A stretch of DNA of 64,000 nucleotides from Physcia stellaris (lineage: Eukaryota > Ascomycota > Lecanoromycetes > Caliciales > Physciaceae), in NCBI GenBank assembly GCA_018902385.1, contig JABSSW010000014.1, positions 310,001-374,000 on the forward strand, in the 5' to 3' direction. A program made the translations under genes and the position numbers. The notes under the pieces were generated by a model, which saw only the letters and a program-made list of their open reading frames with translations, was not told where the DNA came from and did no database searches. Shown here piece by piece: positions 1-64,000 of this stretch (the stretch's first letter is position 1; every line of letters begins with the position of its first letter).

Positions 1-960
1 GTTCCTGGTGCACGCCCTGACTTTTCAGCTTCTCGGCTTTCCATTTTTGCCAATTGTCCGGTTCCACATCTAGGCCATGTTTTGTAGACAGGCGGGATCC
101 TTCATCTTGCCGCTTCGGTGAACAGTCGTCATATTGTGTATCAGTGGGATGAACTAGAAACCTTGTTGGCCGAAAATTGGTCTGGGATGGCTCAACATCC
201 TCTTCGAGCCGGCGGGTTCGAGATCTCCAGATATGCTGAGCAGCCCGTGTGATTCATACTTTTTGTTTGGAGGCCTTTATTTATGTAGTCCCAGGGCTCA
301 GTGGAGAAGTGGTAGGCAGACAGCTTCAGAAAAAATTCCAGTCCTCTTGTTCTGCGGATTTCTGAGCTTGATGTTCAACTTCAGTTTGCGTTGTCGATGG
401 TCCATCAGCTTGCGCTAGGATCCAATCGTCAGCTTGCAGTCTTTCTCCTTTTCCTTTCTCCTGACCCCAAGCTGGCCAGATCGCCCCAGGTCCTGGCTGA
501 GAACTCGGATCAGGACTGGGAAGCTCGGATCTTTCCAAGGGTCGGCTGTCTAGCTCGGGTCTCTCCAACGGTCGGCTGTCTAGCTCGACAGCCCACGCCA
601 TATATGTCTGAGCTTCCAGTTCAACTGGAGCCGAAGGCAGTGGGAATATGTTCGAAGCGTCATCGTTCGCTTCTGTGGGCTCTCTTTTACGTGCCTCTTT
701 CGGATTGGAACCGTTTGTCAACAAATTCGCTATTCGGCGCAAAGCACTTGGAGTCGAGTCTCCGATGACGTAGTCTTCCTCGGAATAGGTAGAGAGAGCT
801 CGTTGAGGACGCTGGCTAAGATTAGGCGGTTGCCACTGTTTCTGACGAAGTTGTCGGCTGGGTGTCCGACCTGCCCATCGCCTAGACGGTGAACTTAGAT
901 TTTGACGCGTCCCTACATCGGAAGCGAATGTTAGCTGTGCGATACTAATACAAGCAATGC
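1..960 (-). CDS. probable C-terminal exons of the patatin/RING gene, running off the left edge
   Basis: Two stretches read open on the minus strand in continuation of the patatin gene. One runs from about 960 to a stop at 326. It is rich in Ser, Pro, Gln and charged residues and contains a short tandem repeat (ELDSRPLER twice, seen in DNA as two copies of a 27-bp unit near 540-590). The other runs from about 270 to position 1 with no stop and also looks coding (charged, no low-complexity bias). A possible acceptor (CTCAG) lies near 273. Neither stretch has a convincing ATG, so they look like exons encoding a disordered tail. I could not find a donor/acceptor pair joining the patatin exon to this frame in phase: the simple splice at about 1001 ends the protein at 882-884. 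This may instead be a separate gene. Confidence 0.4.
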
Positions 961-3900
961 GACTGTTATTTCTCGCCGCTCACCTTCTCTTCCAGTCTCG
1001 TCCTGGAGTAGTGACCGAGGGAATCTGCTAATTGTATGTAGGTCGCCATCTTTCATACAGAGGAATATCTCGGTCTCCGAGAGTTTGCTTGACAGCTCTA
1101 CAGTGATCTTGCCCAACTTGAATTCAAATTGTGTTATCATCCGTTCAATAACATCAGGACTGATAATGACCTTTCTGGCTTTTTGTCCATGGTGTCTTTC
1201 CTGTATTACGAAATACGGGTCACAATTATGCTGTGCTTTTTCTCTGAAAAATTTCCACAACTCGCTTATCTCTCTGCTGTCGGGCAAGAGCCTACAGTGT
1301 ATTTTGCCTGCCACATGAGATTAGTATAGATTCTCCCTACTTGAGTCCGGAGTAAAAAACCTTTGCATTGGTACGAATTATCCGAGAGCGTGTCCACAGC
1401 TGGTGACTTCTCGAAATAGAAGGAGGTCGCAACAAGTTGCAAAGCTACCTGTGAGATCTGATTGTCTTTCCTAATCTGTTCTCGAACCAAGCTTTGAATA
1501 TGTTGCATGCGACTAACATCATCCAAACGTGGCGGATCTTCATCAAGCGCCGGATTGATACGAACGAAACGTGAACGGTATTCGCGAGGAGGTTGAAGGA
1601 CGTTCATGTATGTATCCCAAGCCTTTTCGGAATCTAAGGAAGCCTGTATATGGTCTACCGCAATTTTGTAGAGCGACTTTCCATATGCGAAAAGTCCTGT
1701 GCGCGGGGACGCCGTAGCCTCTGGACTTAACGGTGACGTAGGTCTGTAGGTAGTTCCAAGTGATAAGACAAGGTCTGGACGTTCATCCTGCATCCTGGGC
1801 CATAGTAATTTCCTCTCTTGGTCTGCCACATGAATTGGATTGTTGTGATAGATCGCGCCATCAAGGTAGACTTGTTTCGATGGTTCATGGTGCAATCGTT
1901 TGAAGATTCTTGGAGCTGCCGATGTGGCTCGTGCCCTGCTTGATCCTTAGAGAATAATAAATGAGTGCGGTGGAAGGATAAATTGTCTTACGCTTCCCAG
2001 ATCCTCAACTCGTGCTCCAGTCTCTCTGGTCTTTGAAATTGATAAGGTACTTTGGAAGATACGTCAGCTCATCCACCAAATAACGAATATGTGATTCAGG
2101 GTGATGCATGGTTGTTGTTGAAGTATTATAACGCCGCTCCCGGCCAATTCGTAGCCATGCTGTAGCATAACAGAATGATTCAAAAATGAAAGCACCGCTG
2201 CCAGCTCTGTCGACCACTTAAACAGAACCCACTTACATTTCTCTGAGCATAGCCGATTGTAATTCGTTAAGACAACAGCGGAACCAGCTGCAGATGTCGC
2301 GGTGACTGCTACTTTGACATCTGTCCCACTAAACGTTGCATGAGGCCGAGAGCCACCGAAAAGATATTCATCATCCGAATATGCCTCGATCAAAGCTTCA
2401 TTCAGAGGACGCGTCTCATATTTGGAATGGTTGTAATGGCTGATAAGATGACCAAGACCACGTATGTTGGTCCAAGCACGTCTGGTGAAAGCTTTTCCGC
2501 ACAATGTCTCAAAGTGGCGCGTACAGGTCTCGACACTCCAGTTCTTCGCTGCAAGTCCAAGAGCAGTTATACCCCAGTGCTGAACAAATGAGCAATCAGG
2601 AAGATGCGTCAGACGCGGAAGCGCTTCTTACTTGGTGCCAACGATCAAGTCGAAGAAGCATTGAATGGCAATTCTTCCTCCAAGGGCTTGTTCGATCTGT
2701 CTAAGAACTTCGAGCTCAACTATGCCGCGAATATCTCCCCTGCACGCGTCCAGTCAGTTTGAATCGACATTAAGTCCGCCTCGACTGAAGATGTAACATA
2801 CCCATCCAATGTAAGAATTCGGATACCGGCATCCACGGGCTTCAGAAAGACCTTCCAGACATGATACCGAGGCATGCTCAGCGACTCGATAGGGCAGCCA
2901 CTGATTTCCACAACGTTTTTACCTTTCGAGCGACCGTAGGCGCGCAGGCATGAAGAACACAGTATGTGACCACAAGGTAGGGCGTGTTCGGGGGGTTCGA
3001 TCAAACAGGAGAAGCAGGTTGACTGGCTTATGAAAGGCACCGGCTGTGACTTAAGAGATACCCTCGCCTGCTCTGCGTGATTGTAGAAATGTGCCATCAC
3101 TGTATCCTGGTGTAGTTCTGCCGCAGCTTCAACTTCAGTCTCGCCAGCTTTCTGGATGTTTGTGTGGAGTAGCCCCAGAGACTCATTGAGTCGGGAGAAA
3201 ACATCGAACTGAAAAGTTTCCTGGTAGCTTTCGAAAGAGAACTGTGAGACATAATTGCCTATGGCAAGTACTTTGCCGCTTTTGAGCTGATGTCCTTTCG
3301 TACCGTGACCACTACGAACATTGACACATCTAGCTCCACCACCTGGTTTAACGAACTCGCAAGGCCAGTGATGGTCGCAGAAATTCTCAAGTGCAGCGTC
3401 GATATGCTCCAAGTATTGTGGGAAGATCTGCTCTGCGGTACCTGCGCAGTGTCAGCATATCTGGATATACGATAGTATCATGGCTTAATGTAAGGCGGGG
3501 TCATTTTGCACTGGGAGACAATTCAGATGAATGACTTTCCCGCATGGCACGAAGTCAGAACAAAACTCTTCCTCCAATTGCGCACATATACGACATGCCG
3601 AGTAGGCGCATAGAGCTCTTAATATAAGACGGAGGGAATGTCATTCGGGTAGCCCAACTCATGATTTTAACCCTGGCAATCTAATTCTAACGTACCTCGA
3701 ATCTTGTGCCTTGCAGAGTCCAACATGATGCATGAAGCAACCATTGTGCTCAATTCTGTGAATATCGTCGGTCCATCGATCCGGTTTTCGAGCGCATTCA
3801 TAAGATTTATCGCAAGCTTCAAGATATTACCACCGAAGTCTAGCGGGATTGGGCTATTCGTGAATGACGCCTGAACAAAGTCGAACGGTGTGTCGAGATT

Positions 3901-5920
3901 GCAGGCAAAATGGTCGAAAGCGAACTGGAGATATGGTTGCAACTCCTCAGCATCCAGCAACATTCGGAGAGCACTTCGTGTTTGCCGAGAAGACGCGCAA
4001 GCATTCTGAATTTCCTTGTAGAGGCCTTGCACCTGCTCATTGATAAGGTTCGGTCGTCCAATTGTAGGAATCCGTACAACCCTTACTGAACTGTAGTATG
4101 ACAGGAGCAGCTTCTCTACAGTTCGAATAGTTCGGTTACGTTCTTTCCAGAAGACTGCATATTTCTTGAATGTGGCATTCTGCGTAACAGTTTGTGAAAG
4201 AGACTTCATCAGTCTTGCGGTTGCCGATGAAACCTTCCAAAGCTCAGGATCGGGGTCGTTAGGCGAAGCATTTAGAACAATGATGGCGTGGGGAAGCACT
4301 AGTTGATTGGAGGACTTTTCCAATGCAGCAGCTGCCCATGTCGCCAGCTTTTCGAGAACATCCTCGATGACCCTGTGTGGGTCGATTAGAAAAAGTCTCG
4401 CAGAACAGCATGATCACGTTTCGGGGTCGGATTACCTCGGGTTCTTCAACACGAAAACGACAACATCGGAGAAGGTATATAAGAGCCGCGGGTAGAGGTG
4501 TTCTACGGCAAATTGGCGACTCCTCTTCGCATGTGTGTCTGCTCATGTTATTTCTCGCTCAGACGTATACGGTGTTTTTGCCATTTTCTTCTCAAAGGAG
4601 TCGACTCGCCCGATTCGGGTAGGTTTCTCTCTCCTTCTGAATTTTATAGCGATTGGTTCTCTCTCGCCACCTTTCAGGCCTTCACAGTCTGCATACAGGA
4701 TTGGCATGTCGGATTTGAAGGTTTGGGGATCAGGATAGAGGTGTACATCTCCAGATGTAGGAACATCATCATCTTGCCCCGTAACTTCAACAACTGGCGT
4801 TGCTTGGTCCTTGATACTGTGGCTGTGAAGATCAATGACCAATTTTATGACAGTACTTTTCCCAGCACCTAGAATGGCAAATCAGATCTGCCAGAAAGAA
4901 TACGTGATTGGCCCTACCTGTCTCGCCCACAAATGATACTAAACTTGGGAATCGGGTATCACATCCGCTGGTCCCTGATTTGTTCGAGCTGCTTACCATG
5001 AGATTCGCGTATCTTCCATAGTCCTGGAACAATGGGAAGCCGGCATCCTCTCTACTGATACCAAACCAAGTTGTATCCTCATCATCCTGGTGCAGTTCCT
5101 CTCTTTCGGCATCGGTAATGGTAGGCGGCTCAAGGACAGCTCTAATCTTCTCGGCTATGACATGACTGACACTGTGTCATCTAAACGACTCTTACTCATT
5201 TGCCCACGGAAGAGCCTACCTTGTCTTTTCATGAGGTATAGAGCCTGGCCCCTTACGATTCTTTTTGTGCGGTGTTGCTTTTTCCCAACACGGACCGCAG
5301 AACGTACTTTCGCATACATTACAGTAAAAGCGCTCGGGCTCATACACATCGCAAGAATCACATTGTGAATGACCATCTTTCTTCGTCACTGTATTTCGGG
5401 GTGGTTCTTGGGATCGGGTTTCCCTGAAGGATAATACATACAATTAGCGACGCATCCGACGACCATGAGTTGAAGGCAGTACCTAGTTTGTGAAGTGTCA
5501 TCATTGTATCCGTTCCGTTGCTTATGAAGGCGCCCAGCTAATTGTGAGTCTGGTTCTGTGTTCGGTTCGTTGTCATCGAAATCAATATCAATAAGCCTCG
5601 GCTGTGTCACCAGACGTCGGCTCCTACGTTCTATTAGCGGGAGATGACTGGACATTCAAAGATACCAACGAATGAGTGGCTCCCAGCCGCGAGTCTCGAC
5701 GATAGTCGGTCGTAAGATCCAACGGTTTTCCCTCGATTGTGACACTGGGGCTGATAGCGGACAAACAGGGTGAGTTGAGTTGTATGAGGTCTTCTTCTTG
5801 ACGATCCCACATGCGAAGCTCATGGTAAGGACTGACTGGTCTGTTGATGCTTGAGGCGCTGGAACTACGCCGGCTTCTTGTGACGACCTCAAATGGGCTC
5901 AGATGGGAAGAATTCGACAT
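882..5920 (-). CDS. multidomain protein: zinc finger, P-loop NTPase, RING, patatin-like phospholipase
   Basis: A large split gene starting at ATG 5920. Order of parts: a Ser-rich N-terminus; a Cys-rich finger (5230-5370, three CxxC pairs, B-box-like); a P-loop NTPase with GETGAGKST split by an intron (4869-4917) and a Walker-B-like DCEG near 4690; a helical region (3700-4350); a small CRIC...CGxxxH finger (3510-3640); a RING-like finger with CFSCLIEPPEHALPCGH (2900-3040); and a C-terminal patatin domain with glycine loop DGGDIRG (intron 2740-2801), SAAPRIF and DGA (YLDGAIYHNNPI). Other introns I can place: 4373-4435, 2580-2631, 2068-2236, 1936-1991, 1308-1360. Patatins are acyl hydrolases using a Ser-Asp dyad. 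Oddity: splicing at the nucleophile motif (intron 2580-2631) gives GTNTG rather than GTSTG and leaves the next exon one base out of frame beside a run of four Gs. The enzyme may be dead here, or this is a sequence error. Architecture suggests a regulated effector lipase; that is inference. Confidence 0.82.
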
Positions 5921-7050
5921 GATTGTCGGAGTGGCTAATCTCGAGCGCTTGAAGGATGCAATGCTAAAGTAAAAGGAACTTTTATGGAGTTCCTTATCCG
6001 ATTAGGCTTCTTCGTCCTCATGCAAATCTGTGATCAGCCTCCACTGGCAGCCCACCTGGGAGACTCAGGGGTACGTTGCTTATTCAAGCTACTGAGGTAG
6101 GGGCGTGGGAAGAAAAGATAAACAATTGGCTGCTGGGACCTTGATTGTACAGGCATCGAATGCAAGTCGGCGCGTCGAAACATTGTTACGGTTTACAGTT
6201 TTCGGACGTCGTGAGAAGGCACAGACGGAGACGAGAGCTGAATGGGCTAGACGTTCCAAACTATGTGGGGGATGCTTTGTGTAGCCACACATCTCGGGAC
6301 TTGGCTGAAGCTCCAGTCCGGAAGTGGACCCGAGCAGCGCTGCACGATGATCGAAGCACCGCTATCACAACCAAACGAACAAAAACCGAATCAGAGAGGG
6401 AGGAAAAGAAAGGCCACAGTAAGGAAATTAATTCGATGATCGAACTTCAGACCAAGATCTCATACATATGGACGCAAAGGAAATCTAGACTTGAACATTG
6501 GAAAAGTAGGCAATGCCAGACCTATCCGAGCTGATGGCGCTTTTGACGGCAAGTTTCCGAATTAGATCGAATTTGAATCGTTCAGAATATTTTGAATCGC
6601 AGAAACACCGCTTGTCGTTAGCTGAATCGTGGAATTGCGATTGCATGAAGGCATCAGAATCCCAGTATGATTTTTTGAGAAATACTTAGAAAGAGTCTTT
6701 CTTGATATCATCTTCATAAAGCAGTTGAATCAACGACGAGAAATAACAAAGTGAGGATATCTTATGAGTTAACGTGATGTTATCTTGTCTCCAATGCATC
6801 CTCATCAATACACTCAATCTAGCAAGACGTGTACCCGTCTTCGGCACAAAGCATATGAACATAAAGGAAAAAGAATCTCATCGTCTATTTCGGCTCCAAG
6901 TCGGGTAATCGTAGATCTATCGGTGTATTCATCACTTACGACCAGATCATGAGATAGAGAGCATCGACGTCACAAATGAAAACGCGTCATGTCGTATAGA
7001 GCATTTCTCATCTCATCGTTCGTTCTCATTCATTTCATTATTATTTTCTC
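5921..7050. other. intergenic region left of the nested element
   Basis: The first part (to about 6,550) has balanced composition and should hold the promoter of the patatin gene. Several open stretches on both strands lack an ATG, splice signals or recognisable domains, so I call no gene. From about 6,550 to 7,050 AT content rises and CC/GG become rare. This looks like mutation spreading outward from the adjacent AT-rich element: the 5-bp target copy next to it has itself changed from TCCTC to TTCTC. Confidence 0.6.
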
Positions 7051-7195
7051 TGTAAAACTAAATGATCAATCAGAAATCGTCAAAAACTTAATAACTAATG
7101 CGCATTTCAATGACATTAAATGTTAAAAATCATGTAAATTAACATTCGATGAAATATCATGCAATTCATGATTTACGATTTCATGCAATTTCACA
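7051..7195 (+). repeat. Copia-A left LTR (mutated copy)
   Basis: 145 bp, starts TGTAAAAC and ends TTTCACA, collinear without gaps with 36648-36792. By eye it differs at 27 positions, all transitions. All fit C to T (either strand) in the left copy; 26 of these Cs are followed by C or T. Confidence 0.9.
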
Positions 7196-7271
7196 ATTAT
7201 GAATTCGAATCACGTTTAATTGTTGCATTTAATACGTGATTTATTTGATTATCAATATTTTCAACATTTGA

Positions 7272-9053
7272 TTGTTTCGACAAATTAACACGAAAAATCA
7301 AAACATCGCGAAAACATTTTCTTGTTTACATTTTTTTACAATCAACAACAATCAAAAACTTTTTTTTATTTATTCGTTCGTTCAACACGATGACGAATAC
7401 GAAACGAAAATTCAAATTGAATTTTTTCAAAAATTGAAACGCGTGATTTTCGATCGTACGAATCAAAATCACAAAATATTCGATTTGAAATTTTATCGAC
7501 TTATTCAAAAATACTCGATCAACGAACAAATTTGAATTCGTAAAATTCAATTTTGACACACAACAAAATGCGAATTTCAACGAAAAACATGTTCGATACA
7601 AAATAACGACATCGAAATACAAAAAAAAACTTCAAAATTGAAAAAAACAAAAAAATTTCATGACAAAAATAATCGATCACATTTACGATACAACAACGAT
7701 TACAAATTTCAATTTTATTCAAATCGTTGAAATTTATTCATGAATTGTTTTTCGCGTTTTCAAAACACGTTTTGCATTCATCGATTCGATTAAAAATTTG
7801 AAATTGAAACAAAAATACAATCGTTTGATCAAAAAATCATTCAATCGTCAAAATATCGATGTTTGAATAAACGATTATTTGAAAATGTTGATATTCGTTA
7901 AACAAACGAAAATTGTTGAAATCATCGATAACAAACGAACGTATCGTGATTTTTTACACGCAATCGACAAAATCGCATTTATTTTCGTTGAAATACAATT
8001 ATTTCAATTAAACATCGTAACGAATCACGAAACACAATTTTTCATTTTTATCGAAATTTTTCGTCATCACATGCGCATGAAAAAAATTCGAAAAAAAAAA
8101 CGATATTCAATTCGACATTCGCAATTGACGAATACGAACACACAAATCATTAAAATTTTTTTGACATTTCGTTATTTCGAAATCAAAATCAATTTCGAAA
8201 TTTTTGCATTTGCGAAAAAAAACATTTTTACGACGATTGTTTTTATTTCAACGAAAACATACGTTCAAATGATTTCAAACTGAAATCAAAAATCGTAACT
8301 AAAATAAAAAAAACGAAAAAAATTCAAAAAAAAAAACAAATAAAACAAAATATCAAACGAATTGACGAAAAACGTCAAAAAAAAAAAAACGATAATAACA
8401 AAAACAAAAAAATCGAAATAAAATTTTTGTCGTCATTCACGTCAATGTCATAAAATCGTTTACAAACGATTCGTTTTCGTCAAATTATTTTTTTCGTTCG
8501 TCGTGAATTATGAATTACGATTTCGACATTTACGTGATCAACAACACGATGAAACAACGTTTTCAAAAAACACAAAATTGCACAAACGAATCGAAAATTA
8601 TGTTCGACATAAAATCATTTTTTATTTTGACATATGATCGAATGCGTATTAACGTCGATACGTTCACAAAAAAAAAATCAATGAAATTTTTAAATATTAA
8701 TTACGTATCAGATTTTATGATCAATATCGTCGCGAAAAGTATTTTCGCAAACAAAAAATTGCATTTTAATACAATTCATGAACATTTGCATAAAAACGAT
8801 GTATCGATCGTTTTCGTGTCACGAATGAAAACATATTACGTTTTCGAAAATAATAAATTTGAAAAAATGAACATTTTCGCAATTATCGTGCGACAAAAAT
8901 TTATTTTAAAATGACATCAATTTTTCGTTTATGCGAATAATGACGTCATACAACATTTACAAAAAACAATTGAAAAAATGAAATTTATCAACAAAAATAA
9001 AATGTCATTAATTAACAAATGCGAAAAATGTGCATTTTTTAAAACACATCGAA
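7272..9053 (+). pseudogene. Copia-A gag-like, protease and GAG-pre-integrase remnants
   Basis: Open frames at 7272-7535 and 7879-8283 are unrecognised and sit where gag is expected. The frame at 8510-8914 matches the end of a fungal Copia protease and the start of the pre-integrase domain (pattern ...FMxNIV...LHF...HLHxN...). Just downstream a CxxC motif followed by THR fits the pre-integrase zinc site. The TRIM at 9054 interrupts here. Fossil. Confidence 0.65.
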
Positions 9054-9248
9054 TGTCAGAAATCGTGCCTGGCTAGGAGGATAACAGGTAGCAAAACGAG
9101 GATATTTGATTTAGGGAGCAAATATGTACATGGAGGCCGAATGTCAGAAGTAGGTTGTGGGCGCCAAGCCCTAGATCGCGCTAGTCCCCATATGGACTCC
9201 CGCTGATAAGATAAGCCCCCAACCGAGATCTCAGGCATGCTCGTAACA
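9054..9248. repeat. TRIM left LTR
   Basis: 195 bp, TGTCAG...GTAACA; same-direction copy at 10700-10894. Confidence 0.9.
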
Positions 9249-10279
9249 CTATCCCTTCGTCTCCTTCAAGCTTCGTCCCGAAGCGAATATACCACTTCTC
9301 CTACCGGTCGGCATTGCAAAGGGATCCATTGGCTGTGGCCCAGGTACCTGCCCGGGCATGGCTGGCGCTGGAAGTTCCAGAGCAGATGCGGTAGACGTGG
9401 AGAGGTAAATTCGAAAGCAGGAGATGTGCGAGAAGGAGGAAGGTAGATATATGCGGCGAGAATGAGGACCTTGTTGAGGACCTTGACCGCGGAGATACCT
9501 GCAGATTAGTATGGTGAAACGGCCGATTTCTCAGGGCAAGCAGAAGCAGAAGCAGCAGGGCGGTATCGGTTCCGCGGGCGTATGCTGTTTCAAACTCCTC
9601 GGATTTGGGCTTTTCGAGTCCTTATTAATCGGCGCGTCCTGATTGGCTGCAGGTTCTGGGGCAGGGCAGGGTATTGGCGCATCGACGGCTGGCAAAGGGC
9701 TGCGGAGAAGGCGGGCTGATTTGGCCGGGTAGCGGGCCAATTGACTCGTGTTCTCCTCCTATCCATGCCATTGCTCCCGTATCGCTGCTGATGTAATAGG
9801 TCCACCTCCTAATGGTGTATTGGCTGCGGAGGTGTAAAGAATCGAACAAAACAACGCATGCTTTTGGTGGCCATTGTAGCGGACCCACTGGGTGCCAACG
9901 AAGCGGGCAGGTCGCTGGGGCAGAGGCGGAGCGGAGCGGAACCCAAAATTTTTTTGTTTGGTGTTTTGGGTGTTGGTTTGTTGGTTAGAGGTAGTTGGTG
10001 TGAGGTTGTTGTGTGTGGCTTCTATCCCCCTCTTCAACAAAGCGATGTCCCAACGCTTAAACAAGGAGGCGATTATTGTAGAGGCCATTCGGGGGTAGGT
10101 GGGCTGACTGGCTCGAGGAAGCATGGAGGTCGTCTATTGGCTGAATGCCGACTGATCTCGACGAACAAGGAGGTCGACAATTGACTGTCATTCTCGCAGA
10201 CTCACGGCCATTCTCGCTGGCCCACGATGCGCATAGTGGAAGTGAGGTGCAACCACCGCCTCCAAAGGGAGGACTTCAG

Positions 10280-10490
10280 ACTGGCGGTTTTCTTTTGACT
10301 CGCGTACCCCTACGAGTGATTCGGCGATTTTCTTTTGAACACTCGCGTACCCCTACGAGCGGTGAAGGCTTTGTTTTGACTCGCTCCCCCTACGAGCAAC
10401 TGGCGATTTTCTTTAACTACTCGCGTACCCCTACGAGCATATCTGGCGATCTTATTTAACTACTCGCGTACCCCGACGAGCAACCCACCG
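10280..10490. repeat. five tandem repeats with a CTCG...CGAG hairpin core inside the TRIM
   Basis: The core CTCGCGTACCCCTACGAG or a close variant occurs at about 10299, 10342, 10380, 10420 and 10463, with a spacing of 38-43 bp. Each unit is separated by a stretch like TGGCGATTTTCTTT. CTCG and CGAG are inverted halves, so each core can form a small stem-loop. Function unknown. Confidence 0.8.
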
Positions 10491-10699
10491 AAGCAGGATT
10501 TGGCCGGGTAACAGTTAGTCTCGCTAACCCTGTACGAGAGATCGCTGTGCTGTAGGCAGTGAATCACCGTCACTGCTGGTTGAGGAAATTGCGCTGGAGG
10601 CGTCACCGTCGCAAATTGGCCGGCCTTGTTTCTTTCTACTCGCAGACCGCTTGCGAGTGTGGAGTTTACATCGCCCGTCACGATGGAGATCAAATATAA

Positions 10700-10894
10700 T
10701 GTCAGGGGTCGTGCCTGGCTAGGAGGGTAACAGGTAGCAAAACGAGGATATTTGATCTAGGAAGCAAATATGTACATGGAGGTCGAATGCCAGAAGTAGG
10801 TTGTGGGCGCCAAGCCCTAGATCGCGCTAGTTTCCATATGGACTCCCGCTGATAAGATAAGTCCTCAACCGAAATCTCAGGCATGCTCGTAACA
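10700..10894. repeat. TRIM right LTR
   Basis: 195 bp, TGTCAG...GTAACA; same length as the left copy, no indels, 13 transitions. Confidence 0.9.
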
Positions 10895-10899
10895 TCGAA

Positions 10900-11621
10900 T
10901 CGTATTCAAATTTTTTGTAAAGTTAAAAATTTCGAACAAGTCGTTTTATCGTATTATATACGATTTCATCGATATGACAACGATTTTGAACAAACACAAA
11001 TGAATATCACACGTAACATGTTTCGAAACAGATTTTCACATGATATATACGCACGAAAACAAAAAACAAATCACGAAAATGTTTATTCGAATCATTCATA
11101 CAATCGAAATCAAATACAACGACAAAATCGTATTTGTACGTTTTGACGACGAACGTGCGTTAAACATTCAATGAAATAATTATTGCGCATTCAAAAACAT
11201 TACATTTGAATTTTCGATCGTTGATATTTCAGCACAAAACGATCACAACGAACGACTAAATGACATATTGTTGATCAAATCACGAACAATGAAATTCGAA
11301 ACAAATTTATTTGTTTATTTATGATCGTGAATCAATGAAATCGCTGATTACATAATGAATCGTACGTTTTTCAAAAAACATAAATGAAAAACATTGTTCG
11401 AAATGATTATCGACAAAAAATCGAATCTTGTTCACATCGTACAATATGAAACAAAAACATATTTTTTGAATAAAAATATTTCGAAAAAAAAAAGATAAAA
11501 ATCAAAACACACATCGACTTTCTTGTAAATTATGACAACATTAACATTTTTTTGATTTAAATTTTTAATCAACGAAAAATTATACGTACACGTGATGTCA
11601 TATTCAACGAAAATTCACGTT
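10900..11621 (+). pseudogene. Copia-A integrase remnant
   Basis: After the TRIM the plus strand resumes a Copia integrase: a decayed core, then the C-terminal region. Recognisable fungal Copia signatures include a segment like NRTFFKKHK and a segment like THIDFLVNY...QRKIIRTRDVIFNE near 11,340-11,615. Copia-B interrupts it at 11,627. Fossil. Confidence 0.7.
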
Positions 11622-11626
11622 ATTAT

Positions 11627-11819
11627 TGAACGAATATGAATGATTGTCATTGCATTGCATGCAATATTATCGAAATTACGTACAAAAATAAATACAATTT
11701 GATTGCGCAAATGTTTTTAATAATAATCGATTTTGACACGTTTCGTTTAATCGATCAATCAAAAATTTTGATTTTATTCGTGTTCATATTTCAATTTTTT
11801 GTCATCGTATTTTTCAACA
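11627..11819 (-). repeat. Copia-B LTR (3' LTR in element orientation)
   Basis: 193 bp, TGAACGAAT...TTTTCAACA, paired with 34186-34378. It happens to stay open in one plus-strand frame, which can mimic Copia-A coding sequence. Confidence 0.88.
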
Positions 11820-11999
11820 TTTTCATTCGATGACAATCATGTTTATTGCATTCGTGAATGCGATTTTCATTGAATTTCAATTTTTGCATTGATTGTGACT
11901 TTCATTGAATGTTAATTCGTGCAACGACGTAATTTTCATTGAATTTCAATTTCTACGTTCATTGATGAAAAAAACACTGAATTTTTCTGATCAGAAAAT

Positions 12000-13205
12000 T
12001 GATTTCGAAAAAAATCATTTTGAATTATTATGCAACAAGTTTGCCCGTGAATTTTTTCAAAAAAATTCCGTGCAAAGCTTCAGGGTTAGGTTTAAATCTG
12101 ATAAGATTGCGAAGATCGATATCCCGCAACTGCTCTGCGATCCCAGCGATTTCGCATCTTGATAGCATTTGCACCCAGTAAGTAAAACATACAAACGAAG
12201 GCTCGTTTTGAAGCTCGAAATGAGCTCTATCCAAATAATCAATAATATCGAAAATCGATCGAGTGCGCATTGAGTTATGATCGAAATCGCATTGAAACGC
12301 TGCAAGCACTGCCGAGAATCGGGCGCAACACACCTCAGCAGGCACAAATTTGGCAACGACGTGATCTTCGAATTCCCAGAACTATTGCGATAATGAATCG
12401 ATTTCGATAATTCTTGAAGCGTTGGAATGCACTCATTCTGTTCTACAATTTCGACTATATGAGTGAAAATCATATGTGTTTGATGATTGGTGTGCAAGCT
12501 GCGAAGCAACTGTACAGGCCACGAAGAGCTGAGCGGAACCTTTCCGCAGGCATTCCAGTTGACGACCTGGCACAAATCTGGCAGACATGAAGTCTTCGAA
12601 GCCGCAAAACTATTGCGACAATGAACCGATTTCTATCATTTCTGCAGCGTTAGAATGCGCTCATTCTGCTCTACAACTTGAGCTAGACAGGTAAAAATCA
12701 TATGAGATTGCTGATTGGTGTGCAAGATGTGAAGTAATTGCACGCTGCTGAAGCGTTTTGAAGTGGTCTTGGCATATGCCCCGATTGGGAACTTGAATTC
12801 TCAATTGGTGAAAGTTATCGGATTTAAACAATCCGGCTTCAGGATTGGCCAGAATTCTTCCCGGTCGATCACCCGCTCTAAGCGATTTTAATGGATATTT
12901 TATTATAGGAAGGTTCTATTCGAGTCTGAACACGATCAACGAATTTTTGTTTTCAATTATAATTTGTCAAATTCGTACAATCGAATCATCATCGTTTTAA
13001 AATGAAAAAAATGACGTAACTTTTATTAAATTCGAACTTTCTTAATATTGACGAAAAAAACATTGATTTTTTCTGATTAAAAAATTAAATTCGAACGATT
13101 TCAAAAAAAATCATTTTGAATCATTATGCAATTCGAATTCGAACACGATCAAGAAATTTTCGTTTTCGATTATAATTCGTCAAATGTGTGCGATTGAATC
13201 ATCAA
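12000..13205. repeat. direct duplication of about 150 bp split by the Helitron-like insert
   Basis: The sequence flanking the Helitron-like insert (about 11,965-12,035 plus 12,919-13,010) recurs uninterrupted at about 13,045-13,205, including a TTTTGAAT(T/C)ATTATGCAA block and a GAACACGATCAA block. The second copy therefore shows the empty site. Confidence 0.7.
12036..12918 (-). mobile_element. Helitron-like insert, short copy
   Basis: An 883-bp GC-richer insert sharing both ends with 16565-18622: left CAAGTTTGCCCGTGAA, right TATAGGAAGGTTCTA. No target duplication; both copies sit between A and T (CAA|TT). A near-perfect palindrome (12049-12068) lies 13 bp from the left end. A|T insertion, no duplication and a hairpin near one end are Helitron traits and place the 3' end on the minus strand. 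The ends (TAGAA... and ...CTTG) are not the canonical TC and CTRR. The interior holds about two copies of a 220-240-bp unit and no gene. The pre-insertion site survives in a nearby duplicate at about 13,123. Confidence 0.5.
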
Positions 13206-13377
13206 CACGTCAACATGAAAAAAACAATTTTGATTATTGAAAAAAATTTAATTGATTTTCGATTTTTTCAATTTCAATTGTTTCACGAATTTCTTGAATT
13301 TATTTTTTGACAATGATTTAATCAAATCATCGATTATCATGTTTGCATTTGAAACGTAATTCAATTGAATCAAATTT
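13205..13377 (-). pseudogene. Copia-B RNase H tail
   Basis: On the minus strand this encodes a segment like YVSNANMIIDDLIKSLSKNKF, matching the conserved Copia RNase H end (SADMVADGLTKPL). It is separated from the rest of RNase H (29,379 onward) by Gypsy-C. Fossil. Confidence 0.7.
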
Positions 13378-13382
13378 TTTTG

Positions 13383-13677
13383 TGTAAAATACGAAATGTG
13401 ACATCAGAAATGTATAATTTCTGATTGATAATTAGATTAATTTCTAAGAAATCAGAAATTCTAATCACTATTTTCTCGTTATATACAAATGTACGAATAA
13501 AAAAAATAAAAAATTTCAATTGCAAATCATTCGATTTGTTGTTTGTTGTTGTATAAAAAAGTGCAAACAACATTTTTTCGAATTCGATGTTTGTTTTGCA
13601 TGTGATCATGATGCATATTTCGATTTTATCGAAATTCGATCATATTTTATGTCGATTTGAATTTTGAATGTTTTACA
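13383..13677 (-). repeat. Gypsy-C LTR (3' LTR in element orientation)
   Basis: 295 bp, paired with 29079-29373 without gaps. Confidence 0.88.
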
Positions 13678-13764
13678 TGCGTTTTTTTTTTAACATCGAA
13701 ATTTTTTGAAATGATCAAAATTTTTTCATTTGTTTTGTAACAGAAATTTCTAAATTTGTATATT

Positions 13765-13860
13765 TTTTGATTTGAAAAATCATTGTTGTCGTGATTTTCG
13801 CATCGAAAATCGTTGATTTGAAAAATCATTGTGATCGTGATTTTCGCATCGAATATTTTT
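13765..13860. repeat. two tandem copies of a 45-bp unit
   Basis: TTGATTTGAAAAATCATTGT followed by a GTCGTGATTTTCGCATCGAA-like tail occurs twice in a row between the Gypsy-C 3' LTR and the Gypsy-D insertion. The rest of 13,678-14,446 is decayed Gypsy-C 3' sequence. Confidence 0.7.
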
Positions 13861-14446
13861 CGCAATTCACAATCAATTTGCGTTAAAAATTTGAAAAAAC
13901 ATTTTTTTGAATGATTCAGAAAAAACATGATTTAATGATTTTATTGTTTGTTGTTTTCAATATCGATGATTTGATTTCGTACAATTCACAATTTTCGATA
14001 TGATGATTGACAATTGACTTGTTGACAACGAAATCGAATTCGAATTCTTTTTGCATATTTCATTCTTTTGTTTTCGTATATCAAAATCGATATGTTATTG
14101 CAAATTGTTAAACGAAATAAACGTCGAATAGTCGCGATCGCAATTGACATATCAAATTTCGAAATTCTTATCGTTGTATTCAACAACATATTTCACATTC
14201 ATATTTAACGTTCAATCAAATCGAACAACAATTTTTGAAAATGTTTTTAACACGATTCAACTTTTCATGCGTCGTAAATTTTAAACAATAAATAACATCG
14301 AATCAAATGTGAAATGTTAACTTTTTTGTCAACGATTTTATCGTGAAAATTACATTTATTTGACGTCGAACGCGTCGACGATTCGTAAATTTATTGACAT
14401 CGTTTTTTTTCGAATTTTTCATATGAAATTTTCTGAACATACTTTT

Positions 14447-14640
14447 TGTTATGCGTAATGTGTGAATTTATTGATTTAGAAACTATGAACGACAAAATGT
14501 CAATTTATGTACAGTAATTGCGAATCAGTTGTCTGATCATCATTCATTTAATATGAGATGACGACAGAATTCTTGTCAAAAGTCATGTCAGAATATTTGA
14601 TCTAAATTCATATCATCTAATTTGATTTTGTGTTATAACA
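14447..14640 (-). repeat. Gypsy-D LTR (3' LTR in element orientation)
   Basis: 194 bp, the less mutated of the pair. Confidence 0.88.
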
Positions 14641-14866
14641 ATTTGTCAATCAAAGAAAAGAAAAATCAATGTTTTTATTGAATTTCATGTTTTATCATCA
14701 TGCGTAATCATATCATGCATCAATTTATTCTTTTTTCGTTTTTTTTTTTGTCGTTGCGATCATCAAAATCATTCGAATAATTGAATTCATATTGCTCAAT
14801 GAGATTCGTGACGTTGTTCAGTTTTGAAATAAATCGTCATTCGTTATATTTCGACTCATAGTCGAT

Positions 14867-16567
14867 TCATCTGACTAGATATTGAATTACGAGAATTTTG
14901 TTGTATTTTCTAGTTCGTTTTCCGATTAGCTTTTCAATTTCATAAAACTTGTACTGATTCGTATCGTTTTCGATTTCAATGAAATCAGAATAATGAAAAC
15001 GCGAACGATTGTAAAAATCAATTTCGACAAATGTTGATTCGAGCTGTGCAATAAACACAACGAAATAAATTCGTTATGTTGATGACAATTTCAATCTGTA
15101 CGCGAAACGTTCGATGCGTTCAAGAATTCGAAATGATTCACAACGTTGTTGAAAGAATTTCGAATTTGATTTGTCAAACAACTTGTAATCTTTGTTGAAT
15201 TGTAAATAAATTTTTTCATCTTGTTTTAATCGAATAAAAATATGACGCGAATCATAGTATATTTTGATTTTGACAGTCGCAAAATTCGTGACATCGACAG
15301 TTTTTCGTTGATATTTCATGCGTTGAATTGACAAATTCTGTATTTTTGTTGTGTTAAATGCGATTAGATTTGATATCGCGTTTCTGATTTTGAATTCGTA
15401 TATGATTTCATTGAGTGATAAATTTGTAACGATGTTAAACGTGTTGTTTAGTTGCGATTGAATTGCAAAAAAAGTTAAAATGTAATCGATGTTCGAAAAT
15501 TCGATGACGAAATATCTGATAACAATTTCAACAATTTGATTGATTCGTTTTGACGAGTCATTCGTTTGCGAATGATATGTTATTGAAATTAACAATTTCA
15601 TGTTTAATCTGATGAAAAATATTTGTCAGAAATTCGACATGAATTTTGAATCACGATCGGAAATTATAATTTCAGACATTTTTTAATCGACGATTAATAA
15701 TTTGTTCAATAATGCGTTGATTCATTTTTTCGTTTCATAAATGTTTTTGTCGAAAATCAATAAGACTCGACGAGAGTGTTTACATGTTGCGAACATAACA
15801 ATGTTCATTTCGTCGAACATAATTAAAATAAAATCAATGACAATGATATGAAACGAACGCGAAACGAATGTAATAGACATGAATTTTTCGTACGATCGAT
15901 GACGTTTGATTTGTGTCAACTGACAAATAGAACAATGCTCGATGTATTTTTTAATTTTTCGCGAAAATCGAAATATGTATAACGTACTGAAAATTCTGTC
16001 ATAACATCGATGAATTTCTGAATGCTGATTCGTATCGTGAACTAAACGAAATATTTCGCGTTTCACAACAACAAATATACACGATCGACGCGTGTCAATG
16101 TCAACATGATATATAATGTCATTCGTATTCAACGCGAAATTGATTTTTGTTTTGAGTTTTTTTGATATAAATTTCGTATCGTCATTTTTTTGCTCATTGA
16201 CGTTTCGTTTCGTTACGTTGTTTCCGAGCGACGACGAGATTTGAAAGTTTCGAATCGACAGATTTTGTTTTTTTTCGTGCATTCGAATCGTCAACGATTT
16301 TAACATCGTGATTATGTTTCGTCACGTCTTTTCGTTCTGATATTCGTTTTTGATTTTCTTTTTCAGATTTTTCGACATTGCGATAAAAATGCTTTGAAAA
16401 ACGTAACAATCGAAATTATTCGAAAAATCGATTATTTCATCATGATATATGTTCAGATCAAGTCTATTTTCTGAATTTTTGTCGATTTGTTCATTTTCAG
16501 AAATTAATTTTGATAGCGCATTCGAAACAACATGATTTTTTCTTGATTTATATTTCATTTTCAACAA
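14867..16567 (-). pseudogene. Gypsy-D chromodomain-like end, integrase and RNase H end
   Basis: 14867-15058 ends in a chromodomain-like YEIEKLIGKRTRKY...IQYLVR. 15074-15601 is integrase core and C-terminus (YHSQTNDSSKRINQ and a proline-free relative of the GLSPNEIIYG motif). 15722-16306 carries the HHCC zinc site (YIEHCSICQ) and start of the core. 16322-16567 matches an RNase H end (VVSNALSKL). Chromodomains in such integrases are known to steer insertion to heterochromatin. Fossil. Confidence 0.8.
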
Positions 16568-18622
16568 GTTTGCCCGTGAATTTTTTCAAAAAAATTCCAT
16601 GCAGAGTTTCAGGGTTAGGGCTAATTCGCATATCAGCAGGCACAATTTTGGCAGCGGAGTAATCTTCAAAGCTTCAGAACTATTGCGACCATGAACCGAT
16701 TTTTGTCATTTTTGCAGCATTGGAATGCGCTTATCTTGCTCTACAATTGTAGCTAGATAAGTGAGAATCATATGTAGTGGATGCTTGGTGTGCAAGTTGC
16801 GAAACATCTGTACGGGCGCATTGCATTTTTGATGGTTGATGAAGACCCTGATCTAGACTCAATGAGGAAACAGTGCCGCAAAGGTGAAACGGGGGGCCTC
16901 GGGGGCCTCGTGAGCTCGAAGATTGACCTCGAAATCGAAGCAATTTGACAGCATCTTCGAACCATGATATGGTTCCTATTGAGGATTAGTGCATTAGGGT
17001 TTGAATCGAGCCTTTGCCCTAATATCGTCCATTCTGGACTCTATGTACATTCGGTGGCTTCTGGAGACTGCAAAATGATTTTTTCTTTCGTAGGCCTCCA
17101 ACAACGCCCTCAAGCTGGGATAATTTGACCGTTCTCGAAGGAGCGAGACCATATCAGTCATATCGTCCTGCAATTCGCGATACATCCGTGATTTGAGGCC
17201 AGAGAAACCCTCCCTTTTGAACAATCGTCTCATTTCGTGTTCGAAGAATTCCTGTACAAAATCATCGAGTCTCCATTCTTTACCCTTCTTGAATCGTTCT
17301 AGAAACATTCAATCAACATTGATATCGTCTTGCTTGACCTCAGACTCGATAGTTAATCGATTCGATTCAATATAAGACCGAATCTCCCTTATCATAGCAT
17401 TTCCATCGCCGTTGTGATAAGTCTTCACGTATGATCTTCCGCAATGCCGTGTAGCGTCAGGAAGCATGACCTTCAACAAATGATCCCGAATGCTGTTGTA
17501 TCGAGTCTTCTTGATTCGTTGAAACCTCAGTAGCTCAAATTGATCATCGATGCTCATTTTTAACCACTGTTCGTCCTCCTCGCGAGAGTCCTCCTGTTTG
17601 TATTGACATAGCGTTCTTAATCGACTTCTCAAAGGTCCCTTAGTTTCCGAGATATCCATGGTAGGACGGCGAGTTGAAAAGGGAATCTCATGATGTGCGC
17701 TGGCGTTCTTCATATCGTAGGTGTATTGCACGACGTTGTGTTCATCGGCAGGCTGTTTATTGACAGCGAAAGTAGGCTTTCGTGAAGGCGGATTCCAGGA
17801 GGAAAAGGAGGAGGAGGTGGAGGAGGTGGAGAAGATAAGTTGAGACCGAGACTCGAACATCTGCTGCTGTTGATGTTTCTCACGCATTTGTCGCTTTTTC
17901 GCGTGTCTAATGGCTTGTCCCCGCGATCGAGCACTGCCAGATAGGCCAAAATCGAGGAGACCTTCCATATTGAATATGCTGATAATGGGGAGTAGAATGC
18001 AGTCTGATGAGTAAACAAATGCGTGTAAAGCACCTGAATTACACCTCGGCAGGCACCTGGGCAGCATATATGTAAGCCGAAGATCTTAAATACATCATAA
18101 CTTCCGCGATAATGTACCGATTTTAGCAATTCTTGAAGCGTTGGAATGCGCTCACTCTGTTTCACAATTTCGATGCGCAAAGCTAGTGACTTTATGCTGT
18201 TGTTGGTTGGTGTGTAAGGAGCGAAGTAACTGTACAGCATTGAAGCATCAAGTTTTGAGGTGGTCTTGGCGTATGCCTCGATTGGGAACCTGAATTCTCA
18301 ATTGGTGGAAACATCGGATTTAACAAATGGCCCTGAAAAAGACCCTGATTTGCGGAAGCGCCTTGGCAGACTCGAAAACCTCAATACTTCTGGACCTCAT
18401 AACATAGTCAATACTACTCGGATTTTCTTGATTTCTGGTGCGTTGAAATGCGCTTGAAAAGCGCTACAATTTTAACCCATTTCATGTGTGCAGTGCATAG
18501 TGGGTGGTGGTGGACGAAAGTGCAGAAGTTTTGATGTTCGGACCCTGAAAAGTTGACTTCCCGATCCGGCCAGAAACTCCTGTTAGGGAGTGTTCAGGAT
18601 ATTTTGTTATAGGAAGGTTCTA
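16565..18622 (-). mobile_element. Helitron-like insert, long copy, inside Gypsy-D RNase H
   Basis: 2,058 bp with the same ends as 12036-12918, the same palindrome near the left end (16578-16597), insertion between CAA and TT and no target duplication. The outer 300-400 bp on each side match the short copy. The centre is unique and holds an unrecognised gene remnant (16994-17968). Normal composition inside AT-rich DNA indicates late arrival. No Rep/helicase gene is present, so it would be non-autonomous. Confidence 0.5.
16994..17968 (-). pseudogene. unrecognised gene carried by the Helitron-like insert, one in-frame stop
   Basis: From ATG 17968 (MEGLLDFGLSG) a frame of 219 codons reaches a TGA at 17309-17311 and continues in the same frame for another 104 codons to 16994. 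The product is charged: a basic/Gln-rich N-terminus, a Ser-rich stretch (about residues 45-60) and an Arg/Lys/Glu-rich helical C-terminus. I recognise no domain. The TGA directly precedes an ATG, so it could be two ORFs, but uninterrupted similarity of style suggests one protein with a premature stop. It is absent from the short copy, so it may be a captured host gene fragment. Confidence 0.45.
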
Positions 18623-18629
18623 TTTAAAT

Positions 18630-20030
18630 TGTGACAAATAGATTGAAACACGAACAAAACGAAAATTGAATTTATCGATATTGTTCGAATTCATCGTGAT
18701 TTGTTTAGCGATAAAAGTATTGACGACATGATTCGTGAACACAACAATGATATTTTTGATTGTTTTTATCATATGTCGAATTTTTTTGACAATTCATATT
18801 AAGTCATACATTTCGAATTCGATGAATCAATATTTGATTTCGATTTCGTTCAGCATTCGATTTAGAAATAAAATGAATTCGATGTCGTTACGCTTGAATT
18901 TGTCTGAATTATTGTTTGTTTTGAAATAATAAATCATCGCGTCGAATTCGCGTCGTTTAAACGCGTCGATGTCGATGTACAATTTTCGATCGAAATTGAA
19001 ATGTATCAGAAATGAAATTTTGTTAAAAGTTTTTTGCAATAGTCGATATGATTTTAATTTTTCAATTGAAAAATTGTTCATTACAATTTTTTGCGAATAA
19101 ATTTTGCGAATGATTTCTTTGTTGAACGATGATTGACGTAAAAATAAAATTTTGCGACGTTGTAACGCGTTCGTTTTTGAACGTAAAACGCGACAAAATT
19201 TCGTAATCATCTTGTTAAATTTAAATAGATTTTCAAATTTTTCAAAATATAAAAAAAATTCAGTTTGATTATTGTTTTCAACTTATCGATTGCGATAATG
19301 AAATCAAAAACGTCAATTTTTTGATCAAGAAATGCGATCGTAAAATAGTCGAAAAATGACTTTTTCGACGACAAATTAATTTCATAAATATTCAATCGTT
19401 CGAATATCGAATGTAAATGAATCATATGTTTTTTAAAAATATTGAAAAAAACAACAATATCATTTACGTAAACACGAGCAAATTCGCGAAAATTTCGAAA
19501 AATAAAGTCGATTCGTCGCTGTACGTATGATGATGAATTTTTGAAATTCATCACGACGACATTAAATTGTTTTTGTTTTCTATGTGAAACGACGATAAAT
19601 TTATGTTTGTTTGCAAACTTTATCAATCATTGATGAAAGAAACTCGTTGCGTCGAAAACAGAAATGAATTTGCATTCGACGACGACTGAAATAATGTTTG
19701 ATTGAAAAAACATAAAATAAATATCGATAAAAATGATTTTGTTTAGTTCGCGTATATTTACGACGATTCGTTTTTGCGTTTTGAAACGTTCGATTCAAAT
19801 ATTGTTTTTCATATTGCGAAAACAAAATAATCATGCGAAATAAATTGATTGATGTATTTCATGCGATCTTGAACGTGCAATTTGTCGAAAATTTCATCAA
19901 TTAGTTTTCGATTTGCGAAATCGAAAGAATAAATCTTTGTTGTTTTTATTTTCGCGTCGAATTTGAACTCAATTGACATTCATTCATTTTTCGGAATTCG
20001 TACGATAAATTCATTGTCGTTTCACAGTTT
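18630..20030 (-). pseudogene. Gypsy-D reverse transcriptase and RNase H start
   Basis: 19207-19626 contains the RT core (FREFARVYVNDIVVFF, the decayed YxDD region). 18827-19210 continues into the RNase H-like domain (DRKLYIDIDAFKRREFD). Fossil. Confidence 0.75.
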
Positions 20031-20353
20031 TGAATAATTCGACGCAACGTTTGCAAACTTAATTCGAGCGTTAACGTCATCGTAAACGATAATTTCAACA
20101 AACAAAATTTCTTTCGCACAAATACTAAAATTTACAACAGTAAAATCGTTAGAATTGCGTGCAGAATTGAACGCAAAATCGACATTTGCATCGACGAAAT
20201 TAATCGCGATCGCATCGTGCAAATTTTCATAGTTAATCGTCATAATCGCGTCAATTGTCATGATCGAAACATCAAGTTTCAACGTTTGTTTGAATCAATT
20301 TTTAGAAACAGACTTATGAGCATTAACAACTAAATGAACGTATTTCGAATTAA

Positions 20354-23300
20354 CTAAATAACATTTTTTTTCTCGTATTTTTGTACGAATCTCAAACGCG
20401 TATTTTTGAAAATGTAGACATTTTCAAAATTGATATTGTGAATTTGAATGATTTCTGTATGCGCATCGATAATATGTAAAAACACGTTTTCATCTTGATT
20501 TAATCGTTCAATTCGTGTTGACGTAAACATAAAGTCGCGTTCAATAAACAGATTATTTTTGTCACGTAATTTGAATGAAATTGTAAAAGTTGATTTGATT
20601 GAAATTTTAATAATTTCGTTAACACGAACAACGCGTTTGATTTGTGATTCAGCATTAATGACATTTAATTTAATTCGTATATTTTTGCAATTCTTTATAG
20701 TGACGATTTGTTTGTTTACATTTATACTTATTTGTTTTGAACTCAATATATCATTGTTTAAAAAAATCTTTGTTTTCAGTTTTTTCATTATGTAAATCTG
20801 TCGCGTAAATGTGACGATCGCATCGTCGTCATCAGTCGAAATTTCAAAAACACGAAAAATTAATGAAATATGATCAATTGTGATAACGACGACATTTTCG
20901 ATATCGCGAATTTTGAAAAATTTCATGATTTGTCGCGCATGTGTTTTGTAATCAAATATTTTTTGCATCAGAAATTTACGATCGATTAAAAATGCATCGC
21001 ATTCGATATCGACGCACATATCAATGAAAAATTGTTTTATGTTTGTTTTCATCGTGACGTAACGTCACGAACGAAATTCGAAACTGAATCGTGTATTTGT
21101 TTTGACATTTAATTGTATGATAAATGTTTGATAATTATGAGCATTTTTCGTCGACGATGTGTCAAATTTAATCGAAATTGTTTGACACGAGCGCAAATGT
21201 CGATGAAATTTGTTATTAAAATAAAATTTCGATTGACAACGTTTGCATGAATAGATTTTTGTCTGTTTGATTGAAATATTCACAAAATATTCGAATGACT
21301 CATGAATCACATAATTTTCATTAGATTTCTGAATTTCGAAATGTTTTTCGTCATGATATTCATCATTTATCATAAATATTTTTGACGCGTTTTTAATATT
21401 CATGTTGTGATCATTTTGATAATTTTTTTCATCGTTTGAATAATTGTTTTTTGTTTTTTTTTTCGCAAAGTACGTTCGTCGATATAATGTTTCATTTTGA
21501 TTAAACGTTTCATTTTGATTAAAATAAATATTTTGTTTAAACGAAAACGAGAATGAATTTGAAAAATCAGCAAAATATTGATTAAAACGTAAAGATTGCG
21601 AATATTGAAATCGCGAATCGAACGTGTTTCGATTTTTTTGAATTTCGTTTTGTTGCGTTTGTTGAAATCGATATTGCTGATTTTCGTATGAACGTTTTTG
21701 CATATTTTGTGTCGATTGTTGTCGATTTGAATAATTTGACTGATATGAACGTTGTTGAAAAATGTAAACATTATTTTGTTTTTCAAATTGATACGATGTC
21801 GAATATTGAATTTGACGAGATTGCGAGAAAAATTCATTGAGATTTTCGTAGTTTACACGTTCATTGATAACAGAAAAAGTATTATACGAATCGAATGATG
21901 TTGACAAAATTGATAACTGAAAACGATAAATGAATTGAAAACGACGTTCGTTTTCGAACGAATGATAAAATCGATATCGATTTTCGATGTTTTATTATAT
22001 TTTTTTTTTATCATCAAACTGTTGAAAAAATTCATTCATTGTAATTTTTTTTGTCGACTTGATCAAGTCTCGTCGAAATTTCAATTTCAATTCATTGTAA
22101 ATTAGATACAGTTGCGAATAAATTGACATCATTGTCGATTTAATTTTTTTGATTATAATTTCAGCGAAATCGAATGATTCGCGATGTCGACGAACATTTT
22201 TTATCGTGTATTTTTTTTTCGTGATGATCGTCAACGTTGTTGATGACGATTTTTTGTATCGTTTTAACAACAAACGTTTTCATTTTTTTACGTCATTTTC
22301 GAATTTGATCAATCGTTTTTGATTATCGTTGATTATTTTTGTGTATTAACGTAACGCGTGATCACGCATGCAATTATAAAAATTTGTTCGAATCACATTA
22401 ACATTTTTGAACAATGTCATATTTTTAATTTTTTCAATGTAAAAATGAACATTTCGAAAATATGTATTTTTGTTCGAATGCTCGATCGAATTGTCGATGA
22501 TAACGTTTTTTTTTTCGTATCACGAATCGAAAAATTCTGTTTTTTGAACATTTCATTTGACGTCATTATCATTGTCAAAAAATTCGATTGAATTTGATGA
22601 TTCGACAAAATTTTGAAATTTTGTTTGAACATCGTTTCGAACATTTGTAATCAATATTTGAAAAATTTGTCATTGTTGTTGCGTGAACTTCGTGTTTTGT
22701 CAATTGTTATTTTCGTTCGTTATATTTGAATTGAATGCGAAAATAAATTCGATATTTTTTGTGTTTCGAAAAGTGATGTTCAACGAGATTATGATGTTGT
22801 TTCGTCGTTGAAAAAACGACGTCGACGAGATGACTTGAAATTTACGACGTAAATTTTTCGAAAAATGAATGTAAAAAATATCAAAAAAATATTTGCAATC
22901 GTCGATTTTAAATCAAAAATGAATGACGTAACACGATCATTAATTCAGTCGAGAAATGATTGATTATTTCGATAAACTTTTGTGACAATAACAAAAATTT
23001 TAAAGTTTTTGCGAAAACGAATTCTGTCGACGATTCACTTTGTTGAATAAACAATGTTTGTCGAAATCGAATGATTAATGATTGACAACGATGTTGATTT
23101 AAAAAAGTTGATTACGATGTTGTTCACAATAACTTTTGTCGATGTATTGACAAAATAAATCGAGTCAATTGTATCGATGTAATCGAATAACTCGAACGCA
23201 ATGCGAATGACTTGTGATGTGAAAACAATCAAAATGATTTAAATGAAAATGACAAACAATGTTAAATTTTGAGATAAAAAATGATAAACAAAAAAAAAAA

Positions 23301-23719
23301 AAAAAAAAAAAACGAATTGAAGTTTTCAAAATAATTGAGCAAGTTTTCTGTTGTTGAAAAAACAAATAAAATCGTTGAGTTGAAATTGTTCGAATCAGAC
23401 AAAAATTCAAATATGAATTAACATTCAAATGCGTCGTCATTGAACGATGACAATGCGAATTTCAACGAAAATTCGAAATGTTTTGAATATTTGAATGAAA
23501 AATCAATCGTCTTTGTTGAAAATTGTAAAAAAAATGAAAAATTTGATTGAAATTTTCATTTTCAATTGAGTATTTGTTGTTGATGATTGATTTCGATCGA
23601 TACGTCAAATCGAACGAGCAATAAAGTTTTCGACAACGACAACGACGAAAATAATGATAAACAGTTGATTTGATCGTTTGAATACAAAACTGTTCGAAAG
23701 TTGATACGTTAAAAGACAA
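20354..23719 (-). pseudogene. Gypsy-D gag and protease-like region
   Basis: 20354-21052 is a 232-codon open stretch in protease position. 21065-21907 is a Gln/Asn/Tyr-rich gag part ending in a Cys/His cluster (CKRCQSKF...FHRHLRSC) that looks like a CxxC...HxxxC finger rather than the usual CCHC knuckle. Further gag frames lie at 21995-22273, 22417-22644 and 23165-23719. Fossil. Confidence 0.65.
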
Positions 23720-23773
23720 AAAATGATGTCGTTTTGTTTACGTACAGATCATCGCTTGAATGATACTATCAAT

Positions 23774-23967
23774 TGTTATGCGTAATGTGTGAATTTATTG
23801 ATTTAGAAATTATAAACGACAAAATGTCAATTTATGTACAGTAATTGCGAATCAATTGTTTGATCATCATTCATTTAATATGAAATGACGACAGAATTTT
23901 TGTCAAAAGTTATGTCAAAATATTTGATTTAAATTCATATCATTTAATTTGATTTTGTGTCATAACA
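23774..23967 (-). repeat. Gypsy-D LTR (5' LTR in element orientation)
   Basis: 194 bp, gap-free match to 14447-14640 with 11 transitions. Confidence 0.88.
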
Positions 23968-25600
23968 TTTTTAAGATGTTTGATCATTGAAACGAATTTT
24001 CAAATGCGTTTTTCGTAGTTTTTTCATTGAACGAAATAATAAAATTTTGACTCATTATATGATTTGTTCGAAATTTAATTTTTTTGTAAATTTTGTTGTT
24101 TAAAATGATTTCGATTCAATATTTTTCATTGATGAATTTTTCGTTTTTTTCGATGTCGATGTCATTCGATTGATACGTAAATTTCAACGAAATTTTTTTT
24201 TTTTTTTTTAAATATGATTTTTTCGAACAACGAAACGTGAAAAACATTGTGAATTCGTCAACGTTTGAATATATTTATGCGATATGTTTGATTTTTTATT
24301 GTATTCAATATTTTGAATAATTCGAAAAATTTTCATTTTAATTTTTTGTTGCGTTTGATACGAATATTTTTGACGTTGACGTTGACGTAATTATTTACGT
24401 CGAAATTCATCAATTTGATTTTTGCATTTTTGTATTTGATTTGTTGTTTCTGAACGTAAACTAGATTGATTTTCAGTATTTTCATCAATTCGATCAACTT
24501 TTCGACATGTTTTTTAGCAAATTTGAATTTAATTTTAAAATTTGCAAAATTTTCGAAAAACATTTTGAACGTGTATTTTTGCATCGTTTCAAACGATGAT
24601 ATTTGCGTGAACGCATATTTATTATTGTTATAAACAAATTCAATCATCGACAATAATTTTATTCAATCATTTTGTTCGAAATTGACATAAATTTTGAAAT
24701 ATTGTTTCATGATTGAATTTTGTCGTTTCGTTTGATCATTTGTTTGCGAATAATAAATCGTGAATAATTTCAATTTTATTTTCAAAACATAACACAAAAC
24801 GTCATGATATTTAACGATAAAAATCGAATTTTTGTTTGTTGTTATCGACGACGAAAAATCATGAAATTTAATGATTTTTCGAATTAAAATTTCGACGAAA
24901 TTTTTTGCGATCATCGTTTTCGTGATTGAAATATAATGTGTCATTTTGATCAAACGATTTATCACGACGAATATTGCATTATACGTCGTTTCATTTCATG
25001 TTTTGTTTTTTGAAAAATTTGTTACGAAATTCATTGTAAAATTAACTCATTTGAATTTCGATATAGAAAAAAACGAAAGTTTTTCATATGATTTGTGACG
25101 AAATGTTTTGTTTTTTTTGCAAATTGCACATGTTTCGCAATATTTTTTTATTTGTGTTCGCATGTTCGAATCGTGTTCGACGTTTTTTTCGAAATTGTTT
25201 CGTTTTTGATTAAATCAATAATATTTTTTTCGTATCAATTCGAAAATACGTTTTATTTCGAAATGATCGACGAAAAAATTGTCATGATTCGTTTTTATGA
25301 CATTTTTTTTCAAATTTGACGAAACGTACAAACAATCATCGTGTCACAATATTTTTTTTTCGTTTTGTCAATGCGAATGTGACATATCAAAAATAATTAA
25401 TTTTTGTTTCATTTGAATCGCGCATGGATTTTGATTTAACAATAAACGTATCAATTCGACGAAATTGTCAATGATTTTATTGTCGTATGCAACATCATGT
25501 TCGTGAATATGTTTTTTTGCAAACATTTCGTTGATCGATTGAAAAATCGTTACATTATTCAATATTAATATTTTTCATTCATCGATGATCACGTTTGATA
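23968..25600 (-). pseudogene. Gypsy-C integrase remnant
   Basis: 24333-24653 and 24663-24965 are integrase core and C-terminus (YNNNKYAFTQISSFE, YYSQTNDQTKRQN). 25368-25562 fits the upstream zinc-binding part. The chromo-like tail reaches the Gypsy-D insertion. Fossil. Confidence 0.75.
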
Positions 25601-26199
25601 CACATTTTTGAAAATCAAAAAAATCATTCGCAAATTTGTTTTTTTCATTATTGAGTTCGAACATCGTTGCTTTAATTTCGCTCACGCAAATTTGAAATTC
25701 GTTCGAAATCGATTACAAAAATTGTCGCAAACGCGTCAAAATTTGATGATTGTTTTCAATTTTTTTTTTAATTGTGATCATATGATCAAATTGTCGAAAC
25801 AAATCGTTTGCAAAATTCTTGTTGTCAAAACGATAATCGATGACGAAATTGTAACGAAACAATTTTTGCGTTCATCGTATTTGTCGAAATGATAATTTCG
25901 TTGTAATCATAAAACGATTGAGATTTCGATGATTCGTCAAAACGAATATTTGTTTTTTCGTTTTTTCGAAATAGTGACGTCATTGTTTGAATGCGAAAAT
26001 TATAATTAAAAGTTTTTTGTCGTGAATTTCATAATTACATTTCGTTGAAATCATTTTTTTGAAAAAATAAATTATTGAATGTCAATGATTTTGATCGTTT
26101 GATTGACAAAAAATTTCATTTATTGTTTTGTTCGAAACGTCGATTTTCACACGTATGAATTTAATCGAATCGAAATGTTGCAAAATAAATGTTTTCAAA

Positions 26200-28003
26200 A
26201 ATGCATTTCGTAAACGTTTGAAAATTTCGTAAATTTCGAAAATCAAAAAATCATTCGACAATCGTTTTTTGTTGTGATTTTTGTTTCGATTTTTGTTCGA
26301 ATTACGTTTTCGTTTGATTTTTTTTTATGAAATTTTGTTGATTTTTTTAGCATTGAAATTAAAAATAATGTCAATTTATTGAAATTTTTGATGAATCGTC
26401 TATAGAAATTGCACAATTCAAAAAATTTCAAAATTTCTGACACGTTTCTGAAAATCGATCATTTTTATATGATTTCGATTTTATTTTTTTGCATTTGTAT
26501 TTTTTTTGAAAATACAACGAAATTTAAAAAATCAATGTTGTTTTTGAAAAATTTACATTTTTTCATATTGATGAAAAATTTGTGTTTTCGCAAACGATTT
26601 AAAATTCATTTGACGTTTTCGATGTGTTGTTTTTCGTTTATAAAATATATGATTATATCATTTAAATAAATTATAACAATAAAATCGAATCGTTCGATCA
26701 AAATTTTATTGATAAAATTTTGAAACGTCGCAAATGCATTAATTAAATCGAAAAACAAAACGATATATTCAAAATGCTCATATCGTGTTTTGAACGTCGT
26801 TTTTCACTCATCATCTTTTCTGATACGTAGTTTATTGTATGCTGCTATCATATCAAGACTTGTATAGATGCGAATCTTGTTCAGACGATTTAGACTTTCA
26901 TCGATTAACGACAAAAAATATTTATTTTTAATCGTCAAGAGATTCAAGCTTCTGTAATTCACACACAATTTCAGAGTTTCGTTTTTTTTCTTGACGAACA
27001 GAATTGATGCTTCGATTGAGAAAATGAAAAATCTGATAAAATCGTTCTTGAAATGTTTATTTAAATAAGTTCGCAATATTTTGAGCTCGTTTTCTGACAA
27101 TGAATAGATGAAATCATAAAAAAACTTCTTGTTTGATTTCAAATCAATGACATGATCGTTTGATTCATGATCAAATAATTCGTATGTTTTGTTTTCATTT
27201 GTCAAATCAGCGAATTTCTTTAAAATTTCGAATATGATGATTTTGATATTTGATTTATTTTTCATTTTCGCGAAAGTCGAATCAATTTGTGCTCGTCGTT
27301 CGATGTGAACGTTATTCATGTTCGTTTTTTCGTCACGAAAAACTCGTACGAACATGACGAAATTTTGTTTCTTGTCATCGACGATAGCGTTGACTAGTTC
27401 TTTTGACTCGATTTTCTCGATACGATTTACGATGAAAAAAATTGATTTTACAATCAATGATCACGATTCGATTTTATCGATGTTTCAATTTATTTTTGCA
27501 TTTGATAATTGCATTCATGACAAATTTAACGTCATATTTCAAATTAAATTCGTTTTTACGAAATTATCATTGAAAAAACGATTCACATCGTTTTCGTTTT
27601 GCATTTCGAATTGCACGAAATAAACGTCATAAATTTTGAAAAAATGATTATCGATAATCATTGTTTCGCAATTAAACACGTTGAATGATTTTAATTCGAA
27701 TTGTTTAACAAAAATATTATTTATCAAATTGATTTTTGTTTTTGAATTCATGATTGTTTCGAATTTTAATTTGTTTTTTTCGTTTGATTTTTTATTTATT
27801 TTGATCATTGTTTTTTTGCATTTAGTCATGCGAAATTTTCTTCGACGACGTTTGACGTTTTTGATTTCGATATCGATCGTGAACAATTCATCAAAATTAA
27901 AATCAATTTCGTCATTTAGTATAAAATTTTTCATTGTGTTAATTTGATTGAAAATCATCAAATCGATTATTTTTTTGATTTCGAATCGAATGCTATTTTT
28001 CAT
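26200..28003 (-). pseudogene. Gypsy-C protease, reverse transcriptase and RNase H remnants
   Basis: 26804-27457 is an RT N-terminal half with LCVNYRSLNLLTIKNKY and YTSLDMIAAYNKLRI. 26243-26443 fits the RT-RNase H connection (LCNFYRRFIKNF). 27539-28003 is in protease position. Fossil. Confidence 0.8.
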
Positions 28004-28116
28004 GTATGTTTTTACGACTTTTTATTTTTACAATTTTTGAAAATACAATTTGATTTGTCGCAATTTTTGCATTTATTGTTGTTCACAATATTTTTGAATT
28101 CATTTTTGATTCAACG

Positions 28117-29078
28117 TCATAATTTTTTGAATTTGATTGATTTTTGATTAAAATTATCAGATTTGAATTTTTTATCGTTTTTTTTTTTACGATTTTTGTT
28201 GAATCGAAACTGATTATTATTTTTTTTTTCGTCGAAGTTTTTTTCGTTTTTTTTGCGCTTATTATAATCGTTTTTAAATTTATTTTTGTTTAAATTGCGT
28301 TGTTTTTTGTGCTCATTATTCTTTCGACATTTGAAACGTTTCAAAATTTCATTTTTGTTGTTTTCGATATTTTGTTTTGCAAAAAAGTTTTGATTGTTTT
28401 GAATGAAATTCAAGATGAAATTCTGTAATTTTATTGCAAATGAAAATTTCATGATAAAATGTAAATTCGCAACGAAAACAATACGATAAATATCGTAATT
28501 TCGTATTGATTGATTGATTCGTTGTTTATAAATTCTATATTTTTGAAAATTGTTTTTCTTTTTAGTGAAGATTTTTTGAATGTTTTTTTTGAAAAAGTCA
28601 ACATATTTTTTTCATGTATATTTTTTATTTGAATTGTTTTTGACTTTAACATTTCACAACAATTGAACATTAAATTTTCTTTTCAAAAAAATGACGACAA
28701 AAAAAAAATTGATTTTGTTTGAATTTTCGACGTATTCGTTCGTTTGATTTATGTCGAATTGATTTTTCATTTTTCAAACGTATTGAATTCATTTTTTGTA
28801 ATTGTTTTCTGAGAATAGATTTGATTTGTCGCTCATTACTTTGATGTAAAATGACTTTTTTTTGAAAATTGATGAAATGACTCGATTGCGTAATATTTCA
28901 TATCGAGCAATTTGTTGTTGAATATATGTTCGATATTTCTGCGAAATGACGTCTGATTTTGAAAAATCAAAAATCGATTCATTGATGTTCGTGAAAGAAA
29001 AAAAAACAAACATGCTGTTGATTTGATGTGTTGTATACACGAATGATGTTAATTTGATGATTATGATAGAAATTAAAA
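28117..29078 (-). pseudogene. Gypsy-C gag remnant
   Basis: 28117-28452 is a Lys/Asn/Arg-rich nucleocapsid-like segment. 28449-28670 and 28789-29103 lie in gag position next to the 5' LTR. Low sequence specificity after decay. Fossil. Confidence 0.5.
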
Positions 29079-29373
29079 TGTAAAATACGAAATGTGACAT
29101 CAAAAATGTATAATTTCTAATTGATAATTAAATTAATTTCTAAGAAATCAAAAATTCTAATCATTATTTTTTCGCTATATACAAATGTACGAATAAAAAA
29201 AATAAAAAATTTCAATTGCAAATCATTCGATTTGTTGTTTGTTGTTGTATAAAAAAGTGCAAACAACATTTTTTCGAATTCGATGTTTGTTTTGCATGTG
29301 ATCATGATGCATATTTCGATTTTATCGAAATTCGATCATATTTTATGTCGATTTGAATTTTGAATGTTTTATA
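29079..29373 (-). repeat. Gypsy-C LTR (5' LTR in element orientation)
   Basis: 295 bp, followed by target copy TTTTG, after which Copia-B RNase H resumes. Confidence 0.88.
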
Positions 29374-29378
29374 TTTTG

Positions 29379-30697
29379 ATACAAATTTTTAATGTTGTGA
29401 TAAATCACATTAATGTGTTTTGATTGTTCATGAATATGTGCGTCTTTGATCAACAAATTGACGATTTGATTATTTTTCAAAAATTGTATTAATGAACAAA
29501 TTTCATGTTTATCGTTTTGAATGATTGCTATTTGATTCAATTCGATTTCAAAATATTTGATGAAATTCAAATCACGAAAAAATTGTGTTATTCATAATTT
29601 TTTTTAACGCATGTCGATAAAATTATATATTCGATTTCAATGATTGAAATAACGATCGATTTTTGTTTACGATTCATTCACGATATTGATTTTTCAACGA
29701 ACATGTAAACGTATTCGAAAATCGATTTTTTGTTTAATTTATCGATTGCGTAATCAAAATTCGAATAAATTTTGATTTTGAAATTTTCATTGTTGTTCAA
29801 TTTCAAATCGTATATAAAATTTAAATCGATGATCGATCGAATATAACGAAACAAAATTTTCATTGTTTTATCGTGATGTTTCGCAAAATTATTGAAATAT
29901 TGACTTAATCGTTTTAATACGAAAACTATATTTGAACGAATATGTATGACAACATACATGAATTTTTCAATTTTGTGTTGATAATTTTTTGAATCAATTC
30001 GTTCGTCGTTCGATTCAATTGATTTGAATGAATCGTAATCGTTCATGAATAATTTCGTGCGTTCGTGTTTATCGATATTCATATGCAATTCATTCAATAT
30101 TTCGTTCAAATAATAAATTTGATTTAATCGAATAATTCGTTTTTTACGATCGCGAATGATTTTAATGTCAAAAAATTTTTTCATTTTTTTCAAATTCTTG
30201 ACTTTGAATATTCGTTTGAATTCATTTTTGAATCAATTGATTTGCTCGTTGAATTTGACGACAACAAAAATGTCGTTCACGTAAAAAAACAATATGATTT
30301 TTCGTTTTTTATGACGAAATATGCAAAAATCAATCGAAATCTGTTCGAAATTCAATTTATGCAATTTTTTCACGCAACGCTCGTGTCAATTTTTAATTGT
30401 TTGTTTCAATTCATAAAAATTTCGACGAATCAAAAATGTTTGTTCAAAAAATAAATTCACGTCGAATAACGATTTCATGTAAATTATTTTTTTTAAAAAT
30501 GATTTCGTGAAAATATTGTTGACGTTTATTTGATAACATTCGAAATTTTTCAACGCAACGATAACAAAAAACAGACGAAAAATATCGAATTTGACAATTG
30601 AAACAAAAATATTTGTATAATCGATTTCATACATTTGCGAAAAATCTTTTGTAACGAATTTGATTTTTAATTTGTTCAATGTATCATTCACATGCAT
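29379..30697 (-). pseudogene. Copia-B reverse transcriptase and RNase H remnant
   Basis: 30386-30697 is Copia RT (KFVTKDFSQMYEIDYTNIF). 29678-30193 holds the RT end and link to RNase H (SQYFNNFAKHHDKTMKILFRYI). 29379-29570 is RNase H up to the Gypsy-C insertion. Fossil. Confidence 0.8.
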
Positions 30698-30899
30698 TTT
30701 GATTTTGAATATTCATTTATTGATGACGATATTGACGTTTTTCGATAAAATGACAACGTTTCAAATTTCATTGATTATTAACGTTGTCAATTCGATTTGA
30801 ATAATTTTAAATCAAAATTTGTTTCAAATAAAATTATTGACGATTTTTTGATAATTTTCGAATACAAATATGATTAATTTTTCAACGAATTGTCGATTT

Positions 30900-32280
30900 G
30901 TTTTTTTTGTTATTACAAACAAAATTCATTCATCATGTTTGCACATATCGAAATTTTCGATCAAAAAAATTATCATAACGCGTGCAATTTTGTTGCGATG
31001 TTCATTTCGTTTTTTTTCATTCGTGATATTTCGTTTGCGTTTGAAAATTGTCACGTGAAAAAATTGTTGTATCATGCGTGAAAATTTGATAAAAAATGTT
31101 AATTTAACGCGCGTTTGAATTGTCGATTTTGTCGTAAACTCGTTAATTTCGTTTTTTTCATTCGATGTATCGATGAATTCATTATCGTTTTTTTTTGTGT
31201 GCATTGATTGAATTTTTTTTTGTTTTTCGAAATCATCAACGCAACAAAAATCGAAATTTTCGCAAAAATTGATGCAACAAAAATTGATGTAAACGTCGAT
31301 GTCATCGAAACGATTACAAATGCAATAATTATTTTGCGTAATTTTTCGACAAATCGTTTTTCAAATAATTCGTTCATCGTAATCGTAAACAAATTCAACG
31401 ATTCATTTTTTCATTTTTCATATTCAAAAAACATTATTTTGTGATATTTGATAATATCACGACGATCGAAAATTCATATTTTGTATTGAATTGTGATGTT
31501 TTCGTCATAATTCATGAACACGTTCGATTTTTCTGTATTGACGAATTTATTTTTTTTATTTTTTTCAAACAATGATTTGATATCAACGAACGAATAACAT
31601 TTGCATTTTCAAATACGTATGTGATTTATCGACGATTTAATACTTGTTCAAATTTCAATAGAATTTGTTGAATTGTCGTCGATTATTGATTTCGTGTTCA
31701 TACGATTGCGAACATATATATTTGTTTTTTTTGTTTCAAATCAAAATTTTATAAACAATTTTGCATTTTGAATCATTGTTCGAATTTGATTTTCGAATGT
31801 TTTTATGACACGTTTTATTACATCGTTTTGAATGAAATTATACGAAACGATGTATTGTGAAACAATGTCGATAAATTCGCATCAAAAATCGAATATAAAT
31901 TTCAATTTTTTGACGTTGTTATAACGTATTGTTTGTAATTTTCGTTGAATTTTTAATTTCATTTTCAATTTTCATTTGTTGAAAATTTCAAAAACATCGA
32001 TTCGTTTGCGAAAAAATAAAATTCACGTTCGTCGAAAATGATTATTCACGATTTTTAAAAAATATTCGTAATCGAATTTTGAAACAAATAAAAATTCGCA
32101 AATATCAATAAATATCAATTTCAATATATGAGTTTTGCGTTCGATTAAACGACGATTATGTGCATTAATTATTTTCGTAATCGCATATATTTTACATAAA
32201 TCGTTGCGATTTTCGACGATAAAAATCGATTTGCGTAAAATTGTGATTTTGTACAAATTTCGAAATTTTGCAAATTTCAT
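30900..32280 (-). pseudogene. Copia-B integrase remnant
   Basis: 32023-32280 matches a Copia integrase N-terminus (KIYAITKIINAHNRRL, IDICEFL). 30926-31398 is the low-specificity spacer between integrase and RT. Fossil. Confidence 0.65.
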
Positions 32281-32298
32281 ATGATCAAAACGTCGATG

Positions 32299-33473
32299 TC
32301 ATAATTCGTATAAATCACGTTTTTTTTGATTAACATTTGAATCAATATTTGAATTAACATTTGAATCAATATTTGAATCAACATTCGATGATTGAAAATC
32401 GATTTCGATATCATTTCGAAAATCAATATTTGTATCGAACAAAATTTCGTTCGAATTCACGATTGTTGACATTGCAAATGAAACAAACAAAATTTTAAAA
32501 AATTCAATTGCAAACATTATGTTATTCGTTAACAATACGTATTTTTTAAATTTTGATGTAATTTTGTTTATTATGTAAATATTTTTTTGAACGAATGTTC
32601 GAAATATTTCAACGTTTTGTTTATTGCGCATGAACAAATTATCGTCATTGAAATTTTTTATTAAATTTTTTTTGATAAAATGTTTGTCGAATAAAAAATT
32701 GACGTCGAAATTAAATACATAAAACATTTTCGTTAACGTGTTTTTATCATTTTTGACGCGTATCGTCATTGAATCACATTGATTTGAATACAATTTTTTT
32801 CGATTTTGATCGTGCGTTTTTTAATCGATTTGAAAAATTCATTAAAAAATCGAAAATCGTCAATCATGTGTAACGAAACGTCGATATTTGCAATTCATAC
32901 GAATTTGAAAAATTTATTGATCAATTTTTTTGACAAAACGACGATTTTTTTCATATCGTTTTCATTGTTTGAATCGATGTCGATGTCGAAATTAAAATTG
33001 TTGTTAAACGAAAAAAAATTTGCGACGTTGTACGTTTTATGTTTTTTGTTTTTTTTTTTATTTTTGATTGTAAACAATTTTTTGATTTGTTGTTTTTTTG
33101 TTCATTTTTTTAATGTTTTCAAAAAATTGCATTCGACGATTCTGTGTGAATCGTCACAAAAAAAACAATTTTTAATTTTTTTCGTCATGATTTTGAAACG
33201 ACGACGAAAATTTTTATCAAAATTAAAAAATCGTCGTTGAAATATGCGATACGATTGACGACGATTGTTTTTGATTATTAACGTCGATTCGACGATTTTG
33301 TTCGCAATAAATTGTTTTTTTTTTGTTTGCAATTTTTGAATAAATTTATCGACATCGAAATTGTTTTGTACGTCGATTGCATCACGAATGACATCGTATT
33401 CGACAAACAAAAATGTTAAAAATGTTTGAAAACGACGTTTTGATTTGAACAAATTCATTATATTTGATTGCAT
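32299..33473 (-). pseudogene. Copia-B protease and gag zinc knuckle
   Basis: 33102-33473 ends in CFFCDDSHRIVEC, a CxxC...HxxxxC nucleocapsid knuckle. 32299-32793 fits the protease-pre-integrase span and ends with a short tandem repeat of Asn/Ser/Asp. 33,474-34,185 holds only decayed leader sequence. Fossil. Confidence 0.7.
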
Positions 33474-34185
33474 ATTTGTAATTTTGCAATTTTTTTGATG
33501 ATATCGATATAAACGATTTCAATGATTACGTTTGAAAACTTTGTGTAATTTATAAATTTTTGCAACAATTGTCGTTCAATTGTAACAAATTTTTGTTTGT
33601 ATTTGTTGACAAAAATTTTTCAAATTTTTTTAACAATTTTCAATTTCGTCATCAATTTTTGATCATCGTTATCGATACATTCGATGAATTGATATTGTGT
33701 TTTTGCGTCGAATTTTTTTTCAATTTTTTTTTCATCAAAATTCAAATCGACATTTTATTTTGATTTTCGAAAATTATTCGACAACAATTTCGACACATAA
33801 TTTGAATCGACGATTATTCAAATTTTTTCGTCGATAAATCATTGTTTTATTAATTTGAATCATTTTTCGCAATTTTGACGAATGAAAATATCGCAAACTC
33901 GACGCGCATTGAATTTATTGAATTCGAAATCGTTCATAATGCGTGATATGATATGTAAATATGTAAATTTTTTTTATTTGTTGTATTTCGTGAAATATTT
34001 TTACAATCGTTCGTTCATTCGTTGAATTAATAATCGAATTCGAATATGTAAAACATTTTTACAATTTTGACGCGATCGAATCGATGAAACATTTTCATTA
34101 TTGTTTGATTTTCGTGATTTCGTGATCGAACGATTGACGTTAACAATCACAAAAAATTTATGTTAATTCGAATTTCATAATTTAT

Positions 34186-34378
34186 TGAACGAATGTGAAT
34201 GATTGTCATTGCATTGCATACAATATTATCGAAATTACGTACAAAAATAAATACAATTTGATTGCGCAAATGTTTTTAATAATGATCGATTTTGACACGT
34301 TTCGTTTAGTCGATCAATCAGAAATTCTGATTTTATTCGTGTTCATATTTCAGTTTTTTGTCATCGTACTTTTCAACA
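34186..34378 (-). repeat. Copia-B LTR (5' LTR in element orientation)
   Basis: 193 bp, TGAACGAATGTG...TTTTCAACA, followed by target copy ATTAT. Confidence 0.88.
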
Positions 34379-34383
34379 ATTAT

Positions 34384-36500
34384 CGTTTTAACGAATTAAA
34401 TTTAATTCAATTCGTCAACGAATTTTTTTTGATTAACGATACGTTTGACATATCGCAAAACGATTTCACGAAAATAATGAATATCGAATCAAACAACGAC
34501 GAAAATGTATGAAAATTAACATTTACAAAATTTATTATCGATCGCGATACAAAAAAATTTCACAAACAAACGATTAAAAACGATTTTGAATCAAAATATT
34601 TATTTTTATTTGTTTCATTTTCGTCAAAAAATGAAAACACGTCAAATACGTTTGATTTTTCGTATTTTTCGTTACTTGTCGTTACAAAAAATTTCTCGTC
34701 ATTTGTCGTTGCAAAAACAATAAAAAAATTATTTTCGTTTGCATCGTCGTTGAAAAAAAAAATCGAAACATTGAACGAAAACAACGATTGACGAAATCAA
34801 TATTCAATTTGAAAAATTTATTCGCATTCGCAAATCAAATTCGTTTCGAAATTTCAATCATTATATTGTTTTAAAAAATGCATTCGCAAAAAAAAATGCG
34901 TTCATTTTATGAAACATTCATGATTTCAATGACGAAAAAAAAAAATCGCATCGTGACGATTTTTTCGTCGAATCACGTTTTTATTATCAAATGTTTCAAC
35001 ATTTTGAAATCGTCGACTTTTTACGAATCATTGACGTGAAAATCAAAACATTACAATCAAAACAAATTTGAAAAAAAATTTCATGAAATTATGTCAAACA
35101 AACAAAAAAAAATTTTATATTTATCACATGAATATTCAAATACAAATTCGACAACGAAAAATATTTGATAAAACACAAAATTCGATTGTGTGTTCGAAAA
35201 AATTTTCAACAAATCGAACAAAATGTTTACGCAATTACATTAATTATTAAAATTTTTCGAACATTAATGATTATAATTACAATTTTCGATTTGAATATTC
35301 GTCAATATGACGTAATCAATGCATTCGCAAATAACGATATCGACGAATTCATTTATTGCAAATCGTTTGACGATTGAAAAAAAACAAACAATATGTTATT
35401 TTTTTTATTGAAAACATTATACGAATTGAAACAGTTTTTAACATTATGATATCGACATTTGTCGATTACTTTTAACAATTTAAATTTAAAACAAATATTC
35501 GACATCGAATGTTTATTTATCAATGATTACATGATTTTATTTTTTTTCGTGAACGATATAACAATCATGTATTATTTTCAGTATTTTAAACAAGTTGACG
35601 TTTTCGAAAAAAAACTTTTCGAAATATACGAAATGAAAAACATCGACGAAATCGAATGATTTTTCAATATTCGCATTACACGCGATAAAAAACAACAAAC
35701 AACGTCGTTTTGTCAAAACAATTATATCAACAAATTCATCAACAAGTTCAACATTGACATGATTAAAAAAAAATCAAAATCATTTATATTCATTCATATT
35801 TCGATGATAAAAAATGAAAATAATGTTATTTTTCAAAAAATTCATATGTATCAACAGAAAATCGAATCAATCAATTTCGTTACAACAATCATTCGATCAA
35901 ATATGATCGTTGTTGCATCGTTATTATTTGAATATTTTACGAATTCATTTAAACATCATGCGAAACAAACGATTCGAACGTTAAAATATTTGACATACAT
36001 CAAATATTACGTCATCGTTTACAAAAATCAAACAAATTATATAATTTTCATTTTTTTAATTTCGTCAAATACGTCATTCGCAAACGATTTAAACATTCGT
36101 CAAAATTCAAATGAATATTGTTTTATGTTTTTCGACAATTTCATCGATTGAAAAATCACAAAACAAAAAACAATTACAATTAATTTCATCGAAATCGAAT
36201 TGTTGATCATGTCAATGACGATCAACATCAAAATATGATGAAATCGTTTTTTTGAATCAATATAAATGAACATAAAAAAATTCATTTATATTCAATGCGA
36301 TAATCGTCAAATTATACGAACGTTTATTATATTAACGATCAAATTAATCATTAAATTACGTCATGTCGATATACATCGTCATTGATTACGTCAAAAAATG
36401 CAAAAAAACACAATCAACATTCAATGAATTTTTACAGCGAGTATTTTGATCGACGATTTCATCAAAATTTTATCATTTCAAAAGCAAAAAACATTCGTGA
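34384..36500 (+). pseudogene. Copia-A reverse transcriptase and RNase H remnant
   Basis: RT motifs at 35165-35377 (IRQYDVINAFANNDIDE) and 35459-35659 (decayed YVDD region, then KLFEIYEMKNIDEIE). RNase H and its approach lie at 35759-36151 and up to 36,500 (IQCDNRQ...LRHVDIHRH). Plus strand, same family half as 8.5-11.6 kb. Fossil. Confidence 0.8.
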
Positions 36501-36647
36501 AGCTGATTGATTTGAAATCTATTTCGATATCAGATTCGAAAGAAAACGACGAATTCGATCAATCAAAAATCGCATAGATCGCATCGAAGAATAAAATAAA
36601 ACATCAAGAGTAGGACGAAATATCAGATATTTTTTCCTAAAGGGGTG

Positions 36648-36792
36648 TGTAGAACTAGATGGCCAATCAGGAGCCGCCAAGAGCTTAGTAACTAGTGCGC
36701 ACTCCAATGACATTAGATGCTAGAAACCATGTAAATTAGCACTCGATGGAACATCATGCAATCCATGATTTACGACTCCATGCAGTCTCACA
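36648..36792 (+). repeat. Copia-A right LTR (nearly unmutated copy)
   Basis: 145 bp, starts TGTAGAAC and ends TCTCACA, followed by target copy TCCTC. It keeps normal GC and all CpC/CpT sites that the left LTR lost, so it serves as the ancestral sequence. The AT-rich decay fades over about 200 bp just inside it (36,440-36,640). Confidence 0.9.
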
Positions 36793-36867
36793 TCCTCCGT
36801 TTCTCAAATGGAGAACCGCAACTTCAACTCCTCCAACCTCTCCCTCTCCCAGCCCCCTCCCCCTCCT

Positions 36868-38869
36868 TCACCTCCCAGCTCGAATATCAGCAGCAACCTT
36901 CTCCGCGAGCGCATAAACCACACTCTGCGGATGCCCCGGCGTCAAAAACGGAAACGCACTCGCATCCACGACCCTCAGCGCCCTAGTCCCAAACACTCTC
37001 CCCCGTGCATCAACCACAGCCATGCGATCCCCCCTCCTCCCCATCTTGCACGTCGCAGACGCGTGCCAGATCGGCGCCACCGTCTCGCTGATATACTGCA
37101 TTATCTGGGCGTCCGAGACGACGTGGGGACCGGGCTGCACTTCGGCTCCGAGGGTGATGTTTTGTGCGCTTAGGTAGCGCCAGTAGTCGCGTTGACGGCG
37201 GAAGGCGGCGAGGGCGAGTTCGCGGTCCGCGGGGGAGGTGAGCCAGGCGGGGTTGATGAGTGGGGGGTCGGACATTGAGGGGGAGGAGATGGAGACGTTG
37301 CCCCGGCTAGAGGGGGTGATCAGCGCGGTGGCGATGGAGGCGTAGTTGTTCCCGTCGACTGGATCGCCGAGGGCGAAGTTGGGGGTGTTGAGGATTGTGC
37401 CTCCGGGTAATAATTCTAGTTGCGGCCAGTCTGCGGGGAAGCTGTTTAGAGCTTTGCGGGTGGATGGGGAGAGGGCGGAGAATGTGGCGTTGGGGAGATT
37501 CTCCCAGCCTATGACCGGTACGGTGGGGTTGGTGAGCGGTCCTGCGCCTTGGGACACGAATGCCGCTATTGCTGCCTCGGTGAGGGCCGGGTTGTTTAGA
37601 CCTGCGGAGGCGGTGGGGATAGTTACACGGTAGGCGGTCCCGAAGAAAGGCTGGTCTTGTAGGTTTTGGCCTACGCCTGGCAAATCGTACAGGACGGGAA
37701 TACTGTGCTGGGAGAGGATGGCACGGGGACCGATGCCCGAGACCATCAATAATTGAGGGGATTGGAACGCACCAGCTGAGAGGATGACTTCTTGGCGCGC
37801 GTGGAGGGTGTATGTCGTGCTTGCTAAACGTACGTTGGGAGGAATGGGTGAGGAGGAGGAGACTACTACACCCGATGCAGTAAGTTTGCCTTTGAAGAGA
37901 ATACGTTGCGCAAGGGTGTTGTTGTAAACATGGAGGTTTGGACTTTTGGAGGATTGCAAGAAGCTAGATTCTGAACTTGAGCGTTGGCCAGTAAGAGGAT
38001 TCTCAGTAAAGGCCATGTAAGCGCTACCGATGAGTTTTCCCGTCTGGAAGCCGTTGATTGCGGCTTGACCCAGGGCTTGAAAAGCTCGCTGTGCCCATGT
38101 TCCATATAGATCTTCGTATTTGCCGAAGGAGACCTGGAGTGGGCCACCAGATGGACTGAAAGCGCCATTATCTTGAGAATTGGTGCTGTTTTTGTAAATG
38201 TCGTAAGGCGGCGTGTAGTGCACGCTCTTTTTGAAGAAGGGGAGGAGGTTTGCGAAGGTATAGCTTGAGTCACCTACTTCGTCGGCCCACCTTTGCATTG
38301 ATGATACTGTTGGACTGTTTCTATCAGCGCACCATTCTCGGTATTCATCTTTTATGCGGCGTCTTACCGCTGATAACATAGGTAATTCCTTGCTGAAGAC
38401 CCTCCCAGTGTCTTACCTCGTGCATAATGCAATCTTCGTCCATTGGCGCCCTTGAAACAATTAGTCTCGTACTTGAGGAACTATATTCATTAATTGGAGA
38501 ATTTACAGCTTGTGGTTCCGTCACGAAACTCCAATCAACCTTTGGATTAGTATCATTTGGATTGGTTCCAGAAAAGAAGAAGTCGTAGCCAGGCGTGGTG
38601 CTGATGTTTCCATTGTCAGCCTCGTAGAATCCTCCAGCTTCGACCACGGCAACGCTTAGCGAAGAGTTCTCTGCTAGTCGAGTAGCGAGAGTCAGTCCTG
38701 CAGTGCCACCGCCCACAATCACATAGTCGTAGGTAGCATCAATGTAAGGTACCCCGAATGTGTAGCCCGCTGTGCTATTGTTGTTAGATGCAGAGGCTTT
38801 GGTCCCCTGCAATGGGGCCGCAGCTGTAACGAATACCCAGGCGCAGGAAAAGAAAAGCGCCAAATGCAT
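36868..38869 (-). CDS. secreted GMC (glucose-methanol-choline) oxidoreductase
   Basis: Three exons (38869-38507, 38450-38368, 38314-36868) join in frame to 630 residues; introns have GT...AG ends. N-terminal signal peptide (MHLALFFSCAWVFVTAAA), then the FAD-binding GGGTAG motif (YDYVIVGGGTAGLTLA, about residues 47-62), GMC signature 1 (RRLHYARGKTLGGSSARN, built by exon 2), signature 2 near VSGIGPRAIL, and a C-terminal catalytic region with CKMG, VVDASAFPFL and PGHPQS. Length is typical. Such enzymes oxidise alcohols, aldehydes or sugars extracellularly with FAD and release H2O2; the substrate cannot be read from sequence. The stop lies 76 bp from the end of Copia-A, yet the gene shows no decay. 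Confidence 0.93.
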
Positions 38870-39664
38870 CTTGCCTCAGGATGTCTGATATCGACTGGGA
38901 GACAATCAAAGCCAATTGAGGGCATTTATGTAGGTCCAGTCTCGGGTGTCGCGTCTAGACTGTCACGACTGCGGCTGGCATCTTGCAACCGCAGCAAGAT
39001 TTACCTAATTAAAATGACGCGTAGGATTAGTGATTAGTGATTAGAGTGATCCTTCAACACCACCAATACCCTCAGAGCCAATAGCATCCTGGGAGAAAAC
39101 TGGGACGTAATCCGAAACAATGATCTTTAATATATATTCCTTTGTTTCCAAGTTGACCAGCCCCTACGGAGACAGGAATCAAAGTGATTGAAGAACGCTA
39201 GGTCCAGACAGCGAATAATATAAAGTGAAAACAAGGGGGTAGCTTATCAAATGGCGGGGTATGACATCTGTTAGGCAGGGGCTGGGACCTCGACAGCGCG
39301 GCTCATGAGCCCATAGCTGAGTGATGATAAAGCAGATAGCCTTACTTGACCAGGCATTGTCTGATAATTGGCAGCAAGATCACTAAGACGTGAGTCGTTT
39401 CACACCAGCCTAAAGCTGCAGCACTTTTCCTTTGCAGCATCCCGTCTTGATTTAGCTTGTCGTACTGCATGCGAATGGCGTCAAGACTCGAAGGGGCGCT
39501 ATGAAATGCGTATCATCCTTTTCATAATTTCGAGATATGCTAGACGGAGAGATTTGTTACGATAGTATCCATGCTGTCTCGGACGATTAGTCTTGACTCA
39601 AACTGCTTTGTCTTTATTTCTGTGAAAATCCTTGAGACTACTAGCAAGATGTTGTAGTAATCAC
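38870..39664. other. intergenic region
   Basis: Holds the upstream region of the GMC gene and the 3' flank of the next minus-strand gene. A TATA-like TATATATT lies near 39,130. No supported gene. Confidence 0.6.
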
Positions 39665-41547
39665 TTACTCCACGGTCGAAAAATAAGCATCTGAATCGTC
39701 GCTGAGCCTATCGTCGGTCTGTTCACTCTGTGTTTCTAAGCCGATGTTCTGGGTCTTGTCTTGGGTTGCGCTAGATACTGGGGAGTGTCTTTGCTGCTCA
39801 GGTTTGCGACCGCGTATCAAAAAGACCATCTCATCAAGATCCAAGAGCGAATGTCCAGCGCTCAGGCACCTTCTTTTGCAGGAGTCCACGGCCATTTGTA
39901 ATGACTCCAGTCTGTCTCGTAGTTGCCTGATGTGAGGTTGTACATTAAAAAGGTAATTGTTGCCGCTCGAGACTTCGCTGCTCGATACGTTGATTGGGCC
40001 CTCCTCTAATATTTTCAAATGGCCTTCGCATAGGAAAAGAAGATTTTGAAGAGATATGTATTCAGATACCTCTGGTGAGGTCACCGCCGCCAATGACTGC
40101 TTCAGTAAGCTGTATTCAGAGCCGTGGTCAATAGTGACTGATGCATCCTTAGACCCTTGACGCCGGTCAGAAGCACCGCTTGGTATGTCGTCCGTTCTGT
40201 TAGAGACACTGGTCCGTTCCGACCTGGGAGCCTGTTCTTGTGATGGAGAACAGACTGAGGCAAAGCGTGAATCTGATCTAGAGAGGCCCGTACGGATCGG
40301 TGGTAGACTCTGAGTAGCAACATATGACTGGTTACTGAGATGACCTCGAGGTTCGGTATCAGGCTCCAGCTCTCGGGAGCTTGCAACATTACGGCTACGT
40401 GCATGTACCGCGGGTGAAGTATCGCGAGAGAATTGTGCATACAAAAGTGCGCTTGGATGGCCATTAGAGATCTCGGAGAATCTTTTGCTAATACTCTCTT
40501 GCTCCTTTACCAGATTCCGAAGATCGGCGGGACGTGTTAGGACATCGATATCTCTGGGAGGCAGTCCGCTACTAGCTTTGCTACTGTAATTTGAGGCACT
40601 AGAAGATCCACTGCGAGAATCCAGAGGAGAACGAGGGTTCACGGAATGTCTAGAAGAATCTCCATCCTGGCCGAGATAGTGTTCAGTGGTGGTAGGCCTG
40701 ACTTCACTTTGACTGGAGCCCACCATTGGAGCCTCTTCAACTTGTGCAATCCTTGAAGTAGATGCCGTCCGAGATATCGTGATCATTGCTTCGAGTCTTG
40801 ACAACTCGGTCCGGATGCTGTCCATACTTCTAATGCTATGAGCAGAACTCCGTATGCTGGTGATCGAATATTGCTCAATCCTCCTGAGGGCTTCTTCATG
40901 TGCGCCATGATTTGACAATGAAACAGTCAAGGCATCATCGAACCTGCCACGCATTTCATGGATCTGCTCGGACGTGTGGAGATCAATCTTCCTACTTTTT
41001 CATCAATCTCTCGTGTCTTTCCTGACAGTCTAAGCAAGGAAGGAGGAGAGACAGGGACAGGGTTAATAGCATTGACAATGATCCAGAGGTGGACATGAAA
41101 AGGGACCACCAACCTTCCAAAGACTGCCAAGCTCAAGCACAGCGCCTGCCTGTGTCGTCCAATCTCTTCCTTAATCCTCCCTACAACCTCCCCTTTCGCT
41201 GCCAGCTTCGCCCTTCTGACCCATGACCTACCACCCTTTTCACTTCCCGGTCTCAAAGCCTTAGCTGATTCCAGCCATACCTTGACGTCTCTGCTACAAT
41301 CCTCTACCTTGATATCTAATTGAGCGAAATTTTGGTTTTTACGTTGACGTTCAACTTGGTGCAGAACATCATCAATATTGTGCAGAACTGTGATCAATGA
41401 GTTTATGTCAGAGAGTAAACGATTGATAGTTTTTGAAGCGGTTGAGATTTCCGCGAAGAACGAGTGGAGTGTCTGAAGACCATCAATGGCCTGAGCCGCG
41501 AGTGTGATGATACCCGCAATTGATGCAGCGGCAGCGACGGCCTCCAT
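39665..41547 (-). CDS. protein with a fungal STAND/NLR-type N-terminal helical domain
   Basis: Two exons (41547-41114 and 40991-39665; intron 40992-41113) give 586 residues. Residues 1 to about 170 (MEAVAAAASIAGIITLAAQAIDGLQ, then helices up to LAVFGRKIDLHTSEQ) match the style of the helical domain found at the N-terminus of fungal NACHT/NB-ARC STAND proteins. A coiled segment follows, then about 250 residues of Ser/Arg-rich disorder and a short helical C-terminal region (LLKQSLAAV...LESLQMAVDSCKRR). There is no P-loop NTPase and no repeat domain, so it is a stand-alone adaptor-like protein, not a full NLR. The Ginger-like transposon ends 95 bp upstream of the start codon, so the native promoter may be displaced. 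Confidence 0.82.
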
Positions 41548-41641
41548 AACCCATCCATTATTATCGCAGAGTCCGCGGCCAAATCATGCTTTGTCGAATG
41601 AGACCAGTAGGGAAGTAGATAGTAGGGGACATCTCGAACCC

Positions 41642-41830
41642 TGTGCCCGTTCATACACCAATAAGTTCATTGGCCAATCAACGTACGTTCATTGGTCAAT
41701 CAACGCGTTCATTGGTCAATGAACAGAGATTGGTAAATGAACGCGTTGATTGGCCAATATTCAGGTCATTGGCAAACTACCTCGTTTATTGCCCAATACA
41801 CGAAAATGTTGGTGTTTCAACGCATGCTGC
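41642..41830 (+). repeat. left terminal inverted repeat with CCAAT-type subrepeats
   Basis: From the TGTGCCCGTT tip inward there are about eight variants of a (C/G)ATTGG(C/T)CAAT(C/G)AACG unit in alternating orientation, then a conserved block (AATATTCAGGTCATTGGCAA, then ACTACCTCGTTTATTG). Inverted relative to 48,985-49,153. Likely transposase-binding sites; ATTGG/CCAAT is also a core for the HAP/NF-Y complex. Confidence 0.85.
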
Positions 41831-41859
41831 TTTTGTGACCTGACGTACTAGCTGGGGGT

Positions 41860-41955
41860 CGGCTCCCCTGCAGGCCTCCCGCAGGCCTCCCGCCGATACT
41901 GTGCAGCGGAGCCCCCCGCAGGCCTCCCGCCGGTACCGTGCAGCGGAGCCCCTGT
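41860..41955. repeat. GCAGGCCTCCCGC tandem repeats
   Basis: Several copies of GCAGGCCTCCCGC with a larger unit ending GTGCAGCGGAGCCCC repeated twice, inside the left part of the transposon. No gene seen from here to 43,945. Confidence 0.75.
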
Positions 41956-42439
41956 CATGCCTATACACCTGCACAACGCATGTTTCACCGCAAGTGACCG
42001 CCGAAGCATGAAGCCAGTGGCCGGAAAGAGGCTTTACACCCGATTGCCTAGGTTTGGGTGGGCTTGACAAGGAGTCAAGGACCCTACTTCAACTATAGAG
42101 GGAATGAATGATGATGAGGCTAGGTTTGGGGGTTGTGATAGGATTTTTGGTGTTTTGGAGTGGGCAGGCCTCAATGGGCTTGGGTGGGCATCAATGGGTC
42201 TGGGTGGGCATGTGTCGCAATGTTTGAACAGCGGGCTGGGCTGTCGTAATATTTGGAGAGTGAGCATTATATCTACAGGATGTGACTGTAAAGTAGGATG
42301 ACTAGATAGAATTAATGGATACATTGAGTGTGAAGTGCTGGCTCTCGTCGCATGGTGACTGACACAGTGTAGAGATTATTGGATGTCGCATCGAGTTTAT
42401 ATATCAGAATAAGGGATCAGTAACCATTGGAGCAGAATC

Positions 42440-42520
42440 GGCTGGTTAGTCTAGCGGTACGAACTGTAAGTAAGCACTTTCCACCCATAAGGTCGCTGGT
42501 TCGAATCGTGTGATGAGCAA
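42440..42520 (+). other. tRNA-like sequence (degenerate)
   Basis: TTAGTCTAGCGGTA resembles a pol III A box and GGTTCGAATC is a perfect B box 45 bp on, as in a tRNA. The T stem (GCTGG against CGTGT) and acceptor stem do not pair, so it is at best a tRNA-derived remnant or SINE head. Confidence 0.3.
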
Positions 42521-42914
42521 CAATTGCAAAAAAGGATCAAAAAGCAATGTCGATGAATCCCATGATTCCAAACGCTTTCTGACGCGATAGGAGACCCCGA
42601 AGATAGCTGGATTGGTAACTTGGGGCCCCCGCTAACATGTGGAGTATAACAGGCAATAAACATCCCTTTTTTTCGTTGTGGCAATGCTGGAGGGCAGGGT
42701 TTCGAGTTGGAGACCAGGGTTTCGTGCTGGAGGTCAGGGTTTCGATGCACAGGGCACGGGACTGGAAAGGAGAGTGGTCGGGATGCTTGATTGGACAATG
42801 GTGGTTGCGGAGGCGTAACTGGAGGTGAAAGGCCATGACAGGATACGAGCGGTGTGATCGTATGGGTTAATGTCGAGGAGGACTGTGGCAGGATAAGGGC
42901 AGGGTGGTCGTATG

Positions 42915-43020
42915 AGCGGAGGAGTTGGAGGAGGAGGAGGAGGAGGAGGAGGAGGAGGAGGAGGAGGAGGAGAAGTTGGAGGAGGAGGAGGAGGAGGAGG
43001 AGTTGGAGGAGTTGGATAGG
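42915..43020 (+). repeat. GGA/GGAGTT simple repeat
   Basis: About 90 bp of GGA triplets with interspersed GTT. It produces poly-Pro and poly-Leu frames on the minus strand that I do not count as genes. Confidence 0.9.
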
Positions 43021-43945
43021 CTTCGCAGAAGGAAGGATCCTGTACAATTGTTAGTCGATTCTTCGATGATTGAGGTCTGATATCACTCACCTCGTCGTGC
43101 TGAAAGGAAGAACTCGTTTCATCGTGGCGGAAGATCTTGATCACTTCTCGACGTATGTGAGACTTACGACGTGATGAAGACCTCAGGAACGCGCTGAACC
43201 GTGCCAGAAACACGCTCCTGAAGCCCAGAACTCCGTATTACAGCTCACCGCCGTGATGATGAAGAAGACATCGTGTAGAGGAGGATGAAAATGATGAAGA
43301 AGTGTTAAAAGGTAAAAAGGAGGAGGCGGGAAGTTGACCGGCGATGCGGAACCAAGTTCCGCCATATCTTCAACCTCAACATCACGATTTCACGACCATG
43401 GAACACCTTTGCACATGATGAGAACACCTGTTTGAGCCACTAAACCACTCATCTGTCTAGAGGACTATCTGGATGAAACTTGCGGATAAAATTTGCGATA
43501 TTCGTACGAGTAAGAGTCGTGAATGACCGGTCAATCCGACAATGTTGCATACACTTTATATTCAACAACAATGGAACAACGATAATGTGTCTCTGCTACG
43601 CCATCTAGGATTTGGTATGCCTGCGGAGAAGACCATTTTGGCCCCATATACCACACTACGGTCAACGGGATCAACAGAGCGACGATTTAATGCATACATC
43701 ATTGCCTGTGTACGATTTAAGCCCCTCAATATCCAAGCAGTGGGATTGTTCGTATATTTCTTTCAATCCTTCGAGCTTCTGGTGTCTCTGACGTTTGATT
43801 AGGAACAACCCCTCTACAACTTCGTGTATAACGAGGTATGCAGTGGGGCCGCCCCTCATAACAAAGTTTCTCTATACATGGCCACTGAAAAACCGCCCAA
43901 ACGCCCAAACGCCGAACTCCACCTCCATGCGCCGCACACGCCTAT

Positions 43946-45096
43946 CTACATCTCCAGGTGGACCCGCTTCTTCGTCCCATACGTACGCTGACCTCTTCTT
44001 CTCCGGGGATAATACCAGGAAGGCGATAGAGACCCCTCTACGACACGAGGTCGTGGTGTTGGGGCCCGATCTCTATCAACCTTCGGGGGCTGGCTCCCTG
44101 AGGCTTCTGCTCCCTCTGTGGTAGGGACAACATCCGGAGACTCAGAAGCGAGTCGTCCGACCTCGATATCAGAATCGAAGCCGTCATAATTGTCATGTTG
44201 CTCAGGTCGAGGTGATTCCTCTTCCTGAGGCAGAAATAATGAAGGGACAGCGGCGACTTCAGCACGACTACCGATTGGTTCGTCGGCTTGGTCACCCTCC
44301 TCTGACCGCCCGCGATCGTCGGTAGACTGGGTGGTGATTGATGCCAGTCGACGTCTCTTATTGGGTGATCGCTGCGGAGGACACTGGCTTGTAGGCATTA
44401 GAGGCGCCCCCACGCTTCTAATGTAAGCCCTCGTGCCCTTTTGATGCAGAGGAGGAACGATGGTGTTGACGGAGGCCGAGGGCATCACTTCTGCGGCCGC
44501 GGACTCCACTCGCATCGGGTCTACATCATAAGTCAGCTATCGATTTATATTGAATCAAGAAGAGAAACAGGCATACTTAGGGAACACTCCGACGCTCTGT
44601 GTCGGAACCAGCACTCGCCGCACGCCCCAGGCTCGCCTTTGGCGCGACGGCAGACGGGGAAGATAAGGTCCGGTTTATCTTCCCCAACCTGGGAGCAGCG
44701 AGTGCAGCGCTCGCCCGCTGACCGGCCAGCAATCTGATATTCCATTAGATCTTGAACTACAGGGTTAGGGGGTTGACTTACTTGAATGGCAAGCGCTTTC
44801 AGCTCTTGCGGATGCGTTATATCTGCAGTGATTCGGTTGGGAGTAGCCAAAAGCACTGCATGATCGCCGTATATATTGGCGAGCTGCGGGCGCTCTCCAG
44901 CCGGGAGAACAGTGCGGAGCTGAACCATCTTTTTGTCAGCTTCAACTCGTCTTCTCTCACTTCAAAACTCACGGCGGCGACGTTGATTGAGAGGGCATAG
45001 CCCTCGTTGGTCACTACAGTCCGTTAGTACTCGTACGAATATCGCAGCTCCCTGCATGCACTTACGGGTGGCCAAAGGCCGGGCGTTGTGCGACAT
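43946..45096 (-). CDS. Cys-rich protein carried by the Ginger-like transposon
   Basis: Exons are about 45096-45066, 45013-44973, 44928-44578 and 44520-43946 (borders approximate, plausible GT-AG sites). They encode roughly 330 residues starting MSHNARPLA. A compact cysteine cluster (CTRCSQ...FPVCRRAKGEPGACGECWFRHRASEC) is typical of a small fungal zinc-binding domain seen in proteins of unknown function. The C-terminal half is disordered, acidic and Pro/Ser-rich, and ends in a basic YPRRRRGQRTYGTKKR tract that could be a nuclear signal. It lies wholly inside the transposon, in the transposase direction. It could be an accessory element gene or a captured host gene. Confidence 0.55.
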
Positions 45097-45099
45097 CGT

Positions 45100-46320
45100 G
45101 ATGCTTGAAACAGAAAAAGAGGAGAAAGGGAGAAGGAGGAGGTAAGATATAAGGAGGTGATCTCAAAAAGGACGCTAGTAAATTTCGGCTTCGGCTTCGA
45201 CTTCACCAACAACAACAACAACACATTATTGGATCTCGATTTTCTAGCAGTATGGGACTCTGGAGAAAACCATTCTGGACTATATGCGTGCACTTTGCAT
45301 ATTCAATATAATAAAGTCTCTCGTTGATGTTATTTTTCATCTACTCGTACGAGTTAACCAGAAGAAAGAATAGTAAAAGCAATGAGGCTTTACCATGCTG
45401 CTCAATTATGATAATCGATTCGAAAGAACCTCTCCTGGTCAAGAACCTGCTCGATTTTTCCCGTGAAGCTAGACAGGAGATGAGCAGTTTGACGAGTACT
45501 GTCCATATCGAATTATTAATAGCTACGATTAATCCCTTTAACGGTAATCTTGTCAATATCGTACGTTCTCGAATTAAAATCGTCATAACATATGTCTGGA
45601 CGATGAATAAGTAGTAATTTTATTTAACAGATGAAAATATTATGTCTCGTATGACAGGGTGCTTGAAAAAAGAAACTCAGGGTTCTGATGCGGCAAATCC
45701 CGATATAGCATCCCAACTATCAACCAGTTTGACCACCATTGATCCACACTCTACATTGCAAGTTCCGGTCTAAGAATCAAAGGATAGACATTCGATTTTC
45801 GGACGAATTAACTTTAAAGAATCTAGATGAATAGTAGTCATATTGAGAAAGTAAAAGAGTAATATTGAAACATTTTAGGGTTGAAGGTTTTGAGACGGTA
45901 GATTCCGATGACAATTCAACTACTCCATACCTTACCTTTCCGTTTCCTGTATATCTCCTGAAATCCTGTTTCCTCCATCTGGCAAGTTAACAATGACTGC
46001 AACTTGTTCCATGAAACTCACATCAATCATTGTACACCCTCGTACGAGTGTTAGCTCGAAGCCAAGTGATATAAATATAGGGCTATCATGTCTAACTACG
46101 GTAAGAGTGTGTCGCAATTCTGGGACTTGAGCTCATTCAAGCAGAACATAACCATTCAAGGACATACACATTGCGTAGGCGATGACCATTACATTGCAAC
46201 ATTGCAACATTGCGTCAATTGAGGCACTCAAGGCAAAGCTTATCTATTGACTACCGAAATACTAACGTTAACGTTACAGAAAGAGCGAAGCTTCAACCAT
46301 ACAATCTCTCCTGCTAAGCG
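45100..46320. other. spacer inside the transposon
   Basis: Between the Cys-rich gene and the transposase 3' end. Moderately AT-rich. Contains a few short open stretches without domains or splice support. No gene called. Confidence 0.6.
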
Positions 46321-46321
46321 A

Positions 46322-48574
46322 TTACTTTTCGAGCGCCTTGAGCACCTCTTCAGCTCGATCCACCAAAGCATGTTGTTGAAACTCCGATCCTTCAGCGACA
46401 TTGCCGCATTCCTGACCGACGCCATGACAGTAGATAGAGCATCGCTTGCCATGCCTTTGACAAGTGCAGCGAGAAGAACAAGGAAAGGACTTGCATTTAC
46501 AAGAGATTTGCTTCTGCTTCGACTTGGACTGATACTCCGCCATTTGCTTCATGGTAACCTTCTTTGGCTTGTCCGGAAAATTTTCTTTCAAGGACTTATT
46601 CAGCGCCGGAGGGAGAGCGCCAAGTTCCTTGGTCAAAGGTCGTCGACTCAGTACACCAAGCTCCGTTTGAATCGTATGCTGACGTGTGGTCTTGGTGATG
46701 CGCGTTACCCGTCCAAAGAACACGGGTCGATCTGATTTGGCGACGCGATAGCGATCAGGAATAAAGACCCTGACAATATCTCCCACCTTGAACACATGAG
46801 TCTTGGTGTTCTTGTTGAACTTCTTGGCTTGCTTCTGCCTGGCAACAGCAGAATGATGACGCAGGTGCGCGAGTACTGGATGAATACCGGCCTCGGGGTC
46901 CTCTGAATGCTCGGACGCTTGATCTGAGTCGTGCACGGATTCTTGATCCGAGTCGTGCTCAGCATCAATGCCATTGAATTCCGAGTCATCACGACGTTCG
47001 GCAGCATCCGTACGCGACTCAGGATCAGGAAGACGTGGCTCAACGGTCGAGGAATCAAGAGTCGCTGGAAAGGTCAAGAAAGGCTCAGCAGAAAGCTCCA
47101 CAGGGTCTGTCACTCGTGCGCCAAATATGGGTACGTCAGCAGGAAGCTCGGCACGAGGAGGACCTGAAGCTGGTGGGATTGATCCAGGGAGCTCGCTGCG
47201 ACCGAAAGTATAACCAGACTGCGGCATCGCAGAAGTAGCTCCCCAAGAACCTGTGACAGAAGGACCAGCGGTAGAGGGACCAGCAGCAGAAGAACCAGCG
47301 GTAGTGGGACCAGCAGTACTAGGACCTGCGGCGTCTTCTTCGCTGGCAGACTCATCCTCAATGATCGCATTATGCCTGTTGAGATCCTGTGTCTCCGTGA
47401 ACCAGCCTTCTGTGTACATCTTCCGACCGTGTGTAAAGCCTTCGTAAGGCGACATCTTTATCGTGCTATGCTCTGCAGCATTGAGACCGAGAGCAACCTA
47501 TAAGATGATTAATCAATAGGTTCAAGCATCCAATCTTTGGTAAACTTACCTCGAGCAAACCCTGCGACCAACGATCGGTGTTATGATCTCTCATCCATTT
47601 ATCCAACCGCCTCTTGACCTCCTTGTTGGCGATCTCAATGACACCTTGAGATTGAGGGTATCTGGGTCTACCGTTGATGATGCGTACACCAAATTCCCTC
47701 AAAAAAACACCCAAAGCTCCTTTGAATTCCTTCCCATTGTCGAATTGCATGATTTTGGGGTCCGGCTATCATGATGAAAGGAACTAATCCTTTCGCAACG
47801 GTTATGGCTTCTTTGTCGGTGAGTGCTGCTAGGTAGGTAAGCTTGGAAAGATAATCCTGTTGACGAACGTTAGCAAAAAGCTTCAACATCGTCGACTAGA
47901 ACAATGGAGAAACAACTTACCTTGACGTGCAAGATCCATTTGTAAATCCCGTCCGGCTGATTACGAAAATCCATCAAGTCCATCTGACATCGTTCCATGA
48001 CAAAATTGGCTGTGATCTGCTTCAGAGGACCTTTGGCGGTGACAGGGTTACTTTCCTGACAGATCTGGCAAGTAGCAAGAATATAATTGACCTCCGCTTG
48101 CGAGACACCGTAGTATTTGTCGCGTATGGTCGGCCAAATCCGATCTCGACCAGCGTGACCTTGATGCTTGTGCTCATCCATGACGAATTGGTAGACCCAT
48201 TGGACTTCGACGACTCGCTTGGGGTCAAGCTCTGCTACTTTCTGTCGGTTTTGATATTCGAATTCGCGATGATGCAATATACCCCTGACGAGGGAGAATT
48301 CCCGTTTGGCGCGGCTTTTGAGATTACGTTCCGTTTGGTTGGGGGCTGTGGCTTGGGGATTCCTCAAGTAATAGCAAAAGGTAGAAAAGGTTTGAGGGCT
48401 CAGTCTGGTCTTGTTGTCATGCTCGCGTAGCCACGCCGTGACCTCAAGTTCTGTGCGGCTGTGGACAGCCTCACCCGGACCAAAGGTGTAACAGCTGTTT
48501 CGGCGATCGGAGGGCTGGGTGGTGTCTGGGGCTTGTTCGGAGGGCTGGGTGGTATTTGAAGCTTGTTCGGACAT
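46322..48574 (-). CDS. Ginger-like integrase/transposase with C-terminal CXC-type Cys-rich motif
   Basis: Three exons with introns near 47,840-47,920 and 47,500-47,550. Order: acidic N-terminus with a TTQPSEQAPD repeat; H2C2 zinc site (HKHQGHAGRDRIW...CQIC); DDE core with MDLMDF, FDNGKEF and RYPQSQGVIEIANKEVKR as the D, D and E regions; a Ser/Thr/Ala-Gly repeat linker (AGPSTAGP...); an SH3-like segment (FKVGDIVRVFIP); and a Cys-rich end (CKCKSFPCSSRCTCQRHGKRC) like a tesmin/TSO1-type CXC motif, probably DNA-binding. It cuts and joins transposon ends. About one break in frame appears inside the core, which may be an unseen intron, an error or real decay. The position inside matched TIRs identifies it as the transposase. 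Confidence 0.8.
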
Positions 48575-48984
48575 CTTGAATTAGACAGAGTAGTAGTAAC
48601 GCGTAAACGTGAGTCTGGCAGTTATCAGTCAAGTAATCGAAGGTCAGATAATCAAGAATGATGAAGCATTCGAAAGCCTCGAGGCAGGACGCACATATAA
48701 GAAAACTCGCCCATCTTCCAGCTATTGCTGTCTGCGTCATCCTTGTTTGCTGCTGTCTCAGAGCTTTGTTTGTTATCTGTAGGAGACCGCGAGGACGACG
48801 AGGTATTTTGATCTGTCGAAGACTCGAAACGGCTTCGAGCGCCATGACTGCAGATTGTGATCTGTCGAGGACTCGGGACGGCTTCAAGCGTCATGGCTGC
48901 AGGATTCGGGGCGGCACCAGCGGCTTCGACTGCAGGTTGCAGGACCCCCATGTCCTCTTTGCCTTAGCCCGTATGCGAGGTTCC
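48575..48984. other. transposase upstream region with a tandem repeat
   Basis: Contains two adjacent copies of a 46-bp unit (48,811-48,905; GATCTGTCGA(A/G)GACTCG ... GGCTTC(G/A)AGCG(C/T)CATG). Open frames here are repeats of each other and lack support. Confidence 0.6.
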
Positions 48985-49153
48985 TGCAGAATAAAAGCAG
49001 CAGTAGTAAACACGTTGGTTTGGCAATAAACGAGGTGGTTTGCCAATGACCTGAATATTGACCAATGAACGCGTTTATTGGCCAACAAACGTTGATTGGT
49101 AAACGAACGACGTTGATTGGCCAATGCTCGTCATTGGCCAATCAACGGGTACA
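48985..49153 (-). repeat. right terminal inverted repeat with CCAAT-type subrepeats
   Basis: The block GGCAATAAACGAGGTGGTTT, then GCCAATGACCTGAATATTG, matches the left TIR in inverse. It is followed by ATTGGCCAAT-type units and ends AACGGGTACA, then AACCC. Confidence 0.85.
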
Positions 49154-49463
49154 AACCCTTTGTAGATTCGCCGACGCTACACAGATGCTCACACAGCCTC
49201 GTCGACATGCCGCTAGAGAATCAAGCTGCATTTCGAGGTGGGATGCCTGGATGGGAGGACATTAAGATTGGCCAATCACTCTTCTGTCCTACCCATACAA
49301 ATCTTCCGGGTAGGTTCTCGACCATCGCAAAAGCTGTGAAGCACAAATCCTGAGGCTCGACAGATATGTTCTGATCGCAAGGTGGCACACACATGCGAAT
49401 TTTCTTAACTGCCAGAAGACCTTGCCGACCTTTTCATAATCACGCGTTATCCTAACACATACA

Positions 49464-50645
49464 ATGGTTTCTCTTGAGGCTGTCCGCGCATCGAATGCGA
49501 AGCTCAAAAATCTACCCTCTGGCCTGGTAGCTTTGTTCGGTACTAGATCATCTTCGAAGGTGTCGCTTTATAGTAGCTGAGGGGTGCTAAAGTTGGCGGA
49601 ACAAGCGGCATTGCCGAAAGTACGCTGAAGCAGTTCTATCGTCATGCTGTGAAGCCGCGCATCTACATTACAGGAAGGTCAGTGTTTCAGAGCTTTGAAA
49701 TTCCGTGCCCAGCTGACCTAACCAGGAATCAAGCTGCAGCAGACCGTATCCTTTCCGAGCTCAAGGCAATCAAGACGGATGGAGAAGCCAGCTTCATCAA
49801 GCAGGACCTGTCTCTGCTGAAGAACGTCGACCGGGTTTGCGATGAAATCAAAGCAAGAGAAACAAAGCTGAACGTCCTCTTCATGACCCCTGGTACTATG
49901 ACACTTAAAGGACGAGATGGTAGGTGATTGTGTTGGGCAGCCATAATTGAGGAGTTGTCGCTAAGATGACATGATAGAAACCTCAGAAGGCCTAGACCGG
50001 AAGATGACCACGAACTATTACGCGAGGATTCGGTTCATATACAATATGCTGCCTCTCCTTCAGGCCTCAGCTCCAGAGCTCTCCCGTGTCGTTTCTGTTC
50101 TTTCACCAGGCGAAGAAACCGCGAGCCTGAATTTTGAGGATCTGGATCTCAAGCAGAACTTCAGCCTTCGCAATGCTCTGACATACTGCGTCACCATGAC
50201 CGACTTTGCGTTCGAGGAACTCGCGAAAGCCAATCCCACTGTATCCTTTGTGCACGGCTTCCCAGGCGGCGTCAAGACTGGTTTCTTCAAGGAGAGCAGC
50301 ACGCTGGTAAGAGCAGGGAGTACAATGATGATGGACACTATAATGAAGCCCTGGATGACTTCCTTGGAGGAGAGTGGGGAAAGACATCTGTTTGCAGCAA
50401 CGAGTAGGAAGTTCGTGTCTAGAGATGGCGAAGAGCATGGTGTGGGGTTTGAAAAGGGTGAATCTGGGAGAGGCAGTGATGGAGAGCTGGGGAGTGGTGC
50501 CTACTTGATTGGATCTACCGGTGAATGGAAAGGCAACGAAAAGGCGCTGAAAGAGCTGAGATCGCAAGGGCCCGGAGGCAAAATTTGGAAGCATACGATG
50601 AAAACATTCGAAAGTGTGGAGAACAGAGAGGACGGAGGGGAATGA
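49464..50645 (+). CDS. short-chain dehydrogenase/reductase (SDR)
   Basis: Four exons (49464-49539, 49593-49677, 49726-49919, 49978-50645) join in frame to 340 residues. The Rossmann fold begins at about residue 22 (GLVALFVGGTSGIAESTLKQF) with the TGxxxGxG-type loop as GGTSGIAES. RIYITGRNQAAADRI gives the cofactor-selecting Arg, and NVLFMTPGTMT stands where NNAG is usual. ETSEGLDRK and NYYARIRFI hold the probable active Tyr region, although a clean YxxxK is not evident. It probably reduces or oxidises a small carbonyl/alcohol with NAD(P)H. The loop changes make the substrate unclear. It starts about 310 bp beyond the transposon. Confidence 0.85.
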
Positions 50646-51026
50646 TAGTAGATGTGTTTTACCGGTTGGAATAGATTATGGACTCATAGAGAGAGGCGAT
50701 TTTGGGCAACATGATTGCTATGACTACCTTACTCAAGACTGGTCAACAGTACAGTATGATGTATTCCGTAAGGTACGAGTACTTCACGCATTATTTCTGC
50801 GAATCGTGAAATGCTTGGCACGGTGCACTGCTAGGAAGCTCTTGCTCGGAATGCATCGACTCCGAACAAACGCAGCTGGTGACAGCGTCAAGGGATCGTC
50901 AAGCGCTCCTATGCTTTCTTCTTTTCTTGTAAATTCTTCTGAAATTCAAATGATCCTCGCGCACAACTCGATCCAGCACAATGAAAGCAACCACTCTGCT
51001 TTCCTAGCACCCAGCTGCTCCCTTGA
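50646..51026. other. intergenic region
   Basis: Short gap between two plus-strand genes. Nothing recognised besides the presumed promoter of the membrane protein gene. Confidence 0.6.
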
Positions 51027-51730
51027 ATGGCCTTGTGCACTCGTCGAACAGAAGGCTTTGTACGTCTCCCTGGAGTTTTGCGACGTGCTATGACTGACAG
51101 TTCCATCAGGGCCCTACATCCCACCTCTACAACCATATCTTGGCTTCCTGCTTCCTCGATGTCATCCTCGTCCCACTCTGCACTTGGCTCTACTTCCTAG
51201 CACTCTTGTCCTCATTCGGACTATGTCTAAGTCATCAGGGAACGAGAAGAAGCTTAGGGAGACAGGATAGTGATGGCTACAATGCTTATGTGGACGCCAA
51301 CACTGCCAAACGCCAGCCACTCTGGCCGCCCTGGAAGGGTCGCAGCAAAATATACACGACAAGCCTAATCCTATACTACCTTCTCATCATCGCGCAGTTC
51401 CTCATGTGCATCCTCGAGATCGTGCGCCTGTCACTGGCGCAGCTGGGTATCGGACTGTTGCCGTTCACATTCGTGGCTCTGATCGTTGGTGGATCAATGC
51501 GAGCTTCAATGGGCCTTCGAGGAAAGGTGATGATGTGGAGATGGCTGAACGTCGGCCTGTGGGTTGCCCTGGCGATTACAAACAGTGTCAAGATCGCGCA
51601 AGAAGTCAAAGAGGGTACGGCTGCTAGGAAAGGAAGCAAATACCCTGTGGTAGACCAGCTTACGGACGTTTCCGTCATGGTAGGCGTATATACTGTTCTC
51701 GCCATGCTGGAGATTGGATTACAGCCATGA
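51027..51730 (+). CDS. small integral membrane protein of unknown function
   Basis: ATG at 51027, a tiny first exon (51027-51059), intron 51060-51109 (GTACGT...CAG), second exon 51110-51730; 217 residues. Four to five hydrophobic segments: about 17-45 (FLDVILVPLCTWLYFLALL), 80-107 (LILYYLLIIAQFLMCILEIV), 112-128, 143-158 and 185-203. Two cytosolic or lumenal loops are charged. The layout resembles uncharacterised fungal multi-pass proteins. I recognise no family. Confidence 0.72.
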
Positions 51731-52432
51731 ATTCAAGGCTCTCAGCCTTCGTTTAGCTCAGCTTTGAGATATCCACAGTCCGGCATCAACAAGTCGTTGA
51801 AGCCACACAGCTACGTCTCACGAGCTTAACACGAGAACCTCCAGGGTCTAGTCTTCGACTCGGCAGAGGATCCTATCCTGCTAGAGAGCAACTTGAAAAA
51901 GCCTAACAAAGTACAGCTCATCTGTCGCGGCATATAACTTCGTACAACATACAGTTAAAGCTGACAGTTGAAGGGAGATTTCGAAGGCGTGCTCTCTGCG
52001 TCTGTCCGTAAAGTACAATATCCACTCTCATGTCTGCTTGACTTGATACAGAAGAAAGTATGTGGAAGATTAGCGGCAGATGTATGCATATGGCGGCAGG
52101 TCATCTCATTTCCTCCATCCCTGTTTTTGCACTTCTGTGTAGGGATCTCAGATGGTACAAGATGCGATCGAGACCCGTAATGATTACGTTACCGTGCAAG
52201 TGATGATGGAATGCTCCGAATCGAGCAGGGACTCCACGTGGCGTTGGTCCGCCAATCTGGGAGAATATGTGGGTCCTCAGATAAACGACATGGTGACATC
52301 TCACATCTCAATTTCTACTTTTCTCTTTTCCTCCCATCTCCTTTCGCCACTGCTTCTCTCCTCCTCTTGCATCTCCTCTCCTCTGGCCTCTTGCTACAGC
52401 GTTCATTGCATTGCACGTTGCAAAATAGCCCG
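51731..52432. other. intergenic region, promoter of the glucanase gene
   Basis: A CT-rich tract (52,310-52,390) just upstream of the glucanase start is typical of a fungal promoter. Nothing else recognised. Confidence 0.6.
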
Positions 52433-55343
52433 ATGCTGCTCTCGAACCTCGTCACCCTTGCATTGGCTTTAGCGAAGATTGCCTTAACACAGCATGAACT
52501 CCGTAGCAGACCCTTTGCCAAGCTAAATGCTCACCGTGCCCTCCACAATACTCCGATTTCAAGTGTTTCCAACGGTACAAGCACCCCTACGCAATCCACT
52601 GCCGGGACACAAACACCCCGACTGTCTTTCACGGCTGCTTCCTCTTGCAGCTACTGGCTCGAAGATATCAAGCATCAAGGTTTCTCGCCCTTCAACACCA
52701 ACCCAGGCTCATATCAAGTCTTCCGTAATGTAAAAGACTTTGGAGCAATCGGTACGACCCTCTACTTTCTGGATATGGGGCAAGCTTACACTTATGCATC
52801 TGCAGGTGACGGGATTACCGATGATACGGCGGCTATCAACAGTGCCATCAGCAGTGGCAATCGATGTAATCCTGCAAATTGCGAGTCGTCCACTACTACG
52901 CCAGCGGTTGTCTACTTCCCAGCTGGCACATACCTCGTCAGCTCTTCCATCATCGACTTTTACGAAACTCAACTTATTGGGAATCCCAATTGCTTACCAA
53001 CCATTAAAGCTGCTCCGAGTTTTAGCCTAGCTCCTGGAAGTGTGGGCGTCATTGATGGTGATATATACGATCAAACCGGGCACCTGTCGTACGGAAGCAC
53101 CAATACCTTTTATCGGCAAGTGAGAAACTTCGTGATTGATACGACCAGCTTTCCGGCGAATCGATTAATCAGAGGCATACATTGGCCTACAGCACAAGCC
53201 ACGAGCCTTCAGAATGTTGTCTTTCAGATGAGCGCCTCTCCAGGTACTCAGCATGAAGGTGTATTTATCGAAGAAGGTAGGCTTGGTCTTTTCCTTTGAG
53301 GCAGCTGCAACTCTAACGATGTTTTGACAGGTTCAGGTGGGTTTATGAGTGACTTGGTCTTCAATGGGGGACACTACGGAGCCAACTGGGGAAACCAGCA
53401 ATTCACCATGCGCAATCTCACCTTTAACAACGCTGTTACAGCGATCAATCAGATCTGGGATTGGGGATGGACATACAAGTCAATTACGATCAACAACTGC
53501 GGTACTGGCCTTAACATGTCAAGCATTGACCCTGCGACTGGTAGACAAAGTGTGGGTTCCATTACATTGATCGATTCATCCATCAACAACACACCGATTG
53601 GAATCGCCACAGCTAGAAGTACAAGCTCTCTGCCTCCGACAGCTGGTAGCCTGATCATTGAAAACGTCGTTTTCACCAACGTTGCTCCTACTGTATCGAT
53701 GTCCGATGGCTCAACATTCTCAGCCACCGGAAATTTGGCTGAATTTGTTGATGGCAACACTTATATTCCAAGTGGCCCTATTGCCATCAACGGTAGACTC
53801 TCTGGCTTCCCTAGACCAGCGAACCTTCTTCAAAGTGACGGCAAATTCTACGAGCGATCTAAGCCACAGTACTCGTCCGAGCCTCTCGAGATGATCTACA
53901 GCGTGCGGAGTGGTGGAGCAAAAGGCGACGGGGTCACCGATGATACTGCTGCCATTCAACATGTCATCAACCTCGCAGCCTACTTACATAAGATTGTCTT
54001 TTTCGACTTTGGTGTCTACAAAGTCACTCATACGCTATTTATACCACCAGGCTCACGGATCGTTGGCGAAACATACCCGGTAATTATGTCAAGTGGCGGA
54101 TTCTTCAATAACATCAGCAATCCGCAGCCTGTAGTTCAACTAGGCTATCCTGGCGACAAAGGCTCAATCGAATGGTCGGATATGATTGTCTCTACTCAGG
54201 GGGTCAGGCCGGTGCTGTTCTGATTGAGATCAACATCGAATCTCCTTTAGGTTCGCCGACTGGCCTGTGGGATGTTCATAGCCGCATTGGTAAGTCTTCA
54301 ATTTATATTCTTCTTACGTCGTGCAAATTATCAACTGAACGTCGACAGGCGGATTCAGTGGTTCGTTTCTCCAGCAAAACGACTGCCCAAAAACCCCGAA
54401 TGTTGCCACTCCTCCTACGCCTGTAAATACACGTTGCATCGCTGCGTTCCTTGGCCTGCACATTACTAAGACAGCCGCGAGTGTCTATCTTGAGAACGTC
54501 TGGATTTGGACGGCAGATCACGATTTGGATGATCCTAGTGGACAGAAGTACGTTCGTCCTCCCTGTATGTAGACAAAGATGCTGATCCATGAAACAGTAC
54601 CCAAATCACCATCTATACCGGTCGAGGATTGCTCATCGAGAGTAAGAATGGACCTGTCTGGCTGTAAGTTAGCCTTCCATTAGAGTTAGATTTTCTAAAT
54701 ACTGACTCCATGTTTCAGAGTCGGCACAGCAGTAGAACACTTTGCGCTGTATCAGTACCAGTTCGCCAATACAATGAACATCTTTGCAGGCCAAATCCAA
54801 ACGGAAACAGCATACTATCAGCCTAACCCCGTTGCCACCATACCCTTCCCACCGGTCACAAGCCTCAACGACCCTGTCTTCATACCCTTTCCCATAAATG
54901 ACAGTGGCGATATCGCTGAGGGGTGGGGTCTTCGTGTCCTCAACTCGGAGAACATTTTGATCTATGGTGCTGGACTGTATAGCTTCTTTAACAATTACGA
55001 CAACAGTGAGTCCCCCTCCTCGCTTCTCCAACCTCACGTTAGACCTCCAAACTCCCTTTTCTGATCGTCGCCTCGCCCCTACATCTCAAGCTGTCCTCTC
55101 TACTGCCCTATCGATATAAATAAACCTGCTAATAAACCAATAGCATGCGCCATTCCCACAGACAATCTCTACTGCCAAGCCCGCATCTTCTCCATCGAAG
55201 GTAGCTCCTCAAACATCAATATCTACAATCTGAACACCATCGGCGCAGCATCCATGGTCGATCGTGACGGCAACTTTTTGGCTAGGGCGGGGGATAATGT
55301 CAACGTGTTTCCGGATACGATTGCTTTGTTCCGAAGCGGATGA
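52433..55343 (+). CDS. GH55 exo-beta-1,3-glucanase (glucan 1,3-beta-glucosidase), possible frameshift
   Basis: ATG 52433 with a signal peptide (MLLSNLVTLALALAKIALT). Exons 52433-52751, 52806-53276, 53331 to about 54,290, then four or five short exons to a stop at 55341-55343; about 840 residues. Two pectate-lyase-like beta-helix repeats typical of GH55: the first begins with VKDFGAIGDGITDDTAAI, the second with VRSGGAKGDGVTDDTAAI. Also present are WGNQQFTMRNLTF and the C-terminal VGTAVEHFALYQYQF region near the GH55 active site. It would release glucose from beta-1,3-glucan outside the cell. Oddity: at about 54,200 (STQG) the frame is one base short beside a run of five Gs. The downstream exons (QAGAVLIEIN...) are all well preserved. 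Confidence 0.85.
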
Positions 55344-57039
55344 AGTCATTATCGGGAAAGGGAAAGGGATAGCATGGATGGGTAAGTGATTACGCGTCCT
55401 TCTTCTCCCTCCGTTGCGTGAGCGGTATCGCTGACTCTGAGATTGGATGTAGGGTTCGGAGGTAACGGTAACTGCATTTGCTTCGTGGGAGGGGACAGTA
55501 AGGTAAATGGGAGATGACGATGGCTATAGCTTCTTGTGTTTTTGTTCAAATCGGGAGTAGGGGACGGGAAACTTAGATGCGGTGATCAAGTGAGGGATGA
55601 GCATACTGTGAAGCACTGATATACATTCTAGTATCTGTACCAAGGACAATCATCAGCATTTAGCATCTAGCAAATAGCAAATAGAACATAGCGACCCGGG
55701 CATCAGAAGCTTTTCCAGTCCCCTTGTTCTCCAACTCTCAGTCTAGACCTTTTCTCAGTTTTCCATCGCGGTACGTACAAGCCCGGTGATAGGACTTTGA
55801 TTACCCCTAGACGGGAGTTGGAGTCAATCATTTTATCCACTGATCCGTCCTTATCCTATGATCCTGATGTGGTCTCCCTTTGGCATCTCCCCATTATGAT
55901 ATCCCGTCCTCATCATCTACATCATACTCAGGGCCGTACATGACATGAGGAGAAATTACGGAGAGGGGAGAGGGAGGGAGACGGAAAGAGAGAGAAGGCA
56001 GATCGAGAGAGCGAATTCGTTCTCATTCCCCAAAAGCCGAGGAGTCGGAGCCACTCCATCAAAAGCTCACCTTCCATCCAATCATTCCTTCTCCAATAAT
56101 CCCAAAAACACAATAAACCAAAATCCATCAATAACCCCAAAGAAAGAATCATCTACGTTATCACTCCCTCCTCCATGACACAAACCCACTGTATCCCACA
56201 ACCCACAGCACACAAACTCTCAAACTCAAAACAATGAACAAGCCCCCCCCGCACATAAAACAATACAGCCCAAAACCCTCAATCAATACTTCCTTTACGC
56301 TTCTAGTAGATTGGTTTGGGTTTGAGTTTGGGTATGGGAGTGGATATCTTGTAGTGAAAGGGTTTATCTGGGGGCTTTAAAGGGGGTTGTGGGGGATGGT
56401 GGACGGGTAGTATAGAATGGGGAATGGATGGGGATTTCAGGGGAGGGGGTAGGTAGGTGTGAGGGGATGGGGGATGCGGGATGCGGGAGGAGGGTGCTAT
56501 CTGCATCGCCACTGAGATATCTATTAAGATAACATACGTATCCCGGCTTTTAGCATAACGCATAACAACATCAATCTTCCAATTCCCATCCCAAGGCAGC
56601 TACTCAGCCTCAAATCATAAATTCAAACCCCAGGCTATGAGGTAAGCATACCCGGAGATCCATGAGATTGCAGGCACAGCAATCGTGAAAAGGGAGGTTA
56701 AGATGAGAGGGATTGGGATATATTTGATGGAAGCTTGATATTGTAATATGACTTTCTTCTTTTGAGATGAGTGGCTGATATTTGCATTAAGTCTTCTTCG
56801 TCTAAGATGAGAGGCTGGCTGGAAAGTTTAATCACTGGTTTCATAGCCTGTGACTTGTATTATATACATTGAGTAGTGTGTTGCTCGCTGGACGCTTGAT
56901 TGTAATGCTTGGAGTACCTTAAGCAGTAGCATGCATATCGCTCCACTTATGATAGCTAGTGCTATTCCTGACCCATGATGTCGGCTCAAGGTGGTGTACA
57001 TACAGATTTCTGACTAAAGAGGGGCGCATAAAGAATATA
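55344..57039. other. intergenic region
   Basis: 1.7 kb between convergent genes. Purine/pyrimidine-rich tracts (55,950-56,010; 56,330-56,490) and short open stretches without domains. No gene supported. Confidence 0.65.
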
Positions 57040-59929
<2,890 letters not shown>

Positions 59930-59930
<1 letters not shown>

Positions 59931-62900
59931 ATTCGAAACTGAATGTCACGAAAATACAAAACGTCGAATGAGATTGAAGCTACGATAAAAAAACTTGAAG
60001 ATCGTCAAACGTCAAAACCCAAAATTTACAGTACAATAACGATTATTCATCATCAAAAACATCATCCATACATCAATTATCAAGATTACGACTTTATCAC
60101 ATCGCAAAGTCATTCAACAATTCACTTTATTATCATCGATTTGTTTACTCGAAATATTCGCATTTTTCGTTATCAATTCTGACAATTTTATCATAATCGA
60201 TTCTAGCCGAAATCAACAGATTCGCATTTTTCGAAAAATGAGATTTTTCGTTGAATTTTCTTAACGATTTCTGAGAAAGAACATTTGTCATAACTTTTTT
60301 TTTAAAAATTCATCATTTTTCAACTATTTCATCGAAGTAAATTGAAAACACTTATCATAAGTTTTTTTCTGAAAGTAAATTGATGTCAAAATCGAATTCT
60401 GACATAAATTTTACTTTCGATTTGTACAAGATTCGAAAAAGAAAGCAAACGAAAAAAATTCGTCTGTGAAACTCAATTAAATCATTTGTTTTTAAATCAG
60501 TAATTTCAATGTCGATAAATAGCAAAACATTGAAAAACGAATTTTTCGAGATTATTTCAACATTCGCAATCATTTCGATATTTGAATCATCAATTGAATT
60601 TATTGATTTATCAAAATCTTCTGCGATAGACAGTCTCGTTATCTTTATTGAATTTTCAAGATCAAAAAGTCGAGTTTTCATTTTTATCGACGAATTGATT
60701 TCACTCTTTAAGTAATTTCAACGAAAAATTTTTCATTTTCATCGTAAAACGATTTTTGTGAAAATATTTTCACAACATTTCACGAAACAATTTATCATTT
60801 TCAAAAACATCAATACGTTAAAAACGTTTGTCGTAACTGATTATCAAAAAAAAATGTTTTCGAAAATCATACAAATTTCGAACTTTCACGAATATTCTTC
60901 GAAAGATTTTTTTCGATGATTACGACTCATCGAGATTCAATATTTGACTCAATCACAATTAAGCACGAAAAACAAGAAAACTTTTCAATGTTACATCGTG
61001 ATATTCAAAACTAAAGAAAACGCAATCAAATGAATTAATGATCAGAAAGATATTTTGATAAAAAACTGAGATGTTTTCAAGAAAACTTTCGCAAAAAGAT
61101 TTTTAAAAAAAAAAAAATTGAATACGAGTCGATTTTAAATGCACTATATAATTTCAAGCAATTAAAGAAATCGCTGAGTGAATATGTTGAAAAAACGAGA
61201 AAAATTCAGCGAATACTTTTCAAAAAAATACAAAATCAAATGTCATACAAAATGATCTCGAAACTGAGCGATGACATGACGAAAAAAATCGTTAAAAAAA
61301 TAATTGCACAAAAAAAAAATTCGGCGTACGATTTTGAAATCACTGTCAAATTAATCAAAAATATTATCGAAAATCAAAATAAAAAGAATTCGATAACGAA
61401 ATTACAGCGAAAAATGAATTCAAAAAATCGTATGTTCGCAATCATTTTAAATCAAAACAACAAAATTATCTCGATTTTTACTCGTCAGTTTGTCGATTTC
61501 AACGTCTCAACATCATTCAGAAAACGTCAATTTGAAAAACAAAAAAATGTCGAAAATGTTTTTGTTTTTTATCGTAATGATGCACTCAATCAAAAAAGCA
61601 AAAATACAGTCAAGAAAATCAAAATCAAAACAATTAAAATCGAAATAATCAACAAAAATATCAGAATCAGAAATATGAAAAACAGCAAAATAGAAATCTC
61701 AAAAAAAATTCACAACATTTTCTGTATTACGCGTTTGCAATTGCATCATTTGCAACGTTGTTCAACAATGTTAATTTTTCTATTTGCTATAATTGTGAAG
61801 AAATCGGACATTTTTTCAAACAATGTTCTCATCTTCAAGCGTTTAAGAAAGATAGAAATCGCTTGTTTCGAAAAAATAAAGAAAAAAAGCGTTCGACGAC
61901 ACAACAAATATCATTTGCGAAAAAATTTCGTACGACAAAGATTTCGATAATTGAGCACGATTGTTATTCAGCAAACATTCATGATATTTCAAAATGACAA
62001 GAAGTGATCGACGAATGAAATTTAAACGATGAACAGATGTATTTGAATCAAAGCAATCAATGCGAGCTTTGTGAAAACAAAAAGAAAAAAATGCTGATCG
62101 TTAAAAGAAATGCGATCGAATACGAAATTGATCAAGATTTCACTTTGAGAGAAATAATGAATCAAGAAAAATTCAAAGTCAAAATGTTTTGTCGCACTGA
62201 AAATTTCAACAATGATCGATTTCAACAAGATCAGACATCGAAATCTTTTACAGATTTTGAAGAATTTGATCTCATCGATGAAATTATGAAAAATAAATCA
62301 GCGAATTCGAAAACGTTACGAGATAGTTCGAATGCGTCATTTGTCTCATTGACATCATCAATACAAAAAATTCAACAAAAGCGATCAACAAGAAACAAAG
62401 CGTCAATTCAGTTCATTAGAATTGTCGAAGCAGACGATGAAATGTTTGATTTTAGTGATTGAATCAGGAAAATTAACATCAACATCGAATTGAAACAATT
62501 ATTAACAATTGCTTCACGAACAAGAACACAGTTGACGAAGACAATAAAATTACAGTCAAACCTTAATAGAAAAAAGAATGAAAAATTTTTTACGACAAAG
62601 AGCAAAAAAAATGTTCAATTTGCAAAACAAATAGAAAAAATCAATCATGTTCATGAAATGACAAAAAGCAATGTGTTTCGATCAAATTCATTACGTCGAC
62701 ACACAATGAAATCAAAAAATTTTTACAAACGCATGAAACGTTTCGCAAAAAGTTCAACAAACGATTTCAAAAAATTTTATCGTCGTTTCATTAGTTTCGT
62801 TTCATCTCAAATCTCATTAGCGAATTTTTTAGTGAAAAACTTTTACACTCAAGCGATGATCAGACTTCGCAAATCATTGTTTAATATTTGAAACATCAAA

Positions 62901-64000
62901 AAAATGTTTGTCGATTCGAGTTTTACGTTGAATTTCATTTTTGAGCGAATTTTTCACGCAATGAACGAAATCACATATTCGAAAAAATTTATGACAATGA
63001 TCATAGCAAACGAAGACAAAACTCGCCTTTCGAAATATATCAGACTGGAAATTGTTACGGCAGGAGTTAGTCGTGTGATACAGATTTGAATTGTGTCAGG
63101 AAAAACGATTTACTCGATGATTTTAAAAAGATCGTGATTAAAAAGCGTGATCGCAATCGATTTATACGAATCTGACGAGTATTGAATTAAGAACGCGATT
63201 GTTGAAAATTACAAAAAAATGAAAATGTCTGATTCGAGAAAAAAAAATCGAAAAAAAATATACGAAATTGAAATGAACGTCGCGTTAACGCAGAATGTTG
63301 ATGTCGAAACGCTCATTGATTTGAAATACGAAAAAAAAAAAAAAATTGAAAAGATTTTTCGACAAATCGTAAAAAAAGCTGAGAAAAAAATGTGAAACGA
63401 AAAAATTAATCTGATGATGAAAATAAATTTGAAAAAAGACGCAAATCAGAAAAAAATCATGTTCTTTTCACGACACTGAGACGTAGAACGAACGGAGAAA
63501 ATCACTCAGCAATATCACATAAGATCGAAAAGAATGACGTCGGCGTCAAAATGAAAAGCGACGATGTGTGATCGAAAAACAAAAAATCGAGAAAAAGATT
63601 TGTTAAGACGATTTCGAAAATGAAAATTGATGAAATTACATACGTAAATTATCATCAGAAAATTGAAATATCGACAAGTTACATCATTGCATCAAAACTT
63701 TCTGTCATAGAAAAAATTCGACGTAAATTTGTCTCGAAAAACATCTTGACGACAAAAATAAATTCGAAAAAAAAAAGTGAATGACGAGACAAAAAAATGT
63801 TTTTCAAACTTTTTATCATAAATCATTTGCTTACGATGTGAATGAAAATTGAACACGACGAAAACGAAAAAATCGTTTGTCGACAAAAATTCGAACATAA
63901 AATGAGAAATTCGATTAAGAATGCGACGAAAGTCAAATCTCAAAAAACGCAAATACAAATGATCGAAAATTATCAAAAATGATCAACAAAATCATCGTTT
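59930..64000 (+). mobile_element. Gypsy-E: partial LTR retrotransposon running off the right edge (fossil)
   Basis: AT-rich plus-strand remains of a Ty3/gypsy element: a gag domain (about 61,080-61,700), a CCHC knuckle at about 61,780-61,830 (CYNCEEIGHFFKQC), and an aspartyl-protease-like region at 62,880-63,230 (DSSFTLNFIFERIF...VTAGVSRVIQI). Reverse transcriptase would lie beyond the window. No LTR pair is visible, and 59,930-60,900 may be the leader. Broken many times. It is less decayed than the left block: CC/GG are almost gone but AG/CT are still common. Confidence 0.75.
61080..63230 (+). pseudogene. Gypsy-E gag, nucleocapsid knuckle and protease-like remnants
   Basis: Segments at 61240-61950, 61758-61997, 62037-62462, 62490-62891 and 62904-63230 fall in gag-protease order. 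Gag carries SYKMISKLSDDMTKKIV, and the knuckle pattern is CxxCxxxxHxxxxC. Beyond 63,230 the frames are too decayed to assign. Fossil. Confidence 0.65.

Follow-up and report, generated by a model that had tools for sequence, protein, structure and literature searches.

C-to-T decay at cytosines followed by C or T in retrotransposon blocks of Physcia stellaris, suggestive of a RIP-type process with inverted 3' preference

RIP in Neurospora crassa converts C to T on both strands, is concentrated in repeats, lowers the GC content and is decided by the 3' neighbour of the cytosine, all of which it has in common with the locus described here. The order of contexts differs, being CpA>CpT>CpG>CpC in N. 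crassa according to the excerpted text of PMC5496416, versus CpC>CpT>>CpA>=CpG with few new stop codons here. Trichoderma reesei RIP also changes C to T in duplicated DNA, and the same excerpts (PMC5496416) place CpA about equal to CpG, followed by CpT>CpC (this reading of the order is approximate), unlike here. Fungal C-to-T signatures vary among species and are associated with DNMT1/RID subclasses, as stated in the consulted sections of Amselem 2015 (PMC4352252). For Magnaporthe, Botrytis and Sclerotinia these sections describe transposable elements with CpT mutated, as here, and the authors consider that the RID motif may be involved; that CpT signature is accompanied by CpA, and a CpC signature is not reported in the sections concerned (PMC4352252). 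The RIP-like bias of Penicillium (Talaromyces) marneffei is possibly the same phenomenon, the consulted part of its description having no CC/GG, CpA or CpG table for comparison. Among the four CpN SNP classes tabulated for Rhizoctonia solani AG8, mean spacing is shortest for CpC; these data are SNPs, uncorrected for site number and not transposon-centred, and the authors, in the excerpts consulted, discuss a CpG bias (PMC4014442). Outside fungi, the temozolomide signature SBS11 consists of C>T at CpC and CpT, like here, and is, in the available part of the source, drug-induced, found in tumours and not transposon-directed, unlike here (PMC12556801). RIP-type decay with CpC first may be novel.

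The window, i.e. the whole 64,000-nucleotide stretch analysed, contains a retrotransposon block bounded by an outer pair of LTRs (no strand is assigned to a feature unless one is given).

7051..7195, outer element left LTR; CpY to TpY nearly saturated, TG..CA ends, target duplication TTCTC
36648..36792, outer element right LTR; 0 derived changes versus its left partner, target duplication TCCTC

The TG..CA ends and the 5-bp target duplication identify a genuine LTR pair, and the single difference between the duplication copies is itself a CpC change. Pair alignment gave 27 differences in 145 positions, all of them transitions, with C/G always in the right copy. The counts of the original prediction were reproduced exactly: CpC 10/10, CpT 16/20, CpA 1/26 and CpG 0/8 changed. 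Pooled by 3' base, this is 26/30 at CpY versus 1/34 at CpR (Fisher p 1e-12). The label Copia given to this element was not confirmed, as no Pfam family matches its plus-strand ORF (35660-36151) and the copia-type (RVT_2) matches map to the minus strand, at 29.7-30.7 kb within the repeat L2 listed below.

Tabulation by 3' neighbour, which had been proposed for LTR pairs, was carried out for five pairs within the window, the outer pair and the following four.

9054..9248, L5 LTR left copy (young element, first mutations); 6 derived changes, target duplication TCGAA/TCGAA
10700..10894, L5 LTR right copy; 7 derived changes
11627..11822, L2 LTR-like repeat, left; no target duplication and no clean end found
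34186..34381, L2 LTR-like repeat, right
13383..13677, L3 LTR left; target duplication TTTTG
29079..29373, L3 LTR right; target duplication TTTTG
14447..14640, L4 LTR left; target duplication CTTTT
23774..23967, L4 LTR right; target duplication TTTTT, one CpT change away from CTTTT

These five pairs, LTR or LTR-like, show 68 differences, 67 of them C:G/T:A transitions and the remaining one a transversion; both strands are mutated, as predicted, and the base change is thus the one expected of RIP in repeats. With the ancestral state assumed to be C at every site, the changed fractions are 21/44 for CpC, 37/76 for CpT, 9/157 for CpA and 0/74 for CpG. Alignments were trimmed before this table was made (L3 by 1, L4 by 5, L5 by 9 and L2 by 4 positions), and the positions removed held three transversions in L5 and one in L4. 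Four older non-LTR internal repeat comparisons (tr1-3 and D6), 17-23% diverged and with many transversions, were left out of it; the CpY rule is absent from these, their substitutions being mixed and including CpG changes (5/16 in tr1). Decay of methylated CpG (Masc2/MIP-type 5-methylcytosine deamination) was rejected, as CpG changed at 0/74 sites and stands at gene level in the block, with no CpG depletion.

The young pair L5 captures the early state of the process, with CpC 11/34, CpT 2/28, CpA 0/24 and CpG 0/18, that is, 11/34 at CpC versus 2/70 at all other contexts. Its mutations occur in both copies and on both strands. If retroelement DNA were edited by a cytidine deaminase (of APOBEC/AID type or some other fungal one), C-to-T changes would likewise be concentrated in retroelements; also in favour of this, the first four mutations of the L5 left copy are on one strand. 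Polynucleotide deaminases known to date respond mainly to the base on the 5' side. At the CpY sites of the outer and L5 pairs all four 5' classes are mutated (A 9/17, C 4/24, G 11/27, T 15/24), in line with the original prediction that the 3' neighbour is decisive; 5' C is the least mutated class in this pooled table, which would fit a 5' effect, though within L5 alone the values are 4/23 for 5' C vs 9/39. Since the two L5 copies carry separate mutations, the changes are later than insertion, which together with the mutation of both strands argues against a deaminase, and we consider this explanation improbable.

The signature extends well beyond the LTRs.

about 6944..36612, main mutated domain, broken by three unmutated inserts; five isolated CC/GG in 24913 bases outside the inserts
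25427..36612, longest CC/GG-free stretch (about 11.2 kb)
9054-10894, unmutated insert (L5 element); keeps CC/GG
about 12044-12913, unmutated insert; keeps CC/GG
about 16573..18617, unmutated insert within L4, between the L4 reverse transcriptase and integrase pieces; keeps CC/GG
about 60208..64000, second mutated block; CpC about 3% left, CpT about 42% left

In the core (20.0-36.4 kb), base composition predicts about 237 CC and 300 GG, where 0 and 1 are present, and 801/750 CT/AG, where 125/121 are present; CpA and CpG stay close to the gene level. The predicted absence of CC and GG thus holds, while that of CT and AG does not, about 11% of CpT being retained in the core; TCA and TCG are abundant. 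Contrary to what had been supposed, the texture is interrupted within the block by the three inserts, which we read as later arrivals, a target duplication being demonstrated for L5 alone. The second block (60.2-64 kb) shows the same signature and lies outside the region to which the prediction referred. The CpY index (CC+GG+CT+AG)/(TC+GA+TT+AA) is 0.030 in the core versus 0.900 in the gene flank. The preference for CpA that characterises classic RIP was not found, with CpA at 9 of 157 sites and 0 of 59 overlapping 1-kb windows of the block passing the classic indices (TpA/ApT up, CpA+TpG down; thresholds from PMC8959702).

Applied to the window's own genic DNA, with flank composition as proxy for the original transposon composition, a rule of CpC always and CpT 90% reproduces the block (GC 0.256 vs 0.255; per kb, CA/TG 138 vs 127, CG 53 vs 56.5 and TC/GA 137 vs 135), and neither a Neurospora-like rule nor a context-free rule does so. 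The block is AT-rich, transposon-dense and gene-poor, as would be expected from ordinary UV damage or from general neutral AT-biased decay of old heterochromatin. UV should also mutate TpC, which is at odds with the abundance of TCA and TCG. When context-free decay was simulated to a comparable GC, 28.5 CC/GG per kb remained versus 0.1 observed, and the five pairs hold only one transversion. Both were rejected on the trinucleotides and the simulation, and we regard them as extremely improbable. Taking exposure as -ln of the residual fraction, and with no ratio obtainable for three regions without any CC, the CpC/CpT exposure ratio is 3.5 at 13-16.2 kb, 3.9 at 20-30 kb, 4.2 at 60.3-64 kb and about 4.8 per copy in L5. 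CpC is thus mutated roughly four times faster than CpT, and the near-constancy of the ratio across regions suggests a single activity.

The mutated DNA still carries recognisable coding remnants of retroelements, all on the minus strand.

15722..16321, minus strand, mutated gypsy-type integrase piece in L4 (Integrase_H2C2); Pfam E 6.5e-10
19207..19626, minus strand, mutated reverse transcriptase piece in L4 (RVT_1); Pfam E 1.4e-6, 28.6 bits, just under the cut-off of 29.6
26804..27460, minus strand, mutated Ty3/gypsy-type reverse transcriptase piece; PDB Ty3 RT 4ol8, E 1.3e-9
30386..30712, minus strand, mutated copia-type reverse transcriptase piece (RVT_2); Pfam E 9.9e-9, over cut-off
29678..30232, minus strand, mutated copia-type reverse transcriptase piece (RVT_2, weak); Pfam E 0.0013, under cut-off

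Prolines of Ty3 are replaced in the mutated piece aligned to it, which supports the assumed polarity of the changes. Among the 5237 codons of all 39 block ORFs of at least 90 codons outside the inserts there are 1 Gly, 0 Pro and 0 Trp codons, in agreement with a first count on 16 hand-picked ORF pieces; this loss is a consequence of the missing CC/GG and adds no independent evidence. Imposed on eight gene ORFs of the window, a full CpY rule gives 0.8 stops per 100 codons versus 5.1 for a full CpA rule, and wipes out all Gly, Pro and Trp codons.

Taken together, the data point to inactivation of LTR retrotransposons by a repeat-directed RIP-type C-to-T mutator with inverted 3' preference (CpC>CpT>>CpA>=CpG), probably a methyltransferase of the RID family whose target recognition has changed; we put the probability of this reading at about 60%. 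A new insertion would be recognised as repeated DNA, whereupon a RID/Masc1-type (or DIM-2-type) cytosine methyltransferase of altered target recognition would act in the observed CpY context on either strand. Repeated rounds would fix T until no CpC and very little CpT is left, with L5 representing an early state and the block the end state. Long frames may stay open while losing Gly, Pro and Trp codons, as in the block, and protein death would come mainly by missense. RIP-like decay as originally predicted is thereby partly supported, by the base changes, by the CpC-first order in L5 and by the confinement of the mutations within the window to LTR-retrotransposon blocks with edges sharp to about 100 bases, the adjoining gene DNA keeping CC. 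Against repeat direction, the mutated domain does not track the repeat exactly: it takes in about 107 bp beyond the outer left LTR, whereas mutation stops short of the right LTR and of the 35 bp preceding it, although the left partner is nearly saturated. No methyltransferase family was detected among the 40 window ORFs scanned.

The identical base change would be expected if silenced repeats were methylated at cytosines in CpC/CpT context (MIP-like, DIM-2-like) and 5-methylcytosine then deaminated slowly across many mitotic generations, with no active premeiotic mutator. Saturation is compatible with long exposure, and ascomycetes with RID and DIM-2 usually have non-CG methylation slightly higher than or equal to CG methylation, according to excerpts of PMC7862722. 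However, CpG 0/74 and CpA 9/157 over pairs of differing load require an equally unusual methylation specificity, CpY-only methylation was not reported in the excerpts of the literature searched, and CpC has been lost almost completely while little else has changed, which looks directed. We consider this route unlikely.

C before Y is G after R on the other strand, and DNA sequence alone cannot separate the two. The damaged base might thus be G, an O6-alkyl-guanine-type lesion at 5'-RG-3' pairing with T and left unrepaired in silenced repeats; SBS11, with C>T at CpC and CpT as here, is tied to O6-methylguanine in the consulted part of PMC12556801. Such damage should show no restriction to a locus, and would have to explain the transposon localisation, the sharp edges, the near-total CpC conversion and the neighbouring genes that keep CC. 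We know of no localised alkylation process and hold this explanation to be quite improbable. A repeat-directed defence mutator aimed at G preceded by a purine, i.e. an enzyme that introduces O6-alkyl-type or comparable G lesions, appears very improbable; to our knowledge such chemistry has not been described for RIP.

If the preferred reading, a RIP-type mutator of inverted preference, is true, the RIP machinery is capable of an inverted target choice, which would offer a natural contrast for mapping the determinants of that choice, and the mode of element killing would shift to few new stops and removal of Gly, Pro and Trp codons. As the usual survey indices flag none of the windows here, species that harbour a mutator of this kind may have been scored as RIP-less.

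Rfam and tRNA scans of the window gave no matches. A 5'-base effect on CpT was not claimed from block counts, which are confounded since a 5' G can itself change. Strand-skewed patches were seen at 59790-60207 (CC 14 vs GG 1) and 17201-17600 (CC 25 vs GG 1); strand patchiness was rejected as a signal, the patches being chosen post hoc and a gene-flank window being similarly skewed in the opposite direction (4 vs 69). The genes of the window point to a probable filamentous ascomycete, and their ORFs include one of Prp43 type, for which no relative turned up in collections of prokaryote genomes and of viruses. A 16-base LTR match in a viral contig was taken as chance.

The gene-like stretches of the window (1-6.9 kb and 36.8-59.8 kb) have a GC content of about 48-50%, and the stretches at about 7-36.6 kb (with GC-richer inserts) and 60-64 kb are AT-rich. 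In the core of the larger AT-rich block (20.0-36.4 kb) CC does not occur, GG occurs once, and CT and AG reach about 16% of the expectation from base composition. CpA/TpG in this core amounts to 127 per kb versus 138 in the gene flank, and CpG to 56.5 versus 53 per kb. Both CC and GG are zero over 25427-36612, and the main mutated domain, minus its three unmutated inserts, holds five CC/GG in 24913 bases. CC/GG is cut off abruptly, with the last one before the domain at 6942 on the left and the first one after it at 36613 on the right, with density already slightly reduced from about 6.4 kb.

The genes of the window include a beta-1,3-glucanase, a GMC oxidoreductase, PigL_N and a Prp43-type helicase, a set that in our judgement would suit a filamentous ascomycete. 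The glucanase-like frame (52184-54223) contains one in-frame TGA at 53297-53299, either an intron or a premature stop, beyond which the Pfam match resumes. At 46322-48580, where CC occurs at its normal level, the minus strand carries ORFs, one of which (47870-48580) has the zinc-binding domain Integrase_H2C2. They are read as an integrase-like gene derived from a transposon, or possibly domesticated, that was left unmutated.

Self-comparison of the window revealed nested terminal repeat pairs in the main block. Four have TG..CA ends, altered in one copy of L3, and 5-bp target duplications:

7051-7195 and 36648-36792: outer LTR pair, target duplication TTCTC/TCCTC
L3: LTR pair, target duplication TTTTG/TTTTG
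L4: LTR pair, target duplication CTTTT/TTTTT
9054-10894: L5, LTR pair of a 1.84-kb element, target duplication TCGAA/TCGAA

For a fifth pair, L2, a target duplication was looked for and none was found. Two of the duplications mismatch by exactly one C-to-T, one at CpC and one at CpT.

The two LTRs of one element are identical at insertion, and their differences therefore record later mutation. In the outer pair, C-to-T changes on either strand affect CpC at 10/10 sites, CpT at 16/20, CpA at 1/26 and CpG at 0/8, and it is always the left copy that carries the derived base; the original prediction had read this spectrum by eye, and the alignment returned the same one. The left edge of the mutated domain lies about 107 bp beyond the outer LTR, while the right edge falls 35 bp within the element, so that the right LTR was spared. 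Taking the ancestral base as C, the five pairs pooled give CpC 21/44, CpT 37/76, CpA 9/157 and CpG 0/74, with one transversion; the difference between CpA and CpG is not significant on its own (p 0.06). Since L2-L4 have no CpC sites remaining, the CpC information comes from the outer pair and L5 only.

L5 is young and GC-rich, a small non-autonomous element with 195-bp LTRs and no reading frame above 124 codons, which landed in DNA mutated beforehand. Its LTRs differ by 13 transitions only (CpC 11/34, CpT 2/28, CpA 0/24, CpG 0/18), six derived in one copy and seven in the other, with both strands affected. The hits favour CpC over the remaining contexts (2/70, p 6e-5) and over CpT alone (p 0.026), and the CpC-first order is thus seen at an early stage and not solely in the end state. 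In one G4 run the three G following G were changed and the single G following A was not.

A rule changing all CpC and 90% of CpT, the latter figure being our choice, brings the genic DNA of the window, as a stand-in for the transposons' own starting composition, to a GC of 0.256 (block 0.255), with remaining dinucleotides near the block values. A Neurospora-like rule leaves 51 CC/GG and 10 CA/TG per kb, and a context-free rule 28.5 CC/GG per kb. The CpC:CpT exposure ratios (exposure being -ln of the residual fraction) are about 3.5, 3.9 and 4.2 for 13-16.2, 20-30 and 60.3-64 kb and about 4.8 for L5, which is consistent with one activity; 7.2-9.0, 10.9-12.0 and 30-36.4 kb yield no ratio, CC being wholly gone.

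Among the ORF pieces of the block, matches were obtained to Integrase_H2C2 (E 6.5e-10; the L4 piece at 15722-16321), RVT_2 (E 9.9e-9) and a Ty3-type reverse transcriptase (E 1.3e-9 versus PDB 4ol8). RVT_1 (E 1.4e-6; 19207-19626, L4), SH3_Tf2-1 and a second RVT_2 fall under the curated cut-offs. The label Copia, proposed earlier for the outer element, received no confirmation. All 39 ORFs of at least 90 codons outside the inserts contain one Gly, no Pro and no Trp in 5237 codons, a shortage due to the loss of CC/GG; in eight gene ORFs these codons make up 6.5%, 6.0% and 0.8%. Under a rule targeting C before C or T (CpY), the genetic code leaves Trp codons as the sole source of new stops. Alignment to the Ty3 reverse transcriptase shows its prolines substituted in the block piece, which supports C-to-T polarity.

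The best supported mechanism would be RIP-type targeting with a putative methyltransferase of inverted preference. A guanine lesion of SBS11 type (PMC12556801, in its accessible part) may also be the source, as C before Y equals G after R and both targets give the same sequence, but the localisation of the changes speaks against it. Judged from sequence, the RIP-type process resembles RIP by behaviour; membership is unproven, since a test for the classic CpA preference came out negative in the mutated blocks of this fungus, and repeat dependence, RID dependence and sexual timing are putative. In the available portions of the literature, the RIP order is CpA>CpT>CpG>CpC in N. crassa and CpA about CpG, then CpT>CpC, in T. 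reesei (PMC5496416); CpA, CpT and CpG signatures correlate with DNMT1 subclass (PMC4352252); RIPCAL reports that CpT is high in some repeats of N. crassa and S. nodorum (PMC2621366); a survey of Ascomycota calls CpT to TpT the dominant form in its alignments of RIP-capable fungi (PMC7882544); and CpA and CpT are described for Anisogramma (PMC10998396) and CpA for Zymoseptoria (PMC4522978). Of the CpN SNP classes tabulated for Rhizoctonia, CpC is the densest, although the authors discuss CpG bias (PMC4014442). Work on rRNA pseudogenes (PMC5555474), Monilinia (PMC8959702) and deRIP (PMC3017866) and a DNMT review (PMC7862722) were also consulted, again from partial texts, and the accessible parts of PMC5602860 and PMC8865532 held no relevant CpC content. 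The literature search, which covered listings and passages of chiefly open-access papers, found no description of a CpC-first RIP.

The three unmutated inserts (L5, about 12044-12913 and about 16573-18617) look like later arrivals, as the target duplication demonstrates for L5 only; the last lies between the RVT_1 and integrase pieces of L4. A diverged repeat family, with pieces about 72-83% identical, is common to two of them (12017-12832 and 16546-18328), and its ORFs gave no convincing Pfam match. Among stretches selected post hoc, one on the border of the second block (59790-60207) retains 14 CC but a single GG, as though only one strand had been hit, and 17201-17600 has a like skew (25 versus 1).
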